The notes under the pieces are model-generated. The model ran no database searches and was not told the DNA's origin. It worked only from the letters and a program-made list of their open reading frames with translations. The translations under genes were made by a program, and so were the position numbers. Below are positions 1 to 57,397 of a stretch of 57,397 nt of DNA, piece after piece. The first letter of the stretch is position 1. The number at the start of each line of letters is the position of its first letter. The DNA comes from Acidimicrobiales bacterium. GTDB lineage: Bacteria > Actinomycetota > Acidimicrobiia > Acidimicrobiales > VFJN01. The stretch is taken from the NCBI GenBank assembly GCA_030681555.1, contig JAUXRW010000004.1:1-57397 (forward strand), in the 5' to 3' direction.

Positions 1-135
1 TCATGAGACACGCCCGTCAGGTCCTCGACGCTACGAAAACACCGTCACGCCGTGCACTCGATCCTCCATCAGGGCAATAAGTGGCGTCCGCTGCGTTGCC
101 TATCCGGCGGAGGGTGACGCTGCCCCGATCGGCGC

Positions 136-933
136 CTACCGAAGTGCCGCGTCGAACGACGTCCAGGCCGTTGCCCACCATCGTCGGCGCCGGTCGAACC
201 GCTCCATTCCACCGATCTCCGCCCACATCTGGACGAACCCGGGCTCTCCGGCCTCGGCTCGTCGCCGGACGAACTCGCCGCCCCGTGCGATGGACATGTC
301 CAGGGAGTGAAGTACCTCCGATCGGCCCTCGGCGTCGAGTCCATAGGCATCGCACACGAGACGCAAGCGGCCCGGACGATCGGACGGGTGCCATCCCAAC
401 TTGGTCGAGTTGACATCGTCGTCGACCGGGACGCACATCCGAGCGAAGGCGGCCAGATCGAACGTGCGTCGGCCCGGTGCGGCGAAGTCGAAGTCGAGGA
501 GCGCAACAGCATGACCGTCCCGAAAGACCACGTTCTCCAGACAGACGTCGTTGTGGCAGATCACGGGCCCACCTTCAGGGTCGGCCATCTCCGAACTCCA
601 CGTCATGTCGCCCATGGCGACACCGACGGACGCGTCGTGCAGAGCGCGGATGAGCTCCACCATTGACGTCAGGGAATCATCGGTTTGCACCCAGCCCGGA
701 TACGGAGGGATCGCGACATCGCCGGGGATGAAGCGGAGACGTTCACGACCATCGGTCTCCAGTCCCACCGGCACGGGGGCTCCCCGGAAGCCGCTGGCTT
801 CCAGCTCGGACAAGAACTTGAGGATGGAAGCGGAGTGCTCGTTCGCCGGCCTGAGCACATGCGATCCGACACGGACCACGGCGCCCGCGTTGGCGACGCC
901 GCCCTGGAGCACCTCCTCGTCGGGTTCCACCAC
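136..933 (-). CDS. Aminoglycoside phosphotransferase-family kinase (APH/choline-kinase fold)
   Basis: A 265-residue protein of the phosphotransferase enzyme family. The catalytic loop HNDVCLEN (H127, D129, N134) and the metal-binding LLDFDFAAPG (D147, D149) are both intact, so it is probably an active ATP-dependent small-molecule kinase. The N-terminal LQGGVANAGAVVRVG segment corresponds to the nucleotide-binding strands. The substrate cannot be told from sequence: many chromosomal actinobacterial members do not confer resistance. The start is a GTG with no clear Shine-Dalgarno. It stands alone, with the K+ channel gene behind it on the same strand 127 bp away. Nothing links it to resistance cassettes, and I do not infer resistance. 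Confidence 0.8.
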   Translation of the reverse strand: MVEPDEEVLQGGVANAGAVVRVGSHVLRPANEHSASILKFLSELEASGFRGAPVPVGLETDGRERLRFIPGDVAIPPYPGWVQTDDSLTSMVELIRALHDASVGVAMGDMTWSSEMADPEGGPVICHNDVCLENVVFRDGHAVALLDFDFAAPGRRTFDLAAFARMCVPVDDDVNSTKLGWHPSDRPGRLRLVCDAYGLDAEGRSEVLHSLDMSIARGGEFVRRRAEAGEPGFVQMWAEIGGMERFDRRRRWWATAWTSFDAALR

Positions 934-1060
934 GAGAGCCTGTCACGATCTCTCCGAAGAGTTGGCTGGCGCCGTGCCCTCCAAGTGCCGTTAGGTGACG
1001 CGGCATACCTGCCGGACACCACGCGGCATCTCGGGCAAAGTGTGCACGTGAGTCAGGCCG

Positions 1061-1582
1061 CTATTGTTCGCTCTTTGTTGTCAAGAAGTTGGCAACGACG
1101 CTGAGGACCAGGAGACCGAAGAACATCGAGCCGAGCATCTGTGATGCGGTTAAGAGGCGCGCATCGCCAGATCGAGGAGCGATGTCTCCGTAGCCAGTCG
1201 TTGTGAATGTACTGAGCGAGAAATAGACGGCGTCAGAGACAGAGACATGTTCAGAGTACGAGTCAGGGCTCAGAAGTGACATCGCTCGATGCGCCGCTGC
1301 GTACGAGAGAACAAAGACCGCTGCGGTGGTACCAGCGACCACCACGAAATATGGTCCTAACGGTCCTGTTAAGGCCTCGGTCTCGTCCCCCGTGGGAAAC
1401 CTGCCTCTTGCGAACGGCAAAAGAAACTCACAGGCGCCTACGAACCAGAACCAACATAGGCCTACCGGTAACAGGACATTCCATATCGAACTCGGGTCCT
1501 CGACCACGAACAAAAAGAGAAGCATGCTCAAGGCGAAAATACCCTGTAGAAGGGGAAGCGGTCGGCGTTTAAGAAACTTCAC
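1061..1582 (-). CDS. Two-transmembrane potassium channel (Ion_trans_2)
   Basis: A 173-residue membrane protein. The selectivity filter TTTGYGD sits near residue 133 inside a pore helix (DAVYFSLSTFTTTGYGD), followed by a last helix (QMLGSMFFGLLVLSVVANFL). The N-terminal half holds hydrophobic segments around residues 10-27, 32-52 and 75-97. There is no RCK/TrkA domain, so it resembles simple K+ channels of the KcsA/Ion_trans_2 class, working as a tetramer. The start is GTG with a weak ribosome site. Base composition is visibly lower in GC than the flanking genes (runs such as ctctttgttgtcaag), which hints at horizontal acquisition. It lies beside an insertion sequence. Confidence 0.85.
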   Translation of the reverse strand: MKFLKRRPLPLLQGIFALSMLLFLFVVEDPSSIWNVLLPVGLCWFWFVGACEFLLPFARGRFPTGDETEALTGPLGPYFVVVAGTTAAVFVLSYAAAHRAMSLLSPDSYSEHVSVSDAVYFSLSTFTTTGYGDIAPRSGDARLLTASQMLGSMFFGLLVLSVVANFLTTKSEQ

Positions 1583-1711
1583 AGACCAACTTTAGATCAG
1601 CGCGCCGCGTCCTGGGATAAATTCCACATGGTTCGGCTACATCCCGGTTGGGCGGCCTAAGGCGTCGACCTTCACGTGGGCCTTCCTCAACGTGGCGGCT
1701 AGGGGACGTCG

Positions 1712-1719
1712 TCATATCT
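1712..1719. repeat. 8-bp target-site duplication, left copy
   Basis: TCATATCT lies directly outside the left inverted repeat of the insertion sequence and recurs exactly at 3147-3154. ISL3-family elements characteristically duplicate 8 bp of target. An identical pair argues that the element is still at its original insertion site. Confidence 0.85.
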
Positions 1720-1749
1720 GGCTCTACGCGTTTGAGTAGGGAGTCCGGG
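1720..1749. repeat. Left terminal inverted repeat of ISL3 element
   Basis: Begins GGCTCTACGCGTTTGAGTAG and matches the reverse complement of 3117-3146 with about five mismatches over 30 bp. Confidence 0.85.
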
Positions 1750-3033
1750 TTCGGATGCGGGGTGGGCGGGGGCGTTGGGGCCAGGTGATGCCGCCGGCGT
1801 GGAGCAGAACACGGAGGCGATAGTTCTCGAAGGACCGGAACCCGTGGCCGCAGCGCTTCACGGCTTCTTCACGCACAGGTTGAGGCCCTCGGTCGGGCCG
1901 TTCGAAGCGCCGGTGTCGTGGTGGGCGAGGATCTCGGTGCGCCACGAGGCGAGGGGCTTGCCGAGCGAGCGGATCTCGGGAACGTCGTCGTCGGCGCAGC
2001 CGGCGATGGCCTTGTCGATGAGCATCTCTGCGTCGGCACGGTCGTCGGTGAGGTAGATGTCGCGCACGTTCTCCTTCGCGAGCCACGCCCCGAGCAGCTC
2101 ATCGTGGGGGTCACCGACGCGCAGGCCGAGCAGCATCCGGTCATGGCCCCGCTCGTCGAGGCGCTCATGGCCGGCGAGGAGCAGCTTGCGGATCCGATAC
2201 AGCGGGTCGGCCTTGCGGCCGCGGTGGCCGAGCGTCTCGTTCTGGACGCGGCGACGGACCTGATCGACGCAGCGGTTCCCGACCCTCACGACGTGGAAGG
2301 GGTCGGCGACACGGGTGGCGTGATCGAGGTGTGGAGACAGCCCAGCCCGGAACGATTCGGCCAGATCCGTGGCCACGACCTCGACGCTGGCGAGCCACCC
2401 GGGATCGGCGTTGGTGGTCCATCGCCGCAGGTCAGCGGCCGCGTTGCCCTCCACCATGTCGATCACGATCTTCGCTTGGAGGTCGACCAGGCCGGTCGCG
2501 TAGATCGTCGCGTGACGCCGGTTCGCCCGCAGGAACGAGGTCTCATCGACACCGAGATGATGGACACGGCCGACGCGGTCGGGATCGTCGACCAAGGGCG
2601 TGCCGTGCTCGACGACCGCGTTCATCACGGTCCACCAACACACACCCATCTCCTCAGCCACGCTCGACACGGGTCGGGCGTTCTCACCGACCTGCCGGCA
2701 CGCCTCAGCGCCGGCCCGCCGCGTCAGCACGACCTGCGCGTCGACGTGATCGGAGTGCTCGGTCCAGGTCTTCGCCGCGCAGTCCTGGTCCGGGCAACGC
2801 CACCGGCGCTTGCGCCACATCAGCCGCACCGGCCGACCGAAGCACGCGAGATCACGGACCGCGATCAGCATCCGCTCATAAGCGACCGCCCGGCTCCCGC
2901 ACGACCCGCAGCCCGTCACCACCGCGGTCATCTCGACCGTGACGACCAGCTCGTCGGGCCCCTCGAACACCTCGAGCACCCGGAACCCGTCAAGTCCCAA
3001 CAGCATCTCCGCCAGGCCAATACCGTCGTCCAT
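1724..3033 (-). pseudogene. ISL3 transposase with a frameshift near its C-terminus
   Basis: From ATG at 3033 the main frame runs 391 residues with the ISL3 layout. A zinc-ribbon N-terminus (CGSCGSR, then CPDQDC), an HTH region and a DDE domain starting HHLGVDETSF follow in order, with a late acidic motif in GPTEGLNL. The frame hits a stop at 1858 straight after LNLCVKKP. The expected family ending (VKRCGHGFRSFENYRLRVLL) continues in another frame down to 1724, so one base is missing or two are added around 1860. No good slippery heptamer is present, so I favour mutation or assembly error over programmed frameshifting. The missing tail follows the catalytic acidic residue and is conserved, so activity is doubtful. 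Confidence 0.85.
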
Positions 3034-3116
3034 GCAGGGGTCTCCCTCGTCGCCGTGCCTTCGAACAGCAACGACGATGACGGGGCCCCTGCCCCGCGTG
3101 GTGGACCCCCGCGCTA

Positions 3117-3146
3117 CCCGCGCTCCCTACTCAGATGCGAAGAGCC
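3117..3146. repeat. Right terminal inverted repeat of ISL3 element
   Basis: The reverse complement begins GGCTCTTCGCATCTGAGTAG. It pairs with 1720-1749. Confidence 0.85.
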
Positions 3147-3154
3147 TCATATCT
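3147..3154. repeat. 8-bp target-site duplication, right copy
   Basis: TCATATCT, identical to 1712-1719, immediately outside the right inverted repeat. Confidence 0.85.
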
Positions 3155-3253
3155 GCCGACATGCCCTCGCTTGCGACTGGCCGCCTGTTTCACCGGGTTC
3201 CCGCCCCCGCCTCCTACTGTTCCCCGGCGAGGGTGACCGCGTCGGGAGGTCTC

Positions 3254-3838
3254 GTGGGATCAGATCATCCAACCGAGTCGGAGCTGAGACAGGGCGGGTT
3301 CGAGCCGGTTCTCGTCGAGAACGATCGATACGACGGCCCCCGCTCCGGAATCGCCCTGGTCGGCGGCGAGGTTCACTACTTCCACAATGGCGATGGTCGA
3401 GATGTTGACGACTGCGAGTACCTGGTTTGGCCCGCAGATCCGGAGGCAGCGCGCATGGAGGTAGAGCGCTGGCAGATCTTCGTGGCGTTTGACGCTCGCC
3501 GGGAGGCGGGCGAGGTCGGCGACGAGGGCCACCCGGGCCATGGCGGGGTCAATGCTCGCTATGACGCGCTCTCGGATCTGTTAGGGCCGAGGCGGGTGCC
3601 TCCCTCAGACGCACGGCGGATGCATGCGGAGTGGCGCTGGCTAGATCGTGATTACTACATAGCCGAAGGCCCCCCGTACATGGCGGAGGCCGCTCAGTCG
3701 ATACATCCAGCGCCGTTGATGAGCGCTCACGAGCCTGGCAGCGATCGGACCTGTCGCGCCAACCTCACAGGAGGCAGCGAACCGTTCACTCGGCGGGCAC
3801 CGGGGGTTCACCCGTCCGTGGGCACGCTGTGGCGGTGA
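3254..3838 (+). CDS. Conserved-looking hypothetical protein
   Basis: I do not recognise the family. The GTG at 3254 is preceded by GGGAGGT, a good ribosome site with short spacing, and gives 194 residues. The frame is open upstream into the IS, but that stretch looks non-coding. The protein is soluble, acidic and rich in aromatic and histidine residues (EVHYFHNGDGRDVDDCEY, EVERWQIFVAFDARREAG, GHGGVNARYDALSDL, EWRWLDRDYY). No signal peptide or membrane helix is seen. Its stop overlaps the GTG of the next gene (GTGA at 3835-3838), which suggests translational coupling to the histidine phosphatase. The IS end lies only about 100 bp upstream and may have replaced or displaced its promoter. Confidence 0.6.
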   Translation: MGSDHPTESELRQGGFEPVLVENDRYDGPRSGIALVGGEVHYFHNGDGRDVDDCEYLVWPADPEAARMEVERWQIFVAFDARREAGEVGDEGHPGHGGVNARYDALSDLLGPRRVPPSDARRMHAEWRWLDRDYYIAEGPPYMAEAAQSIHPAPLMSAHEPGSDRTCRANLTGGSEPFTRRAPGVHPSVGTLWR

Positions 3839-4341
3839 CCCTCTGGATCGTCCGTCACGCCTGTGCAGGGCATCGCAGTGCCTGGGAGGGGCCCGACGAG
3901 GAGCGGCCCCTCGACGTTGCGGGGGTACAGCAGGCCCGGGCCCTCGCCACCCTGCTGGCTGCGCACGACCTCGATCGGCTCGTGTCGAGCCCGCACAAGC
4001 GCTGCGTCGACACGCTGGCGCCCCTCGCCGAGGCCACGGAGCTCCCGCTGGCGGTCGACGGCGCCCTCCGCCCGGGCGACGCCGCCGTAGGCGTCCTCGG
4101 CGACCTCCTCCACGACCCCGGGAGCGACGGGAGCGTCGTGTGCACCCACGGAGAGGTGATGGCCGCGCTGCTGCCCGCGCTGCGGGCCGGCTCGATCCGG
4201 GTGGTCGATGATCGATCCGACGACGCGCTGCTGCTGAAGGGAGCGGCCTGGCGCATCGACCGGAGCGCCCACCCTTGGCTGCTCGAGCTGATCGCCCCGA
4301 TCCCGCGGGACCCCTGCCCCGCGCACGCCGAGGCCGACTGA
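3835..4341 (+). CDS. Histidine phosphatase, SixA / MutT1 C-domain type
   Basis: A branch-1 histidine phosphatase of about 168 residues. The catalytic RH motif is in IVRHACAGHR, with conserved RPLDVAGVQQA, SSPHKRCVDT and the second histidine in VVCTHGEVMA. The arrangement RHA.AG...W.GPDEERPL resembles the phosphatase half of mycobacterial MutT1 (NUDIX plus histidine phosphatase). Here the NUDIX gene is separate, at 7664. I chose the GTG at 3835 because it overlaps the preceding stop as GTGA; GTG 3829 is an in-frame alternative. Likely role: removing phosphate from phosphohistidine or from nucleotide products. The substrate is inferred. Confidence 0.8.
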   Translation: MTLWIVRHACAGHRSAWEGPDEERPLDVAGVQQARALATLLAAHDLDRLVSSPHKRCVDTLAPLAEATELPLAVDGALRPGDAAVGVLGDLLHDPGSDGSVVCTHGEVMAALLPALRAGSIRVVDDRSDDALLLKGAAWRIDRSAHPWLLELIAPIPRDPCPAHAEAD

Positions 4342-4393
4342 GCCGGCCGGGCGATGGCACCGGCCCGCAGGCGGCGCCATCGCCGGAGCCCCG

Positions 4394-4450
4394 CTACTTC
4401 TTCTTGTCCTTCTTCTTACTGTCCTTCTTCTTGTCCTTCTTCTTGCTCAC
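4394..4450 (-). CDS. Tiny lysine/aspartate-rich peptide (18 aa)
   Basis: A GTG at 4450 sits directly behind GGAGGTGAC, a near-perfect ribosome site. It opens an 18-codon frame made almost wholly of a repeated Lys-Lys-Lys-Asp unit (VS then KKKD, KKKD, SKKKD, KKK, stop TAG at 4394). Codons are nearly all AAG and GAC. The peptide would be strongly basic and disordered, a possible nucleic-acid or polyphosphate binder, but that is inference. It is convergent with the histidine phosphatase and divergent from the HTH gene at 4559. A simple-sequence tract could mimic a gene; the strong ribosome site is the main argument for it. Confidence 0.45.
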   Translation of the reverse strand: MSKKKDKKKDSKKKDKKK

Positions 4451-4489
4451 GTCACCTCCAGGTGGTGCTCGTCTCCCGCATCCGCCAAC

Positions 4490-4546
4490 GTCAAGGGTCC
4501 GTTGACAGGTCGCGTCAACCTAGCATTGACGCCCAGAGCGTCAATG
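4490..4546. promoter_or_regulatory. Phased array of five alternating TTGAC/GTCAA half-sites (putative operator)
   Basis: Half-sites alternate in orientation: GTCAA 4490, TTGAC 4502, GTCAA 4514, TTGAC 4526, GTCAA 4540, at spacings of 12, 12, 12 and 14 bp. The last pair forms a perfect 9-bp inverted repeat, CATTGACGC and GCGTCAATG, separated by five bases (4524-4546). It ends 12 bp before the ATG of the small HTH gene. TTGACA at 4502 could double as a -35 element. Autoregulation by the HTH protein is the simplest reading but is inferred. Confidence 0.6.
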
Positions 4547-4558
4547 TACGGTGGGTGA

Positions 4559-4804
4559 ATGATCGGTGGCGCCAATGTCAAGCGCATCACGCGGGCTCTC
4601 GCGGACCTGCAGCGGGCGAAGACCGCCGTGAAGCGCCTGGATGCCGCCCGGCGCGCTCGCGAGGCGGCGGACGACCTTGAGCAGGCCCATGTGGCGGCGG
4701 CCCGGGCCGCTGGCCTGACCTGGGCGCAGATCGGCGAGGTCTACGGGCTCACGAAGCAGGGGGCACAGCAGCGGTTCCGGGGCGAGCGCACGATCACGGG
4801 GTGA
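4559..4804 (+). CDS. Small helix-turn-helix DNA-binding protein
   Basis: An 81-residue basic protein with a long charged N-terminal helix (residues 9-50, rich in Arg, Ala and Glu). A C-terminal helix-turn-helix follows (LTWAQIGEVYGLTKQGAQQRFR, about residues 53-74), resembling the sigma-70 region 4-like or homeodomain-like HTH of short actinobacterial regulators. No ligand domain is present. The ATG follows GGTGGG. The upstream half-site array (4490-4546) suggests autoregulation. It ends 7 bp from the convergent ParA gene. The role is unknown. Confidence 0.7.
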   Translation: MIGGANVKRITRALADLQRAKTAVKRLDAARRAREAADDLEQAHVAAARAAGLTWAQIGEVYGLTKQGAQQRFRGERTITG

Positions 4805-4811
4805 GCGGCCG

Positions 4812-5558
4812 TCACGCCGGCCACAGCACGGCGGCCACCTCGCCCCACGCCGCTCGGTAGCGCTGCGTCGCCGCCGACGTCGGCGCGAACACCCCGACGG
4901 GGGCCCGCTGCTCCCCCATCCGCTCCACGGCCGCGGCCGAGGGGATCGCCGTCGGGAGGAGCTGGGGCCAGGTGCGCCGCAGATCCTCGGTGAGATCACG
5001 GTGCAGCTTCCGCCGCTGGTCGACCATCGAGAGGAGCGGGAGCACGCCCACCGGGAGCTGCTCGTCGCGGAGGAACGTCGTGAGCTGGGCGAGGGTGCGG
5101 CTGGCCAGCGTCGCCGGCACGACGGGGACGAGCAGGTGGTCCGCCGCGCCGAAGACGCTCTCGCTGGCCAGCGAGATGCTCGGCGGGCAGTCCAGCAGGA
5201 CGAGGTCGTAGCTCCGCTCCACCGGCTCGAGCAGCCTGGCCAGGCGCTCCGTGGGGCGCTTCGTCCGCTCCAGGTGGACATCGAGGTGGCGCAGGGAGAA
5301 GTCGGCCGGCACGACGTGCACGGGCGAGAGATCCGAGCCGCGGATGTGGGCAGCGAGCTCGCCATCGGCGCCCACCAGGCGCTTGCTGCCCCCGCGCACC
5401 TTCGGCTTCACGCGGAAGAGGTAGGTGGCGGCGCCTTGGGGGTCGAGGTCCCAGACCAGCACGCGGGCGCCGGTGCGGGCGGCCTCGAACGCCAGGTTGA
5501 CGGCGGTGCTCGTCTTCCCGACCCCGCCCTTGATGCTGTAGGTGGCGACGACCTTCAT
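4812..5558 (-). CDS. Orphan ParA/MinD-type ATPase
   Basis: 248 residues. It has the deviant Walker A KGGVGKTS (residues 10-17), the switch region DLDPQGAATYLF and Walker B DLVLLDCPPSI, so it is a ParA-superfamily ATPase expected to dimerise on nucleoid DNA. It is shorter than chromosomal ParA and lacks an N-terminal HTH, resembling cargo-positioning ParAs (McdA, PpfA type). No ParB gene or parS-like cluster is visible. The ATG at 5558 overlaps the stop of the CYTH-CHAD gene (ATGA), so the two are translationally coupled. The obvious inference is that the CHAD protein, or the polyphosphate it binds, is the cargo. Confidence 0.85.
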   Translation of the reverse strand: MKVVATYSIKGGVGKTSTAVNLAFEAARTGARVLVWDLDPQGAATYLFRVKPKVRGGSKRLVGADGELAAHIRGSDLSPVHVVPADFSLRHLDVHLERTKRPTERLARLLEPVERSYDLVLLDCPPSISLASESVFGAADHLLVPVVPATLASRTLAQLTTFLRDEQLPVGVLPLLSMVDQRRKLHRDLTEDLRRTWPQLLPTAIPSAAAVERMGEQRAPVGVFAPTSAATQRYRAAWGEVAAVLWPA

Positions 5559-7099
5559 CGCTGGGCCAGCGGGGCGAGGAGGTCGTCGAGCGCACGGCGG
5601 TTGGGCTTGGTGTCGTAGGCGGCGAACCGGTCGGCGAACGCCGCCCGCTCCGAGCTGCGGCGGCGATCCAGCTGCTCGCCGAGCCGGCCGATCGCCAGGA
5701 GCACGTCCGTGTCGACGCCCGGCGCATCGCGGAGGTCGTGGGCGAGCGTGCGCAGCTGCGCCATCTGCACCTCGGCGTCCTGGTGCTCGCCGAGGTTGTC
5801 CTGCAGCGCCTTGAGCTGGCCGACGAAGGCCTTCCGCCCCTTGGTCGGCAGCAGGCCCCCGAAGCACTCCAGCAGGTAGCGCAGCTTCTTGGCGTCCTTC
5901 CGCAGGTCGTGCAGCCGTTCGGGGTGCGAGGCCGGGGTGATGGCCCGCCCGTCCCGCAGCACCTTCCGCTGGGCACGGGCGATGCGGGCCGCCACGACGG
6001 GGCCGATCGGCGCGGGCTGCTCGGCGACGACGTCGAGATCGGTCAGCCAGGAGCGCCACGCCTCGAAGGCGGCTGCGGTGGTCGCGCTCCGCAGTGAGCG
6101 GGCCAGCTCGGCCTTGGCCGCCACCCGGCGCCGCTCGAGCTCCTCACGCACGGCCTCCAGCGCCGTGATGTCGGCGTCGCTCAGCCCGGCGACCTGCTCC
6201 GCCCACCCGAGGACGTACACGTCGAGGTCGCGCGGTGGGCCCGTCACCTGCCCGATCTCGGAGAACACCTCCCGGAAGTGCTGGCGGGTGTCGTCGGGGA
6301 GGACGTTGCGACCCTCGGCCAGCACCGAGCGGGTGCGGCGCACTGCGACTCGCAGCTCGTGGAGGAACTCGGGGTCGGTGTCGTCCACGGTGCCCGGCAG
6401 GTTCTGCTCGATCGTCTCGTACAGGTTCAGCAGCACCCGACGGAACGAGGCGAGCGCGTCGTCGGCGGCGTCCATCGGCACCGTCGGCGAGCTCGACCGC
6501 CCGCCCAGGGGACGGCCGGTCAGCTCGGCCAGGCTGGAGGAGAGGTCGCCTCGGGCGGGCGTGAGCCCGAGCATCGCGAGCCTCGTGCCGAGGAGCTCGA
6601 CGACGTCCTCGTGGCCCACGACAGCGTGGACCTCGGCCGCCCACGCCGGCACGTGCGCCCCGATGGCGCCGTCCACCTCCAGCCGCTCGTGGACCTCCAC
6701 CGATGCAACGGCCTTGCCGCGACGGTCCAGCCGCCGGAGGACGCGGCGTTGCGAGCTGATCTCCAGCAGGGGCAGCAGGGCCCGCTCCTTGGTGACCTCG
6801 GCGATCCGCTGGCGCAACGGCCCGGCCGGCACATCGGCGGGCCAGACGGGGGCGACGTCTGCGACGGCGTGGGCCGGGGGCGAGCCGTCGCCAGACCAGA
6901 GCACGAGCGCCCGCCCCCCGTCGTCGTGCAGCTCGAGGCGCAGGCCGGCTGCGTGCAGGCGGCCGTCGAAGGTGTCGAGCACCGAACGGGAGTGCGGGCC
7001 GGCGTCGGCTCCCTCGAAGCCCATCGTCGAGAGCGCGTCGACGACGGCGGTGACCGAGCCGTCAGTGCCGGTGAACGTGGTGGGCCTGCGGACGGACAC
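5555..7099 (-). CDS. CYTH-CHAD domain protein (polyphosphate-associated)
   Basis: 514 residues. The N-terminal half (about 1-200) is a divergent CYTH triphosphate-tunnel domain with no clear EXEXK motif at its start, so it may be catalytically weak. The C-terminal half (about 215-514) is a CHAD domain with characteristic basic helices (HELRVAVRRTRSVL, HDLRKDAKKLRYLLE, LKALQDNLGEHQDAEV). CHAD proteins are known to bind polyphosphate granules. The start is set at GTG 7099, with GGAAGG five bases upstream. A longer open frame overlaps the divergent gene and is unlikely to be coding. It is coupled to ParA by ATGA. Confidence 0.85.
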   Translation of the reverse strand: MSVRRPTTFTGTDGSVTAVVDALSTMGFEGADAGPHSRSVLDTFDGRLHAAGLRLELHDDGGRALVLWSGDGSPPAHAVADVAPVWPADVPAGPLRQRIAEVTKERALLPLLEISSQRRVLRRLDRRGKAVASVEVHERLEVDGAIGAHVPAWAAEVHAVVGHEDVVELLGTRLAMLGLTPARGDLSSSLAELTGRPLGGRSSSPTVPMDAADDALASFRRVLLNLYETIEQNLPGTVDDTDPEFLHELRVAVRRTRSVLAEGRNVLPDDTRQHFREVFSEIGQVTGPPRDLDVYVLGWAEQVAGLSDADITALEAVREELERRRVAAKAELARSLRSATTAAAFEAWRSWLTDLDVVAEQPAPIGPVVAARIARAQRKVLRDGRAITPASHPERLHDLRKDAKKLRYLLECFGGLLPTKGRKAFVGQLKALQDNLGEHQDAEVQMAQLRTLAHDLRDAPGVDTDVLLAIGRLGEQLDRRRSSERAAFADRFAAYDTKPNRRALDDLLAPLAQR

Positions 7100-7121
7100 G
7101 TCGGCCTTCCATGATGGGTCG

Positions 7122-7586
7122 ATGGCTGCAGAGATCGAGCGGAAGTTCCTGGTGGTGGAGCCTCCCCCGCTGCCCGCCCGAGGGGGCGACAGGATCCGGC
7201 AAGGGTACGTGGCCCTCGACGGCGCTACCGAGGTGCGGATCCGCCGGGGGCACCGAGGCGCAACCCTGACCGTCAAAACGGGTTCGGGCCTCGCGCGCAC
7301 CGAGGTCGAGGTCCCGCTCGACGAGCAGCCCGCCGGTGAGCTGTGGGAGCTGACCGGGGGACGGCGGGTCGAGAAGACCCGTCACCGGATCTCGCTGCCC
7401 GACGGGCTCACCGCGGAGCTCGACGTCTACGAGGGTGCGCTGGCGGGCCTCCGCACCGTGGAGGTGGAGTTCGTCGACGAGGCGGCGGCCGGCCGGTTCG
7501 TCGCGCCGGCGTGGTTCGGCGAGGAGCTGACAGGGCACGAGGGGTGGTCTAACGCAGCGCTCGCCCTCCATGGGCTCCCGCGCTGA
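7122..7586 (+). CDS. Stand-alone CYTH (triphosphate tunnel) protein
   Basis: 154 residues starting MAAEIERKFLV, so the CYTH signature EXEXK is present as EIERK at residues 4-8. It continues with the expected strands (RIRQGYVAL, EVRIRRGHRGATLTVKTG, ELDVYEGALAGLRTVEVEF). The family includes inorganic triphosphatases and thiamine triphosphatases; a tripolyphosphatase role fits the polyphosphate neighbourhood but is inferred. Its ATG lies only 22 bp from the GTG of the divergent CYTH-CHAD gene, so promoters of one or both must sit inside the other's coding region. Confidence 0.85.
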   Translation: MAAEIERKFLVVEPPPLPARGGDRIRQGYVALDGATEVRIRRGHRGATLTVKTGSGLARTEVEVPLDEQPAGELWELTGGRRVEKTRHRISLPDGLTAELDVYEGALAGLRTVEVEFVDEAAAGRFVAPAWFGEELTGHEGWSNAALALHGLPR

Positions 7587-7663
7587 CGGATTCACCTCCA
7601 GTCCACCTCCCGGCCACGTCGATGCCGCTGTGGCCGGGCCCGCAGTTCGTAGGGTTGGTCACG

Positions 7664-8056
7664 ATGATCGAAGCCGCAGGTGGCGTCGTCTGGCGACGAA
7701 GCTCGAAGGGCACCCTCAAGGTGCTCCTCGTCCACCGGCCCCGCTACGACGACTGGTCGCTCCCCAAGGGGAAGCTCGAACCCGGTGAGTCCCATCGCCA
7801 GGCCGCCCTGCGGGAGGTGGAGGAGGAGACCGGCTTGCGGTGCGACGCGCAGGAGGAGCTCCTCGAGGTCCGGTATGCGGACCGCAAGGGCCGCCCGAAG
7901 CGCGTTCGGTACTGGGCCATGGAGCGCGTCGACGGGTCCTTCCAGCCGAACGACGAGGTCGACGAGATCCGCTGGGTCCCGGTCGAGGAGGTGGAGCGCC
8001 TGGTCAGCTATCCCCGGGACGCCCGGGTCGTGGCCGGGCTGCGCCAGCTCGCCTGA
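7664..8056 (+). CDS. NUDIX hydrolase, MutT1-like
   Basis: 130 residues from ATG 7664 (MIEAAGGVVWR). The NUDIX box is complete, spanning GKLEPGE, REVEEETGL at residues 36-58 in the GX5EX7REUXEEXGU pattern. The preceding WSLPKGKLE and following RYWAME resemble the NUDIX half of mycobacterial MutT1 and diadenosine-polyphosphate hydrolases. With the separate histidine phosphatase at 3835, the two MutT1 halves may be present as split genes. It is convergent with phoX, 24 bp away. Confidence 0.85.
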   Translation: MIEAAGGVVWRRSSKGTLKVLLVHRPRYDDWSLPKGKLEPGESHRQAALREVEEETGLRCDAQEELLEVRYADRKGRPKRVRYWAMERVDGSFQPNDEVDEIRWVPVEEVERLVSYPRDARVVAGLRQLA

Positions 8057-8080
8057 GCTCCGGACCCCGGGCCGGCCTCC

Positions 8081-10003
8081 TCAGGAGCCGACCGCGCCGC
8101 CGTCGTCCTTGGTGACGATGACCGTCGCCGAGCGGGGTGTCGTCAACCCGTCCTGCGGCGGCCACGTGCTGCCGCCGTTCTCGCCGGGGTGCTGGATGTT
8201 GGTGAACATCGTGCGCTGGTCGGGCGTGGTGACGACGCCCGTGCACTCGGAGCCGATGACCCCGGTGAGGAACCGGCGCAGCTCCGGGCGGCCTGCGGCG
8301 TGACGGGAACCGGGGTCGGCGGCGAGCATCTGGTTGTTGGCCCCTGACGGCTGGCGCCCGTCGGTCTGGATCCACACCCGGCCGTCCGGATCGGCCCAGA
8401 GGCCGTCGGGCGAACCGAACGCGTCCTCGGCGTCCACGCTCGAACCGTCCACGCCGGCGCCTGGCCCGGCGAGCACGAACAGGTCCCAGGTGAAGGAGGT
8501 GGCGGTGTGGTCGCCGCCGGCCTCCTCCCACCGGACGATGTGGCCCCACGGGTTCGGCTTGCGGGGGTTGGCGGCGTTGACGGTCTTGCCGCCGTCGGTG
8601 TTGTTCGTGAGCGTGAGGTACACGAGCCCGGTGACCGGGTCGACGGCGGTCCACTCGGGGCGGTCCATCGGCGTCGCCTTGACGGCGTTGGCCGCCAGAC
8701 GGGTCTTCACCAGGACGTCGCCCTGGTCGGCGAACCCGTTGGCGGCCTGCAGCGGCCCCTGCCCATGGACCAGCGGGAGCCAGATGCCGGTGCCGTCCTC
8801 GTCGAACCGGGCCACGTAGAGGGTGCCCTCGTCCAGCGGGCTGATGCCGCGGGCCCGCATCGAGGGCGCGTTGCCCGAGCTGACGAACTTGTAGACGTAC
8901 TCGTTGACCTGGTCGTCGCCGAGGTAGACCACCACGCGACCCCCGCGGCTCGTCTGGACGAAGGCCCCTTCGTGCTTGGTGCGCCCGAGGGCGGTCCGCT
9001 TCACGGGGGTGGACGTCGGGTCGAACGGATCGATCTCCACGACCCAGCCGAAGCGGTTCGGCTCGTTCGGGTCGCCCGGCGTGACGACGAAGCGCGGATC
9101 GTGCGTGGACCAGCTGTTGCGGTCTCCCCCCACGCCGTACTCCGCGTTGAGCGCCTGGTGCTCGGCGTCGTAGGCCCCGGGATCGACGCGGAAGTAGCCG
9201 TTGAAGTTCTCCTCGCACGTGAGGTAGGTGCCCCATGGCGTGTACCCGTGCGCACAGTTGTTGAAGGTGCCGAGGGGCGATCGCCCCTCCGGGTCGGCGC
9301 TCGTCCGCAGGAGACGGTGGCCCGCCGCGGGGCCAGACATCGTCATCGGCGTGTACGCGGTGATCCGCCGGTTGTAGCCGCCCCGGACCACCTCCCACTC
9401 GCCGCCGGCGGCCCGCCGGACCTCGACCACGGCGACGCCGTGGGCGTTCTGCGACTTGCGGACCATGTCGGCCGTGTACTGCGCACGGGTCGGCGCCGTG
9501 GTCGTCCCGGTGTGCAGGTAGCTCTCCTGCACAGCCTCGTGGTTCATCACCAGCAGCCCGTGCTCGCTGCCCCGCTGGCCCCGGGCGAGCGGGAAGTAGT
9601 GCATGCCGTCGTGGTCCGAGCCCATCTGCTGCGCCTGGTCCGCAGCGGTGTTGCCGCCGGGCACGAGCGGGGGCGTCCCGGGCACGTACGCCGGGTACGA
9701 CCCGAGGATGGGGGTGCCCCACGGCAGGAAGGGACGGGCCGTGTACCCCTCGGGGACCACCACCTCGTCGCCGAAGCCCGGCGGGATCGCGGCGAAGCCG
9801 AGCAGCCCCAACGAACCCTTCCCCCTCGCGGCCGAGCCGTCCCCCGCCACAGCGGAAGCCGAGGCCGAGCGACCGCCGACAAGGAACGCGGCGGCCGCAG
9901 CCAGGCCCCCGCCGAGCACCCGCCGCCGAGACACGCCCGCTGCCACATCGAGGAGGTGCGGCGCATCCACGTCGCTCGCTTCCATCAGGTCCTGTTCGAA
10001 CAT
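8081..10003 (-). CDS. phoX: PhoX-type alkaline phosphatase (DUF839), Tat-exported
   Basis: 640 residues from ATG 10003, with GGGAGG upstream. The N-terminus carries a Tat signal (SRRRVLGGG then an Ala-rich hydrophobic stretch, residues 26-50), as expected for the Ca/Fe-dependent PhoX family, which folds in the cytoplasm. Family hallmarks include HDGMHYFP, MNHEA, CEENFNGYF, RFGWVVEIDPFDP, RTKHEGA and SPDGLWADPDGRVWIQTDG. It would release inorganic phosphate from organic phosphomonoesters outside the membrane. A PhoB-like regulator gene lies directly upstream on the same strand, and a PHO-box-like triple repeat sits at 10080-10106. Confidence 0.9.
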   Translation of the reverse strand: MFEQDLMEASDVDAPHLLDVAAGVSRRRVLGGGLAAAAAFLVGGRSASASAVAGDGSAARGKGSLGLLGFAAIPPGFGDEVVVPEGYTARPFLPWGTPILGSYPAYVPGTPPLVPGGNTAADQAQQMGSDHDGMHYFPLARGQRGSEHGLLVMNHEAVQESYLHTGTTTAPTRAQYTADMVRKSQNAHGVAVVEVRRAAGGEWEVVRGGYNRRITAYTPMTMSGPAAGHRLLRTSADPEGRSPLGTFNNCAHGYTPWGTYLTCEENFNGYFRVDPGAYDAEHQALNAEYGVGGDRNSWSTHDPRFVVTPGDPNEPNRFGWVVEIDPFDPTSTPVKRTALGRTKHEGAFVQTSRGGRVVVYLGDDQVNEYVYKFVSSGNAPSMRARGISPLDEGTLYVARFDEDGTGIWLPLVHGQGPLQAANGFADQGDVLVKTRLAANAVKATPMDRPEWTAVDPVTGLVYLTLTNNTDGGKTVNAANPRKPNPWGHIVRWEEAGGDHTATSFTWDLFVLAGPGAGVDGSSVDAEDAFGSPDGLWADPDGRVWIQTDGRQPSGANNQMLAADPGSRHAAGRPELRRFLTGVIGSECTGVVTTPDQRTMFTNIQHPGENGGSTWPPQDGLTTPRSATVIVTKDDGGAVGS

Positions 10004-10079
10004 CGGGGCCTCCCAGCAGCGTCGGGCGGTCGATCCGCACGTCTGGTCCGGAAGGTACGAAGCCAACGTTGCCGCACTC

Positions 10080-10106
10080 CGAAGCGGAGGTGATCGGAGG
10101 CCGAAC
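10080..10106 (-). promoter_or_regulatory. Candidate PHO box upstream of phoX
   Basis: On the minus strand, GTTCG, GATCA and CTTCG cores recur exactly 11 nt apart (plus-strand CGAAC 10102, TGATC 10091, CGAAG 10080). This is the spacing of actinobacterial PhoP/PhoB direct repeats (consensus core GTTCA). It lies about 77-103 nt before the phoX start. Core conservation is imperfect; the same 11-nt phasing at the pst promoter supports it. Confidence 0.4.
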
Positions 10107-10145
10107 ACCTGCTTCCATCTCCGCGCGCTTGGCGACCCGACGGGG

Positions 10146-10952
10146 CTACGGGCCCGCTCCCGGGGCTGGGCCCGGCTCCGGGAGGAGGCGGAAGCCCACC
10201 CCGCGCACGGTCTCGATGCGGCGACGGCCCTCGACCGCCTCGAGCTTGCCCCGCACCTGCCGGACCACCGAGTCGAGCACCCGCTCCCGGACACCGGCCT
10301 CCCCGGCGGCGAGCTCCTCCCGGTGGACGACGCTCCCGGGCCGCCGGAGCAGGGCGAGGAGCACGGCGCACTCGTCCGGGGTCAGGCCCGTGCTGTGGTC
10401 GCCGATCGTGAGCGTGCAGGTCGCGATGTCGACGGAGATCGGGCCGAGGCCGGCGGCGGGCTCCTGGTCGGGACGGGGTCGGCCGGGCCACCGGCGGAGC
10501 AGCGCGCGGACGCGAGCGACGAGTTCCCGCTGCCCCACGGCCTGGGTGACCAGCTGGTCCGCTCCCGCTTCGTAGACGTCGAGCGCGACCGGGGCCCGGA
10601 ACGCCACCGGGGAGACGGCGAGGATCGGCGCAGCGCTGTGAGCGCGCAGCCGGGCGAGCACCTCGGCCGCAGGGCGGGCGGTGAGGCCCATGTCGACGAC
10701 GGCGATGTCGAAGGACACCGTCGGCTCCGTGGCGCCGGCCCCGCCCTCGGTCGACTGCTCGGGACCCCGGAGGTCGTCGACCAGCACGGCGTACCCCTCC
10801 GCGTGCAGCCAGGAGGCGATCTGGTCCTCCCACGCGGCGCTGTCGGTCACGAGGAGGACGGTGACCTGGCCGTCCCGCCAGCTCTTCCACTCGCCGCCCG
10901 ACCGCTCCTGCGGACGCACAGCGGGCGGGGAGTTGCGTAGGTCCGCCAGCAC
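10146..10952 (-). CDS. OmpR/PhoB-family response regulator with atypical receiver
   Basis: 268 residues. The receiver-like domain (about 30-150) keeps the phospho-acceptor region (FDIAVVDMGL) but has TDS where the acidic pair is usual. The conserved lysine of the VTKP motif is glutamine here (GADQLVTQAV). The C-terminal winged helix is typical (LTPDECAVLLALLRRPGSVVHREEL, LDSVVRQVRGKLE, IETVRGVGFRL). It is a DNA-binding regulator possibly independent of canonical phosphorylation. Its position before phoX and after the pst cluster suggests Pho control. The start is GTG with no clear ribosome site; no partner histidine kinase is in the window. Confidence 0.8.
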   Translation of the reverse strand: MLADLRNSPPAVRPQERSGGEWKSWRDGQVTVLLVTDSAAWEDQIASWLHAEGYAVLVDDLRGPEQSTEGGAGATEPTVSFDIAVVDMGLTARPAAEVLARLRAHSAAPILAVSPVAFRAPVALDVYEAGADQLVTQAVGQRELVARVRALLRRWPGRPRPDQEPAAGLGPISVDIATCTLTIGDHSTGLTPDECAVLLALLRRPGSVVHREELAAGEAGVRERVLDSVVRQVRGKLEAVEGRRRIETVRGVGFRLLPEPGPAPGAGP

Positions 10953-10975
10953 CGTCGGATCGTAGGAGTGAGGGG

Positions 10976-11002
10976 TGGCGGGGCTATGACGCCGCTGTGA
11001 AC
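10976..11002 (-). promoter_or_regulatory. Candidate PHO box upstream of the response regulator
   Basis: On the minus strand, GTTCA, CGTCA and CGCCA follow each other at 11-nt steps (plus-strand TGAAC 10998, TGACG 10987, TGGCG 10976), 24-50 nt before the GTG start. The first unit matches the GTTCA core perfectly; the others drift. It would imply autoregulation or Pho control of the regulator. Confidence 0.4.
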
Positions 11003-11024
11003 GTTCGGGACCCGCAGGCCAAAC

Positions 11025-11927
11025 TCAGGCCGGCACCGGGGTCGGCGCGGCGGGAGCGGACCGACGGACGCGGTGCCGGTGCGCTCGCCGCCAGGCGATC
11101 GCGGCGACGTCGGCGAGGAGCACGAGCGCCAGCAGGACGAAGCCCAGCGGCCGCGCCTGCGTCTGCAGGCTGGCCTCGACCGGACCGCCGGCGCCCGAGG
11201 CGATGACCGACCACGTGAACCCGCCGAGCACCGGGGCCGGCAGTCGGGTGCGCACCGTGCCCTCCCACGTCTGGCCCGGATCCAGGGACCCCGGCGTCGG
11301 CACCTCCACCGCTGTGACGTCTCCCTCTCCTCCGCGGCCGACCGAGCCGGCCAGGACGATGCCGTCGAGCCGTTCGGCGCTCCGGTTCCGGACCGTGACC
11401 TCGACGTCGTAGTGCGTCGGTCCCCCGAGGGCCGATCGGAGCCCTGCGAGCAGTCCGTGGGGATCGCGCTCGGCCCTCACGGACACCTCGAGAGGCGCCT
11501 GCGCGCTCGTTCCGACGACCGGACCGACGGGGTGCCCGAGGAGCTCGACGGGCACGACGGCGAGCTGGTCGAAGGACTTCGTCGACGCTCGGACCAGGCA
11601 GGGACAGGGCAGGGCCGGCGCAGCCACCGGGTACTCCGCCAAGGTGGAGGACCCGTCGCGATCGAGGCGCACGCCCTCGCTGGCGATCAGGTTGCAGTCG
11701 ACCGAGCCGCGCCGAGCCTGGTTGCCGCAGACCGCCAGGGTCACCGCGTTCCCCTCGAACCCCTCCAACGTGACGAGGACCCGTTCGCCGGGGCGCATCG
11801 AGGTGCGATCGAGCGTGATCGTCGGTCCGGAGACGGCCGCGTCCTGGGCCGTCGCCGCCGACGTCGCGACCCACACGCCGAGCAGCACGACGGCGCTAGC
11901 CACCCCGGCGCGCAGGGGTCGCCTCAC
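11025..11927 (-). CDS. Secreted membrane-anchored protein, partner of the DUF916 protein
   Basis: 300 residues. Signal peptide at 5-28 (AGVASAVVLLGVWVATSAATAQ), an extracellular beta-rich region and a C-terminal helix (LGFVLLALVLLADVAAIAW) with a basic cytoplasmic tail. The first domain (ITLDRTSMRPGERVLVTLEGFEG...VAVCGNQ, then CNLIASEGV, LPCPCLVRAST) resembles the neocarzinostatin/macromomycin-like extracellular beta domain with paired cysteines, and a second region resembles CARDB-type repeats (DVEVTVRNRSAERLDGIVL). I do not know a function. The GTG start overlaps the preceding stop (GTGA), so it is co-translated with the DUF916 protein. Confidence 0.7.
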   Translation of the reverse strand: MRRPLRAGVASAVVLLGVWVATSAATAQDAAVSGPTITLDRTSMRPGERVLVTLEGFEGNAVTLAVCGNQARRGSVDCNLIASEGVRLDRDGSSTLAEYPVAAPALPCPCLVRASTKSFDQLAVVPVELLGHPVGPVVGTSAQAPLEVSVRAERDPHGLLAGLRSALGGPTHYDVEVTVRNRSAERLDGIVLAGSVGRGGEGDVTAVEVPTPGSLDPGQTWEGTVRTRLPAPVLGGFTWSVIASGAGGPVEASLQTQARPLGFVLLALVLLADVAAIAWRRAHRHRVRRSAPAAPTPVPA

Positions 11928-12940
11928 GTCGGCTGCACCCCGAGGGCGCGGTCCTCCCGCTGGTGGCGGCGGTAGGCGCGGCGGGCCCGCAAGGCCAGCC
12001 AGGTCGCCAGCGCCAGCAGCAGCAAGGTGATCGGTGGGGCCAGCACCATGCCGCGGCGTGAGACGCTGGCCAACTCCTCGGCGCCGCCTCCCGATGCCGG
12101 ATCCAACCGCACCTTCGCGAACGCCACCGCGCTCGCCGGCACGTCGTCGAAGGTCGCCTCGAGCGTGACGCCCTCGCCGGGCAGCAGCTCCGTGAGCTCC
12201 TCGGCATCGACGTGCTGCTCGAAGAGCCCGAGCGGGCCCGCGATCGAGACGCTGTGGGCGCCGCTCAACCGGACGTTGCCCCGGTTCTGGATCCGATACA
12301 AGACCTTGGCCGTGCCGCCGAGCGGGTTGAGCGACGGCGAGTAGTTGGCGGACACGTTCTCGATGGCGAGCTCCGGCTCGAGGGGCCCGGCCACCCGGAC
12401 GTACACCCGAGTGCCGGTCCGGCGGTCGAGCGTGATGACCTTGCCGTCGGGCGCCGTGCTCGCAGCGGAGGACGAGGCGAGGATCGCTCCGGCGTGGTCG
12501 CCGGGCCGGGCCGTCGCCGGCACCCTCACCGAGATCGGCATCGTCGCCTGCGACTGCGGCGGCACAGTGACGTTGCCCTGCGGGAGGGTGATCCACGATC
12601 CGAGGTCCTCCGGCTCCTCACCGGTGGCCAGCAGGTCGAACTGGCCGTCCTCGTTGTTGAAGGCATCGGTGGGGTACACCGCGAACGTGAGCTGGATGTT
12701 GCTGTAGTTGAAGAGCGTGACGGCGTCGCTGACCTCGGCGCCCGGCTCGAGCTCGTAGGAGAGGTTGGGGCGGTTGCCAGCCTCGCCGGGATCGGTCGAG
12801 CCCGCGGGCGCGAGCGCCCAGCTGTGGACCTCCTCCGTGCCCGCGGCCGGCTGCTCCTGGCTCCACGCCGTCGGGGCCGAGGCGCCGAGGGCCAGGAGGA
12901 GGGTGGTCGTCGCAGCCAGGAGTCGTCTCCGGGGGCACAT
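11924..12940 (-). CDS. DUF916 (WxL-associated) surface protein
   Basis: 338 residues. Signal peptide at 1-27 ending AWSQE, then a DUF916-like region (FNYSNIQLTFAVYPTDAF, GSWITLPQ, PPQSQATMPISVRVPATARPGDHAGAI). A second beta domain (NVSANYSPSLNPLGGTAKVLYRIQNRGNVRL) precedes a C-terminal membrane helix (PPITLLLLALATWLALRARRAYRRHQRE). DUF916 proteins of Gram-positives bind peptidoglycan and partner WxL-like surface proteins. The ATG follows GAAAGG by eight bases. It overlaps the next gene by GTGA. It lies 113 bp downstream of the fibronectin-domain surface protein. Confidence 0.8.
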   Translation of the reverse strand: MCPRRRLLAATTTLLLALGASAPTAWSQEQPAAGTEEVHSWALAPAGSTDPGEAGNRPNLSYELEPGAEVSDAVTLFNYSNIQLTFAVYPTDAFNNEDGQFDLLATGEEPEDLGSWITLPQGNVTVPPQSQATMPISVRVPATARPGDHAGAILASSSAASTAPDGKVITLDRRTGTRVYVRVAGPLEPELAIENVSANYSPSLNPLGGTAKVLYRIQNRGNVRLSGAHSVSIAGPLGLFEQHVDAEELTELLPGEGVTLEATFDDVPASAVAFAKVRLDPASGGGAEELASVSRRGMVLAPPITLLLLALATWLALRARRAYRRHQREDRALGVQPT

Positions 12941-13053
12941 CGCGGATGCCTTTCGTTCATCTGGCGGGAACGCCGAGAGCGGTACGAGGCGCCGGGCCTC
13001 GTACCGCTCGTCGGCGAGCCGTCTGCTTGTGTGCTGTGCGGTCACGCCGGGGA

Positions 13054-14961
13054 TCAGGCGACCGTGAAGGTGAGCGTCCCCTCGTAGACGCCGTTCACCG
13101 CGGTCACCGGGATCAGGAGCTTGAGCCACGCATCGAACACCGCGATGCCGAGGCCGCTGTCCTGCGGGGCCGTGCCGAGCGCCCGACCCGCGGCGAGCCC
13201 GTTGGCCCCCGTGCTCCTCGGCTCGACGGGCGCACCGGCAGCAGCGGCCTGCGAGTAGTCCGGGGTGGCGGGGTCGAGGTCGTCGTCGAACGCCGGGGTG
13301 TCGCTCGTCAGGAACGGGTTCCAGCCGAGGTGGTTGCCGCTGAAGCTCGCTCCGGGCTTCGTGAAGGCCCCCATCGTGCCGTTGACGGTCCAGCCGTCGT
13401 CGGTGTCACGGGTGTCCACCACGGTCACCTGGTTGAGCCGGCCGCTGGCGGCGAAGAACTGACCGGCGCCGGCGCCCGAGGTGATGAGCTTGCCCTTGCC
13501 GAGGTCGATGCCGCAGTGCGTCGGGTAGGTGGCGCTGGGCACCCCGTCGGCGTCGGTCGGGTACGGGTACTGGGCGAAGCCGCCGTCGGGGTTCGACCCC
13601 TCGGTCGGCGACGCCAGGCCCTCGTCCCAGCTCTGCATGGGCGCCGTGCCCGGACCGGCCGCAGCCACCGCGGGCAGCGAACCCGACGGGAAGCCCGGGG
13701 ACGTGGTGCCGGTTCCGGCCGGCAGGGCGCCGAACGCCCCGCAGACCTGCGTCAGCACCAGGTTGCCCACGGGGCGGGTGACCTCGAGGTGCTGCTGGAT
13801 GGTCTGTGCGCTGTTCGGCGTGACCGGACCCACCTGGGCGGGGGTGCCGGCGGGCGCCGTGGCGTACAGCGGCGTGACCGTGACGGTGTACAGCGTGCCG
13901 GCCGTGAGGCCGGTGATCTGCGCCGAGGTGTTCGCCTCGTCCACGATCGTCGTGCCCTCTGCCGGGTCCACCGTCACGGCATACCCGGTCACGGAGGGGC
14001 CGGCGTAGCTCCAGTCGACGTCGATCGAACCGACGCCCGGCGTGGCCGTGAGGCCGGTGACCGCGGGACGGCTCGGGTTCGGCGTACCGGTGAGCGCGTT
14101 CGACTCCGGTCCGCTGCCGACGCTGTTGGTGGCCCGCACCGTCACGCTGTACTCCGTGCCGTTCGTGAGGCCCGGCACCGTGATGGGCGAGCTGCCGCCC
14201 GTCGCCGTGACGGGAGCACCGGCGGGCGGCGTGGCGGTGACGGTGAAGCCGGTCGTGGCCGGCGTCGAGGCGCCGGCCGTGAAGGCCACCGCGAGGGAGC
14301 CGTCGCCGGGCGTCACCGCGGTGAGGGTGGGAGCAGCCGGCACCGCGCCGACGCTCCAGCTCACGTTGGCGAACCCGTCGCCGCCGTTGGTGGAGAACGT
14401 CTTGGTGACGTTCCAGTACTCCTTCATCTGGTCCGGACCCGCCGGGCCCAAGGTGCACGCGATGCCGAGGTTGTACGCACCCGCCGGGATGTCACCGGGG
14501 ACGAACACCGCGCCGTAGTTGAAGTCCGGGATGTTGATGATCGGGCCCGGACCGGGCGGGCTGGTGGCGTTGGCCGTCTGCGCGTCGACGTAGCCGGACC
14601 CGTTGCTGTCGTAGAGCGGCTGGCGGAATCCGGCCCCGAGGGTGTTCGGGATCGGCCCGGCCGCGTTGAAGGTCAACGTGCTCGGGTCGACGCTGGCGGG
14701 CACCATGTAGCTCTGCACCCGGTAGTCGTCGTTGGCGCTGTCACCACCGCACGAGGCGCCGTTGGGGAGCCGCAGCGTAAACGTGCTGGCACTGGTGCCG
14801 GAGTCGAGGGCGGCCGCGCCGCCCGGGGTGCGCACGCTGGCGCCCCCGGGCTGCGGGACACCGGCGGCGCCGGCGGCGGGGGCGGAGAGGAGTGGCACGA
14901 CGGCCGCGGCGACCGCCGTGGCCAGCAGCCCCGACCACACCTTCTTCGAGCTTCGCTTCAT
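13054..14961 (-). CDS. Secreted protein: DYRVQSYMVP domain plus two fibronectin III-like modules
   Basis: 635 residues. Signal peptide at 1-32 (ATAVAAAVVPLLSAPAAGAA). Residues about 55-195 form the domain shared with three other proteins here (GASCGGDSANDDYRVQSYMV, GFRQPLY, GPGPIINIPDF, PGDIPAGAYNLGIACTLGP). Two fibronectin III-like modules follow (about 205-295 and 298-385, with TNGTEYSVTVRATN and TAGTLYTVTVTPLY). The C-terminal 240 residues end EGTLTFTVA, like WxL/DUF916-associated surface proteins. No LPXTG motif or C-terminal helix is seen, so it is likely released or wall-associated. The start has AAGGA at eight bases. Its gene follows the second pstS-like gene by 68 bp. Confidence 0.75.
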   Translation of the reverse strand: MKRSSKKVWSGLLATAVAAAVVPLLSAPAAGAAGVPQPGGASVRTPGGAAALDSGTSASTFTLRLPNGASCGGDSANDDYRVQSYMVPASVDPSTLTFNAAGPIPNTLGAGFRQPLYDSNGSGYVDAQTANATSPPGPGPIINIPDFNYGAVFVPGDIPAGAYNLGIACTLGPAGPDQMKEYWNVTKTFSTNGGDGFANVSWSVGAVPAAPTLTAVTPGDGSLAVAFTAGASTPATTGFTVTATPPAGAPVTATGGSSPITVPGLTNGTEYSVTVRATNSVGSGPESNALTGTPNPSRPAVTGLTATPGVGSIDVDWSYAGPSVTGYAVTVDPAEGTTIVDEANTSAQITGLTAGTLYTVTVTPLYATAPAGTPAQVGPVTPNSAQTIQQHLEVTRPVGNLVLTQVCGAFGALPAGTGTTSPGFPSGSLPAVAAAGPGTAPMQSWDEGLASPTEGSNPDGGFAQYPYPTDADGVPSATYPTHCGIDLGKGKLITSGAGAGQFFAASGRLNQVTVVDTRDTDDGWTVNGTMGAFTKPGASFSGNHLGWNPFLTSDTPAFDDDLDPATPDYSQAAAAGAPVEPRSTGANGLAAGRALGTAPQDSGLGIAVFDAWLKLLIPVTAVNGVYEGTLTFTVA

Positions 14962-15029
14962 GCGTTCGGTCCTTGTCGTTCGGTTCGAGTGGGGGGAGTC
15001 GGGATGGTCGTCGTGGCAGATGGACGGCG

Positions 15030-16229
15030 TCACAGCGTCCCCGTGACCAGCGGGCCGGTGAGCGTGGTGCTGCCGCAGTCGGCGCCGAGGCTCAGGAATC
15101 CGAAGGTCTGGATGGTCGACGTCGAGGTGCACACGCCGGACGTCGACCCGACGAAGAGCGTCTTGATGTCGTTGTTGCCCGGGTTGTCCAGGAGGCCCTT
15201 GGAGAGGACGTTGTAGACGTCCCGGCCGTAGGTGGTGCTGGCGTAGAAGCCGCTGCTCGGGGAGAGCGACGGTGCGGTCCCCGTGTGGGGCAGGCCGAGG
15301 GCGTCGATGGCGCCGAGCTTCACCACGCCACCCGCAGGCAGCTGGCTGGCGACGACACCGTTGCTCTGGGAGATGAAGTTGGCCGCGGAGAAGCCGATGA
15401 TCACCTGCTTGCCGGCGAACGCCGGCAGATCACCGCGGGCCTTGAGGGCGCTGGCGTCGTTCTCCTGGGACCGCCCCGACAGGTTCGGGTTGAGGCCTGC
15501 ATCGAGCGCTGCGCTGTTGCAGACCTGCGTCCCGGTCGCCTCCTGGTCCGCCGTGTTGCCGGTGGCCGTGTTCCAGAACTGGTAGGTGCCGGAACCCAGC
15601 TGGATGCCGCAGGGCACGATCTCGACGCCGTCGATGGTGGCCGGACCGTTGCGGAAGAGCGACGTGAGCTGCGCGCTGGTGAGGGTGGTCACCGGGGCGA
15701 CCCCGTTGGCGTAGTAGCCGAAGCTGAGCGCGTCACGCCCGAACGGGATGTAGGTGAGGGCGGTACCGCTGCCGCTCGGACCCGCCGACGACCGGGCGTA
15801 CTGCACCAGGCCAGAGATGACCTTGAGGCCACCGCCACAGTTAGCGGCGTCGTAGCCCGAGCCGTCGATCGACCGGCTCAGGGCGCGTCGGCCGCCGGTG
15901 GACCCGTTGGGCCGCGTGAACGTGGCGCCAGGCGCCTTGGGGGTGATGCAGGCAGAGCCCGTGGCATCCCACGAGGTGAGCTGCCGACGACCGGAGGCGG
16001 CGGAGCTCTGCGCAGGCGTGTAGCTGGAGGTGTTGGTGAAGCCGGCGAGGGCGTTCATGACGTCCTGCGTGGTGTCCGAGCCGACACCGGTGGCAGCGTT
16101 GAACTGCTTCGGATCGGCGGTAGCGGGATTTCCGGTCGCGACGAGCGCGCCGATGCCCACGGCCGCGATGGTCAACGCGGCGGCGACCTTCGACCGCTTG
16201 GTCCTGGAGAGACTGATCAACCTGTGCAA
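15030..16229 (-). CDS. PstS-like periplasmic phosphate-binding protein
   Basis: 399 residues, secreted. The best start is TTG at 16229, seven bases after AAAGGGG. The signal peptide is about 10-36 (KVAAALTIAAVGIGALVATGNPATA). The mature part has PBP-like_2 features: GVGSDTTQDVMNALAG at the N-terminus, SRSIDGSGYDA, YIPFGRDALSFGYYANG, LTSAQLTSLFRNG, and a late GRDVYNVLSKGLL. No C-terminal anchor is present, unlike the first PstS. It lies 179 bp after pstB. The phosphate ligand is inferred from family and context. Confidence 0.75.
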   Translation of the reverse strand: MHRLISLSRTKRSKVAAALTIAAVGIGALVATGNPATADPKQFNAATGVGSDTTQDVMNALAGFTNTSSYTPAQSSAASGRRQLTSWDATGSACITPKAPGATFTRPNGSTGGRRALSRSIDGSGYDAANCGGGLKVISGLVQYARSSAGPSGSGTALTYIPFGRDALSFGYYANGVAPVTTLTSAQLTSLFRNGPATIDGVEIVPCGIQLGSGTYQFWNTATGNTADQEATGTQVCNSAALDAGLNPNLSGRSQENDASALKARGDLPAFAGKQVIIGFSAANFISQSNGVVASQLPAGGVVKLGAIDALGLPHTGTAPSLSPSSGFYASTTYGRDVYNVLSKGLLDNPGNNDIKTLFVGSTSGVCTSTSTIQTFGFLSLGADCGSTTLTGPLVTGTL

Positions 16230-16252
16230 GTGGGAACCCCTTTGAGTGGCGC

Positions 16253-16269
16253 CCGGGCTGTCCGCCCGG
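16253..16269 (-). other. Hairpin in the leader of the second pstS-like gene
   Basis: CCGGGC and GCCCGG form a 6-bp stem with a 5-nt loop, about 24 bp before the TTG start, within the 179-bp gap after pstB (16230-16408). It could stabilise a processed mRNA or act as a partial terminator or attenuator. I see no convincing promoter or PHO box in the rest of the gap. Confidence 0.35.
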
Positions 16270-16408
16270 ATGAGGTGGCGGCGGGCGCCGACACATCCGG
16301 CACTATGACGAGCCCGTTCGTCCGGAACGTGGCCTCGAAGTGAAGAGTTCCGGGGACGCGTCTCGTGGCCGGCTCGATGGGTAGGCGGCACCGCCCCCCG
16401 CGGTCGTG

Positions 16409-17920
16409 CTAGCCGAACCGACCGGTGACGTAGTCGCTCGTACGGCGGTCCTGCGGCGACTCGAAGACGGCGTCGGTGGGCCCGTGCTCGACGATCACCC
16501 CAGGGGTGCCCTGCTCGGCCAGGAAGAACGCGCAGCGGTCCGACACGCGCAACGCCTGCTGCATGTTGTGGGTGACGATCACGATCGTGACCTCCGGGGC
16601 GAGCTCGTGGATCGTCTCCTCGATGCGGCGTGTGGAGGTGGGGTCGAGCGCCGAGCACGGCTCGTCCATGAGCAGCACGCGAGGGCGGATGGCGAGGGCG
16701 CGAGCGATGCACAGGCGCTGCTGCTGCCCGCCGGACAGCCCTCCGCCGGGTTGGCGCAGGCGGTCCCGCACCTCGGTCCAGAGGCCGGCCTTGCTGAGGC
16801 ACGTCTCCACGAGCTCGTCCTTCTCGTCCGTGGTGGCCTTCGTGCCGGTGAGCTGCAGGCTGGCGACGACGTTGTCGTAGATCGACATCGCAGGGAACGG
16901 GTTGGGCTTCTGAAAGACCATCCCGATCTCCCGGCGGGCGTCGGTGATCTTCCGGCCGGGGTCGTAGACGTCCTGGCCGTCGAGCAGGACCTCTCCCGCC
17001 AGCGCCGCCGACGGGGTCAGCTCGTGCATCCGGTTGAGGATCCGCAGGAACGTGGACTTGCCGCACCCTGATGGACCGATCAGGGCGGTCACCTGGCTGG
17101 CCGGCATCTCGAGCGACACGCGGTCGAGCACGTTGTGGGTACCGAACCACGCCGAGATGCTGCGGGCCTCGAGCGGCGCCGGGCGCGACTGGCGCGGCTC
17201 GGTCGGGTTCGACGGACGGGACGTCGGGCGGCCGCCCCGCAGCTGCCGGAAGCGCGACGGGCGGCGCGCCTCCCGGTCCGAACCGACCGGGTTTCCGACG
17301 GTCGGCGCGCGGAACGTCAACGGCGGGCCTTCCGCCGACGGGAGCACAGGCGGGGCCGGGATCGGCTGCACCAGCGTCGGGTCATCGTGCCGCGAGAAGT
17401 CGCGGAGCTCGGGCGGATCGATGACGTCCGGATCGCTGACGAGATCGCCGACGGGGTCGCCGAGCGCATCGCCGACCGGGTCGTTGATGGGATCGCTGGC
17501 CGCGTTGACGCCCCACCCGGTGGCCGCCGGCGCAGGCCGCTGCAGGGCCTGCGGGCGGCGCAGGTTCGACGCCGCCCGTCGCGCGTCGAGAAGGCGACGG
17601 AACTCCCCGGCGTCCTCCGTTCGCACGGCGACGCCGTGGTCGCGGACCCCGGGGACTGCGAGGATCGTCCAGGCGCCGTCCCGACCGTGGTGCACCTCCT
17701 CGAGGTCGTGGAGGAGCCACTCCCACGCGATGTCGCCGTCGACGGCGGTCACGCGATCGCCGCCGAGCACGATGTCGGCCCGATGGACGGGCGCCACCAT
17801 CGGGTCCGGTCCCCCGGCGACACCGGCGACGAGCTGCACGACGGAGCCGTCGAGGAACGTGCGCGAGCCACTGCCGTGGGGCCGGGCATCGGCGGTCGAG
17901 GGCTGGTGGGGCGTGGGCAT
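16409..17920 (-). CDS. pstB: PstB phosphate ABC-transporter ATPase with long N-terminal extension
   Basis: 503 residues, twice the usual PstB length. The ABC domain occupies about 250-503: Walker A GPSGCGKST (282-290), Q-loop FQKPNPFP, signature LSGGQQQR, Walker B VLLMDEPCSALDP and H-loop VTHNMQQA, ending SDYVTGRFG as in PstB. The first about 118 residues look like a compact beta-rich domain (RADIVLGGDRVTAVDGDIAW, WLLHDLEEV, AVRTEDAGEFRRLLDARRAA), perhaps PH/GRAM-like. A Pro/Asp-rich linker with repeated DPVGD follows. AGGAG precedes the ATG by eight bases. It lies 17 bp behind the sortase-like gene and far from pstCA. Confidence 0.9.
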   Translation of the reverse strand: MPTPHQPSTADARPHGSGSRTFLDGSVVQLVAGVAGGPDPMVAPVHRADIVLGGDRVTAVDGDIAWEWLLHDLEEVHHGRDGAWTILAVPGVRDHGVAVRTEDAGEFRRLLDARRAASNLRRPQALQRPAPAATGWGVNAASDPINDPVGDALGDPVGDLVSDPDVIDPPELRDFSRHDDPTLVQPIPAPPVLPSAEGPPLTFRAPTVGNPVGSDREARRPSRFRQLRGGRPTSRPSNPTEPRQSRPAPLEARSISAWFGTHNVLDRVSLEMPASQVTALIGPSGCGKSTFLRILNRMHELTPSAALAGEVLLDGQDVYDPGRKITDARREIGMVFQKPNPFPAMSIYDNVVASLQLTGTKATTDEKDELVETCLSKAGLWTEVRDRLRQPGGGLSGGQQQRLCIARALAIRPRVLLMDEPCSALDPTSTRRIEETIHELAPEVTIVIVTHNMQQALRVSDRCAFFLAEQGTPGVIVEHGPTDAVFESPQDRRTSDYVTGRFG

Positions 17921-17937
17921 CGGCAGGCTCCTGAGGG

Positions 17938-18855
17938 TCACAGCAGGTTGGGCATCAGGCGGGCCGCCTCGCCCGAGGCGGACAGGCCTGCGAAGATCAG
18001 CGGCGGGAGGAACACGACCCACGCCTTGGCGCGGCCCCAGCGGTGCCAGGCCCAGACGGCGCCGATGGCGACGACCGTCAGCGCCTGGAGCCACAGGGCT
18101 AGCGCCCACAGCGTCCCGGTGTCGGCTCCCATGAGCTGCTCGGCCGGGGGCAGGGCCCGACTCGCCACGAGGGGAGCCGCTCCGCCGACTGCGGCCGTCA
18201 CGAGGTCGGCGTCGACGCGCAGCACCCCATCGGGCATGAAGGGACGGCCCGCCGCGGTGGCGAGGAGCAGCCGGCCCTTCCCGGGCCCAGCGGGGCCGGG
18301 CGCGGGATCGCCGTCGCTGCGACGACCTGTGACGCGGTAGTCGAACTCGCCCTGCCCGGTCGTCACGTGGATGGTGTCGCCCCGCTCGAGGGCGTCGATC
18401 TGGCGGAACGGGCCGCCGAAGGCGGCGCTGCGCCCGAGCACGACGCTCACGCCGGCCTGCCCCGGCAGCGGGGAGTCCCGACGATGGCCTGGGCCGGTGA
18501 AGAGGGCCGACGACGTCGTCCCCTCGACGATCACCTGCCGCAGCCCGATCGCCGGGATCTCCAGGTAGGCCACCGGCGTGCCCTGCGCGAGCTGGCGGCC
18601 ATCGGCCCCGACGGGACCGATCGGCGCCGTGCCGGTGGCCAGCTCGCTGCGGAACCGGTCGAACGCCCGCTGCTGCGCGGCCCGCTGCTGCAGGTTGCTC
18701 ACCACCACCAGCTGGATCACCAGGCTCGCGGAGATGACGAACACCACGACGAGCACCCCGCGGGCGAGCTGAAGGCGGGGTGGCAGCCGCGGGAGGTCGA
18801 CAGCGGTCCGTCGGGACCGCCAGAGCAGCCGGGGTGCGCTGGCGACCGCCGTCAC
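17938..18855 (-). CDS. Sortase homologue lacking catalytic His and Cys (pseudo-sortase)
   Basis: 305 residues: an N-terminal helix (34-53), a class E-like sortase domain (about 90-220) and two C-terminal helices (about 248-295). Family landmarks are clear: YLEIPAIGLRQVIVEG, TGPGHRRDSPLPGQAG, FGGPFRQIDALERGDTI, YRVTG. Where active enzymes have AGHR the sequence is LGRS (R142). Where they have TTC it is ATA (A201). Both catalytic residues are therefore missing and transpeptidation is not expected. The GTG start overlaps the stop of an LPATG protein gene (GTGA), with pstB following. A scaffold or substrate-binding role is inferred. Confidence 0.8.
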   Translation of the reverse strand: MTAVASAPRLLWRSRRTAVDLPRLPPRLQLARGVLVVVFVISASLVIQLVVVSNLQQRAAQQRAFDRFRSELATGTAPIGPVGADGRQLAQGTPVAYLEIPAIGLRQVIVEGTTSSALFTGPGHRRDSPLPGQAGVSVVLGRSAAFGGPFRQIDALERGDTIHVTTGQGEFDYRVTGRRSDGDPAPGPAGPGKGRLLLATAAGRPFMPDGVLRVDADLVTAAVGGAAPLVASRALPPAEQLMGADTGTLWALALWLQALTVVAIGAVWAWHRWGRAKAWVVFLPPLIFAGLSASGEAARLMPNLL

Positions 18856-20405
18856 CCGCGGGGTTGCTGCAACCGGGGCGAGCGCCCGAGGAGGATGGAT
18901 ACCCAACCGAAGGCGAGCATCAGCAGCGCCCACCCGACGAGCGCCGTCGCCGACGACCCGGTGGCCGGCAGGCGGCCACCGCCGGTGGTGGTCGTGCTCG
19001 TGCTGCTGGTGCTGCTGGTACCGCTGTCTGCGGTGACGGATACCGAGGCCCGGATCGTCCGCGCTCGGCCGGCGGCATCCGTGCCGGTGAGGACGAGCTG
19101 GTGCGGCCCGACGGGCACGCTGCTTGGCATCGTGAAGGCGCCCGCCACCAGCCCGCTCGCGTCTGCGGTCAACGTGCCGAGGGCGATCGGGTCGGAGTTC
19201 AGCACCCCGTTGATCACCGCGCCGGGCTGCCACCCGGTGGACGAGATCGTGATCTGCCCGCCCGCTGCCACCGACGAGGTGATCGTCGTACCGGCCGGCA
19301 CGCAGGTGTCGCTCGACCCGGTGCTGGTCGAGGTGGTCGATGCAACCGAGCAGTCGGGCGCCGTCGTCGAGGTCGACGTGGTCGACGACGTCGAGGAGGT
19401 CGACGAGCTCGTGGTCGAGCTGGTCGTCGAGGTCGGCTCGGTCGTCGAGGTCGTGCTGACCGGCGTGCTCGTGGAGGTCGTGGTGTCCACGGTCGTCGAC
19501 GTCGTGGTCGCCCCCGCTGTGGTGGACGTGGTCGTGGCGGCCGCCGTCGTGGAGGTGGTGCTCGCCGGCGAGGTGGTCGACGTCGTGACGCCCGTCGTCG
19601 ACGTCGTGGTGGGAGCCGTCGTCGACGTGGTGGTGCCTCCCGCGGTGGTGGAGGTGGTCGAGCCGGGAGCGACGGTCGACGTCGTCGAGCCGGGCGCCGA
19701 GGTGGAGGTGGTGCCCGGCGCCGTGGTGGTGGTGGTGGCGCCGGCGTCGACGGTCCAGGTCACGCCGGCCGGCTCGTCCCCCGGTGCCGTCACGACGGTC
19801 ATCTGCGCGTTCCAGTACTTGTCGAGCTGTGTCGGGGAGGCCGACGTTCCGATCGTGCAGGCGATCCCCACGTTGTACGCACCGGCCGGGATGTCGCCGG
19901 GCGAGAACACCCCCAGGCTGAACGCGGGGATGTTCACGATCGGGCCGGGGCCCCCAGTGGTGGAGGCGTTGGCGGTCTGCACGTCGACGTAGCCCGTCGA
20001 GGTCACGGTGTAGAGCGGCTGCCGGAACCCGGCCGCACCGAGGCCGGTGGGAAGGGGTCCCGACGATCCGAACCTCAGCGTGTCCGGCGCGACGGCCTCG
20101 GGCACCATGTAGCTCTGGACGCGGTAGTCGTCGTTCGCGCTGTCGCCGGTGCACGCCGCTCCAGTCGGCAGCTCGAGGCTGAAGGGCGTGGCGCTGCCCC
20201 CGCTCGTGAGCGGCTGTCCGGGAGAGGCATCCTCCGGTGGCGTGACGATCTGGGCGGCACCGCCGCTCCTGGCTGCGCCGGCTTCGGGGAGCCCCGACGA
20301 CGACATGCCCCACCCGGTGATCGCGAGCGCGACGGCGCAGAGCATGGCGAACATCCGTGTGGCCATCCGGGCCTGGCGTCTCCAGATCGGGTCGTGGATG
20401 CTCAT
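18852..20405 (-). CDS. Secreted LPATG protein: DYRVQSYMVP domain on a Thr-rich stalk
   Basis: 517 residues. Signal peptide about 12-46, then the shared domain at 73-220 (GAACTGDSANDDYRVQSYMV, GFRQPLY, GPGPIVNIPAF, PGDIPAGAYNVGIACTIG, DKYWNAQMTV). Residues 224-349 are an extreme Thr/Ser stalk. A second beta region follows (GQITISSTGWQPGAVINGVL...GPHQLVLTGTDAAGRARTI). The C-terminus is LPATG, a helix (SSATALVGWALLMLAFGWVSI) and a basic tail, a sortase-type sorting signal. GGAGG precedes the ATG. It is coupled to the pseudo-sortase by GTGA; no active sortase gene is in the window. Confidence 0.8.
   Translation of the reverse strand: MSIHDPIWRRQARMATRMFAMLCAVALAITGWGMSSSGLPEAGAARSGGAAQIVTPPEDASPGQPLTSGGSATPFSLELPTGAACTGDSANDDYRVQSYMVPEAVAPDTLRFGSSGPLPTGLGAAGFRQPLYTVTSTGYVDVQTANASTTGGPGPIVNIPAFSLGVFSPGDIPAGAYNVGIACTIGTSASPTQLDKYWNAQMTVVTAPGDEPAGVTWTVDAGATTTTTAPGTTSTSAPGSTTSTVAPGSTTSTTAGGTTTSTTAPTTTSTTGVTTSTTSPASTTSTTAAATTTSTTAGATTTSTTVDTTTSTSTPVSTTSTTEPTSTTSSTTSSSTSSTSSTTSTSTTAPDCSVASTTSTSTGSSDTCVPAGTTITSSVAAGGQITISSTGWQPGAVINGVLNSDPIALGTLTADASGLVAGAFTMPSSVPVGPHQLVLTGTDAAGRARTIRASVSVTADSGTSSTSSTSTTTTGGGRLPATGSSATALVGWALLMLAFGWVSILLGRSPRLQQPRG
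19359..19736 (-). repeat. Thr/Ser-rich low-complexity tract (surface stalk)
   Basis: Encodes residues 224-349 of the LPATG protein, built from short variants of TTSTT, TTTST and GSTTSTV. On the plus strand it reads as repeated gtcgtc/gtggtc triplets. Such tracts usually act as extended, glycosylatable spacers that lift a domain beyond the cell wall. Confidence 0.7.
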
Positions 20406-20469
20406 CGTTCCTCCGGGGTTGCGGGGATCGACGCGGCGGACGCCGTCGTCGGGGACATGCCGGGCCGGC

Positions 20470-21453
20470 TCATCGACGCTCCGCGAGTCGCGGCGGGCGA
20501 GCCAAGAGCACGGCCATGCGACCGAACAGGAGGAGGAGGACGGCCCAGATCACGAGGGCCGTCGTCGAGCTGCCCGTCAGGGGAAGGGACCCGACCGTGC
20601 TCATGACGGACGTGCCCGACGGCGATCCGCCGGTCGGGGCGTTGGTCACCGTCGTGGAGGACGAAGCCGTCGTGGTGGACGTGGAGGAGGTGGTCGCCCC
20701 GCCGGCCGTGGTCGAGGTGCTGGACGAGCTCGACGTCGTCGAGGCGCCTCCGGCGGTGGTCGAGGTCGTAGTCGGCGGGTCGTCGCTCGCCGTCCAGGTC
20801 ACCCCGGCCGGTGCATCGGCGGCGGACTCGACGACGGTGAGCTGCGTGTTCCAGTACTTGTCGAGCTGGGTCGCCGACGCCGGGCCCAGCGTGCAGGCGA
20901 TGCCGATGTTGTACGTGCCTGCAGGGATATCACCGAGGACGAAGACACCCTCGGGCCCCACGGCGAACGTGGGGATGTTGACGACGGGTCCGGGCCCGCC
21001 GTCGACCGAGGCGTCGGACGTCTGGGCGTTGACGAAGGCTGACGACGTCTCCTGGTACAGCGGCTGCCGGTACGGCTCGTCGCGAAAGCCGGACGGGATC
21101 GGGCCGAGCTCGCCGAAGGTTAGCGTGCTGGGCTCGACCGAGCCGGGCACCATGTAGCTCTGCACCCGGTAGTCGTCGTTGGCGCTGTCGCCGGTGCACG
21201 CGGCGCCGGTGGGGAGGAGCAACGTGAACGGCGTGGCGCTGCCGCCGCTGGTGAGGGGCTGCCCGGCCGCGGTGGACCCCTCGGGAGCGATCACCTGGGC
21301 CCCTCCGCCGTCCACGGCGGCGGCGGAGGCCTCGGGCGCCCACACCCCCGCGATGGTCAGCGCGGTCAGCAGGAGCATGACGGCAGACCCTGCGGCGGCG
21401 AGCCGGGCCGCCGCACCGCTCGCGCGTCGAAGGGTCGGATGGTGCACGGTCAT
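20470..21453 (-). CDS. Secreted LPLTG protein with DYRVQSYMVP domain
   Basis: 327 residues. Signal peptide about 13-45 (AARLAAAGSAVMLLLTALTI to ASAAA), shared domain about 71-220 (GAACTGDSANDDYRVQSYMV, PYRQPLY, GPGPVVNIPTF, GDIPAGTYNIGIACTLGP, DKYWNTQLTV). A Thr/Ser stalk of about 65 residues follows, then a sorting signal: LPLTG, helix (TALVIWAVLLLLFGRMAVLL), basic tail. It is close to the 517-aa neighbour in the shared domain, so the pair probably arose by tandem duplication. The ATG overlaps the preceding stop (ATGA). A 64-bp gap separates it from the next gene. Confidence 0.8.
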   Translation of the reverse strand: MTVHHPTLRRASGAAARLAAAGSAVMLLLTALTIAGVWAPEASAAAVDGGGAQVIAPEGSTAAGQPLTSGGSATPFTLLLPTGAACTGDSANDDYRVQSYMVPGSVEPSTLTFGELGPIPSGFRDEPYRQPLYQETSSAFVNAQTSDASVDGGPGPVVNIPTFAVGPEGVFVLGDIPAGTYNIGIACTLGPASATQLDKYWNTQLTVVESAADAPAGVTWTASDDPPTTTSTTAGGASTTSSSSSTSTTAGGATTSSTSTTTASSSTTVTNAPTGGSPSGTSVMSTVGSLPLTGSSTTALVIWAVLLLLFGRMAVLLARPPRLAERR

Positions 21454-22211
21454 CGGTCCTCCAGGGACGGGCGGGGGGTGGGTTGCGAGCGGGAGTCGGC
21501 ACGGGGTCGGCGAGTGCGCTGGACGAGCACGGCCAAAGCGACGGCGCCGGCACCGGCACCGGCAAGGAGCGCGCTCGTGCTGAGCCCCGTGCTCGACGTG
21601 GGGCCCTCCACGTCGAGCACCCGCCACCGCACCTGGGCAGGCTCGTCTGTCGCGGTCTCGCTCACGACCAGCCCGGTGTCCCAGACGGTGACGACCTCGT
21701 TCAGGAGCGTGCACGCGATGCCGATGTGGTAGCGGCCGGGCGGGAGGTCCCCGGGTTGGTACACCCCGAAGCTGAAGGCGGGCAGGTTGATGATCGGGCC
21801 CGGTTCGTCGGGCGCTTCCGCGTCCGCTGTCTGAGCACTGACGAAGGAGTTCGTGTTCGTGTCGAAGAGGGGTTCGCGGAAGGTCTCGTAGGTCCCGAAG
21901 GAAGCCGGCGCGGGGCCGAGGCCGTCGTAGGTGATCGTCGCCGGGTCGACCGACGCCGGCACCATGTAGCTGTTGACGCGGTAGCCGTCGTCCGGGCTGT
22001 CGCCAGGGCACTCGGGCCTTCCCGGGATGTCCACCTCGAACGGCGTGCTGCTCCCGCCCTCGGTCGGGCTGACCTGGAGACGACCGCCGTTGCGCGCTTC
22101 CTGCGCCCCGGCCGGAGACCCCCCCAGGGTGAGAGCGGCGGCCAGGGCAGCGGCGACGACGGACGCGCCTGCGCAGCGGCGACCTGGTGATCTGGGGACG
22201 GCGAACGTCAC
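21450..22211 (-). CDS. Secreted membrane-anchored protein with divergent DYRVQSYMVP domain
   Basis: 253 residues. Signal peptide about 10-37 (ASVVAAALAAALTLGGSPAGAQ), shared domain about 50-200 (PECPGDSPDDGYRVNSYMVP, FREPLFD, GPIINLPAFSFGVYQPGD, GRYHIGIACTLL). A C-terminal helix (LSTSALLAGAGAGAVALAVL) and an Arg-rich tail follow. It lacks the Thr stalk and LPXTG and is the most diverged of the four copies. Its GTG start overlaps the stop of the giant PstS-like gene (GTGA). Confidence 0.75.
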   Translation of the reverse strand: MTFAVPRSPGRRCAGASVVAAALAAALTLGGSPAGAQEARNGGRLQVSPTEGGSSTPFEVDIPGRPECPGDSPDDGYRVNSYMVPASVDPATITYDGLGPAPASFGTYETFREPLFDTNTNSFVSAQTADAEAPDEPGPIINLPAFSFGVYQPGDLPPGRYHIGIACTLLNEVVTVWDTGLVVSETATDEPAQVRWRVLDVEGPTSSTGLSTSALLAGAGAGAVALAVLVQRTRRPRADSRSQPTPRPSLEDR

Positions 22212-24892
22212 GCGGGCACCCCTCTGTCCGTGCTGCTGCCAGGGATCGCCCGGCGCGGGCGCTTCGTGATCTCGACGGTGCCCAGACCGGACAGCAGTGC
22301 GATGGCGGCGAGGACCGGGAGGACGAAGCGGTTGCCCGCCAGCGCGACGATCGGGGTCACGAGCTTGGCCAACGTGGAGGGCGCGGGCGGCTCGACGACG
22401 GGCGAGGAGCTCACCGGCGTGAAGGCCGTCGCGCCGCCGGGCGCGACGAACCCTCCGGCGGACGAGGAGAAGGACTCGTCCGCCGGGAAGGCGGTGTCGA
22501 ACGAGGTCGGTGAGCCGTCGGGCGCCGTCCCGCCGGGCCCGTCGGCAGGAGGCGGAGTGGCCGTCAGCTCGCGCACCTGACGGGCTGCCGCGGCCGCCTG
22601 TGCCCGGAGGACTGCGGGCAGTGGGGTGTAGCCGGGCGGCAGCTGACCCAGCTCCCGCCCGGCCACCTGGCCGGGTCCGGCGGCGTGGTCGAGGAAGGCG
22701 GCGTAGTCCGTGCGGGCGGCGGCGTCCTGCGTGAGCGGGGCGATGGCGGCGTAGGCGAGCACGCTGAGGGGGTACGCACCGGGGGCCGGCGCGGTGGCCA
22801 CCGGCTCGAGCACCGAGGTCCCCTCGCGCACGGTCATGGCCGCTACGCCGGCCGTGAGGCCGGGCTCGTCGGGGGCCACGAAGGTGCGGGCGTCGCCGTC
22901 GTCGCCGGCCCGGCTGAGGCGAGCCGTCTGCACCCCGTACTGCACGGCGGACGCAGAATCGGTCACGGACAGCATCGTGCGGTTGCCCAGCAGCTGTGGC
23001 CCGCCGACGCGGTAGACCTTGTCCGCCGTGAGGGCGAAGGTGTCGAGGCTCGTCCTCGACCCGTCGTCTGCGGCTCGGGTGAGTCGAGCGGAATCGCGAA
23101 GACTCTGCGTGTACGGGAGCCAGTCGGTGCCGCACAGCGGGGGCGGCTTGACCACGCCACCGGGCCCCTGCGGCGGCGCCTCGTAGCAGTAGGGGTCGCT
23201 CTTGGGGAACTGCTCGGGCACCGGATCACCGAAGGCCGAGCCCGTGCTGTTGCTCGCCGCGACGGTTGCGTAGGCAGGGTTCACCTGCATGCCCCACTCG
23301 TCGGCCTTCCCGTCCAGCCATGCCTTCGCCTCCGGGTCGGCGAAGATCCACTCCCATACCTGGACAGCGACGTCCGAGCTGCGCGAGGGCATCACCAGGC
23401 CACCGAAGTTCTTGCCGCCGTTCTCCAGCAGCTCGAACTCGGGATTGAAGCGGAGGAAGTCCGGATCGAGCCCGAGGTGCGGAGGGTTCTCGACGACCCA
23501 GTCGTACGGGGGGGACGAGGAGCCGACCGCCGTCTGCTGCCGGTAGGACTGCGTCAGGAGCTTGGCGACGAGCCGGGGCGTGAGGTTGAGCTCGGCCACG
23601 CGAACGCCGCGCAGGAGCTCCGATTCCGGGCCGGCGTCCGGTCGGGGACTGCGCTCGACGTTGAAGCCGATGACCGTGGCCGAGAGCGTGATCGGCGCGT
23701 AGACGATGGGGTTGTCGGGCGTGACCGTCGACGGGTCGATGGCGCGGGACACCACGACCATCCCCGGTCCGCCGGGCACCCCGCTCTGGAGCTGCTGGCG
23801 CGCGTTGGAGTCGCCAACGGTCCCGTAGGCGTACGGCGGCAGACCGGGCGTCGAGCACAGCTTCTGCTGCCAGCTGGTGACGGCGGGCACGGGGAGCTCG
23901 TTGCCGGAGATGCGGCGTTGCTCGGCCGCGAGGTCGCAGCTGCTGTCGATGGGCGTGAAGTCGAGCGGCACGGCGATGCGGTGCTGCCAGGCCGCCGGCG
24001 ACAGCGGAGACGTGAACACCCCCGACGCGCCGGCCACCGGCGTGCCCTCGTTCTCTGCGGCAGGATCGCCGCGCGGCACGATCACGAGCCAGCAGCGGGG
24101 GGCCTTCGGCGCCGCGCCCGCCACGGGCTGCACCTTCATGCCGCAGCCCAGCCCGGTCGACTCCAGCCCCGTGGTGACCTCGAACAGCTCGGCGCCCTTC
24201 CCGTCCCGGCCCGTCCGACCACCCGGGATCTCGTTGGTCGTGATCGAGTTGAAGTACGGGTTGAGCCAGTAGTTCCCGCCGACGATCGACGGGTTGAAGG
24301 CAGGGTCGTAGTGGGCGTTCACGACAGTGCCGTCGACCGCGCGGAACGGCTTCCACAGGTAGCCAGTGGTGTCCTCGGCGAACCCGTCGGCCTCGTCGAA
24401 GCTCGGGTAGCCCTCCCGCGAGATCACCCGTTCGAGCGCGAGTCCGCCGCCAGGAAAGAGGCTCCCGCTCCGACCCCCGTACACCGCGTCGCTGGCCCCT
24501 TGCACACACTGCTCGGGGGGCGGGCCGGGGTTCGTCGGGTTGGTGCCGTCGTCGTCGCCCCAGCACTGCATGAGCTGCAGGTAGTGGCCGCTGAACGGGG
24601 AGGGCGATCGCAGGGTGGGGACGCCTCCCGCCCAGGTGACGGAGACCGCCTGGTTGACCAGGTCCTGGGTCTGGTTGACGGTCACTCGCAAGGCAGCGAA
24701 GGGACCCGACCCGCTCACCGTCACCTGCGACTCGGTCGGCGGCAGCGACGTGTCGACTCCCGCGCTGCCGGCGGTGGGCTCCGCCGCCGTGCCAGGGGCG
24801 GCGAGCGACGCGGCCCCCGCCACCGCCAGGAGGACCAGCGCGACGGGTCGGACCCGTGACCGGCGACGGTCGACACGAAGGCGGGGCCGCAT
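22208..24892 (-). CDS. Giant PstS-like substrate-binding protein with C-terminal membrane anchor
   Basis: 894 residues. Signal peptide about 17-37, long extracellular region, Pro/Thr-rich stretch about 790-850, C-terminal helix (FVLPVLAAIALLSGLGTVEI) and basic tail. PBP-like elements resemble PstS: VYAPITLSATVIGFNVERSP, ELNLTPRLVAKLLTQSY, EFELLENGG, and AYPLSVLAYAAIAPL near the end, matching YPLSSYSYF of PstS. The first 250 residues contain cysteine pairs (MQCWGDDD, PEQCVQ) and a Trp/Tyr-rich segment without clear family. TGATG links it to pstS. A surface receptor feeding Pst is a reasonable inference. Confidence 0.7.
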   Translation of the reverse strand: MRPRLRVDRRRSRVRPVALVLLAVAGAASLAAPGTAAEPTAGSAGVDTSLPPTESQVTVSGSGPFAALRVTVNQTQDLVNQAVSVTWAGGVPTLRSPSPFSGHYLQLMQCWGDDDGTNPTNPGPPPEQCVQGASDAVYGGRSGSLFPGGGLALERVISREGYPSFDEADGFAEDTTGYLWKPFRAVDGTVVNAHYDPAFNPSIVGGNYWLNPYFNSITTNEIPGGRTGRDGKGAELFEVTTGLESTGLGCGMKVQPVAGAAPKAPRCWLVIVPRGDPAAENEGTPVAGASGVFTSPLSPAAWQHRIAVPLDFTPIDSSCDLAAEQRRISGNELPVPAVTSWQQKLCSTPGLPPYAYGTVGDSNARQQLQSGVPGGPGMVVVSRAIDPSTVTPDNPIVYAPITLSATVIGFNVERSPRPDAGPESELLRGVRVAELNLTPRLVAKLLTQSYRQQTAVGSSSPPYDWVVENPPHLGLDPDFLRFNPEFELLENGGKNFGGLVMPSRSSDVAVQVWEWIFADPEAKAWLDGKADEWGMQVNPAYATVAASNSTGSAFGDPVPEQFPKSDPYCYEAPPQGPGGVVKPPPLCGTDWLPYTQSLRDSARLTRAADDGSRTSLDTFALTADKVYRVGGPQLLGNRTMLSVTDSASAVQYGVQTARLSRAGDDGDARTFVAPDEPGLTAGVAAMTVREGTSVLEPVATAPAPGAYPLSVLAYAAIAPLTQDAAARTDYAAFLDHAAGPGQVAGRELGQLPPGYTPLPAVLRAQAAAAARQVRELTATPPPADGPGGTAPDGSPTSFDTAFPADESFSSSAGGFVAPGGATAFTPVSSSPVVEPPAPSTLAKLVTPIVALAGNRFVLPVLAAIALLSGLGTVEITKRPRRAIPGSSTDRGVPA

Positions 24893-26574
24893 CAGGGCGC
24901 CTCGTCCTTCGACAGGAAGCGCCACACCGCGGCCGGGACGAGCACCAGGGCCAGCATCAGCACGATGATGAGCACCATCAACGTCTGCGTCGTCGACCAG
25001 CCGGACGACCCGGACAGGAGTGTGGTCGTCACCGGGCCCTCCGCGAGCGCTCCGGTGCCGCCCCCGTCGCCGGCAGCGAGGGAGTCGAGGCACACGCCCG
25101 TCTCGGGATCGCAGGCCGCGGTCCCTCCGAGGCCGCCGTCCGTGACCGCACCGCCGTCAGCTGCGCCCGTCGCACCGCCGGAGGTCGATCCTCCCGTGGC
25201 CCCCCCGGCACCGCCGCCGGCGGCACCGCCGCCGGTCGCCCCGCCACCGCCCCCGCCGCCGGTGCCCCCGCCGCCGCTCGCAGCGGTCGAGACCGTCTTC
25301 ACGCCCCCCGTGCCGGTGGCGCACTGCGCAGGACCCTTCTTGTCGCACTCCGGCGGCACCGGTGCGTTCTTGGCGAGCAGGTTGGTGCCATCGGAGGAGA
25401 AGGTCGGGTTCTTGCAGCTGTTGATGTTGATGTCCTGCACGACCACGCCGGGGATCTTCCGGATCTGGTCGAAGCTGGCCGTCACGAGGTTGATCGGCAG
25501 CGGCGAGTAGCCGAGCGACGCGGACTGCTGCTGGGCCTGGCACATCGCGTAGTAGGCGAAGGCGCCGAGGGTCTTTCCCTTCGCCTCGTTGAACTGCCCC
25601 CCGACCTTCGTCGGCAGGATGAAGTAGGAGTACGACGACAGGGGGTAGTTCCGGCTGTCCGGGTCGCGGTAGACGTCGTCGAGCTCCTGGGTCAGGTAGC
25701 TGTCGGAGCTCTCGTCGTTGTTGATCTTGGCCTTGAGGAGCGAGACTGCGACGTTCTCGGGCGTCGGTTCCGTGTAGTACCCCGCTGCGTTCAGCACCTT
25801 CGCGACCGGGAAGCGGGCGCCGAGCGCATACGAGTAGTTCACGTAGCCGATGGCGCCTTCGGCGAAGCTCTGCGCGACGTAGCCGGCCACGCCGAGGTCC
25901 CCGGACTGCGCGATCATCCCGCCGACGGTCGGGTAGAAGGACGTGAACCCACAGGCGGGGGCGCGGCCGGACCGCTCACAGAACGAGTTCCAGATGCTGG
26001 GGTGTTGGGAGATCATCCACTCCGTGAACTGCGCGCTCGAGCCCGATCCGTCCGAGCGGACCACCGGGACGACCTTGCGGCTCGGCAGGGCCAGCCCGGG
26101 GTTGTCGGCCTTCAGGGCCGGGTCGTCCCAGCTCGTGATGGCGCCGGTGAAGAGCTTGGCGACGTTCTCCCCGGACAGCCGCAGGTTCGTGACCCGCTGG
26201 CCGTTGATCTTCAGGTTGTACATCAACGACGTGCCGCCGGCGGTCACGGGGATGTAGGCGTAGCTCCCGCGTGCGGGATTCTCTGGGGCGGACCCGTCCT
26301 CGGGTCGGAACTGGAACGGGATGTCCGAGGCCGCGAAGTCGACCGTGCCGTTGAGGAAGTTCTTCCGGCCGGCACTCGACCCGCTCGGGTTGTAGTCGAC
26401 CGTGATGCCGAACTGCTTGACGTTGACACGCATGGCATCGATCGCACCGGCGGACCACGACGATCCCTCCCCGGAGATGCGCTGGTAGGTCTCACGCGCC
26501 TCGGCGGGTGAGCCGAGGACGGCGAGCACGGCACCCAGCACGAGGAGGACGGCGACGAGTCGGACTCGGGCCAT
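24892..26574 (-). CDS. pstS: PstS phosphate-binding protein, C-terminally membrane-anchored
   Basis: 560 residues. Signal peptide 1-27 (no lipobox), then the PstS fold with phosphate-contact segments: GEGSSWSAGAIDAM, YNPSGSSAGRKNFLNGTVDF, SDIPF, RSDGSGSSAQFTEWM, GAIGYVNYSYAL. After residue about 400 there is a Cys-containing region, a Gly-rich linker (about 450-500) and a C-terminal helix (TLMVLIIVLMLALVLVPAAVW). It is thus tethered by its tail, not by a lipid as in mycobacterial PstS. TGATG overlaps couple it to pstA upstream and to the giant PstS-like gene downstream. Confidence 0.9.
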   Translation of the reverse strand: MARVRLVAVLLVLGAVLAVLGSPAEARETYQRISGEGSSWSAGAIDAMRVNVKQFGITVDYNPSGSSAGRKNFLNGTVDFAASDIPFQFRPEDGSAPENPARGSYAYIPVTAGGTSLMYNLKINGQRVTNLRLSGENVAKLFTGAITSWDDPALKADNPGLALPSRKVVPVVRSDGSGSSAQFTEWMISQHPSIWNSFCERSGRAPACGFTSFYPTVGGMIAQSGDLGVAGYVAQSFAEGAIGYVNYSYALGARFPVAKVLNAAGYYTEPTPENVAVSLLKAKINNDESSDSYLTQELDDVYRDPDSRNYPLSSYSYFILPTKVGGQFNEAKGKTLGAFAYYAMCQAQQQSASLGYSPLPINLVTASFDQIRKIPGVVVQDININSCKNPTFSSDGTNLLAKNAPVPPECDKKGPAQCATGTGGVKTVSTAASGGGGTGGGGGGGATGGGAAGGGAGGATGGSTSGGATGAADGGAVTDGGLGGTAACDPETGVCLDSLAAGDGGGTGALAEGPVTTTLLSGSSGWSTTQTLMVLIIVLMLALVLVPAAVWRFLSKDEAP

Positions 26575-27782
26575 CAGGTCGCTCCCAGCTGCTTCGCGTC
26601 GAACCGCTCGACGTCCTTCGCCGACCGCACGGCCAGGCGCTGGGCCTGACGACCGCTCACTCGTCCGGCGGGGCGCCCGCCGAGGATGCGTGCGACGACG
26701 AATAGGACGAGGACGAGGAGCATGAGCACCGCCGCGGTGGCGAACCCACGGGCGACCAGCGCCGGCTGGGGCGACCGCACGAACTCGAACGTCGCCAGCG
26801 GGAGGGACACCATCGGACCCTCCAACGGGTTCGCGTTGAGCGTCGAGGTGAACCCCGCCGTGAGGAGCACCGGCGCGGTCTCCCCGAGGCCCCGGGCCAC
26901 ACCGAGGATGACCGCGGTGGCCAGCCCGGACCGGGCCGTGGGCAGGACGACGTGACGGACCGTGCGCCACTGCGGCGCGCCGAGCGCCGCCGACGCCTCG
27001 CGGAGGTTGCCCGGCACCAGTCGGAGGACCACATCGGCCGACCTGATGATGATCGGCAGCATCATGATGCTGACGGCGATCGAGGCGGCCAGGCCGGACC
27101 GCTCGAAGCCAAGCACGAGGATCCAGGTGGCGAAGATGAACAGCCCCGCGAGGATCGACGGGAGGGCGGTCATCGCGTCGACGATCGAGCGCACGATCCC
27201 CGCGGCCCGGCTGCGGGTCTCGTTCAGGAACACCGCGCAGGCCAGCCCGAGCGGCACGGTCAGGACCAGGGCCAGCGAGATCATGATGAGCGTCCCGAGG
27301 ATGGCGTGCGAGATCCCGCCCTTCGACAGCGGGTCGGCCGGGCCCGCTGCGCTCATGTCGTCGTGGTAGAGGTTGACGTTCCCGAGCGCCTCCCGTCCCC
27401 GCCACAGCGTGAACGCGATGACCGACACGAGCGCCACCAGCGACAGCACCGTCGCCGATGCCAGGAGCACGGCCATGACCTTGTCGACGACGGCGGGGCG
27501 CTCGTCCTCCATCCACGTGAGGAGCGCGTAGATGGCGACGAACAGCACGTAGGTGACGATGACGAAGCCGACGGCGCCGGAGATCGGCGCCAAGCGGCCG
27601 AACAGGAGCAGTCCGGTGCAGAGCGCGCTGAGGAGCGCGCCGCACAGGTTGAGCAGGTCCTGACGCTGCACGCCCCCGATGGCGCGGCGGACCTGGCCCC
27701 CGGCCGGAGCTCCGTGCTCGCGCGGCAACACCGTGCGCTCGGACGGGCGAGCGGCCTCCGGGGCGGACAGGAGGGTCGTCAT
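26574..27782 (-). CDS. pstA: PstA phosphate ABC-transporter permease
   Basis: 402 residues, about 100 longer than classical PstA. The core permease (about 150-370) has the BPD-transporter motif EASAALGAPQWRTVRHVVLP and the typical LGVARGLGETAPVLLTAG. The extra N-terminus adds hydrophobic helices (LLNLCGALLSALCTGLLLFG, VGFVIVTYVLFVAIYALLTW, VMAVLLASATVLSLVALVSV). Between core helices is an extracellular loop with NLYHDDMSAAGPADPL. ATGA overlaps pstC, TGATG overlaps pstS. Confidence 0.9.
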   Translation of the reverse strand: MTTLLSAPEAARPSERTVLPREHGAPAGGQVRRAIGGVQRQDLLNLCGALLSALCTGLLLFGRLAPISGAVGFVIVTYVLFVAIYALLTWMEDERPAVVDKVMAVLLASATVLSLVALVSVIAFTLWRGREALGNVNLYHDDMSAAGPADPLSKGGISHAILGTLIMISLALVLTVPLGLACAVFLNETRSRAAGIVRSIVDAMTALPSILAGLFIFATWILVLGFERSGLAASIAVSIMMLPIIIRSADVVLRLVPGNLREASAALGAPQWRTVRHVVLPTARSGLATAVILGVARGLGETAPVLLTAGFTSTLNANPLEGPMVSLPLATFEFVRSPQPALVARGFATAAVLMLLVLVLFVVARILGGRPAGRVSGRQAQRLAVRSAKDVERFDAKQLGAT

Positions 27783-28801
27783 GCTTCGCTGCTCGCGCCG
27801 GACCGCGAGCGGGCGACGAAGGCCGACGCGGTGAAGTTGACGACGAGGGTGAGGGCGAAGAGGGCGAGCCCGGCCGCCATCAGGGCAGACAGGCCGAAGC
27901 CGGAGGCCTCGCTGTAGCGCAGGGCGATGAGGCTGGAGACCGAGTTGCTGCCGGCCTCGAGGATGTGGAAGTTGATGTCGAAGCGCGGGGAGATGATCAG
28001 GAGGACGGCGATCGTCTCCCCGAGCGCCCGGCCGAGCCCCAGCATCGTCCCGCCGATGATCCCGCCCCGGGCGAACGGGAGCGAGACGATCCGGATCATC
28101 CCCCACCGCGTCGCCCCGAGGGCGAACGCACCTTCGCGCTCGCCGGTGGGCACCTGCGAGAACACCTCCCGCATGATTGAGCACTGGATGGGCATCACCA
28201 TGAGGGCGACCACGACGCCAGCGATGAACGTGGAGGCCGTGAAGACGGTCTCGCTCGAGAGCGGATCGGTCGGGTCCGCGCCGCTCACCTCGAAGAGCGG
28301 GATCCACGAGAACCAGGTGGCCAGCCACCGGGAGACGCCGAGGATCTGTCCCTGGAACAGGTACGCGCCCCACAGGCCGTAGACGACGCTCGGGACAGCG
28401 GCCATGAGGTCGACCAGGCCGACGAGCGTCGACCGGAAGCGCTCGGGCGCGACCTCGGCGATGAAGAGCGCTGAGCCGAGCGACACGGGGAGGGCGATGC
28501 TCACGGCGACCAGCGCGATGGCGATCGTGCCGGTCAGGACCGCGGCGACACCGAACTCGCCTCGGTCCGGCTGCCACTCCGCGGTGGTGAGGAACGAGGC
28601 ACCGGTGGTCCGCAGCGCCTGGGCCGCCTCGAAGGACAGGAACAGCCCGACGGCAGCCATGATGGCCAGCACCAGCAATCCGGTCGCCAGCGAGCCGCGG
28701 GTGAAGATGCGGTCGCCGAGCTCCGGCTGCACGGCGATCGCCCGCGGGACGGGCGCGGGTCCGGACGGCGGGCCCGGGAGGGTAGTCATCGTCGTGGCCA
28801 T
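27779..28801 (-). CDS. pstC: PstC phosphate ABC-transporter permease
   Basis: 340 residues, six predicted helices. PstC features: GVAAVLTGTIAIALVAVSIALP, VDLMAAVPSVVYGLWG, coupling motif GAFALGATRWGMIRIVSLPF, LGLGRALGETIAVLLIIS. The N-terminal 30 residues are Pro-rich and cytoplasmic. It follows the 262-aa tail-anchored gene by 2 bp and overlaps pstA (ATGA), so all are one transcription unit led by the PHO box at 30648-30680. Confidence 0.9.
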   Translation of the reverse strand: MATTMTTLPGPPSGPAPVPRAIAVQPELGDRIFTRGSLATGLLVLAIMAAVGLFLSFEAAQALRTTGASFLTTAEWQPDRGEFGVAAVLTGTIAIALVAVSIALPVSLGSALFIAEVAPERFRSTLVGLVDLMAAVPSVVYGLWGAYLFQGQILGVSRWLATWFSWIPLFEVSGADPTDPLSSETVFTASTFIAGVVVALMVMPIQCSIMREVFSQVPTGEREGAFALGATRWGMIRIVSLPFARGGIIGGTMLGLGRALGETIAVLLIISPRFDINFHILEAGSNSVSSLIALRYSEASGFGLSALMAAGLALFALTLVVNFTASAFVARSRSGASSEA

Positions 28802-28803
28802 GG

Positions 28804-29592
28804 TCAGCCCACCCAGGCGAGGAGCACGACGAGGAGCACCAGGACGGCGATCATGGGCAGCACCACGTCGACGTAGAGGAGCTTGTTCCACGTCGGCCTA
28901 GATCGGGGGCGAGCAGCCACGGCGTCGGCGGGGGGCGCAGCGGGCGGCACCACCGTGAACGGGCCGGCCGGAGCAGCGGCCGGCCACCCGGCGCCGGGCG
29001 CGACTCCCGGCGCTACCGGGAGCACGAAGACGAACGTGTCGCCGGCGCGCTGCGGTGCCTCCTCGGCGGACGTCTGCGCAGGCGACGTGGCCGGCAGTGC
29101 AGCGGGGGGCGCGGCGATGGTCGGGGCCGGGAAGCGGGGGAACGGCGGTCGCTCAGGGGCGACCTCCGGCGGCGGCTCGACCTCAACGCGGAGGCTCGAC
29201 GGCGGCTCGGTGGCCGGGCGCTGGTGGAGAGCCCGGAGCGCCTGCTCGCTCGCCGCCGCCGCCACGGCGGCGGCGTGGGCGCGCGCCGCCGTCATTAGCC
29301 GGATCGCGTCGTTGCGCACCTGCTCGAGCTCGTCGGACAGCTCGGCGCGTCGGGCGTCGACCCGGAGGGCCGGATGGAGCGCCCCCAGCTCGTCGGGCTC
29401 GGAGGCGGCACCGGCGCGGCTGAGCGCAGGCGGCGGCGTGGGGGCGTGCGCAGCGGCACGCAACTGCAGCGCCACCCGGGCTGCCCCGGCCCGCGCCGAG
29501 CGGAGGGCGTCGTCCAGCTCCGGGGCCGCCGGGCGCGGCGGCTCGAGGTCGTCCGCCGGACGGGGTTCGTCCCCGACGGTGTCGGCCAACAC
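28804..29592 (-). CDS. Tail-anchored coiled-coil protein I (Pst operon)
   Basis: 262 residues from GTG 29592, the first start after the preceding gene's stop. The N-terminal two-thirds are alpha-helical and Ala/Arg/Glu-rich (ELDDALRSARAGAARVALQL, ELSDELEQVRNDAIRLMTAA), a likely coiled coil. A Pro-rich linker with many PPA and PAAP runs follows. The C-terminus is a single helix (VVLPMIAVLVLLVVLLAWVG) ending at the stop, so the protein is anchored by its tail and faces the cytoplasm. It shares the terminal LL.W.G ending with its neighbour. The family is unknown to me. Confidence 0.6.
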   Translation of the reverse strand: MLADTVGDEPRPADDLEPPRPAAPELDDALRSARAGAARVALQLRAAAHAPTPPPALSRAGAASEPDELGALHPALRVDARRAELSDELEQVRNDAIRLMTAARAHAAAVAAAASEQALRALHQRPATEPPSSLRVEVEPPPEVAPERPPFPRFPAPTIAAPPAALPATSPAQTSAEEAPQRAGDTFVFVLPVAPGVAPGAGWPAAAPAGPFTVVPPAAPPADAVAARPRSRPTWNKLLYVDVVLPMIAVLVLLVVLLAWVG

Positions 29593-29596
29593 GACC

Positions 29597-30193
29597 TCAG
29601 CCGATCCAGAGGAGCAGGAGAACGAGCACGGCGACGGCGACGAGGACGGGGACGAGCCGGCCCCGCGCCTCGGCCAGCTGCTGGCCCCGCAGGGCAGATG
29701 CAGCCTGCTCCAGCTGCCAGAAGTCGACGAACCGCGCCGCGTCCTCGCGCTCACGCGCGTCGCCCGCGCCCGCACCGGCCATCGCCGCCGGATCGACGGG
29801 GGGCGGCGGCGTGACGACGGGGGCGGCGCCGGCGAGGTGGGCGGCGACGTGCTCCTGGGCATCGACGACCAGCCATGCCGCGTAGGCGCGCGCGTCGGCC
29901 AGCCGGGCGGCCGCCCTCGCGCTGGCCGCGTCGACCTCCATGCGGAAGTAGCCGTCCCCGCTGCGGGCCAGCTCCTCGACCGACGCCTGCAGCTGGCCGA
30001 TGCGGTCGCTGCCGCCGTCCGGGCCGGTGTGGAGGGCGAGGAGCTTCTCCTCGGCCGCGTCCGCCTCTCGTTCGGCCGTCTCGACCTGTTCGAAGAGGTG
30101 GTCGAGCCCGTCGCGGACGGCGTCGAGGAGATCGTCGACGGCCGCCGCCGGCACCGTGTCGGCCAGGTCGACCTGCGGGATGGCGGCGGTCAT
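29597..30193 (-). CDS. Tail-anchored coiled-coil protein II (Pst operon)
   Basis: 198 residues. Helical N-terminus (AAVDDLLDAVRDGLDHLFEQ, VETAEREADAAEEKLLALH), a basic Ala-rich helix (DAASARAAARLADARAYAAW), a short PPPP linker and a C-terminal helix (LVPVLVAVAVLVLLLLWIG) running to the stop. The layout parallels the 262-aa neighbour. ATGA joins it to the DivIVA-like gene upstream; a 4-nt gap separates it from the next. The family is unknown; a membrane-bound scaffold near the transporter is inferred from position only. Confidence 0.6.
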   Translation of the reverse strand: MTAAIPQVDLADTVPAAAVDDLLDAVRDGLDHLFEQVETAEREADAAEEKLLALHTGPDGGSDRIGQLQASVEELARSGDGYFRMEVDAASARAAARLADARAYAAWLVVDAQEHVAAHLAGAAPVVTPPPPVDPAAMAGAGAGDAREREDAARFVDFWQLEQAASALRGQQLAEARGRLVPVLVAVAVLVLLLLWIG

Positions 30194-30627
30194 CCGACGA
30201 GCCGGGCGTCGAACCAGGTCTCCTCGACCGGACGGTCGTCCCGGATCGGGGCGACGGGTTCGTAGGAGGCGTCGGAGGAGAGGGTCGCGACGATCTCGGC
30301 GGCCCACGCCCGGGCGGCCGCGAGGATCCCCTCGCACTCGGCGTCGGCCGCGGCCAGGATCACGGCCACCGTGCGCTCCGTGGTGTCGCGCTCGGACTCG
30401 AGGTCGCGGGTGGCGGACCGCAGCGCCATGGCCATGCGGTGGCTTTGCTCGGCCGCTGCGGTCAGCGCCTCCTCCGCCCGGCGGCGGCGGTCGTGGGCCG
30501 CCGCCAACGCCGCCTCGAGCTGCGCGCGATGGACCTCGGCCTGCTCGAGGAACTGGTGGACCCCGGCGCGGTCGTAGAACTTGATCCCGTCCGCGTCGGG
30601 CTCCGGGGCGGAGTCCTGGGGGAACAT
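30190..30627 (-). CDS. DivIVA-like coiled-coil protein heading the pst operon
   Basis: 145 residues, soluble, mostly alpha-helical. The segment IKFYDRAGVHQFLEQAEVHR at 15-34 resembles the N-terminal motif of DivIVA-like proteins, followed by a long coiled coil (about 30-115) and an acidic tail ending FDARLVG. It begins 21 nt after the last PHO-box unit and has no Shine-Dalgarno, so a very short or leaderless transcript is possible. ATGA couples it to the next gene. Membership of DivIVA proper is uncertain. Confidence 0.55.
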   Translation of the reverse strand: MFPQDSAPEPDADGIKFYDRAGVHQFLEQAEVHRAQLEAALAAAHDRRRRAEEALTAAAEQSHRMAMALRSATRDLESERDTTERTVAVILAAADAECEGILAAARAWAAEIVATLSSDASYEPVAPIRDDRPVEETWFDARLVG

Positions 30628-30647
30628 GTCGGCATCGTCGCAGCACG

Positions 30648-30680
30648 AGGTGACAGCGCCCTGAACGGCCCTTGAACGGC
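30648..30680 (-). promoter_or_regulatory. PHO box: three 11-bp direct repeats before the pst operon
   Basis: Reading the minus strand, three consecutive 11-mers occur: GCCGTTCAAGG, GCCGTTCAGGG and CGCTGTCACCT. They share the GTTCA/TGTCA core at exact 11-nt spacing, as in actinobacterial PhoP (PhoB) boxes. They end 20 nt before the first gene of the operon, where they would overlap the -35 region. This is the best evidence that the whole downstream cluster is induced by phosphate limitation. Confidence 0.7.
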
Positions 30681-30787
30681 GCACCGCCCCCGGGGGACAT
30701 CTCCGTGGCCGAGGTCTGACCGTCCGAGGGGCCGCCGGTCGTAGCGGCTCACTCCAGCCCTTGCGCCCTACGGACAATGCTCCCGCC

Positions 30788-31426
30788 CTATGCGCGGCGC
30801 TCGTGGACCCATCGCCACAAGGCTGAGCGGAGCACCGCACACGACGACCCTCGCGACGTCCGGATGCGCTCGTGGACCGTCGCGCAGGAGCCCAGGCATG
30901 ACCTGGGCCGGCTCCGCACGGGATGGCCGTGACGTCGCGCCTCTGTCGACGCAAACACCGACGTCTCCGGGCAGCTAACAACCGGCGTAGGTCTGCCGAC
31001 GCCCTCAAGCGTGCGCTGGTTCTCTCCTGGCCGGGTAACGGCAGCGCGAAAGTGCTCACCCACAGAGTCGAGCGCTCGGGTGGCGCCGGGGTCGCCGAGG
31101 CTCTCGAGCCGGCACAAGCCCATCGCTGCGTCGCGTGCCGCGTCGTGCCTGCTCCCCGGTGTTGAGCTGCGGAGTGCCTCGACCGCCTCGTCGTGGACAC
31201 GTCTAACGCTGGAGCTCCACCGCTCCCTGGGTTCCATGCGGGGCTCCGCCGGCGGGTTGTGAGCCGGCTCGGCCAGCGGCGCCCGGACACCGAAGGCCAC
31301 CACCCATGCCCATGGCAGCTCGGCCACGTCGGCGGGCGCTGGCACCTCGAGCGACGCCGTCTCGCCGGGCAGCCGCCAGGTGTAGCGCCCACCGGTCGTC
31401 GGATGGATCGACGGCGCGACCATCAC
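30788..31426 (-). pseudogene. Remnant of a primase-polymerase (prim-pol) replication protein
   Basis: The open frame begins with VAPSIHPTTGGRYTW and a following ELPWAWV. This resembles the end of the bifunctional DNA primase/polymerase domain (PPS.HP.TG..Y.W ... LP.WL). A helical part after it fits the usual C-terminal region of such proteins (SRHDAARDAAMGLCRLESLG, EHFRAAVTRPGENQRTLEGVG). The whole catalytic N-terminus is missing, and the last about 70 residues look like random frame. Prim-pol genes of this sort occur in actinobacterial integrative plasmids and prophages, so this is probably debris of such an element. Confidence 0.4.
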
Positions 31427-31434
31427 GTTGCATC

Positions 31435-31737
31435 TACTGTCCCGGCAAGCCGACGCCGGTCGCTTCGTCCTACATCAACCAAACGCGAGAGCTCTGGGCT
31501 CAACGGGCTGCCGACGCAACGGTAATCGTAACGATCGGGGTGCGACCGTTCGTGGCCGAGGACCCCCACATCTGGACTCCGATCATCGAGGCCGCCGCTC
31601 CAATTTGGCATCTCGGCTCGACGACCGGTGATGAGTACGGGCACCTGGCTCAGCTCGCGGGACCACGCCTGGTGCATATCGGGGAGACCTTCGAGAGCGC
31701 CCGGGAAGATCTGCTCGCTCGCCTGGGGACTCTCTGA
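31435..31737 (+). pseudogene. C-terminal gene fragment, possibly SIR2-like
   Basis: From about 31465 the frame reads like a real protein end: YINQTRELWAQRAADATVIV, TIGVRPFVAEDPHIWTPIIE, GPRLVHIGETFESAREDLLA. The strand-turn pattern (VTIGVRP...D.HIW.P) recalls the last part of SIR2-like NAD-binding proteins, but I am not sure. No start codon lies before the conserved part except far upstream in the opposite-strand remnant, so this is a truncated tail joined to the prim-pol remnant near 31430. Confidence 0.35.
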
Positions 31738-31834
31738 TGCATCACGGTGACCAGTCTGTGACCAGAGACCGCACGACCGCCCCTCTCGCGCTGGAACCCA
31801 GGGCGGTGACCTGGGCCTCAGCGGAACGTACTCG

Positions 31835-31864
31835 GTGGAGGCGATGGGACTCGAACCCACGACC
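31835..31864. repeat. Attachment-site-like repeat, left (tRNA-Ala 3' end copy)
   Basis: 30 bp identical to 37960-37989, covering the T-arm and acceptor end of tRNA-Ala in reverse orientation. Weaker similarity continues towards the anticodon loop (GCAAG..CAGG). There is no D-arm or 5' half, so it is not a tRNA gene. It looks like the att site created by integration into the tRNA. Confidence 0.75.
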
Positions 31865-31893
31865 TCCTGCTTGCCGGGGCGCCCTCCAGCGGG

Positions 31894-32646
31894 TCAGAAC
31901 GGGACCTGTTGCCGTAGGAGCCCTTCGCCGGTGCCGCGCCCCGAGAGGATCCGGCAGAAGTCGATGGCGTCGATCGTGATTTCCTCGCCGCCCGCGCCTT
32001 GGGCGTACGTGCCGCCGGCGGGACCGGTGAGGTGCAGCGTGCACGGCTGACCGTGGCGGCGACCCCACTCAGCGGCAGCGTCGGCGACGACGCGGCCGTC
32101 GTGTTCGGCGGTGAGCTCGAGCGGCGTACCGGTGGCCTTGGCCCCGTCGGTTCGGTGCATCCAGGTGTCGCGGGTGAGGATGATGTCGACGAGATAGCCC
32201 ATGCGCCACGTCTCCTCGACGCCGTCGACCTCCTCCTTCATCGGGATGCGACGCATGAGGCGGCGCCGGGCCCGCCACCGGGCCGCCTTCGGTCCGGCGG
32301 TGTCGAGACGGCGGAGGAGCTCGTCGTTGGTGAGCTGGGCGTTGGCATCCACTTGCACGGCGGTGAGACCGTCGACGAACGGGCCGTCGCCGGCCCGCTT
32401 GCCCCCCGCCCGCATCGTGGTCGCAAACGGACGGAGTCCCGTGAAGGTCTCGGTCATGCCGAGCACGTGGCCGGCCATCGCCCGCACGTCCCACAGCGGA
32501 CAGTCCGTCGGGCGGGTCCAGTCGGCGGGGGCCAACGAGCGCAGCATCGAGGCGAACCGCGCCACCTCGGTCTCGGCGAGGGTGGTGGCTTCGGGACGCT
32601 CGATCGGGCGCACGGTGTTGAGGTCGATGGCGGTCATGGCGTTCAT
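31894..32646 (-). CDS. Maleylpyruvate isomerase-family mycothiol-dependent protein (DinB fold)
   Basis: 250 residues. The N-terminal MDMPI/DinB domain (about 20-180) has the pattern WTRPTDCPLWDVRAMAGHVL (metal-ligand His in AGHVLGM) and ETWRMGYLVDIILTRDTWMH with two further histidine-type ligands. A C-terminal SCP2-like region (about 190-240: CTLHLTGPAGGTYAQGAGGE, IDAIDFCRILSGRGTGEGLL) matches TIGR03083 members. These are metal-dependent and often use mycothiol; the substrate is unknown. ATGA overlap with the MBL gene indicates co-expression. Confidence 0.8.
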   Translation of the reverse strand: MNAMTAIDLNTVRPIERPEATTLAETEVARFASMLRSLAPADWTRPTDCPLWDVRAMAGHVLGMTETFTGLRPFATTMRAGGKRAGDGPFVDGLTAVQVDANAQLTNDELLRRLDTAGPKAARWRARRRLMRRIPMKEEVDGVEETWRMGYLVDIILTRDTWMHRTDGAKATGTPLELTAEHDGRVVADAAAEWGRRHGQPCTLHLTGPAGGTYAQGAGGEEITIDAIDFCRILSGRGTGEGLLRQQVPF

Positions 32647-33386
32647 GCTGCTGCTCCTTGCTCGCAGGTGCTTCGGAATCGCGTTTCGTAAGCGTCGGCC
32701 AGATCGTGCAGGGCCGTCACACAGTCGCCGGCGAAGGCCGGGCCGTGCATCAGGGCGAGCGTCCGCGGCTCGAGGTCGGCCAGCTGGCGGATGGTCGGTG
32801 CGGTGGCGGCCGTGAGGCAGGTCGCCCCGAACAGGTCCTCGGCGGCCAGGGCGGCGCCGACCAGGTCGGCATCGTGGACGATGGCGGGACCATCGCCGGT
32901 CTGGCCGAACAGGTCGCCGCAGAAGAGGGTGCGGGTCGGCTCGTCGAAGATGACCTGGGCCTCCCAGCCGTGGGGGACGTGCGGGGTGGCGATCGTGCGG
33001 ATCCGGTGGCCGCCGATGTCGAGCGGTGTGGCGTCGTCGGCGACGACCGGCGGCCGGTCGGCCAGGTCGTTGAGCGACACGTCGCATCCGAGGCCGTTGA
33101 ACGTGACCGCCGCTGCCGGGGCCGCCTGCAGCCACCGGTTCATGGCACCGCACTCGTCGGATTCGACGTGGCCGAAGCTGATCCACCGGAGGCGCTCGAG
33201 GTCGAGCACCCCGGCGGCGGCCGGTGCGACGAGATCGAACATCTGGCGGGGCCCCGTGTGGAACAGGAGGGGCTCCTCGGCGTCGATCAGGTACTGGTTG
33301 AAGGTGAAGCCGCCAGGGGCGGCCTCCGGGATGCACGTCGACAGGCGATACACGCCGTCGGCGATCTCATGGACGTTGGTCTGCAT
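32643..33386 (-). CDS. MBL-fold protein of the flavodiiron/oxygen-binding type
   Basis: 247 residues. Metallo-beta-lactamase fold with HVESDECG (about residue 72), the H.E.D pattern of flavodiiron (ODP) proteins, and a later phosphate-strand region FCGDLFGQTGDG and LALMHGPAF supplying further ligands. The flavodoxin and rubredoxin domains of full flavodiiron proteins are absent. It could bind a di-iron centre and react with O2 or NO, by family inference. The start is ATG 33386; a TATATG element at about 33435 on the minus strand may be its -10. Likely in an operon with the MDMPI gene. Confidence 0.75.
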   Translation of the reverse strand: MQTNVHEIADGVYRLSTCIPEAAPGGFTFNQYLIDAEEPLLFHTGPRQMFDLVAPAAAGVLDLERLRWISFGHVESDECGAMNRWLQAAPAAAVTFNGLGCDVSLNDLADRPPVVADDATPLDIGGHRIRTIATPHVPHGWEAQVIFDEPTRTLFCGDLFGQTGDGPAIVHDADLVGAALAAEDLFGATCLTAATAPTIRQLADLEPRTLALMHGPAFAGDCVTALHDLADAYETRFRSTCEQGAAA

Positions 33387-33464
33387 GCGCCGAGCATCCG
33401 TCAGGCACCACCCATCCCGCATCGGGGGGCGACCACCCATATAAGGATCGGCCCCCCCAGGGAG

Positions 33465-36400
33465 CTAGGGAGCGCCGATGCCGTGCGAACGGGCCAGGTC
33501 GGCCAGTGCCGCCCGGTTCCGCACCCCGGTGCGGTCGAACAGGTTGGCGAGGTGCCGTTCGACGGTCTTGGGGGAGAGGAAGAGGCGGCCGGCGATGTCC
33601 CTCGTGGTGCACCCCTCCACCACAAGGGTGAGGACGTCGAGCTCACGGCTCGTGACGCCGAGGGCGCGGAGGACTGGGGGGACGACCGTGCCGCTCGCCC
33701 GGCGGCGAGGAACCGGGGCGCCGGCCTCGCCGATCAGCGTCCGGCAACGCCGGGCGGTGAGCTCGTACCCGCCCGAGGCGAAGAAGGCCTCGCTTTCGCG
33801 CAGCCAGGCGATCGGATCGCCCCATCCGTCGCGGAGGGCCGCGATCGCCGCCAGGAGCTGCTGGCAGTGGCGGAGGCCGGCTCCGACCGCCAGGGCATCA
33901 CGGTCGATCCGTGTCCGCTCGGCAAGGGCTGCGGCTGCCTCTGCATCGCCCTGCCGGCCGCGCACGATCGCCTCGACGGCCAACGCCGCGGTGCGGACCG
34001 ATGGCATGGGGGTGGCATCGGCCCACCTGCGGCAATCCGCCAGCGCGCTGACGCCGAGGTCGTCGTCGTGCGTGGCGTGCACGGTCCCCCAGAGCTGTCG
34101 CGCCGGGAAGATCGACGTCCCCGGCGGCGTCAGCTCCACGTAGCGCATCATCGTGTCGAGGTGCGTCGGCAGTGCGCCGAGCTCGCCGGAGACGAAGGCC
34201 CTGGTGACGTAGACCCGTCCGTGCAGGTCACCCAGGATGCGAGGATCCTGCGGATCACGAGCGAGCGCGTCAGCGATCGACGCCTCCATGGCCTCGTCGT
34301 CGCCCGCGAGCGCGTGACCGCCGGCGAGCCACAGGTGGGCGACCGGTTCGGTGGCCAGCCCGTAGCGACGGCTCGCCTCGACGCAAGACCGGGCTGCGGC
34401 CAGGCAAGCGTCGCGCTCGAAGCCGGCGAGTGCCACGTCGGCCAGGCTCAGGTCCATCACGGCCTGGGTGACAAGCGCCCCGGTACGCGCAGCCAGGTCA
34501 CGAACCTCACGCAGCGGCCTGAGATCGCCATCTCCCCAGGCGTGCAGCGCGAGTTCGTGGCGCGCTCGCAGCTCCCACCCCGCCAGCCCGTGCCGGGCAG
34601 CCAGCTCGGCCGCCCGCCGATAGTGCGCGAGCGCGCTGGGCACGTCCTCGAGCTGTGCGATGCGGCCGAGCACCTCGAGGGCCTCGCATGCCGCGGCGGG
34701 TTGGTCCGCCGCGGCGGCCGCCTCGACCGCACGCTCCGCCAGCTCGACGGCTTCGTCGACGCGGCCCTGATCCAGGGCGACGTAGGCCGTGACGGCGTCC
34801 AGCTGTGCGGCCAGCGCCAGCTCGCCGTCGAGATCTGTCCGGGCCGCCGCCGTGAGCTCGGCCGCGGCGGCGACGTCACCAGCGCCGCGCGCAGCACGCG
34901 CCAGCTCGAGCTGCACCTCGACGGCCTCAGCACGGCCGCGCGCTCGCACCTGCGACACGAGCGGTGATCCGAGCGCGAGCGCAGCGGCGGGCTTGCCCGC
35001 AGCCGCGAGGATCCGTACGAGCATCAGATCCGCATCCAGCGCCACGGCCGCTCCGGGAGGGGCGAGGCGACGTGCTCGCTCGGCCGTCGCCTCCGCGGTG
35101 GCGAAGGCCCCGCTCACCAGGGCGCGGCGGGCGCTCTCGATGAGCCGCTCGGCGGCCTTGCCGTGGTCTCCGGCCGCTTCGGCGAGCTCCGCTGCGAGCT
35201 CGCACACGGCACCGGGCAGGCCCGGGTTGGCCCGCTCGACCGCGGGCCCGGCGCGGGAAGCGAGGTCACGCCTTTCGGGCGGCAGCAACTCGCCGAGCAC
35301 CGCGTCACGACTGAGGGCGTGACGGAAGAGGAAGCCCTCGCCCTCGACGGCGACGATCTGCGCATCGACCGCGGCGCGAAGGGCGTCCACCGCGGCTCGG
35401 CCGTCGACCTCGGCCACCCCGGGCAGCAGGTCCCACTCGAAACGACGCCCAAGCATCGCGGCGGCCCGGATCACTCGCTTGGCTGCGGGGTCGAGCACGG
35501 CCAGGCGCCGACGGATCGACTCACCCGCGTCGAACGGGACCGACGCCTCCAGACGTCCGGTCGTCGTCCATCCGTGGGCATCCCGGGCGAGGGTGCCCGA
35601 AGCGACCAGGCCGGCGAGGAGTTCCTCGATGAGGAAGGAGATGCCGTCGCTGCGAGCTTCGATCCATGCGGCGAGGTCGGCGGGCACGTCGCCCTCTCCC
35701 AGGCATGCGTCCACGATCTGTCGAACGTCGTCGGCGGGCAGGCCGTCCAGCCCCAGCATCACCACGGCCTCGTTCCGGCGGAGCCGCGCCAGTGCGTCGA
35801 CGGCGCGGCCCTCGACGCGCGTGGTGCAGAGGCAGAGCACCGGTTGGTCGTGCAACGCGTCGGCGAGGTACTCGACGACTGCGAGCGACTCCACGTCGGC
35901 CCAGTGCACGTCCTCGAGCACGAGGAGCGTGCTCCCTCCGCCGGCCAGCTGGGCGAGGCGGACGACCGCCTCGCCGAGCAGGACGGCCGATTCGTCCACC
36001 CCGTCTGGGCCCTCCGTGCGCCAGTGAGGAACGAGCCGTCCGAGGTGGATGCCGAAGCCCGCGAGGCGGGTGTCGGTGGGGGGCGGCGAATCTCGAAAGC
36101 GCGAGGCGAACGCCTCGGTGAGCGGTCGGTAGGGGACGGGGCTGGCGCCCGGCACGCACCGACCGGACAGGACGACCATCCCCAGCTCGACCGCCCGCTC
36201 TCGCGCGTCCCGCGCCAGCCGGGACTTGCCCATCCCCGCCTCGCCGGCCAGCACCACGAGCCCTCCGTGCCCGTCGGCGGCCGAGCTGAGCGCGTCAGCC
36301 AACGTCTGCCGCTCGGCCGCACGTCCGACGACCACAGGGCACAGCATCGTCCGCTCGGGACGCATGGCGCCCGGGTTGAGGTTGGACGCGGGGGCCGGTG

Positions 36401-36914
36401 CCGCTCGCCCGACACCGACGCGGAGCCGAGCGGCCGCCAGAGGTTCCTCCACGCCCTTCAGCGACAGCTTGCCGAGGTCCTCGAATGTGAAGTCGCCTCG
36501 GCGGCCGACCAGCGAGCGGACCGTGTCGGAGACGACGATGTCGCCTCCGTCGGCGGCGGCGCACAGTCGGCTGGTGACGTTCACGACCGTGCCGAAAACG
36601 TCGTCCTCGTCTGAGATCGGCTCCCCGGCGTGGACGCCGATCCGGACCTGGAGGTCGGTGGTGGCCGCCGCGGCTTGGATGGTGGTCGCGCAGCGAACGG
36701 CCTGCACAGCGCTCCGGAACGTGGCCAGCACGCTGTCGCCGGCCGTCTTGACCTCCCGACCCTGGTGGGCGCTCAGCGCACTGCGCACGTCGCCGAAGTG
36801 CTCCTGCCGCAGGTGGTGGGCGATCTCGTCACCGCGCTGGTCGCCGAGCTCCGTCCACCCCACCAGATCGGTGATCAGGATGCACAGCAGCTCGTCGGCG
36901 CCATCGCTGGACAT
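33465..36914 (-). CDS. Class III cyclase-AAA ATPase-LuxR regulator
   Basis: 1149 residues. An N-terminal class III nucleotide cyclase domain (8-165) has metal aspartates D16 (LITDLVGW) and D60 (KTAGDSVLATF), Lys56, and the N112/R116 pair of VVNVTSR, so activity is possible. A STAND-like AAA domain has Walker A AGEAGMGKS (223-231) and Walker B LLVLEDVHW. A long helical TPR-like region follows. A C-terminal LuxR HTH (about 1085-1145) reads VTSRELDVLTLVVEGCTTRD and LSPKTVERHLANLFDRTGV. This is a known actinobacterial architecture. It is upstream of the MBL-MDMPI pair on the same strand and probably controls it. Confidence 0.9.
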   Translation of the reverse strand: MSSDGADELLCILITDLVGWTELGDQRGDEIAHHLRQEHFGDVRSALSAHQGREVKTAGDSVLATFRSAVQAVRCATTIQAAAATTDLQVRIGVHAGEPISDEDDVFGTVVNVTSRLCAAADGGDIVVSDTVRSLVGRRGDFTFEDLGKLSLKGVEEPLAAARLRVGVGRAAPAPASNLNPGAMRPERTMLCPVVVGRAAERQTLADALSSAADGHGGLVVLAGEAGMGKSRLARDARERAVELGMVVLSGRCVPGASPVPYRPLTEAFASRFRDSPPPTDTRLAGFGIHLGRLVPHWRTEGPDGVDESAVLLGEAVVRLAQLAGGGSTLLVLEDVHWADVESLAVVEYLADALHDQPVLCLCTTRVEGRAVDALARLRRNEAVVMLGLDGLPADDVRQIVDACLGEGDVPADLAAWIEARSDGISFLIEELLAGLVASGTLARDAHGWTTTGRLEASVPFDAGESIRRRLAVLDPAAKRVIRAAAMLGRRFEWDLLPGVAEVDGRAAVDALRAAVDAQIVAVEGEGFLFRHALSRDAVLGELLPPERRDLASRAGPAVERANPGLPGAVCELAAELAEAAGDHGKAAERLIESARRALVSGAFATAEATAERARRLAPPGAAVALDADLMLVRILAAAGKPAAALALGSPLVSQVRARGRAEAVEVQLELARAARGAGDVAAAAELTAAARTDLDGELALAAQLDAVTAYVALDQGRVDEAVELAERAVEAAAAADQPAAACEALEVLGRIAQLEDVPSALAHYRRAAELAARHGLAGWELRARHELALHAWGDGDLRPLREVRDLAARTGALVTQAVMDLSLADVALAGFERDACLAAARSCVEASRRYGLATEPVAHLWLAGGHALAGDDEAMEASIADALARDPQDPRILGDLHGRVYVTRAFVSGELGALPTHLDTMMRYVELTPPGTSIFPARQLWGTVHATHDDDLGVSALADCRRWADATPMPSVRTAALAVEAIVRGRQGDAEAAAALAERTRIDRDALAVGAGLRHCQQLLAAIAALRDGWGDPIAWLRESEAFFASGGYELTARRCRTLIGEAGAPVPRRRASGTVVPPVLRALGVTSRELDVLTLVVEGCTTRDIAGRLFLSPKTVERHLANLFDRTGVRNRAALADLARSHGIGAP

Positions 36915-37453
36915 GCAGCCCTGCTCTCGTCGTCCATGGATCGGCTGACGGAAGGATAGCGACGGGCCCTCGCGTCCCGGGGCTCGTCAGGTGAGCAGGA
37001 CGACCGAGCTTGCCGCCGGCTACGAAGGCCCCCAGGGCGCCAGTCACCGACGAGGGCATCAGACGAGCGTTCGACGTCGTGGCGACCGATCTACAGGGAT
37101 GCCGAGCAATCGGCGATGGCGATGATGCGCAGCGGGTTGGCCAGGTCGCGGACGAGGTCGGCGTCTCCTCAGCCTGCGCAGCGATCAGGTCATCGACGAG
37201 GTGGTCGCAGCCACCTCGGCCGCTGACGTGGTGGCGTAGCGCCCCCACCCCCACGGCGCCATGCCGGGTCGGGAGGAGCCTCACCCGACCCCGACCCGGC
37301 AGCGGCGGTGGCCGCTCCCGCCACATCTGGCGCGTAGCGTCCGCTGGATGGGCTGGCGAGCGTGGCTCCACGACGACCCCGTGGTCGGCGACCCCGACGA
37401 CACGCCCATCGTCCGTAGCCGGGTTGGCCGCGCCGGGCTTGCCGGCGCGCACC
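36915..37453. other. Decayed intergenic region inside the island
   Basis: No intact gene is visible. On the minus strand around 37091-37230, two short frames read like the end of a protein broken by a frameshift: CDHLVDDLIAAQAEE, then DADLVRDLANPLRIIAIADC ending at a stop at 37091. The plus-strand open frame here has the composition of non-coding GC-rich DNA. Confidence 0.35.
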
Positions 37454-37750
37454 GGGACCCCGGGGGCCGACGTCATCTGCGGCTCGTCGGGGGCCGACCG
37501 GATCTCGGCCTTGGGCGGCAACGACACCGTCTACGGGTACGGCGGCGACGACCAGATCTCCGGCGGCGACGGCGACGACCGGCTGATCGCCGTCGGAGAC
37601 GGCACGGCCCGGCTCTCCGGCGGTAATGGGGACGACACGCTCGCCGTCGCCGACGGCGCTGCCGGGGACTACGCCGTCGGCGGCGCGCACGTCACGGGCG
37701 ACACGTGCCGGATCGACCAGGGAGATTTCGTCGCCCAGTGCGAGCGGTAG
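37454..37750 (+). pseudogene. RTX calcium-binding repeat remnant
   Basis: The end of an open frame encodes hemolysin-type nonapeptide repeats: GTPGADVICGSSGADRISAL, GGNDTVYGYGGDDQISGGDG, GGNGDDTLAVADG, then a terminal cysteine-bearing tail (DTCRIDQGDFVAQCER). RTX repeats bind Ca2+ in secreted proteins. No signal peptide or clear start precedes them. The frame is open back to 37010, but that part does not look like protein. Probably the C-terminal relic of a larger secreted protein. Confidence 0.5.
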
Positions 37751-37959
37751 GACCCGGACCTCGCCCGCAACAGCCTTCGAAGCGCACGCCGGCCCGGAAG
37801 GGTCCTGGCCATCGCTGCGGCGCTCCACACCGTGTCGACGGGACAGGCCGACACAGGCGTTCAAGTGCTCCCGTTCGCGCGGCCCAACCGCGGCCACGGG
37901 AACCCGGTAGCGCCCACCCGCGCCCTGCGGGCTCGCACCGCTGAGCAGGGCGTTTCCGA

Positions 37960-37989
37960 GTGGAGGCGATGGGACTCGAACCCACGACC
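37960..37989. repeat. Attachment-site-like repeat, right (within tRNA-Ala)
   Basis: The 3' part of the functional tRNA-Ala gene plus one flanking base, identical to 31835-31864. Confidence 0.75.
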
Positions 37990-38034
37990 CCTGCCTTGCA
38001 AAGGCAGTGCTCTAGCCAGCTGAGCTACGCCCCC
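37961..38034 (-). tRNA. tRNA-Ala (anticodon TGC)
   Basis: 74 nt forming a full cloverleaf: acceptor GGGGGCG with CGCCTCC (one G-T pair), D-arm GCTC/GAGC, anticodon stem CTGCC/GGCAG around the loop TTTGCAA with anticodon TGC, T-arm GTGGG/CCCAT with TTCGAGT, discriminator A. CCA is not encoded. Its 3' end is duplicated at 31835, marking it as an integration target. Confidence 0.95.
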
Positions 38035-38057
38035 AGGAGCGACAACCTACTGGCCGG

Positions 38058-38567
38058 TCAGCCGGCGCCGTGCTGCTGGACGTACTCGTCCGGGTCGACG
38101 TCGTCGCTGTCGAGGGCTCTGCCGCCGGCGTGGTCGAGGTTGAACGCGACGAAGCGCAAGCCGAGGTCCTTGCGAAGATCCTGGATGCCGGCCTGACGGA
38201 AGGCCGAGAGCGGCCCTCGCTCCTCCTCCGCCATGTGGTCGCTGTTCTCCTCGTTCGCCGCATCGACCGCGCTCCACCAGGCCTCGCTGCCGGGTTCGGC
38301 GTCGGCGACCCGACGGACGGCGTCGCGGATCTTGTTGTGGTCCCGGATCGCATGGTGCGCTTCGTGCTCGCCCTCGGGCACCCGGTCGAGGACGGCCGGG
38401 TAGAAGACGTGCTCCTCGGCAGCGGCATGCCGCTCGAGGTGCTCGGCCAGGCTCTCCCACAGGGCCGAGACCGTGGCGGGCTCGCGCCTGCGCTCGTCGT
38501 CGAGCTCGGCGAAGCGGCGGCGGAACACCTCGTGGTCGTCGAGGATCAGGTCACAGACGTCAGGCAT
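38058..38567 (-). CDS. Hemerythrin-like (HHE) domain protein
   Basis: 169 residues. A four-helix HHE domain with metal-ligand candidates LILDDHEVFRRRF, HLERHAAAEEHVFYP, EAHHAIRDHNKIRD and NSDHMAEEE. Such proteins bind a di-iron site for O2, NO or iron sensing and protection. The C-terminus is acidic (DSDDVDPDEYVQQHGAG). The ribosome site is weak. It stands immediately outside the tRNA-Ala end of the island, reading the same way as the tRNA. Confidence 0.85.
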   Translation of the reverse strand: MPDVCDLILDDHEVFRRRFAELDDERRREPATVSALWESLAEHLERHAAAEEHVFYPAVLDRVPEGEHEAHHAIRDHNKIRDAVRRVADAEPGSEAWWSAVDAANEENSDHMAEEERGPLSAFRQAGIQDLRKDLGLRFVAFNLDHAGGRALDSDDVDPDEYVQQHGAG

Positions 38568-38620
38568 CGGCAGGTCGTACCCCCGCCCGAGGGATTCGAG
38601 GCATGGGGTCGACGCGACGG

Positions 38621-39430
38621 TCAGCGGAAGGGCAGCCGCGCCGGCCGGAACTTGCGAGTGACGAGGCTACCCGCCAGGAGCAGAGCGCTGAGAGCCAGGA
38701 CGACGGCCAGCGCCGTCGCGTTGTCGGTGTCCGGCTGCGGGGTGGCCAGGTCGGCGGCCAGCTGCAGCTCCTCCTTCTCCTTGGCGCTCGTGCGCGGGGT
38801 CTCGGCGGCGCCCGGCATGTCGAAGCCCCGCAGGCTGAAGTCGGGCAGGGCCAGTGCCGGGAAGCTCGGCGTCGCTCCGACCGGCACGGAGGGGACGGAG
38901 GGGACGGACCCGGAGGACGTCGTGCCGCCGGCGGAGCTGGTGGAGAGCGACCCACCGCCGAACCCCCGTGGGGCCGCCGGCGCGGGCCCCGCCCCGCCCG
39001 CGCCCACGAGCGGCGCCGCCTCGGGTGCACCCGCCGCCTCCGCAGCGGGCTGCCCTCCCCCGGCCAGCTCCTGCTCGAGCGTCGCCGCCAGCTCGCCCAG
39101 CGCCGACGTCAGCGGATCGACGGTGCCGGCCAGACCGAGCGCGGAGAGGGCCGGGCGGGCAAACCGTTGCAGCTCGGCCTGGGCGCGGCGGACTGCGGCC
39201 AGCTGATCGGCGCGTGACGCTCCGGGCTCGCCGAGGCGCTGCAGCGCGTCCGCCAGCTGCGGGCTGGCCACGGCGAGCACCGGGGCGAGGGGAGCCACCA
39301 GCGCGTCGACCCTGCCGACGAGGGCGGCAACGTCGTCCGCCGGCGCGGCGTGCGAGGCGACCAACGGAGCTGACGAGACCCCGACCGCCACGACGATGGC
39401 GACGAGGATCGCTGCAGCAGTGCGACGCAT
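38621..39430 (-). CDS. Secreted protein with C-terminal membrane helix, unknown
   Basis: 269 residues. Signal peptide 1-29 (ATG at 39430, GGGGGA seven bases upstream), a helical domain (ADDVAALVGRVDALVAPLAP to LGELAATLEQELAG, about 30-125), then a Gly/Ser/Pro-rich disordered stretch. A C-terminal helix (ATALAVVLALSALLLAGSLV) ends in RKFRPARLPFR. I recognise no family. The layout is that of a short surface protein held by its tail. Confidence 0.6.
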   Translation of the reverse strand: MRRTAAAILVAIVVAVGVSSAPLVASHAAPADDVAALVGRVDALVAPLAPVLAVASPQLADALQRLGEPGASRADQLAAVRRAQAELQRFARPALSALGLAGTVDPLTSALGELAATLEQELAGGGQPAAEAAGAPEAAPLVGAGGAGPAPAAPRGFGGGSLSTSSAGGTTSSGSVPSVPSVPVGATPSFPALALPDFSLRGFDMPGAAETPRTSAKEKEELQLAADLATPQPDTDNATALAVVLALSALLLAGSLVTRKFRPARLPFR

Positions 39431-39612
39431 GTGACATCCCCCGGATCCTGTGACGCGGCGTGGCCAGGCGGCCACGATCCCCCCGTGATCATCGGCCACG
39501 GACGGGCCCGCCGCCAGTGGGCAATCCCGCCCAAACCGGCGCAATCGGTCGATCTCGGCAGGGAGCGGCCGACTAGGGGTGCGCCGGTCCGCCTGCCTAC
39601 GCTCGCCTCCGC

Positions 39613-40449
39613 ATGCATCCGTACGACCAGCCGCACCGGCCATCGGCGCAGGTGTACCGCCTCCGGCGGGCCGTCGCCGCCAGCGCGCTGGTGGTCGTGG
39701 CCGGGGTCGGGTGGCAGGCCGTCGGATCGGACGGCGGTGAGGAGGCTGCCCCCACCACCACCACGTCGTCCACGACGACGACCTTGCCGGCCCTGCCGGC
39801 CTGTGCCGAGGGCGAGGAGATCACGTCCCGCGACCCCGACCAGGACTGGGCGACGATCCTGGTCGACACCGCCCGGGCCCTCCCGGCCACCTATGGCCCG
39901 CCCGACCTCCACAACATCTCCCAGGCGGGGTTCCCCTTCACCGAGGGCCAGGCGCTGCGCGGCCTCGTGATGGACGACCTCGCCGCAATGCGGCAGGCGG
40001 CCGAAGCCAACGGCACGCCCATCGGCGTCCTCGCGTCGTACCGGAGCTACCCCACCCAGGTCGACCTCTTCACCCGGCGCGTCGACCAGCTCGGCGCCTC
40101 CGAGGCGGGCAGCCGGGTCGCCCGGCCGGGGCACTCCGAGCACCAGCTCGGCACCACCATCGACGTGGCCGAGCAGGGCGCGCTCGACGTCGACCAGTCG
40201 TTCGGCGCTTCGCCCACGGGTCAGTGGATCGCCAGCAACGCGCACGAGTACGGCTTCATCCTCAGCTACCCCGCCGAGTCGTCAGCCACCACCTGCTATG
40301 ACTTCGAGCCCTGGCACCTCCGGTACGTCGGCCGGGACCACGCAGCCGCGGTGATCGACTCCGGGGTGACCCTCCGCCAGTACCTCTGGGACCTCGAGCA
40401 GCGAGGCACCACCACCCCACCCGTGCCCAGCACGGCGCCGCCCCAGTGA
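39613..40449 (+). CDS. D-alanyl-D-alanine carboxypeptidase, VanY-like (M15B)
   Basis: 278 residues. N-terminal signal-anchor (about 20-36), Thr-rich spacer (TTTTSSTTTT) and an M15B domain. Zinc-site motifs: SEHQLGTTIDV (H and D ligands) and EPWHLRYVG (catalytic Glu, third His), with SYRSYPTQVDLF upstream. It would trim the terminal D-Ala of peptidoglycan stem peptides outside the membrane. Its stop overlaps the GTG of the beta-propeller gene (GTGA at 40446-40449). Confidence 0.9.
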   Translation: MHPYDQPHRPSAQVYRLRRAVAASALVVVAGVGWQAVGSDGGEEAAPTTTTSSTTTTLPALPACAEGEEITSRDPDQDWATILVDTARALPATYGPPDLHNISQAGFPFTEGQALRGLVMDDLAAMRQAAEANGTPIGVLASYRSYPTQVDLFTRRVDQLGASEAGSRVARPGHSEHQLGTTIDVAEQGALDVDQSFGASPTGQWIASNAHEYGFILSYPAESSATTCYDFEPWHLRYVGRDHAAAVIDSGVTLRQYLWDLEQRGTTTPPVPSTAPPQ

Positions 40450-42047
40450 GCGACGACCGCCGACGGCGGCGCACGCTGCTCGCACTGGCCGTCGTCAGCG
40501 CTGTGGCCCTCGGCGTCAGCGTCCTGGTCGACCGGGCCGGGTCCGACGGTGACCGTGCGTCACGCGACGCCTCGACCACCACCACCGAGCCCCTCCCGGA
40601 GGGCGAGTTCTTCCGAGGGGCCAAGGGCGTCCTGGCCGACCCGACCGGGTTCGGGCAGCCGTACCCGAACGCCGAGGTCGAGGGGCTGCTGACGTTCCGG
40701 GGGAACCCTTCGCGGAGCTACTACGGCGTCGGGCCGGTGCCGAGGACCCCCACGGTCCTCACCCGCTTCCCCCGTGAGCCCATGTGCCGGGAGTCCGAGA
40801 ACCTGGGCACGACCAAGGTCTGGTGCGGGCTGGGCTGGACCGGACAGCCGCTGATCGTCGAGCGGGAGGACCGGCGCTGGGCGATCTTCGGCGGGTATGA
40901 CGGGAACATCCACTTCGTCGACGCCCTGACCGGCGAGCGCATCGTTCCCGACATCGAGACCGGTGACATCATCAAGGGCACCCCGACGGTCGACCCGGAC
41001 GGCTTCCCCCTCGTGTACTCCGGGTCGCGCGACGACCTGCTCCGCATCGTCGCCTTCGACCGGCCGGGCGCGGCCGAGGTGCTGTGGACGCTCGACAGCG
41101 AATCCGTCGGCCCCGTGCTCTGGAACGACGACTGGGACTCGTCGCCCATCGTGCTCGGCGACTACCTGGTCGTGGGCAGCGAGAGCAGCCGGTTCTGGGT
41201 CGTCAAGCTCAACCGCACGACGGACCGGGCGGGCCTCGTGCAGGTCGCGCCCGAGGTCGTCTTCACCACCGAGGCCTGGGATGCGGAGGTCCTCGCCAGC
41301 AACGGCGACGAGGTCGCCTCGGTGGAGAGCTCGGTCGCGGTCCACGAGGACACCGTCTACTTCGGCACCTCCGCGGGGCTGATCCTCGGGTACGACCTGC
41401 GCGGCGTCGCGACCGGCCGACCCCCGAGGAAGGTGTTCCGCTTTTACACGGGGGGCGACAACGACGCGTCGGTGGTCGTCGACGAGGACGGCTACCTCTA
41501 CGTCGCCTCGCAGTACGACCGGGACCTCGACCGCGCCCGCGAGGTGGGCCAGCTCACCAAGCTCGACCCGAGCAACACCGTGAAGCCGATCGTCTGGAAG
41601 CTGGACGACGCCACGGCGCTCAAGGGCGGCATCTACGGCACGCCGGGGATCTACGAGCGCACCGTCTACGTGGGTACCAACGGCGGCCGCCTCATCGGCG
41701 TCGACCAGGCGACAGGCGCCATCCGATGGGAGCGGCGCCTGCCCCCGCCCCTGTGGGGCAGCCCGGTGATCGTCGACGACACGCTGCTCATCGGCGACTG
41801 CGAAGGCACCTTCCACGCCTTCGACGTCTCGAACCCGCTCGTCGCGCCACCCGAGCGGTGGGCCATCGAGCTGGGCGGGTGCATCGAGGCCACGCCAGCG
41901 GTGTGGGACGGCCGCATCTACATCGGCACCCGGGCCGGCCACCTCTACATACTCGGCGAGCCTGCGGGGGCCACGACCCCCACCCCCTCGGCGCGCTCCG
42001 CAGGCGCGTCCTCCTCATCCACCACCACGACGAAGGCGGACCGTTGA
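40446..42047 (+). CDS. Membrane-anchored PQQ-like beta-propeller protein
   Basis: 533 residues. N-terminal helix (RTLLALAVVSAVALGVSVLV) and Thr-rich spacer, then propeller blades of the PQQ/BamB-like type: AIFGGYDGNIHFVDALTGER, TVYFGTSAGLILGYDL, TVYVGTNGGRLIGVDQATGA, RIYIGTRAGHLYILGE. No quinoprotein dehydrogenase active-site residues are apparent, so it is more likely a binding or scaffold propeller. The start is GTG overlapping the VanY stop; its own stop overlaps the TTG of the next gene (TTGA). Confidence 0.8.
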   Translation: MSDDRRRRRTLLALAVVSAVALGVSVLVDRAGSDGDRASRDASTTTTEPLPEGEFFRGAKGVLADPTGFGQPYPNAEVEGLLTFRGNPSRSYYGVGPVPRTPTVLTRFPREPMCRESENLGTTKVWCGLGWTGQPLIVEREDRRWAIFGGYDGNIHFVDALTGERIVPDIETGDIIKGTPTVDPDGFPLVYSGSRDDLLRIVAFDRPGAAEVLWTLDSESVGPVLWNDDWDSSPIVLGDYLVVGSESSRFWVVKLNRTTDRAGLVQVAPEVVFTTEAWDAEVLASNGDEVASVESSVAVHEDTVYFGTSAGLILGYDLRGVATGRPPRKVFRFYTGGDNDASVVVDEDGYLYVASQYDRDLDRAREVGQLTKLDPSNTVKPIVWKLDDATALKGGIYGTPGIYERTVYVGTNGGRLIGVDQATGAIRWERRLPPPLWGSPVIVDDTLLIGDCEGTFHAFDVSNPLVAPPERWAIELGGCIEATPAVWDGRIYIGTRAGHLYILGEPAGATTPTPSARSAGASSSSTTTTKADR

Positions 42048-42472
42048 CCGCGCCCGACAGCATCGATCTGGCCCCGAACGCCGCCCGCTTCCCCCCCGGC
42101 CCCGCTCGAGATCGTCGAGCGGTGGTCCACGTTCCCGCACTGGGACCGGATCTACTTCCCGAACGTCGTCGCGCTGGAGGAGATCCGCACCGACTACGCC
42201 CGCATGCGGCTCCCCTTCCGCCCCGACCTCGAGCAGCCGGCAGGCTGGTGCACGGCGGCGCCATCAGCACCCTCGTCGACACCGTCGTCGTGCCCGCCGT
42301 CGGCCAGGCCTACGACATCGGGTGGGCCTACGTCACGATCCAGATGGATGTGCGCTTCCGCACCGCGATCGTGGGGCAGGACGCCGTGGCCGAGGGATGG
42401 GTCGAGCAGCGCAGCCGGGCGATCCTCTTCTGCCGGGCCGAGGTGCGAGCCGCCGACGGCACACTCGTCTAA
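42044..42472 (+). pseudogene. PaaI-type hotdog thioesterase with two compensating frameshifts
   Basis: The C-terminal half is a good hotdog domain (LVHGGAISTLVDTVVVPAVG, YVTIQMDVRFRTAIVGQDAV, SRAILFCRAEVRAADGTLV), with the conserved HGGAI...D. The N-terminal residues are in the same frame. The middle is not: between about 42099 and 42243 the sensible translation (APLEIVERWSTFPHWDRIYF, LEEIRTDYARMRLPFRPDLE) is in another frame. One base is gained after a run of seven C and one is lost near 42243. No stop results, so a 142-residue product with a scrambled core could still be made. The C-terminus is slightly short. TTGA overlaps the propeller gene. Confidence 0.65.
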
Positions 42473-42535
42473 ACACCGTCCGCCCGCCCCGCTAGCCGCG
42501 TCGTGGCGCTGCCCATGCTGGCCTACCCTCCGGCG

Positions 42536-44035
42536 ATGGGCCGAGCACACACCGTCGCAGCCCTGCTCCTGTCCGTCACGCTGACCTCCACGGCGTGCTC
42601 CGACGACGACGCGGCCGAGGAGGAGCGGCCCGCCCAGTCGGCCACGAGCACCACGGTGGGAGCGGGCACCGCGCCGGCCACGGAGGGGCCCAACGGCTTC
42701 CGGCCCGAGCCGGCCGAGTGGGAGGGCTGCGGTCCGGTGGAATGCGCCAGCGTGGAGGTGCCAGTCGACTACGACGATCCCGCCGGGGCCGCCATCGAGC
42801 TCTTCGTGGCGCGGGCACCCGCCACCGGCGTGCGGGTGGGGTCGCTCTTCTACAACCCCGGCGGCCCCGGCGCGAGCGCGGCCGAGGCCGCAGCCGTGCT
42901 GCCTCTCCTGCTGCCGGACTCCATCGGCGAGCACTTCGACATCGTCGGCGTCGACCCTCGGGGCGCCGCGGGCAGCGCACCCCTCGACTGCGGAGCGGAT
43001 CACACCAAGCTCTACGGCCTCGACCCGTCGGTCGAAGATGCCGCCGACCGCACCGCCCTGCTCGACGGGAGCGAGGCCTACGCCGCCGGCTGCCAGCAGC
43101 GCTCCGCCGACCTCCTGCCCCACGTAGGCACCCGCGATGCCGCTCGCGACCTCGACGCCGTCCGGGCGGCCATGGGCGATGCGCAGCTCAGCTACCTCGG
43201 ATCGAGCTACGGCACGGCCATCGGGCAGGTGTACGCCGAGCTCTTCCCCGCACGGGTCCGGGCGATGGTGCTCGACGCCGTCCTGGAGCTCGGGCCCACC
43301 GGGCTCGAGCTGGCCGCCACGCAGGCCAAGGGCTTCGAGACGGCGCTGGCCTCGTACGTCGACGACTGCGACGAGCGCTCCTCGTGCCCGCGCCCTGACG
43401 CGCTGGCTGCGGTAGAGGAGGTCATCGCGCTGGCCGAGCGCCCGGGGGGCATCCCGGCTGGCGATGCCGACCGTCCCGCCGGCCCCGGCGAGGCGAGCAC
43501 CGGGATCGCCAACGCCCTGTACACCGAGGCCAGGTGGTCGGCGCTCGACGAGGCCGTCGGGTCGGCGCTCGACGGCGACGGCTCCGGGATCGTCGCCCTC
43601 GCCGACGAGTACCTGTCCATCGGCGACTTCGAGCTGTACTTCGCCGTCAACTGCCTCGACTTCGCCTGGCCGACGGGCGACCCGGACGCGTTCCTGGCCG
43701 CCGGGAAGGCAGCGGCCGAGGCGTCTCCGCACTTCGGCGAGCCGATCGTCACCGACTACGTGCGTTGCGCCTACTGGCCGGTCGCGCCCGAGCCCCTCAC
43801 CTCCACCACCGCGCCGGGCACCCCGCCCATCCTGGTGATCTCCACCACGGGCGATCCGGCCACCCCCTACGAGCAGGGCGTCGCGGTGGCCGACCGGCTC
43901 GAGAGCGGCGTGCTCGTGACCCACGAGGGCGACGGCCACGGCGTGGTCGGCGACGGCAACGCGTGCGTCGATGCGCTCGTGGCGTCCTACCTGCTCGACG
44001 GCGCAGCCCCGGAGGACGGCACCGTCTGCCGTTGA
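42536..44035 (+). CDS. Secreted lipoprotein alpha/beta hydrolase (TAP-like)
   Basis: 499 residues from ATG 42536. Lipobox LTSTAC in the signal peptide, then a Ser/Thr linker. Alpha/beta hydrolase landmarks: LFYNPGGPGASA (oxyanion region), DIVGVDPRGAAGSAPL, nucleophile elbow GSSYGT, and a C-terminal TAP-like part with PILVISTTGDPATPYEQGV (acid) and THEGDGHGV (His). It resembles actinobacterial tripeptidyl aminopeptidase-like and SlpD/E secreted hydrolases. The substrate is unknown. It is convergent with prfC, 7 bp apart. Confidence 0.85.
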   Translation: MGRAHTVAALLLSVTLTSTACSDDDAAEEERPAQSATSTTVGAGTAPATEGPNGFRPEPAEWEGCGPVECASVEVPVDYDDPAGAAIELFVARAPATGVRVGSLFYNPGGPGASAAEAAAVLPLLLPDSIGEHFDIVGVDPRGAAGSAPLDCGADHTKLYGLDPSVEDAADRTALLDGSEAYAAGCQQRSADLLPHVGTRDAARDLDAVRAAMGDAQLSYLGSSYGTAIGQVYAELFPARVRAMVLDAVLELGPTGLELAATQAKGFETALASYVDDCDERSSCPRPDALAAVEEVIALAERPGGIPAGDADRPAGPGEASTGIANALYTEARWSALDEAVGSALDGDGSGIVALADEYLSIGDFELYFAVNCLDFAWPTGDPDAFLAAGKAAAEASPHFGEPIVTDYVRCAYWPVAPEPLTSTTAPGTPPILVISTTGDPATPYEQGVAVADRLESGVLVTHEGDGHGVVGDGNACVDALVASYLLDGAAPEDGTVCR

Positions 44036-44042
44036 GTCAGAG

Positions 44043-45626
44043 TCAGCCCGCGGTGCCCTCGGCCACCAGGCGCTCCAGCACGAGCCCGGGGTGCTCCCCC
44101 TCCACGCGGGCGAGCCAGTAGGGGCTCTCGAACAGCGCGTACCGGGTGCCCTCCGCCCGGGCGTAGACGGCCACGCCGTGCATCGAGCGCAGCGCCGGCG
44201 TGGACGCCTCGTCCGTGCGCCGCGCCACGCGCCAGGTGGTGGGGGACAGCTCCGTCGGCGCGCCGAACTCGTGCTCCAGCCGGTGGCTGGCCACCTCGAA
44301 CTGCATCGGCCCGACGGCGGCGAGCAGCGGCGCCTGGTCGCCGAGGTCCTGATCGCGGAGCACCTGCACCACGCCCTCCTCGTCGAGCTGGGCGATGCCC
44401 CGCCGGAACTGCTTGAAGCGACCGGTGTCGCGCACGCGGGCGACCACGAAGTGCTCCGGCGCGAACTCCGGCAGCCGCGGGAACTCCACCGGCGGGTCGA
44501 CGTAGAGCGCATCGCCGACCGTGACGCCGGTGGCGTTGACCAGCCCGATCACATCGCCGGGCCATGCCTCCTCGATCGTGTCGCGCTCCTGACCGAACAC
44601 GGAGTGGGCGTACTTGGTGGCGAACGGCTTGCCGCTCGGCCCGTGCTCGACGACCATGCCGCGCTCGAACCGGCCCGAGCACACCCGTACGAAGGCGATC
44701 CGGTCACGGTGCGAGGGATCCATGTTGGCCTGAACCTTGAACACGAAGGCCGAGAACGGCGCGTCGAGCGGCCGGGGCAACCCGGCGATGTCGTCGCGCG
44801 GCAACGGCGAGGGGGCCAGGTCGACCACGGCGTCGAGCAGCAGCCGAACGCCGAAGTTCGTGAGGGCGGAGCCGAAGAACACCGGCGTCACCTCACCCTT
44901 GCGGAAGCGCTCCGGGTCGGCGTGAGCGCCGACCTCGTCGAGCAGCGCCAGCTCGTCGGTAGCGGCGGCCCATGCCTCGCCCTCCTCGGCCGCCGCCTCG
45001 TCGAACGTGCGCACCTTCTCGCCGGCCTCGGTGGCGCCCCGTGCGGTGCGCGTGAACCGGACGTAGGTGCTCGTGCCCCGGTCGACCACGCCCCGGAAGT
45101 CGCCCGGGATCCCCACGGGCCATGTCACCGGCGTCGGCACGATGTCGAGCTGCGCCTCGATCTGGTCAAGCAGCTCCAGCGGATCGCGACCCGGCCGGTC
45201 CCACTTGTTGATGAACGTAAGCAGGGGGAGGTTGCGCTCGCGGCACACCTCGAACAGCTTCAGCGTCTGTGGCTCGATGCCCTTGGCCGCGTCGAGCACC
45301 ATCACCGCCGCGTCCGCAGCGGCCAGCACCCGGTAGGTGTCCTCCGAGAAGTCCCGGTGGCCGGGGGTGTCGAGCAGGTTCAGCACCGAGTCGCGGTACG
45401 GGAACTGCAGCACGGTCGAGGTGATCGAGATGCCGCGCTTCTGCTCCATCTCCATCCAATCGGAGGTCACCCGCCGACGCTCGCCGCGGGCCTTCACCGC
45501 CCCGGCGGACTGCAGGGCGCCGCCGTAGAGCAGGAACTTCTCGGTGAGCGTGGTCTTCCCTGCGTCGGGATGGCTGATGATGGCGAACGTGCGGCGGCGC
45601 GCCGCCTCCTCGGAGGGCGGGCGCAT
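44043..45626 (-). CDS. prfC: Peptide chain release factor 3
   Basis: 527 residues, full length for RF3. GTPase motifs: G1 SHPDAGKTT (18-26), G2 region RGISITST, G3 DTPGHRDF, G4 NKWDRPGRDP. RF3-specific blocks: SDWMEMEQKRGIS, FFGSALTNFGVRLLLDAVV, PSHRDRIAFVRVCSGRFERG, LLAAVGPMQFEV. RF3 is a GTPase that recycles RF1/RF2 after peptide release. The distribution of prfC in actinobacteria is patchy. Confidence 0.92.
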   Translation of the reverse strand: MRPPSEEAARRRTFAIISHPDAGKTTLTEKFLLYGGALQSAGAVKARGERRRVTSDWMEMEQKRGISITSTVLQFPYRDSVLNLLDTPGHRDFSEDTYRVLAAADAAVMVLDAAKGIEPQTLKLFEVCRERNLPLLTFINKWDRPGRDPLELLDQIEAQLDIVPTPVTWPVGIPGDFRGVVDRGTSTYVRFTRTARGATEAGEKVRTFDEAAAEEGEAWAAATDELALLDEVGAHADPERFRKGEVTPVFFGSALTNFGVRLLLDAVVDLAPSPLPRDDIAGLPRPLDAPFSAFVFKVQANMDPSHRDRIAFVRVCSGRFERGMVVEHGPSGKPFATKYAHSVFGQERDTIEEAWPGDVIGLVNATGVTVGDALYVDPPVEFPRLPEFAPEHFVVARVRDTGRFKQFRRGIAQLDEEGVVQVLRDQDLGDQAPLLAAVGPMQFEVASHRLEHEFGAPTELSPTTWRVARRTDEASTPALRSMHGVAVYARAEGTRYALFESPYWLARVEGEHPGLVLERLVAEGTAG

Positions 45627-45861
45627 TGATCAGGTGCGCGCGGAGAACGCGACGTCGATTGCGGGGATCGCTCTGATGTGGGCGCCGGCCGGCTCGGAGG
45701 AGAGCACCTTGCGAGGCTACCGGTGGCCGGGGGCCTCCACGCTCGTGCCCTCCGGCAACGTGGCTGGGGCGCGAGCGGCATCGGGGCTACCATCTCGCAC
45801 CCCGACCGGTGGGCGCCCGGTCCAGGTCGGTGGGCAACATCCGAGGTCCGCCTGCACTCCC

Positions 45862-46374
45862 ATGGCCCAGTCTCCGCTCCCCCCTGACGGAAGTCCCCCG
45901 CCCCCGCCGTCGCCCGGGTCACTCGCCTCGCGACTGCAGGCCCGCTTCGAGCGGCTCGATGCCGGCGATCCCGCGCCTGCGCAGGTGGATCCCACCCGCT
46001 CCAGCCGCCCGGAGCCCGCTGTCGCCACCCCCAGCAAGACGCAGGAGGAGATCGACGAGCTCAACCAGCAGATGAGCGTGCTGCGGCACCAGCTGGACGC
46101 GGCGTTCGACGACCTGGAGCTCCGCCTCGAGGCCGTCGAGACACGGGCCAGCGTGGCCGAAGCTCGGGCCAGCGTCGCCGAGGCCCGGGCCAGCGTCGCC
46201 GAGACGCGCGCCCACGACGCCGAGACCCACGCGTCCGACGCGCACGGGCGCATCGACGAAGCCCTCCAGCTGATCGAGCGCCTCCTGCCCCAGCCCCAGC
46301 CGGCCCCGCCGAGCAACCCCGCCGCGCCCACCAACCTCCGCAGCGCCCTAGACCGCATCCGCGACCTCCGCTGA
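45862..46374 (+). CDS. Coiled-coil protein with heptad repeats
   Basis: 170 residues from ATG 45862. Pro-rich N-terminus, a segment starting SRLQARFERLDAGDP, then a coiled coil (about 60-145) containing near-identical 7-residue repeats ARASVAE/TRASVAE in tandem (about 94-121), encoded by a 21-bp repeat. The tail is Pro-rich and ends LRSALDRIRDLR. No signal peptide or helix anchor is seen. A trimeric or dimeric coiled coil is likely; the function is unknown. The 235 bp upstream, shared with divergent prfC, hold no other gene. Confidence 0.6.
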   Translation: MAQSPLPPDGSPPPPPSPGSLASRLQARFERLDAGDPAPAQVDPTRSSRPEPAVATPSKTQEEIDELNQQMSVLRHQLDAAFDDLELRLEAVETRASVAEARASVAEARASVAETRAHDAETHASDAHGRIDEALQLIERLLPQPQPAPPSNPAAPTNLRSALDRIRDLR

Positions 46375-46419
46375 CGCAGGACTGAGCAGGCCAGGTGCCG
46401 CTGGGGGTAGCAAGGGGGG

Positions 46420-46461
46420 TGTGGGGGCACCCACAGATGCACCGCAGGGGGCTCCGCCCCC
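46420..46461. terminator. Paired hairpins between convergent genes
   Basis: Two adjacent hairpins lie in the 154-bp gap between convergent genes: TGTGGG-ggca-CCCACA (46420-46435) and GGGGGC-tcc-GCCCCC (46447-46461). Neither has a T-tract, but compact GC hairpins in this position are a common form of bidirectional terminator in GC-rich actinobacteria. Confidence 0.4.
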
Positions 46462-46528
46462 GAGGATGCAGCGGCGCCGCAGGCGCCACCGCCGAGGCTC
46501 GGTCGAGAAGCTCCGCTTCGAGACCGAA

Positions 46529-47713
46529 TCAGACGAACGTCGGCGCGATCCCGAGGGAGTCGTAGACGGCGGTGACGAGGGTGCGGGTGCGGGGGTCGCC
46601 CGAGAGGTTCTGCATCATGCGGTTCATGACGTAGCCGAACCCGATGCCGTGCTCGGGGTCGGTGAACCCCAAGGAGCCGCCGGCGCCACCGTGGCCGATG
46701 GCCTTCGCCCCGCCGTAGGGCGCGAACGGTGACGCGGTCCAGAACCCGAGGCCCACGGTGGTCTCCATCATCAGCACCTTGTCGGCGCCGGAGGTCTGCG
46801 TCTCGGAGGCGGCGGCGACCTGCGCAGGCGTGAGGATCGGTTCGGCCGGGCCGCCCTCTACCGTGCCGGTGAGGCCGGCGTAGAAGCGGGCGAGGGAGCG
46901 GGCGTTGGTGACGCCGTTGGCGGCGGGGATCTCGGCGGCGCGAACCTCGGGCCGGTTCCACACCCCGTCCACCTCATCGAACACGTTCGAGGGTGCGCTG
47001 AGCGCCTTGCCGAGGAGCGTGTCGGGGCCCATGAACTGCTCGATGAGCGCGGCGATGTTCGCGTCCTTCGGCTTCGAGAACGTCACCAGCGGCGCCACGC
47101 GGTGCTGCTGCTCGTCGGGGAGGCCGATCCAGAACTCGAGGCCGAGCGGCCCGGCGATCTCGTCGGCGAAGAAGGTGCCGAGGCTCTTCCCGGTGATCCG
47201 CCGCACGACCTCGCCGACGAGCCAGCCGTAGGTGGTGGCGTGGTACCCGTGGGCCGTGCCCGGCTCCCAGACCGGTGCCTGGACCTCGAGGGCCCGGATG
47301 ACGGGATCCCACTCGAGCATCTCCTCGAAGGTGACCTTCGCGTCGACGTAGGGGAGGCCGGCCTTGTGGCAGAGCAGCCACCGCACGGGGATCTCGCCCT
47401 TCCCGGCCGCCTTGAACTCGGGCCAGTACGTGGCCACCGGGGCGTCCATGTCGAGGTCGCCGCGCTGGGCCAGCAGGTTGGCGCAGGCCGCCGTCGCACC
47501 CTTGGTGCTCGAGAACACGAGCTGGAGCGTGTCGTCCGTGTACGGAGCGCCCGTGGCGCGATCCGCCACCCCTCCCCAGAGGTCGACCACCTTCCTGCCG
47601 CCGACGTAGACGGCGGCGGCGGCGCCGATCTCGCCGTGGTCCGCGAAGTTCTGCTCGAAGGCGTCCGCCACGGCCTGGAAGCCGACGTCGACGCTGCCAC
47701 CGATCTCGGTCAC
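46529..47713 (-). CDS. Serine hydrolase, beta-lactamase/EstB family
   Basis: 394 residues from GTG 47713, seven bases after AGGAGG. Class C beta-lactamase-like fold: catalytic SXXK as SSTKG (about residue 66), Tyr motif in AHGYHATTYGWLVGEV, and a C-terminal KAIGHGGAGGSLGF replacing the KTG box with HGG, typical of EstB-type esterases rather than beta-lactamases. No signal peptide is seen, so it is cytoplasmic. Probably a carboxylesterase; the substrate is unknown. Confidence 0.85.
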   Translation of the reverse strand: MTEIGGSVDVGFQAVADAFEQNFADHGEIGAAAAVYVGGRKVVDLWGGVADRATGAPYTDDTLQLVFSSTKGATAACANLLAQRGDLDMDAPVATYWPEFKAAGKGEIPVRWLLCHKAGLPYVDAKVTFEEMLEWDPVIRALEVQAPVWEPGTAHGYHATTYGWLVGEVVRRITGKSLGTFFADEIAGPLGLEFWIGLPDEQQHRVAPLVTFSKPKDANIAALIEQFMGPDTLLGKALSAPSNVFDEVDGVWNRPEVRAAEIPAANGVTNARSLARFYAGLTGTVEGGPAEPILTPAQVAAASETQTSGADKVLMMETTVGLGFWTASPFAPYGGAKAIGHGGAGGSLGFTDPEHGIGFGYVMNRMMQNLSGDPRTRTLVTAVYDSLGIAPTFV

Positions 47714-47803
47714 ACCCGTCCCTCCTGCGTTGCGTGCGGTGCCCGGACCAGGCTGCCATGCCGACCCCGCTGGTTGCACGCTGCGTGTAAGGAGCGCGAC
47801 AGG

Positions 47804-48649
47804 TCAGGTGGCGAGCACCGGCCCGCGCCGCCGGGCGACGGCGACGGCCTCCTGGACGGCGAGCACGATGAAGAACCCCGCCACGGAGACCCCCGCCATG
47901 GTCGCCCCCGCGGCGGTCCCGTACTGGTAGCTCAGGACGAGGCCGACGACGACGGCCACCCAGCCGAGGGCTACGGCGACCACCATGCACAGCCACACCC
48001 GACGGACGAGCAGCGCAGCGGTCGCGGGCGGACCGACCAGCAGCCCGAAGACGAGCAGCGTCCCCACCGCTCGAAAGGAGGACACGATGGCGACGGCGAT
48101 CAGCGCGAGGAGGGCGAGGTGGGTGAGGCCCGGCCGGAGCCCCAGGCTGGCGGACTTCGCCTCGTTGAAGGAGAGGGCGAGGAAGGCTCGGTATCCCACG
48201 ACGCTCGCCGCCAGCACGACCACCGCGGCCAGGCCCTGGAGCCGCACGTCGGTCCAGGTGACCCCGAGGACGTCGCCGAACAGCAGGCTCTGGACGTCGG
48301 TGGTGAACGATCGGCTCTTCGACACGATGACGATGCCCAGCGCGAGCATCCCGACGAACAGGAGGCCCACCCCGGTGTCGTCTCCGAGTCGAGACCGGCG
48401 GTTGACGAGGGTGACGCCGCCGACCATGAGCGCCGCGCTGGCGAGCGCGCCGACGGTGACGTTGAACCCCCACAGGACGGCGAGCGCCATGCCCGGGATC
48501 ACGCCGTGGGCCAGCGCATCGCCCAGGAAGCTGAGCCCCCGGAGCACCACCCACGTCCCGATCACGGACGAGGCCAGCACTGCGAGCATCCCGGCCAGCA
48601 GCGCGCGCTGCATGAACTCGGGTTCGAACGGGTCGAGCAGCCAGGCCAT
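47804..48649 (-). CDS. znuB: Zinc/manganese ABC-transporter permease
   Basis: 281 residues, eight to nine helices, ABC-3 family. Family motifs: VVLRGLSFLGDALAHGVIPG, LLFGDVLGVTWTDV, FNEAKSASLGLRPGLTHLAL, SSFRAVGTLLVFGLLVGPPA. It pairs with the substrate-binding gene 11 bp upstream on the same strand and with the ATPase encoded divergently. Zinc is inferred from the His-rich binding protein and the adjacent Fur/Zur gene. Confidence 0.88.
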   Translation of the reverse strand: MAWLLDPFEPEFMQRALLAGMLAVLASSVIGTWVVLRGLSFLGDALAHGVIPGMALAVLWGFNVTVGALASAALMVGGVTLVNRRSRLGDDTGVGLLFVGMLALGIVIVSKSRSFTTDVQSLLFGDVLGVTWTDVRLQGLAAVVVLAASVVGYRAFLALSFNEAKSASLGLRPGLTHLALLALIAVAIVSSFRAVGTLLVFGLLVGPPATAALLVRRVWLCMVVAVALGWVAVVVGLVLSYQYGTAAGATMAGVSVAGFFIVLAVQEAVAVARRRGPVLAT

Positions 48650-48660
48650 CGGATCCGTTC

Positions 48661-49668
48661 CTAGCCGCTGAGGGCGCTGGCGATGCGCTCGGCGTTCGTC
48701 CTCACCATCTCGACGTACGTGGCTGCGCCCGACCCAGGGGGGCCGAGGGACTCCGTGAACAGCTCGACGACCTCCACGGCGGCACCCTCTGCGGCGAGGG
48801 CGTCAGCCAGACGGGAGGGGGCTGACGTGTCGGCGAAGATCGCCGGCACGCCCGCCCTCGCGATGGCGGCCGCCAAGTCGTCCAGGTCGGCCGCGCTCGG
48901 CTCGGCGAGGGTGCTGCCCGCGGGCACGACCGTCCCGAGCACCTCGAAGCCGTAGCGCTCGGCGAAGTAGCCGAACACGTCGTGGTTCGTCACCAGCACC
49001 CGGCGCTCAGGCGGGATGCTCGCCAGCAGTGCCTCCACCTCGGCATCGAGGGTCTCCAGCTCCTGGCGGTACCGGTCGGCAGCGGCGTGGAAGGTAGGAC
49101 TGTCGAGCCCGGGCGCCTCGTCGGCCAGCTGCTCGGTCAGCGCCGCGACGATCGTCGCCATCCGGGCAGGGTCGGTGAAGACGTGCGGGTCGAGGTCCTC
49201 GCCCTCGTGGTCCTCGTGCTCGTCCTCGCTGGCGTGCTCGTCCTCGCTCGCGTGCTCGTCCTTCCCCGCGTGCTCGTCGTCGTGGCCGCCCGCAGCGAAC
49301 GAGAGCAGCTCGACCGCGTCCGTGGCGGTGACCACGGCGACCCCGTCGTCCTCGGCCGCGTCGATCGTGTCCGAGAGGCTCTTCTCGAAGCCGCTGCCGT
49401 TGACCACCAGCACGTCTGCCTCCCGCATCGCCTGCGCCTGCTGCGCAGAGGGCGCGAAGTCGTGGGGGTCGGCGTTGGGCGGCATGATCACCTCCACGTC
49501 GACGTGCTGGCCCACGAGGTTGCGGACCACGTCGCCGAGGATGTTGGTGCTGACGACGATGCGCGGCGTGCCGTCGCTGGTGCTTGCCCCATCGTCCCCG
49601 CAGGCGGCCAGGCCCCACGACCCCATCGCGAGTGCGACGGCGGCTGATCGAACGAGAACGGTTCTCAT
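48661..49668 (-). CDS. znuA: Zinc-binding lipoprotein of the ZnuA/TroA family
   Basis: 335 residues from ATG 49668. Lipobox LAACGD at the end of the signal peptide. Cluster A-I features: PPNADPHDFAPSAQQAQAM (first His), a long His/Asp/Glu-rich loop (about 128-165, repeated DEHASE) that gathers zinc, DPHVFTDPARM (second His), TNHDVFGYFAERYGFEVLG (third His), and IFADTSAPSRLADALAAE (Asp). The promoter is shared with divergent znuC and carries a Zur-box-like element. Confidence 0.88.
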   Translation of the reverse strand: MRTVLVRSAAVALAMGSWGLAACGDDGASTSDGTPRIVVSTNILGDVVRNLVGQHVDVEVIMPPNADPHDFAPSAQQAQAMREADVLVVNGSGFEKSLSDTIDAAEDDGVAVVTATDAVELLSFAAGGHDDEHAGKDEHASEDEHASEDEHEDHEGEDLDPHVFTDPARMATIVAALTEQLADEAPGLDSPTFHAAADRYRQELETLDAEVEALLASIPPERRVLVTNHDVFGYFAERYGFEVLGTVVPAGSTLAEPSAADLDDLAAAIARAGVPAIFADTSAPSRLADALAAEGAAVEVVELFTESLGPPGSGAATYVEMVRTNAERIASALSG

Positions 49669-49685
49669 GACCGAGACCATATGGA

Positions 49686-49707
49686 GTTCGGTTATCATTC
49701 GCAAATC
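49686..49707. promoter_or_regulatory. Zur-box-like site in the znu divergent promoter
   Basis: The minus-strand sequence TGCGAATGATAACCGAAC, an AT-rich island in GC-rich DNA, resembles the core of actinobacterial Zur boxes (AATGATAAC type). A -10-like TATGGT (minus, about 49676-49681) and TATCAT (plus, 49693-49698) flank or overlap it, so Zur bound here could shut off both directions. Confidence 0.45.
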
Positions 49708-49743
49708 ACGCTGACCCACGCTCCCGCCTCGCTCTCCCCGGCC

Positions 49744-50481
49744 GTGTCTGGCCGTGACGTCGTCCTGGCCCATGGCGCGCACGAGGTGCTCGCGGCGGCC
49801 ACGTTCGACGTGCCGATGGGTGCGGTCACCGCGCTGATCGGCCCGAACGGAGCCGGCAAGACGACGCTGCTGCACGCCATCGCCGGTCTGCTCCACCCTC
49901 GATCCGGTGCGCTCGACGTCCCGGCGCGGGCCCGCCGCGGCGGGGTGGCCTACGTGCTGCAGGTGACCGAGGTGAGCACCTCTCTTCCCCTGACCGTGCG
50001 CGAGACGGTGGCGATGGGTCGGTACGCCGCCACCGGCCTGGTCCGCCGGCTGCGGGCCGACGACCGCGCCTCCATCGAACGCGCCATGGAGGCCCTCGCC
50101 ATCACGGACCTCGCCCGCCGGCCCCTCCACGAGCTCTCGGGCGGCCAGCGCCAGCGTGCCTTCGTCGCCCAGGGGCTGGCGCAGGAGGCCGAGGTGCTGC
50201 TCCTCGACGAGCCGATCACCGGACTCGACCTCGTGTCGCGCCAGCACATCCTGGATACCATCGCCGCCGAGCGAGCGGCCGGGCATGCCATCGTCGTCTC
50301 CACCCACGACCTCGGCGACGCGTCGCAGGCCGACCACCTGCTCCTGCTGGCCGGACGGGTCGTGGCGAGCGGCCGCCCGGAGGCCGTGCTGACCGACGAG
50401 CACCTGGCCGACGCCTACGGCGGCCACCTGCTCGAGCTCGGCGGGCGCACGCTTATCATCGACGACCACGCGCACCACTGA
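49744..50481 (+). CDS. znuC: Zinc ABC-transporter ATPase
   Basis: About 245 residues from GTG 49744. An upstream ATG at 49681 is in frame, but that segment contains the Zur-box and -10 elements, so it is probably promoter. Walker A GPNGAGKTT, Q-loop VLQVTEVS, signature LSGGQRQR, Walker B VLLLDEPITGLDL, H-loop STHDLGDA. Its C-terminus is His-rich (IIDDHAHH). It is followed 19 bp later by the Fur-family gene. Confidence 0.88.
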   Translation: MSGRDVVLAHGAHEVLAAATFDVPMGAVTALIGPNGAGKTTLLHAIAGLLHPRSGALDVPARARRGGVAYVLQVTEVSTSLPLTVRETVAMGRYAATGLVRRLRADDRASIERAMEALAITDLARRPLHELSGGQRQRAFVAQGLAQEAEVLLLDEPITGLDLVSRQHILDTIAAERAAGHAIVVSTHDLGDASQADHLLLLAGRVVASGRPEAVLTDEHLADAYGGHLLELGGRTLIIDDHAHH

Positions 50482-50500
50482 TCCGAGCCCGCCCGCCGCC

Positions 50501-50935
50501 ATGACCGCCGACCTCCACGCCACCGCCAGCACCCGCCTGCGGGCCGACGGCCAGCGCTACACCCCCCGACGGCGGGCGCTCGTCGATCTGCTGGCCGACA
50601 GCGATCAGCCCCTCACGATCCCGCAGCTGCTGGAGCACCGGAAGGACCTGGCCCAGAGCTCCGCCTACCGCAACCTGGCGATCCTCGAGCGGGCTGGCGT
50701 CGTGCACCGGATCGTCACCACCGACGAGTTCTCGCGCTACGAGCTGGCCGAGGACCTCACCGAGCACCACCACCACCTCATCTGCTCGAGCTGCGGCGAC
50801 GTCACCGACTTCACCGTGCCGGCCGCTGTGGAGCACGACCTCGAGGCCGCCCTGTCGAAGGTGGCCAAGCGCAGCGGGTTCCGGGCCCGCAGCCACCGCC
50901 TCGACCTCGTCGGCACCTGCGCCACCTGCGAGTGA
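50501..50935 (+). CDS. zur: Fur-family regulator, probably Zur
   Basis: 144 residues. Winged helix N-terminus (RYTPRRRALVDLLADSDQPL, SSAYRNLAILERAGVVHRI) and a metal/dimer domain with HHHHLICSSCGDVTDF and a C-terminal CATCE, supplying the two CXXC pairs of the structural zinc site. It is located within the zinc transporter genes and next to a Zur-like operator, so zinc sensing is the likely function. GTGA couples it to the membrane-protein gene. Confidence 0.85.
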   Translation: MTADLHATASTRLRADGQRYTPRRRALVDLLADSDQPLTIPQLLEHRKDLAQSSAYRNLAILERAGVVHRIVTTDEFSRYELAEDLTEHHHHLICSSCGDVTDFTVPAAVEHDLEAALSKVAKRSGFRARSHRLDLVGTCATCE

Positions 50936-51483
50936 CGCCCTCCGACTGGCTGATCGTCGGCGTGGCGGGTGCCCTGGCCTCCGGTGTGCTCGGAGCGCTC
51001 GTCGCGCGGCCCTTCCTCCCCGCGGCGCAAGGCAGCGCGCGGCTCGTCGCCGCTCTGCTGAGCGTCCAGGCCGGCCTCGCCACGGTGGGCGGTGCGGCGC
51101 TCACCGGCGCGGCGATCCGGAGCTGGCAGCTGGTCGATGACGACCCCGCGCAGCAAGCGGCCGCCGGCCTCGTCGAGGTCAGCCGCATCGACGGAGACGG
51201 CCGGATGTATGCCCTCGTCCTGCTGCTGCTCGTCGCCCTCACCGCGTGCGTGACGGTCCTGCTCGCGCTGGCCGCCCGGTTCGCCACCTCGGCGGACGCC
51301 AAGCCGCGCGCGCTGGCCTGTGCCGTGCTCGGGGTGGAGGTGGCCTTCTGTGGCTACGGGGTCGCCCAGGTCATCAGCGGAAGTCGCAACGCGCTCGCGG
51401 TCGGCGGCGTGGCCACGCTTCCGCTGGTCATGGCGGCCCTCGTCGCCTGCTGGCCCCCCCGCGCGCAGGCCGCGGGGCGGTAG
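50932..51483 (+). CDS. Small integral membrane protein
   Basis: 183 residues with about four helices (WLIVGVAGALASGVLGALVA, LVAALLSVQAGLATVGGAAL, YALVLLLLVALTACVTVLLA, LAVGGVATLPLVMAALVACW). The loop between the second and third helices is polar. I recognise no family. Its GTG start overlaps the zur stop (GTGA), which suggests a link with metal homeostasis, but that is inference from position. Confidence 0.6.
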   Translation: MTPSDWLIVGVAGALASGVLGALVARPFLPAAQGSARLVAALLSVQAGLATVGGAALTGAAIRSWQLVDDDPAQQAAAGLVEVSRIDGDGRMYALVLLLLVALTACVTVLLALAARFATSADAKPRALACAVLGVEVAFCGYGVAQVISGSRNALAVGGVATLPLVMAALVACWPPRAQAAGR

Positions 51484-51492
51484 CGTCGGCTC

Positions 51493-51669
51493 ATGTGCAT
51501 GAGCTGTGCGACGAGCGCCGACGCCCTCCTGGGCAGCGGCCTGGTGGGCGCGGCCGGGCTGCGCGTGCTGGCTCGTCAGCTGCGGGGCCGTGCGTCCGGC
51601 CAGGACCGGCACCCTGTCGAGGACGACCAAACGCTGTTGGACGGGCCGGCACCACGCCCACCGGCCTGA
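51493..51669 (+). CDS. Small cysteine-containing protein (58 aa)
   Basis: An ATG at 51493, ten bases after the membrane-protein stop, opens a 58-codon frame. The sequence starts MCMSCATSADALLGSGLVGA, with a CXXC pair at residues 2 and 5, then a short hydrophobic or helical segment and a basic and Pro-rich tail. The CMSC start recalls very short actinobacterial Cys proteins, but I do not know a family. The same-strand position and tight spacing support translation. Confidence 0.5.
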   Translation: MCMSCATSADALLGSGLVGAAGLRVLARQLRGRASGQDRHPVEDDQTLLDGPAPRPPA

Positions 51670-51697
51670 GGTCCCGCGCTCGGTGGCAGACTCGCTG

Positions 51698-52471
51698 ATG
51701 ACCGCGCCTCCCGTCGCTCAGGACACCCTCGACCTCGCGGTCAAGCTCACGCGCGCCGCCGGCGAACGGACGCTCCGCTGGTTCCGGGCCCCCGACCTCG
51801 CGGTCGAGGCGAAGCACGACGGCACGCCGGTCACGGCTGCGGACAGGGACGCCGAGCGCTTCCTGCGCGCCGAGCTGCTGGCCGCGTTCCCCGCCGACGG
51901 GGTGCTCGGCGAGGAGGAGGCGCCCAAGGCGTCGACCTCCGGGCGGCGGTGGGTGATCGACCCCATCGACGGCACCAAGGCCTTCACGTGCGGCGTGCCG
52001 CTGTACTCGAACCTCCTCGCCCTCGAAGACGAGCACGGCATCGCGGTCGGCGTGGTGAACCTCCCCGCCCTCGGGGAGACGGTCTGGGCCGGACGGGGAC
52101 GGGGCTGCTGGTCGGAGCGGGGCCCGGCGCGGGTGAGTGCGGCACCGACGCTCGACCAGGCCTACGTGATGTCGAGCTCGTTCGTCACGTGGAGCCCGGC
52201 CCAGCTGGCCGCCGTCGAGGGCGCCGGCGCGATCCTGCGGACGTGGGGCGACGGCTACGGCTACGCCCTCGTGGCAACGGGTCGGGTCGCCGCCATGGTC
52301 GATCCGATCGTCGCGCCCTACGACATCGGCCCCATGCCCGTCCTCCTGGACGAGGCGGGCGGGCGGTTCACGGACCTCGCCGGCGCCCTCACGATCGAAT
52401 CGGGCAGCGGGGTGGCCACCAACGGGCTCGTCCACGACGAGCTGCTCACCCTCCTTCGCCCGTCTCCGTGA
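51698..52471 (+). CDS. hisN: Inositol monophosphatase-family phosphatase, HisN-like
   Basis: 257 residues from ATG 51698. IMPase metal motifs: GEEEAP, VIDPIDGTKAFTCGVPLYSN (the DPIDGT core with the GVPL context typical of HisN histidinol-phosphatases) and APYDIGPMPVLLDEAGGRFT near the C-terminus. It is a Mg-dependent phosphatase; histidinol phosphate is the likely substrate, but inositol phosphate cannot be excluded. Its 3' end overlaps the convergent sigma-factor gene by 26 nt. Confidence 0.8.
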   Translation: MTAPPVAQDTLDLAVKLTRAAGERTLRWFRAPDLAVEAKHDGTPVTAADRDAERFLRAELLAAFPADGVLGEEEAPKASTSGRRWVIDPIDGTKAFTCGVPLYSNLLALEDEHGIAVGVVNLPALGETVWAGRGRGCWSERGPARVSAAPTLDQAYVMSSSFVTWSPAQLAAVEGAGAILRTWGDGYGYALVATGRVAAMVDPIVAPYDIGPMPVLLDEAGGRFTDLAGALTIESGSGVATNGLVHDELLTLLRPSP

Positions 52472-52988
52472 TCTCGCCCGTGAGGCTGTCGAGCAGGTCC
52501 GCCCGAGCGCGCGCCACCCGGGACCGGATGGTGCCGATCGGCACCTCACACGTCTCCGCCGCCTCCGCATAGCTCAGCCCGGCCACCTGGGTCAGCACGA
52601 ACGCAGCGCGCCGCACCGGCTCGAGCCGCCGGATGGCATCGTCCAGGTCGACGGCACCCGTCGGCTCGTCCGCCTCGACGGTGGCGTCGGCCTTGGACGC
52701 GAGGCGGTCCAGGAGGCGACGGCGGCGGGTGGAGCGTCGCACGTGATCGGCACAGACGTGGCGCACGATCTGGAGCAGCCAGGTGCGCGCCGAGGCGTCC
52801 CCTCGGAACCGGGCCAGCGCGGGAAGCGCACGCAGGTAGACCTCCTGCGTCAGGTCGTCAGCGTCAGCTAGGTCCCCGAGGCGGGCGCACACCCGCCACA
52901 CCTCTGGCTGCGTCCGCCGCACGAACGCCGCGACGGCGGCGCGGTCGCCGCCCGCGGCCGCCAGCGCCATGCGGGTGAGATCATCCAC
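52446..52988 (-). CDS. ECF-type RNA polymerase sigma factor
   Basis: 180 residues from GTG 52988. Region 2 (about 14-85: VCARLGDLADADDLTQEVYL, RTWLLQIVRHVCADHVRR) and region 4 (about 120-170: LEPVRRAAFVLTQVAGLSYA, VPIGTIRSRVARARADLLDS) are clear; region 3 is absent, as in ECF sigmas. The zinc-finger anti-sigma gene is divergent, 55 bp away. The target regulon is unknown; copper genes lie just behind the anti-sigma factor. Confidence 0.9.
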   Translation of the reverse strand: MDDLTRMALAAAGGDRAAVAAFVRRTQPEVWRVCARLGDLADADDLTQEVYLRALPALARFRGDASARTWLLQIVRHVCADHVRRSTRRRRLLDRLASKADATVEADEPTGAVDLDDAIRRLEPVRRAAFVLTQVAGLSYAEAAETCEVPIGTIRSRVARARADLLDSLTGEITETGEGG

Positions 52989-53043
52989 CCGAGAAGTCTG
53001 GTGCGCCGAGAACCAACCGGCCCACTCGGGCGACCACCATGGC

Positions 53044-53691
53044 ATGGAGTGCGACGACATCCGTGCAGCCCTGTCCGCCCACCTCGACGGCGAGGACGCC
53101 GGTGTCGAGCCCGCCCGGCTCGAGAGGCACCTCGAGTCCTGTCTCGCCTGCCGCTCGTGGGCCGACGAGGTCGAGACGCTGCACCGCATGGTCCGCATCC
53201 GAGAGGTCGAGCGCGTGCCCGACCTCAGCGCGGCGATCGTCGATGCGTTCGCTCCCGCCCCCGCGGCACGACGGGCGCCCAGCCCCCGGGTGTCACCGTG
53301 GGCCGACCGGATCAGCGGCGTGCGTTGGGCGCTCTTCGCGGTGGCCCTCACGCAGTCGGTGCTGGCCGGGCCGGCCCTTCTGCTCGGCAAAGACGCCGGG
53401 GCCACCGTGCACGTGGCGCGAGAGCTCGGGTCGTTCGACGTGGCCCTGGCCGTCGGTCTGCTCCGCGCCGCGTGGCAGCCGGCGCGAGCGTGGGGGCTCC
53501 TCCCCGTCGCCGCCGTGCTGGCCCTCGTGATCGGCGGGACCGCGGCCCTCGACATGCTGGACGGCCGGGTCGACAGCGTGGGCGAAGCCCACCACCTGCT
53601 CGACATCGCCGGGGTCGGCCTCCTCTGGCTCGTGGCCCGTGAAGCACGCGCCACGGGCGCGCCGCTGACGGGCGGCCCGGCCCCGGTGTGA
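53044..53691 (+). CDS. ZAS-type anti-sigma factor with membrane helices
   Basis: 215 residues. The N-terminal zf-HC2/ZAS domain (MECDDIRAALSAHLDGE, then HLESCLAC, the H-X3-C-X2-C zinc motif at about 34-41) binds ECF sigma factors. From residue about 95 there are several helices (WALFAVALTQSVLAGPALLL, LLPVAAVLALVIGGTAALDM, LLDIAGVGLLWLVAREA). GTGA overlaps the CopCD start, so it is co-translated with the copper protein and may sense an envelope signal tied to copper. Confidence 0.85.
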   Translation: MECDDIRAALSAHLDGEDAGVEPARLERHLESCLACRSWADEVETLHRMVRIREVERVPDLSAAIVDAFAPAPAARRAPSPRVSPWADRISGVRWALFAVALTQSVLAGPALLLGKDAGATVHVARELGSFDVALAVGLLRAAWQPARAWGLLPVAAVLALVIGGTAALDMLDGRVDSVGEAHHLLDIAGVGLLWLVAREARATGAPLTGGPAPV

Positions 53692-55337
53692 GGCACGCCG
53701 CCCGCATCCTCGCGGCGACGTTCGTCGTCCTGCTCGCACTCGGTCTCGGCGCGCCGACCGCGGCCGCCCACGCGAACCTCGTCGCGGTCGACCCTCCCGA
53801 CGGCGCGCGCCTCGACGAGAGCCCGGACGAGGTGCAGCTCACCTTCAGCGAGCGCGTGTCGGCGTCGCTCGGCGGGATCAGGGTGCTCGATGCAGACGGT
53901 CAGCGGGTCGACGAGGGGGCGGTGCGCGTCGATGGCCGGGCGGTCGAGGTCGACCTGGCCCCGGACCTGGCCGACGGCACCTACGTGATCAGCTACCGCA
54001 TCGTGTCCGCGGACGGTCACCCGGTGCGGGGCGGGTCCGTGTTCGGGGTGGGTGAGGGAGAGGTGGACACCGGCGCGCTGGGGCGGGTCCAAGAAGGCGA
54101 CGACGATCGGCTGTGGGAGGTGGTGGGTGCGGTGGGCCGGGGCTTCGCCTACGCCGGCACGCTGCTCGCGGCCGGCGGGGTCCTGTTCCTGCTCCACGCC
54201 CACCGGGGCGACGCGGCGACCGCTCCGGAGCGGCCTCGACTGGTGCGCCTCGTCCGAGCGGCCGCGATCCTGGGCGGGGTGGCCGGACTGGTAGCGCTTC
54301 CGGTCCAGGCCGCGCTGGGGACCGGCCAGGGGCCGCAGTCGCTGTTCGACGACGGCGTGCTGGCCGAGGTCGGCGCCGACGGCGTCGCCCTCGCGCTCGG
54401 CGCGGCCCTCGCCGGGCTCGCCGTGGCGGTGCTGGTGCTCGAGCGGAACGGGGCGCTCGCCACGGCCGGCGCGCTGGTCGCCGCTGCGTCCTTCGCGGCA
54501 ACGGGCCACACCCGGGCCGGAGGCGCGGCCCTCCTCGCGGGCGTCTCCGATGTGGTGCACCTCCTGGTGGTGGCCGTCTGGGGCGCCGGGATCGTGCTCC
54601 TGTGGCAGACGCTGAGGTCCCGGCGCCTAGCCGAGGAGCCGGCGGAGGCGGGCGACACCGCAGGCATCGTGGGCCGGTTCTCGACCATGGCCACGGTGAC
54701 GGTCCTGGCCGCTGCGGTCACCGGGGCCGCCCTGTCCTGGAACGAGGTCCGCACGATCGGCGCGATCGGCGGCACGGGATACGGGCGGCTCCTCCTGCTG
54801 AAGGTCGCGCTCGTGATGGTCGTCGCCGCCCTCGGTGCGTACAACCACCTCCGCCTGGTGCCGGCCCTGGCGCCGGGGAAGACCAACGCCGCCCTTCGAC
54901 AGCTCCGCCGCACGCTCCAGCTCGAGTCGTTCGTCCTCGTGGGGGTGCTGGCGGCGACTGCCGTGCTCGTCGTGGTGACGCCAGGGCGCACCGAAGCCGC
55001 CGGCGGCCCGGTCGAGCGGGTCGTCGAGCTCGGTGAGCTCGGTTCGGTGCAGGTCGTCGTGGCGCCGGCGCGCGCCGGGTTCAACCAGATCCACCTCTAC
55101 ACGTTCGATCCGGACGGCCGTCCGACCAACATCGCGGACTCGGTCACCCTCGGGTTCTCCCTGCCCGCCGCCGGCCTCGGGCCCATCGAGCGGGAGGCCA
55201 CGCGGGCGGGGCCCGCCCACCTCCAGCTCAACGGCAACGACCTGGCCGTGAGCGGCACGTGGGAGATCTCCGTGCGCGTCCGCGCCGACCGGTTCACCGA
55301 GGTGGCCGGTATCACCAACCTGCCCGTCGCCCGATGA
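53688..55337 (+). CDS. CopC-CopD fusion, copper transport protein (YcnJ-like)
   Basis: 549 residues. Signal peptide 1-27 ending AAA, exposing the mature N-terminal His of AHANLVAVDPPDGARL, the CopC copper ligand, with DGHPVRGGSVFGV supplying another. CopC spans about 28-125, followed by eight or so helices of CopD (about 145-430). A C-terminal beta domain of about 110 residues (VQVVVAPARAGFNQIHLYTF to SGTWEISVRVRA) is of the YcnJ type. It probably imports or handles copper at the membrane. YcnI follows after a 136-bp gap with a strong hairpin. Confidence 0.88.
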   Translation: MRHAARILAATFVVLLALGLGAPTAAAHANLVAVDPPDGARLDESPDEVQLTFSERVSASLGGIRVLDADGQRVDEGAVRVDGRAVEVDLAPDLADGTYVISYRIVSADGHPVRGGSVFGVGEGEVDTGALGRVQEGDDDRLWEVVGAVGRGFAYAGTLLAAGGVLFLLHAHRGDAATAPERPRLVRLVRAAAILGGVAGLVALPVQAALGTGQGPQSLFDDGVLAEVGADGVALALGAALAGLAVAVLVLERNGALATAGALVAAASFAATGHTRAGGAALLAGVSDVVHLLVVAVWGAGIVLLWQTLRSRRLAEEPAEAGDTAGIVGRFSTMATVTVLAAAVTGAALSWNEVRTIGAIGGTGYGRLLLLKVALVMVVAALGAYNHLRLVPALAPGKTNAALRQLRRTLQLESFVLVGVLAATAVLVVVTPGRTEAAGGPVERVVELGELGSVQVVVAPARAGFNQIHLYTFDPDGRPTNIADSVTLGFSLPAAGLGPIEREATRAGPAHLQLNGNDLAVSGTWEISVRVRADRFTEVAGITNLPVAR

Positions 55338-55380
55338 CCCCTACTCCCCCGCCCACCCGACACCACAGCCCCCGCCCCCG

Positions 55381-55432
55381 CGAACTGGTCGAAGAAGTAC
55401 AGCGTTCTCGCTGTACTTCTTCGGCCGGTTCG
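55381..55432 (+). other. 23-bp perfect/wobble RNA hairpin between copCD and ycnI
   Basis: Arms 55381-55403 and 55410-55432 pair over 23 positions around the 6-nt loop GTTCTC. The inner 14 bp are perfect (CGAAGAAGTACAGC with GCTGTACTTCTTCG); the outer 9 contain two U-G wobbles. The wobbles pair only in RNA read rightward (A-C mismatches on the other strand), pointing to function in the copCD-ycnI transcript: a processing site, attenuator or terminator without a U-tract. Confidence 0.7.
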
Positions 55433-55473
55433 ACTCCCTGGACCCCCGTCCACGACAGAGAGCGACCACCACC

Positions 55474-56214
55474 GTGCGCACACGACAAACCCTCGCCATC
55501 ACCGGCCTTGCCGGGACGGCCCTGCTGGGCCTTGCCCTCCCCGCCACCGCCCACGTGGGGCCGAGCCCCTCCTCGGCGCCCGCCGGCAGCTTCCTCAAGT
55601 TCGAGCTGCGGGTGGCGCACGGCTGCGGCGAGACGGGCAACACGACGAAGGTCGAGGTGCAGATCCCCGAGGGCATCACCAGCGTCACCCCGCAGGTGGT
55701 GCCCGGGTGGGCCATCGAGCGCACCGTCGAGCCGGTCGATCCGCCCGCGGACGACGGCCACGGCGGGGAGATCACCGAGCGGACCGCCGTCGTCAGCTGG
55801 ACCGGTGGTCCGCTGCTGCACGACGAGCTCGAGGAGTTCGGGCTCTCCGTGGCGCTGCCTGACACGCCCGGCGAGACGCTCTTCTTCCCCACGATCCAGA
55901 CGTGCGACGACGGGTCCACTGCGGACTGGATCCAGCTGCCGCAGGGGGACGAGGAGCCCGACCAGCCCGCACCGGCCATCGAGCTGACGGCCACTGCCGA
56001 CGACGAGCACGGTACGGCCGCCGCGCCGGTCGAGGAGGAGGAGCCGGACGAGGTGGAGGAGGGGACGGCCGAGCTCGATCCCGAGGGGGCCGCGGCGTCC
56101 GGATCCGATGACGACCCCGCCGAAGAGGGCCTCGCCATCGCCGCCCTCGTCGTCGGCGCCCTCGGGCTGGCGGCTGGAGGCACCGCGCTGCTCCGCGGTC
56201 GGCGGTCGGCATGA
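55474..56214 (+). CDS. YcnI-like copper-binding protein (DUF1775)
   Basis: 246 residues from GTG 55474. Signal peptide 1-26 ending ATA, exposing the conserved His of HVGPSPSSAPAG, the copper ligand of YcnI. The domain continues with VAHGCGETGNTTKVEVQIPE, VVPGWAIE and GPLLHDELEEFGLSVALP, ending FFPTIQTCDDG. An acidic Glu-rich linker and a C-terminal helix (GLAIAALVVGALGLAAGGTA) anchor it. It overlaps the next gene by ATGA. Confidence 0.88.
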   Translation: MRTRQTLAITGLAGTALLGLALPATAHVGPSPSSAPAGSFLKFELRVAHGCGETGNTTKVEVQIPEGITSVTPQVVPGWAIERTVEPVDPPADDGHGGEITERTAVVSWTGGPLLHDELEEFGLSVALPDTPGETLFFPTIQTCDDGSTADWIQLPQGDEEPDQPAPAIELTATADDEHGTAAAPVEEEEPDEVEEGTAELDPEGAAASGSDDDPAEEGLAIAALVVGALGLAAGGTALLRGRRSA

Positions 56215-57239
56215 GCATCAGGGCGCTGGTCTCGCGGGCCGTCCTGCTCGGCGCCGCGCTCCTACCCTTGGTGGCCGCGCCGGCCGGCGCGGATCCCGCT
56301 GGTCCGACGGACTTCCGCTCGGAGGTCACGGAAATCACCCCGTCGGTCGACGGCGTCCGCGCCGAGATCCGGGGCGGCGACGCGTTCCTGGAGCTCACGG
56401 TCGAGCGGGGCCACGAGGTGGTGGTTTACGGGTACGAGCCCGATCGGGCCAAGCCATACCTGCGGTTCCTGGAGGACGGCACGGTGCAGCGGAACCGGAA
56501 CGCGACGGCCACCTACATCAACGACGACCGGCAGGGCGGCGGTGAGATCCCCGCCGTGGCGGAGGACCCGGACAGCGCGCCCGACTGGGAGGACGTCGCG
56601 ACCGGCGGCCGCTACGCCTGGCACGACCACCGGGTGCACTGGATGGCAGGCGTGGATCCACCCGTTGAGCGCGGCGAGCCGGTGGGTGGCGGGTACGACC
56701 CTTGGGTGGTGCCGCTCGACGTCGACGGCGAGCCGATCGACGTCCGGGGCACCCTGGTGTTCGAGAAGACGACCTCGCCCGTCCCGTTCGTCGCCGCCGG
56801 CCTCGTGGCAGCAGGGTTGCTCGCCTGGGTGGGCCGGCGGCGGCCGGTGCAAGGCGCCGCCGTTGCCTTGGCGGTGGTGGCGGCGATCGCCGTCGTGGTG
56901 GGCCGAGCGGAGGTGGCGGCCACGCCGGACGGCGGCGCGAACCCGTTGCTGTGGATCCCGCCCGCCGCTGCGCTGGTCGCGGCCGGGCTCGCCGCGATCC
57001 GCCACCGCGGTGGCGCGGCCGTGGTGCTCGTGCTGGCGTCCGTGTCGATGCTGTCCGGTTGGGCGCTCCTGCGGTTCGAGGTCCTGCTGAAGCCCGTGCT
57101 GCCGACCGACCTCCCCCCCTCGATCGACCGCGTTGCCGTGACCGTCGCCATGGGCGTCAGCCTGGCCAGCGCCTACCTAGCGATCACCAGCGGCACCCTG
57201 AAGCTCCCCGACCTAGAGGATGACCCCCAGGAGACGTAA
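56211..57239 (+). CDS. Membrane protein with HDHRVHWM motif, copper-cluster associated
   Basis: 342 residues. Signal peptide 1-27, extracellular domain about 28-185 (GDAFLELTVERGHEVVVYGY, RYAWHDHRVHWMAG), then about four to five C-terminal helices (FVAAGLVAAGLLAWVG, VALAVVAAIAVVVGRAE, LWIPPAAALVAAGLAAI, VVLVLASVSMLSGWALL). WHDHRVHWM concentrates three histidines, a plausible metal site, and the extracellular part contains FLEDGTVQRNRNATATYIND. I do not know a named family, but position after YcnI implies copper handling. ATGA couples it to ycnI. Confidence 0.65.
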   Translation: MSIRALVSRAVLLGAALLPLVAAPAGADPAGPTDFRSEVTEITPSVDGVRAEIRGGDAFLELTVERGHEVVVYGYEPDRAKPYLRFLEDGTVQRNRNATATYINDDRQGGGEIPAVAEDPDSAPDWEDVATGGRYAWHDHRVHWMAGVDPPVERGEPVGGGYDPWVVPLDVDGEPIDVRGTLVFEKTTSPVPFVAAGLVAAGLLAWVGRRRPVQGAAVALAVVAAIAVVVGRAEVAATPDGGANPLLWIPPAAALVAAGLAAIRHRGGAAVVLVLASVSMLSGWALLRFEVLLKPVLPTDLPPSIDRVAVTVAMGVSLASAYLAITSGTLKLPDLEDDPQET

Positions 57240-57311
57240 CCGGGAGGACGAGGTCCAGTGCCGGGGTGCGGGAGCCCCCGGAAAGCGTGGGGCCACAGCG
57301 CGAGGGCGGGG

Positions 57312-57397
57312 GCGGGACAGTGGGGCCCCGGCAGACGTCGGGGGCCGCGCGAGGCCGGGTGCGGGACAGAGGGGCCCCGGCAGACGTCGGGGGCCGC
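57312..57397. repeat. Start of a 49-bp tandem repeat at the window edge
   Basis: A 49-bp unit beginning GCGGGACAG (57312-57360) is followed by a second copy cut by the window end (57361-57397), differing at one position (GTGG/GAGG). The unit contains GGGGCCCC and an inverted GGCCCCG/CGGGGGCC pair. No gene is seen in 57240-57397. Confidence 0.6.

Follow-up and report, generated by a model that had tools for sequence, protein, structure and literature searches.

A conserved CHAD–ParA gene pair linked to polyphosphate, a candidate system for granule positioning

Described systems and the CHAD–ParA locus

Two described groups of ParA-type ATPases come closest to the one considered here. In McdAB, a small ATPase without a helix-turn-helix (HTH) domain is encoded together with a protein of the cargo surface, the cargo being the carboxysome; in ParABS, the ATPase Soj/ParA is accompanied by ParB and parS. 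For polyphosphate (polyP) granules, a 2025 review lists AlgP of Pseudomonas aeruginosa (PMC9239181) as the sole positioning factor, and states that the polyP-positioning proteins of Caulobacter are unknown and that energy expenditure on positioning remains to be seen (PMC13052382). AlgP would share with the system proposed below the cargo and the outcome, spacing. It is of a different kind, histone-like and DNA-binding instead of an ATPase, and no homology is suggested. CHAD proteins bind polyP and localise to granules in vivo, as stated in PMC6537752 with reference to Tumlirsch and Jendrossek 2017. In CtCHAD, polyP is bound by H253, R256, R260, R296, R418, Y419 and K441 (PMC6537752). In the open-licence literature searched, no link to a ParA was described for the CHAD phosins CtCHAD, PptA and ygiF.

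The gene order folD-ppk-parA-CHAD was described for Acidithiobacillus in 2019 and 2024 (PMC6416229, PMC10892726), and in the open-licence literature we found earlier reports of the adjacency for this genus only. Both papers treat the gene context of a single genus, describe the ParA as a plasmid or chromosome partitioning protein and propose no polyP role for it. The Acidithiobacillus genes are very likely the same pair as the one analysed here. Neither polyphosphate nor CHAD is mentioned in a survey devoted to the several ParA/MinD ATPases of Halothiobacillus (PMC10241942).

We analysed a stretch of 57,397 nt from an Acidimicrobiales bacterium (the window), in which the gene for a 514-aa CHAD protein (5555..7099, minus strand) comes first and parA (4812..5558, minus strand; 248 aa) lies directly downstream. 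A preliminary description had the two genes coupled by an ATGA overlap, and the coordinates, the strand and the 4-bp overlap (5555..5558, minus strand) were all verified: the CHAD stop codon TGA occupies 5557-5555 and the ParA start codon ATG 5558-5556. The CHAD start, likely the GTG at 7099, is uncertain; a start farther upstream would enter the divergent stand-alone CYTH gene (7122..7586, plus strand), which encodes a 154-aa protein with an E-I-E-R-K motif. The neighbourhood also includes a gene for a NUDIX hydrolase (MutT1-like part; 7622..8056, plus strand) and, near parA, one for a SixA-like histidine phosphatase (3829..4341, plus strand). An 81-aa open reading frame (ORF) at 4559-4804 (plus strand) converges on parA and gives weak helix-turn-helix-like matches only.

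Features of the CHAD and ParA proteins

The window CHAD protein is a CHAD phosin in having a CHAD domain with the basic residues that bind polyP. The Pfam CHAD domain spans residues 223-450 (E 2.5e-53), and the C-terminal part of the structural model matches CtCHAD, including its polyP complex 6qva, with Z about 34. Within the long CHAD domain (aa 201-512; 5564..6499, minus strand), H247, R250, R254, R290, R407, Y408 and K430 align, in this order, with the seven polyP-binding residues of CtCHAD, and these positions are kept in at least 33 of 35 orthologs. The label 'CYTH-CHAD' used in the preliminary description holds by fold but not by profile: residues 1-197 (6509..7099, minus strand) match triphosphate-tunnel (TTM)/CYTH structures with Z 13-15, whereas Pfam CYTH matched neither the window protein nor any of its 34 orthologs (0/35). 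The EXEXK motif is missing from the first 45 residues of all 35 partner CHAD proteins, and the N-terminal TTM domain is probably not catalytic, judging from its sequence. Because the polyP-binding residues are kept, Pfam CYTH gives no match and EXEXK is absent, the CHAD protein is most likely a non-enzymatic polyP-binding protein. It differs from the described phosins in forming a distinct sub-clade, in its non-catalytic-looking TTM domain and in its ParA partner. Residues particular to this CHAD subfamily are F245, L246, T286, W348, K401 and F488. No disordered basic tail of the ParB type was seen at its N-terminus; the model opens directly in a folded domain.

The window ParA is a deviant Walker A ATPase of the ParA/MinD type, with the motif KGGVGKT (K10 to T16), a Walker A' aspartate and a Walker B aspartate. 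The signature lysine K10, the P-loop lysine K15 and the aspartates D37, D39 and D123 are invariant across 34 orthologs. Pfam AAA_31 (E 9e-34) was found with no additional N-terminal domain, in agreement with the earlier view of an HTH-less protein. A profile search returned no NCBIfam equivalog above its cut-off; the best weak match was BcsQ (TIGR03371, 1.7e-26, below cut-off). The AlphaFold2 model (pLDDT 92.5) compares best with ParA/Soj (TM about 0.9, range 0.89-0.91), followed by McdA (about 0.84) and BcsQ (0.75-0.80). The ParABS ATPases are thus closest in fold and sequence (8ray, 1wcv, Soj) and share the ATPase motifs, but the ParA family studied here forms a clade apart from the chromosomal ParAs (SH-aLRT 99), lacks ParB and parS, and has most DNA-contact positions changed. 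Identity to McdA is only about 21%. Bit scores in a sample of 158 Actinobacteria genomes exceeded 350 for the clearest family members, with one intermediate at 184 and the rest at or below 153.

That the window ParA has no ParB was likewise confirmed: no ParB adjoins parA, and a profile search of the genome placed its sole ParB-family match beside a different ParA on contig 56. As the only ParB adjoins another ParA, the window ParA is not the chromosomal one. At the best 80 loci of more than 500 ParA relatives found in a GTDB genome scan, there was no recurrent ParB-like neighbour and no recurrent McdB-like ORF of at least 90 aa; what recurred was CHAD and phosphate genes.

Whether such a ParA could bind DNA was considered from an alignment with 34 orthologs. 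We take K199, K227, K230 and K247 of Helicobacter pylori Soj to be its DNA-contacting lysines; K199 corresponds to R187 in the window ParA, a position that is R or K in 28 of the 34 orthologs, and basic counterparts of the other three are not conserved in the family. The family is nonetheless basic, with a median pI of 9.2 against 4.9 in control ParAs. Contacts homologous to those of HpSoj have been described, and among DNA-binding P-loop ATPases generally, residues of this kind show little conservation (PMC7229837). Because DNA-contact residues vary among known binders and the family is basic, nucleoid binding is possible for this ParA, and the same basic character means that it might contact polyP directly.

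Conservation of the pair and its genomic neighbours

The adjacency of parA and CHAD, which the preliminary description proposed to look for elsewhere, is conserved across at least five phyla and thus far from limited to one genome. Within the window's own order, 41 genomes contain 11 close ParA orthologs, all directly downstream of CHAD, so that at least 11 of the 41 have this arrangement. A twelfth pair (L049, genome G006) was counted as linked because its contig ends within the start of parA. One further genome (L038, G035) represents a true loss of ParA, retaining a CHAD gene of the partner type (697-2385) and the CYTH gene as in the window; the position of ParA is taken there by an ORF that, read by eye, resembles a Ppx/GppA-type exopolyphosphatase. 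No CHAD was found at 17 control ParA loci. The sister ParAs L019 and L020 (45% and 39% identity) have no CHAD neighbour and were set outside the family; they adjoin ORFs reading as a LOG-family protein and a phosphoglycerate mutase. Three Acidimicrobiia loci (L039, L040 and L044) carry a different CHAD subfamily clustered with NUDIX, plus SixA in L040, and no ParA, with a PPK1-like end read by eye upstream.

Among the best 80 of the more than 500 relatives, CHAD was located immediately upstream on the same strand in 56 loci and within 6 kb in three others, and 37 of the 56 linked loci have the identical 4-bp overlap. These linked loci belong to Actinomycetota, Pseudomonadota (alpha, beta and gamma), Myxococcota and Dormiibacterota; a genome sample added Acidobacteriota. 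A sample of 276 Gammaproteobacteria genomes contained 30 adjacent pairs in 29 genomes, and chance would give about 0.003 adjacencies in 40 genomes against the 29 observed. The pair was adjacent in four of the five family-bearing genomes among 158 Actinobacteria and in six of nine among 247 Acidobacteriota. One genome (G384) has two pairs (L176 and L177), and the CHAD domain of one of them has diverged strongly (E about 1e-16). Of two long open frames inspected at CHAD matches, neither was a natural CHAD–ParA fusion.

ParA and CHAD also tend to occur in the same genomes. In the Gammaproteobacteria sample, CHAD was present in 35 of 40 ParA-bearing genomes and in 54 of the 236 others (Fisher p = 4.8e-15); the respective figures were 9/9 and 136/238 for Acidobacteriota (p = 0.007), these p-values being indicative only since the genomes are related by descent. 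All five ParA genomes of the Actinobacteria sample had CHAD. Among the best 80 of the more than 500 relatives, CHAD was still encoded in 22 of the 24 genomes where the genes are separated, for example in Methylococcaceae. The five ParA-bearing gammaproteobacterial genomes without CHAD mostly hold more divergent family members. The CHADs of ParA-bearing genomes, linked or unlinked, mostly fell into one clade of 89 rows (SH-aLRT 95). Where such a genome has a second CHAD, that copy lies outside this clade, as do almost all CHADs from genomes without the ParA. In four Methylobacter loci (L070, L071, L074 and L089; about 6700-9335), a family ParA unlinked to CHAD is immediately followed by a gene for glycogen phosphorylase, and in L070 an HDOD-GGDEF signalling gene is close by.

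Genes connected with phosphate recur near the family ParAs. Within the best 80 of the more than 500 relatives, ppk1 was found at seven loci (about 0.2 expected) and SixA-type genes at nine; PstS, PstB-like, Na/Pi cotransporter and MgtE genes also recurred. In genome G362 (L171, 271-3286), ppk1 is followed 10 bp on by a family parA, and a search for CHAD at E 1e-10 found none in this genome. Paracoccus plasmids carry the order CHAD-ParA-CYTH-NUDIX and so match the window in all four gene types; their CYTH genes are 46–48% identical to the window's stand-alone CYTH. In P. marcusii pCP157_03, pstB-phoU-phoB lies just upstream. Orthologs of the stand-alone CYTH adjoin ParA in Paracoccus, Acidobacteriota and Gammaproteobacteria loci. 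A distant ParA relative (38%) of Marinobacter nauticus pMAQU02 (L184, 4501-5247) is encoded near phbB, a gene of PHB synthesis; granules of other storage compounds may be the cargo of such related ParAs.

A proposed polyphosphate-granule system and its alternatives

The tie of ParA to polyphosphate through CHAD, first put forward from the window alone, is strongly supported as a functional association by the adjacency, the co-occurrence of the unlinked genes, the shared clade of the partner CHADs and the ppk, pst and pho neighbours. Gene linkage is evidence of a shared process, not of positioning. Our main reading, to which we give a probability of roughly 0.6, is that the two proteins form a system for positioning or partitioning polyP granules with CHAD as the cargo adaptor; the comparison with McdAB and ParABS makes the positioning part plausible. 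The basic pore of CHAD would hold polyP on the granule surface, as the conserved CtCHAD residues suggest, and CHAD would take the role that ParB or McdB has elsewhere. The cell scaffold on which an ATP-bound ParA dimer sits would most likely be the nucleoid, and granule-borne CHAD would trigger ATP hydrolysis and release, so that repeated cycles would leave the granules spaced and shared between daughter cells. We infer the physical CHAD–ParA contact, the scaffold or DNA binding, the hydrolysis trigger and the positioning itself; the scaffold is the step most in doubt. A wider version, in which the pair is a widespread, unrecognised organelle-positioning system with an ATP-driven ParA gradient, a CHAD phosin as adaptor and polyP possibly influencing the ParA cycle, is evenly balanced in our view. 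Such an influence of polyP chains is conceivable because ParA is unusually basic and without most of the usual DNA contacts.

The main rival is a role of ParA in synthesis, as a local regulator or assembly factor of polyP or granule formation that gates or recruits PPK1 and CHAD at one site and leaves the granules unmoved. BcsQ is such a factor for cellulose synthase, and its profile gave the best, if weak, match to ParA. The recurrence of ppk1, which replaces CHAD directly upstream of parA in one genome, and the basic ParA family, which might itself touch polyP, fit this explanation as well. However, the fold is nearer to Soj/ParA than to BcsQ and the dominant partner is CHAD, not PPK1, and we consider a regulator a tentative alternative that falls well behind positioning.

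It is unlikely that ParA is a co-regulated passenger of a Pho-type operon that serves another cargo or chromosome segregation and does not interact with CHAD. Unlinked copies do adjoin other genes, such as glycogen phosphorylase in several Methylococcaceae, and some family members occur in genomes without CHAD. A passenger would nevertheless not be expected to keep its association with CHAD when the genes are unlinked, to have partner CHADs in a clade of their own or to keep gene order and overlap across phyla, and a chromosomal ParAB pair is present elsewhere in the genome. Very improbable is a CYTH-CHAD protein acting as a polyP-sensing adenylate cyclase or triphosphatase with ParA as its regulator. 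The cyclase part was proposed for the CYTH-CHAD protein of Acidithiobacillus (PMC6416229) and agrees with the N-terminal CYTH/TTM fold, but the partner CHADs lack both EXEXK and a Pfam CYTH match. Least credible is a plasmid or chromosome partition ParA beside CHAD by chance, as might be implied by the label 'chromosome segregation' that public records use: the survey counts and the location of the sole ParB contradict both chance adjacency and a plasmid-partition role, which we rejected, and the clade is distinct from that of chromosomal ParA.

Compared with known ParA cargo systems, there is good reason to see in the positioning reading a new adaptor, CHAD, which is unrelated to McdB, and a new cargo, the polyP granule in place of the carboxysome. 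If it is true, a mineral storage granule would be added to the cargos of ParA ATPases. The CHAD–ParA pair is a named ATP-dependent candidate for polyP positioning and is accessible to gene deletion and imaging, among others in Methylotuvimicrobium buryatense 5G (pair in L069) and Paracoccus, which are in culture; it also has a bearing on how bacteria of wastewater and the environment store phosphate. Its conservation suggests that these bacteria may use energy on a dedicated placement or sharing of polyP granules.

Follow-up and report, generated by a model that had tools for sequence, protein, structure and literature searches.

The window, by which we mean the whole 57,397-nt stretch of contig JAUXRW010000004.1 (GCA_030681555.1) from an Acidimicrobiales bacterium, and in whose positions all coordinates are given, carries a run of 18 genes from position 30627 to 8081, every one on the minus strand (Table 1). 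Overlaps of 1-4 nt were found at eight junctions (CC1/CC2, pstC/pstA, pstA/pstS, pstS/large receptor, large receptor/surfA, surfA/surfB, surfC/sortase and WxLIP/next gene), in agreement with the one-way run with many short overlaps that had been noted in a previous sequence-only reading of this DNA. Gaps elsewhere in the run measure 64, 17, 179, 68, 113, 72 and 142 nt, and because of these gaps the cluster may be transcribed as several units. Since many genomes show the same gene order, as described below, the cluster is more than a chance assembly. In 9 of the 15 loci looked at, the C-terminal motif of CC3 was found immediately before pstC; a cut-off CC3 copy in locus L017 was also matched.

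Table 1. Features of the cluster, listed in the direction of transcription.
Feature	Position	Strand	Evidence or remark
PHO-box-like triple repeat	30650..30677	-	11-nt period, ~20-50 nt upstream of first gene; score 14/18
CC1, helical DivIVA-like protein	30190..30627	-	DivIVA 17.6 bits, under cut-off 28
CC2, C-terminal hydrophobic helix	29597..30193	-	reading frame and sequence
CC3, C-terminal hydrophobic helix, adjoins pstC	28804..29592	-	start codon uncertain
pstC	27779..28801	-	TIGR02138 240.6 bits, cut-off 196.45
pstA	26574..27782	-	TIGR00974 210.7 bits, cut-off 193.45
pstS, long linker, C-terminal hydrophobic anchor	24892..26574	-	TIGR00975 186.7 bits, cut-off 205
Large PstS-like receptor, 894 aa, C-terminal hydrophobic anchor	22208..24892	-	profile-profile match to PstS
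surfA, shared surface domain, C-terminal hydrophobic helix	21450..22211	-	
surfB, shared surface domain, LPLTG sorting signal	20470..21453	-	
surfC, shared surface domain, Thr/Ser-rich linker, LPATG sorting signal	18852..20405	-	
Predicted pseudo-sortase, class E-like, catalytic His->Arg, Cys->Ala	17938..18855	-	Pfam Sortase PF04203 51.3 bits
pstB, 245-aa N-terminal extension	16409..17920	-	TIGR00972 340.6 bits, cut-off 343.2
PBP2, second PstS-like secreted protein	15030..16229	-	profile match to phosphate-binding-type PDB chains
surfD, shared surface domain and fn3 repeats, no anchor seen	13054..14961	-	
WxLIP (DUF916) domain protein, C-terminal hydrophobic helix	11924..12940	-	PF06030 37.6 bits, cut-off 27.3
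WxLIP partner, C-terminal hydrophobic helix	11025..11927	-	no Pfam match
Second PHO-box-like site, upstream of regulator gene	10975..11002	-	score 13/18; weak alone
OmpR/PhoB-type regulator, weak receiver domain	10146..10952	-	Trans_reg_C 48.9 bits; start codon uncertain
PhoX alkaline phosphatase	8081..10003	-	PF05787 528.3 bits

The four proteins surfA to surfD, which had already been described as sharing one domain, indeed have a common domain of 164-180 aa, the copies being 44-47% identical to the first. No Pfam family was matched by more than 3 of its 25 members. Its structural model is confident (pLDDT 93.1) and gave no Foldseek match at E <= 0.001. The best VIA-align hit was a histone chaperone (Z 6.2, 3.8 A over 120 residues), a likeness that at this score was read as a common arrangement only, and the profile of the domain produced a single match among solved chains (E 0.7). 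We regard it as a new beta-sandwich domain. No relation was found between it and the WxLIP partner.

The two genes that follow surfD had been called a DUF916 pair. This holds for one of them, which matches DUF916/WxLIP; the other resembles it in the C-terminal part only. At E <= 0.1 the WxLIP protein had no DUF3324 Pfam match, none of the 25 surface-domain members had a WxL match at E <= 1, and the WxL domain (PF13731) had no match in the whole genome, in a search for which the control genome of L. lactis was positive. Membership of the WxL gene clusters was rejected on the ground that the genome has no WxL domain.

The Pst genes, their companion receptors and the sortase-like protein

The textbook importer for phosphate is Pst, a four-part machine encoded in the order pstSCAB-phoU. 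The cluster encodes a predicted, complete second Pst importer, with pstC-pstA-pstS embedded as had been proposed, and its order (pstC-A-S ... pstB) is unlike the textbook one. PstC and PstA score above the NCBIfam equivalog cut-offs, PstS and PstB slightly below theirs. In PstS the predicted phosphate-contact positions, corresponding to E. coli T10 (Ser/Thr), S38, D56, R135, S139, G140 and T141 (Ser), are kept in all 13 aligned rows; no lipobox was seen in this PstS. The Walker A, signature and Walker B motifs of PstB are visible by eye, and the "fused PstB" of the first reading is borne out by the extension of 245 aa in front of the ATPase, for which no Pfam match was found. Such an extension is present in part of the compared loci.

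A textbook pstSCAB-phoU-phoR-phoB operon lies on another contig (C108) of the same genome, and the cluster Pst is thus a second importer beside a textbook one. The observation that no phoU is seen is correct for the cluster but not for the genome; phoU is missing from the cluster because the textbook operon that includes it sits on that other contig. Further textbook-type sets follow the cluster in two other genomes, with pstS, C, A and B in one (G161) and pstC, A and B detected in the other (G240).

The presence of a giant PstS-like receptor was confirmed by profile comparison (A8 against the PstS profile A6; hhalign 99.6%, E 1.1e-23, 327 columns). Across its 14 aligned rows, the Ser-Gly-Ser/Thr loop and the key Asp both lack an aligned counterpart, which suggests a PstS relative with a rewritten ligand site. 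An AlphaFold model built from a 7-row alignment had a pLDDT of 32.7, and a plasmid search with the receptor of locus L155 gave no match. For PBP2, the proposed second PstS-like protein, a 10-row profile gave nothing clear; the 16-row profile A12 was needed, which matched phosphate-binding-type PDB chains (best E 5.5e-10) and the PstS profile A6 (hhalign 83.7%). Both proteins are PstS relatives with changed ligand positions, as would be expected if the system carried some other phosphorylated or anionic compound that is caught by these two receptors, with the surface proteins serving as a trap. We regard this as improbable, since the cluster PstS has retained its phosphate-contact positions throughout and the cut-offs exceeded by PstC and PstA are phosphate-specific.

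The sortase-like protein contains a sortase domain (PF04203, cut-off 26.6), and the class E model scores best among the sortase subfamilies (63.9 bits, under its own cut-off of 160). In line with its designation as a pseudo-sortase, the catalytic His and Cys are both missing, not only in the window copy but in 38/38 Pst-linked copies. The His position is occupied by Arg (37 copies) or Lys (1), and the Cys position by Ala (17), Ser (15), Met (2), Gly (2), Val (1) or Thr (1). By contrast, His and Cys were present in 14/14 sampled sortases located away from pst. A tree of 28 of the 38 linked copies and 12 active rows placed a single change on the one branch between them (support 100/99). An apparent Cys in the L211 protein was dismissed, as the pattern had matched elsewhere in the sequence. 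Comparison thus indicates that the Pst-linked proteins are catalytically dead. The Ser found at the Cys position in 15 copies might be taken to mean that they are still enzymes using another nucleophile; given the Ala of the window copy and the uniform loss of the His, we give this idea very little credence.

Recurrence of the cluster and its probable Pho control

Homologous loci were collected in a census of 43 contig groups from 40 genomes. The class yielded 31 genomes with a receptor match, of which G079 (its match is an ordinary PstS) and the pair G099 and G374 (~20 bits) were left out; the census does not include G356 (surface domain only) either. The permease genes pstC and pstA were found in 39/43 groups, the sortase-like protein in 38/43, pstS in 36/43, the pstB ATPase in 34/43 and PBP2 in 31/43, and where pstC/pstA or the sortase-like protein is missing, the gap lies at a contig end. 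One candidate for a Pst-less locus, L116 of G328, was discarded: its pstC-A-B-S genes lie just outside the stretch first taken. The WxLIP partner (9/43), the regulator (3/43) and PhoX (1/43) were rarer, many contigs being short. The constant core is therefore Pst with the large PstS-like receptor and the pseudo-sortase, usually accompanied by the second receptor; regulator and PhoX are local additions.

The surface domain is an optional part of the cluster (14/43 groups). Where it occurs it is tied to pst across lineages, and in the class sample it lies with pst in 9 of the 10 genomes that have it. The tenth, G356, speaks against the link: a single surface-domain gene is split there over two contig ends, and neither pst nor a large receptor is found on these contigs, of 20,140 and 10,264 bases.

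A phylum search with a wide receptor profile matched 103/396 genomes, nine above 280 bits, four outside the class. These four and G003 were looked at, and the weak matches are taken to be largely ordinary PstS. In the class as well as in the four outside genomes, the sortase-like protein and the large receptor accompany pst.

This conservation also bears on the possibility that the cluster serves in sensing phosphate or the wall and not as a pump. The genome already has its textbook Pst, and dead enzymes often signal. The wide retention of permease and ATPase genes and the rarity of a linked regulator nevertheless make such a role quite improbable.

The cluster had been called Pho-regulated. 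The site in front of its first gene has 4/18 mismatches and is tied second-best in the window (p = 0.06 alone). In a test of 24 of the 43 groups, PHO-box-like repeats were strongly enriched within 3 kb upstream of pstC (Fisher 1.4e-17; mid-p 4.3e-22), p-values that are optimistic because the pstC starts of distant loci were set by eye, the null windows overlap and some loci are related. Other periods gave 0.004 to 0.9, and 0/150 letter orders were as extreme. High scores were also obtained with letter orders overlapping the motif (GTTYAC and CGTTYA ~5e-17, TTCAGY 1.5e-11), and with 600 bases GTTYAC outscores the motif in both its draws; 11/24 loci had p > 0.1. The enrichment was seen again in 13 held-out stretches of the remaining groups, for which pstC starts came from a profile match (Fisher 7.8e-7; other periods 7e-4 to 0.18). 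In the same genome, a perfect repeat pair lies upstream of pstS in the textbook operon. These comparisons support Pho control of the cluster. PhoX was identified clearly, as claimed. For the PhoB-like regulator, the winged-helix match is good, whereas the receiver domain falls below the cut-off (Response_reg 23.6, cut-off 30.2); a fuller PhoB-like regulator stands beside phoR in the textbook operon.

Pho control might also be all that the genes have in common, such that starvation induces a second Pst and a separate remodelling of wall or coat with no physical complex. PHO-box-like sites indeed precede other genes of the window as well, namely the regulator gene and, at close distance, the NUDIX and histidine-phosphatase genes, and the surface domain was undetected in 29/43 groups. 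Set against this, the sortase-like protein and the large receptor stay with pst inside and outside the class, and the sortase gene adjoins pstB in surface-type loci. We consider shared control on its own to be rather unlikely.

A candidate envelope-built importer and its relation to known systems

The explanation that we think probable is that the cluster encodes an additional Pst importer that is induced by phosphate starvation and integrated in the cell envelope, with the dead sortase as a structural, docking or assembly part. PstC, PstA and PstB would form the pump, and PstS, held by its long linker and C-terminal membrane helix, would bind phosphate. The large receptor, and usually also the second secreted PstS-like protein, would be fixed companions of the pump, and the class E-like sortase would hold these receptors beside it without cutting. 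Where LPxTG surface proteins are present, they may be held there in the same way. In some lineages, including that of the window genome, surface proteins with the new domain and a WxLIP-like protein are added, which may carry the array into the wall. The docking role is a guess, since it is drawn from what the sortase-like protein has lost; both the formation of a complex and its benefit in phosphate capture we infer as well. More tentatively, and with rather more doubt than belief, we propose that pseudo-sortase, PstS-like co-receptor without a phosphate site, PstCAB and tail-anchored PstS make up a wall-spanning phosphate-harvesting complex across Actinomycetota.

Given a recurring version of Pst to which further receptors and a dead sortase belong, the importer would not have four parts in every case. 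Such a version would also assign the sortase fold a role outside catalysis and hint at how thick-walled bacteria bring scarce phosphate through the wall. If the complex is real, the sortase fold would, to our knowledge for the first time, have a task other than catalysis, and the ABC importer architecture would be new. Neither a Pst locus with a sortase nor a natural dead sortase appeared among the matches listed for the open-access literature (title and abstract start).

Among named records, Ca. Microthrix is the genus nearest to the window genome. Polyphosphate is stored by this genus, and absence of the low-affinity Pit transporter is reported for its genomes (PMC8267870); for these reasons a second Pst may matter there.

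The cluster resembles WxL gene clusters in having a WxLIP protein with a C-terminal hydrophobic helix beside secreted proteins that share one domain. Those clusters are described as having WxLIP with PGBD (DUF916) and HBD (DUF3324) and at least two WxL-domain proteins (PMC10599100); the present cluster differs in having no WxL domain or visible DUF3324 match and in being joined to Pst. With the class E sortase SrtE1 of Streptomyces coelicolor (PMC5148588), the linked copies share the sortase domain and the best-scoring subfamily model, but they lack the catalytic His and Cys, and a supported branch separates them from active copies. Mycobacteria have multiple Pst systems, and the likeness lies in the possession of several such systems by a single actinobacterium; in the review consulted (PMC7866108) the word sortase has 0 occurrences, whereas the cluster described here has a predicted dead sortase. 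The closest likeness is to the Pst importer (PstSCAB) itself, with which the cluster shares PstC, PstA, a predicted PstB, a PstS with phosphate positions and PHO-box-like control. It differs in the lack of phoU, the tail-anchored PstS and, in part of the loci, the extended PstB, and it adds a large PstS-like receptor, a second PstS-like protein, a putatively dead sortase and surface proteins.

Gene content and genomic setting of the cluster

The window is the entire contig C130 (57,397 bases, 72% G+C) of a source genome of 3.28 Mb in 162 contigs. By reading of frames, with start codons set by eye where ribosome-binding sites and overlaps indicated them, 18 genes were recognized from 30627 down to 8081, all on the minus strand, in line with the one-way run described by the sequence-only reading. 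The window pstB carries a 245-aa N-terminal extension, for which no Pfam match was found (first 245 residues) and which could be aligned in 8 of the 12 surface-type loci having this pstB. Just past PhoX lie genes for a NUDIX protein and a CHAD-domain protein; CHAD domains are known to bind polyphosphate. A large regulator gene flanks the cluster on its promoter side, and a transposase gene lies close to the contig end.

Features of the window
Feature	Position	Strand	Remark
Cluster gene order, first part	30627 to 8081	minus	CC1-3 (three short proteins), pstC, pstA, pstS, large PstS-like receptor, surfA, surfB, surfC (common surface domain)
Cluster gene order, second part	30627 to 8081	minus	sortase-like protein, pstB, PBP2, surfD (surface domain), WxLIP (DUF916), partner, OmpR/PhoB-type regulator, PhoX
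Protein directly before pstC	28804-29592	minus	
Large receptor	22208-24892	minus	894 aa
Sortase-like protein	17938-18855	minus	pseudo-sortase
pstB	16409-17920	minus	
PBP2	15030-16229	minus	second PstS-like secreted protein
Adenylate cyclase-AAA-LuxR type regulator	33465-36914	minus	1149 aa
NUDIX protein	7622-8056	plus	
CHAD-domain protein	5555-7300	minus	
Histidine-phosphatase family gene	3829-4341		
ISL3-family transposase	1858-3033	minus	
PHO-box-like triple, weaker	30650-30677		about 20-50 nt upstream of CC1
PHO-box-like site	10975-11002		before the regulator gene
PHO-box-like site	7590-7617	plus	before the NUDIX gene
PHO-box-like triple, best of window	3784-3811	plus	16 of 18; just upstream of the histidine-phosphatase family gene

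The window cluster is the second Pst of its genome. The other set, on contig C108, has the textbook order ppk, pstS, pstC, pstA, pstB, phoU, phoR, phoB (the names pstS, pstC, phoR and phoB were assigned by reading translations). The sequence-only reading saw no phoU in the cluster, and the cluster's gene list has none; the genome has it on C108. Two more frames with paired PhoU domains were seen on contig C110. The C108 PstS has a lipobox-like start, whereas in the cluster PstS, as in its relatives, the C-terminal end is formed by a long linker with a hydrophobic helix. Textbook-type genes also follow the cluster in two other genomes, with pstS, pstC, pstA and pstB in G161 and with pstC, pstA and pstB detected in G240.

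Conservation and receptors

In a profile search, 10 of the 395 class genomes showed the surface domain, each with 2-4 matches, and in nine of these ten it lies together with pst (the set of G376 is spread across three contigs). The proposed tie between surface genes and pst is therefore borne out in nine genomes but not in G356, where a single surface-domain gene is split across two contig ends and neither pst nor a large receptor was found on the two contigs (20,140 and 10,264 bases). The order pstC-pstA-pstS-large receptor-surface genes-sortase-pstB-PBP2-surfD-WxLIP-partner recurs nearly unchanged, with a rearranged version in G330, and in 9 of 15 loci the protein directly before pstC has a common C-terminal hydrophobic motif (roughly DVxL...VVLxAW).

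The large-receptor profile had matches, in some cases weak ones, in 31 of 395 class genomes, and a wider receptor profile matched 103 of 396 phylum genomes. Nine of the latter scored above 280 bits; four of these lie outside the class, and all four have pst with an adjoining sortase-like protein. A census of 43 contig groups from 40 genomes, gathered via surface-domain, receptor or sortase matches, contained the receptor in 42 groups, pstC and pstA in 39 each, the sortase in 38, pstS in 36, pstB in 34 and PBP2 in 31; the surface domain was present in 14, WxLIP in 11, the partner in 9, CC3 in 6, the regulator in 3 and PhoX in 1. Of the four groups lacking pstC, three are on short contigs (L020, 5.8 kb; G220, 6.2 kb; G015c, 2.7 kb) and the fourth is G123, where the receptor frame begins 540 bases from the contig end, while the five lacking the sortase (L019, L020, G015a, G015b and G231) all end at contig ends. 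The cluster is also present in named records, among them Ca. Microthrix parvicella (genus Neomicrothrix, Microthrixaceae) and a member of the Ilumatobacteraceae, which both fall in the class Acidimicrobiia. In these counts Pst, the large receptor and the sortase-like protein make up the constant core, usually with PBP2, and the surface domain is an optional addition.

All 13 of 13 PstS rows retain the positions that correspond to the phosphate contacts of E. coli PstS. Profile comparison identifies the large receptor as related to PstS (99.6%, E 1.1e-23, 327 columns), but in its 14 rows, compared by eye, the key Asp and the Ser-Gly-Ser/Thr loop both have no aligned counterpart. In 13 of the 14 rows the loop contains an Asp or Glu, in an alignment uncertain by one or two residues; in L109 an Asp lies one place further on. 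The relationship of PBP2 to PstS is weaker (E 5.5e-10 for the top PDB match using a 16-row profile, hhalign 83.7%; nothing clear with a 10-row profile); PBP2 retains a Ser-Gly loop, and a Ser is aligned at the place of the key Asp. For the surface domain a confident beta-rich fold was predicted (pLDDT 93.1), to which structure comparison found no clear relative.

The sortase-like protein

The Pst-linked proteins are members of the sortase family and get their best score from the class E model. According to PMC5148588, the residues that class E sortases rely on are His, Cys and Arg (His251, Cys320 and Arg329 in SrtE1). We aligned 38 linked copies with 14 other sortases, namely the eleven next-best matches (L190-L200, from ten other genomes and the source genome) and three more from the source genome. 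Among the linked copies the His position is held by Arg (37) or Lys (1) and the Cys position by Ala (17), Ser (15), Met (2), Gly (2), Val (1) or Thr (1), while both His and Cys are present in all 14 others. No pst was found in stretches of 11 to 19 kb around L190-L200; in nine of these eleven loci an ABC ATPase frame adjoins or overlaps the active sortase, and the PstB model gives this frame only 41-60 bits.

The dead-copy profile found some sortase in 309 of 395 class genomes. All 26 matches of at least 230 bits, from 25 genomes, are dead census copies. Below 230 bits dead copies (G123, 218; G096, 203; G106, 168; G328, 143) mix with sampled active ones (up to 212), so that score alone does not separate the two. 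When 28 dead and 12 active copies were placed in one tree, a single branch separated the two sets, with 100/99 support and in 100% of 200 bootstrap trees. The linked protein is thus an old pseudoenzyme retained with a phosphate pump, not a single gene in decay. By eye, hydrophobic stretches flank the sortase domain on both sides. Surface proteins with a C-terminal LPxTG or LAxTG signal and a hydrophobic tail occur in 11 of the 14 groups that have the surface domain; such proteins could be processed by an active sortase or held by the dead one.

PHO-box-like repeats and a proposed mechanism

Sites were scored as three units of the hexamer GTTCAY with an 11-nt period. The source genome's textbook operon has a perfect repeat pair upstream of pstS. 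Streptomyces PHO boxes are described as 11-nt direct repeats in PMC7866108. In each of 24 loci, the highest-scoring site within 3 kb upstream of pstC was tested against all the remaining stretches of its own locus, giving p <= 0.1 in 13 and no clear site in 11 (combined Fisher 1.4e-17, mid-p 4.3e-22). Control periods of 8, 9, 10, 12 and 14 gave p >= 0.25, and periods 7 and 13 gave 0.004 and 0.02. Over 3 kb the motif was not surpassed by any of 150 permuted letter orders, but orders that overlap it scored near it (GTTYAC and CGTTYA, about 5e-17; TTCAGY, 1.5e-11). A 600-base version gave 8.8e-11 and was beaten by 2 of 150 draws, both GTTYAC. Thirteen previously unused stretches gave 7.8e-7 (3 kb) and 7.4e-7 (600 bases), with other periods reaching 7e-4 at best. 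For the window alone p was 0.06. The suggestion that the cluster is Pho-regulated is therefore well supported for the family on these motif statistics and plausible for the window copy. The site before the histidine-phosphatase family gene hints at a wider local Pho regulon.

The analysis shows only which genes are present, that they are linked, that the catalytic residues of the sortase are lost, that PstS retains its ligand positions, and how PHO-box-like sites are distributed; the mechanism considered most likely, set out next, is inferred. At low phosphate the PhoB-type regulator would become active and switch the cluster on; PstS on its flexible linker would capture phosphate and hand it to PstCAB, while the membrane-fixed pseudo-sortase would position the tail-anchored receptors and perhaps also LPxTG proteins. 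Where lineages resemble that of the window, surface-domain proteins and the WxLIP-like protein may extend this array into or across the wall, and PhoX in the window cluster would release phosphate from esters.

No report of a combined Pst, sortase and WxLIP locus was found in the open-access literature searched, which does not prove its absence in print. Each of the three components, Pst, the class E sortases and WxLIP, has been described before; the most novel aspect of the cluster is the standing pseudo-sortase within the importer locus.
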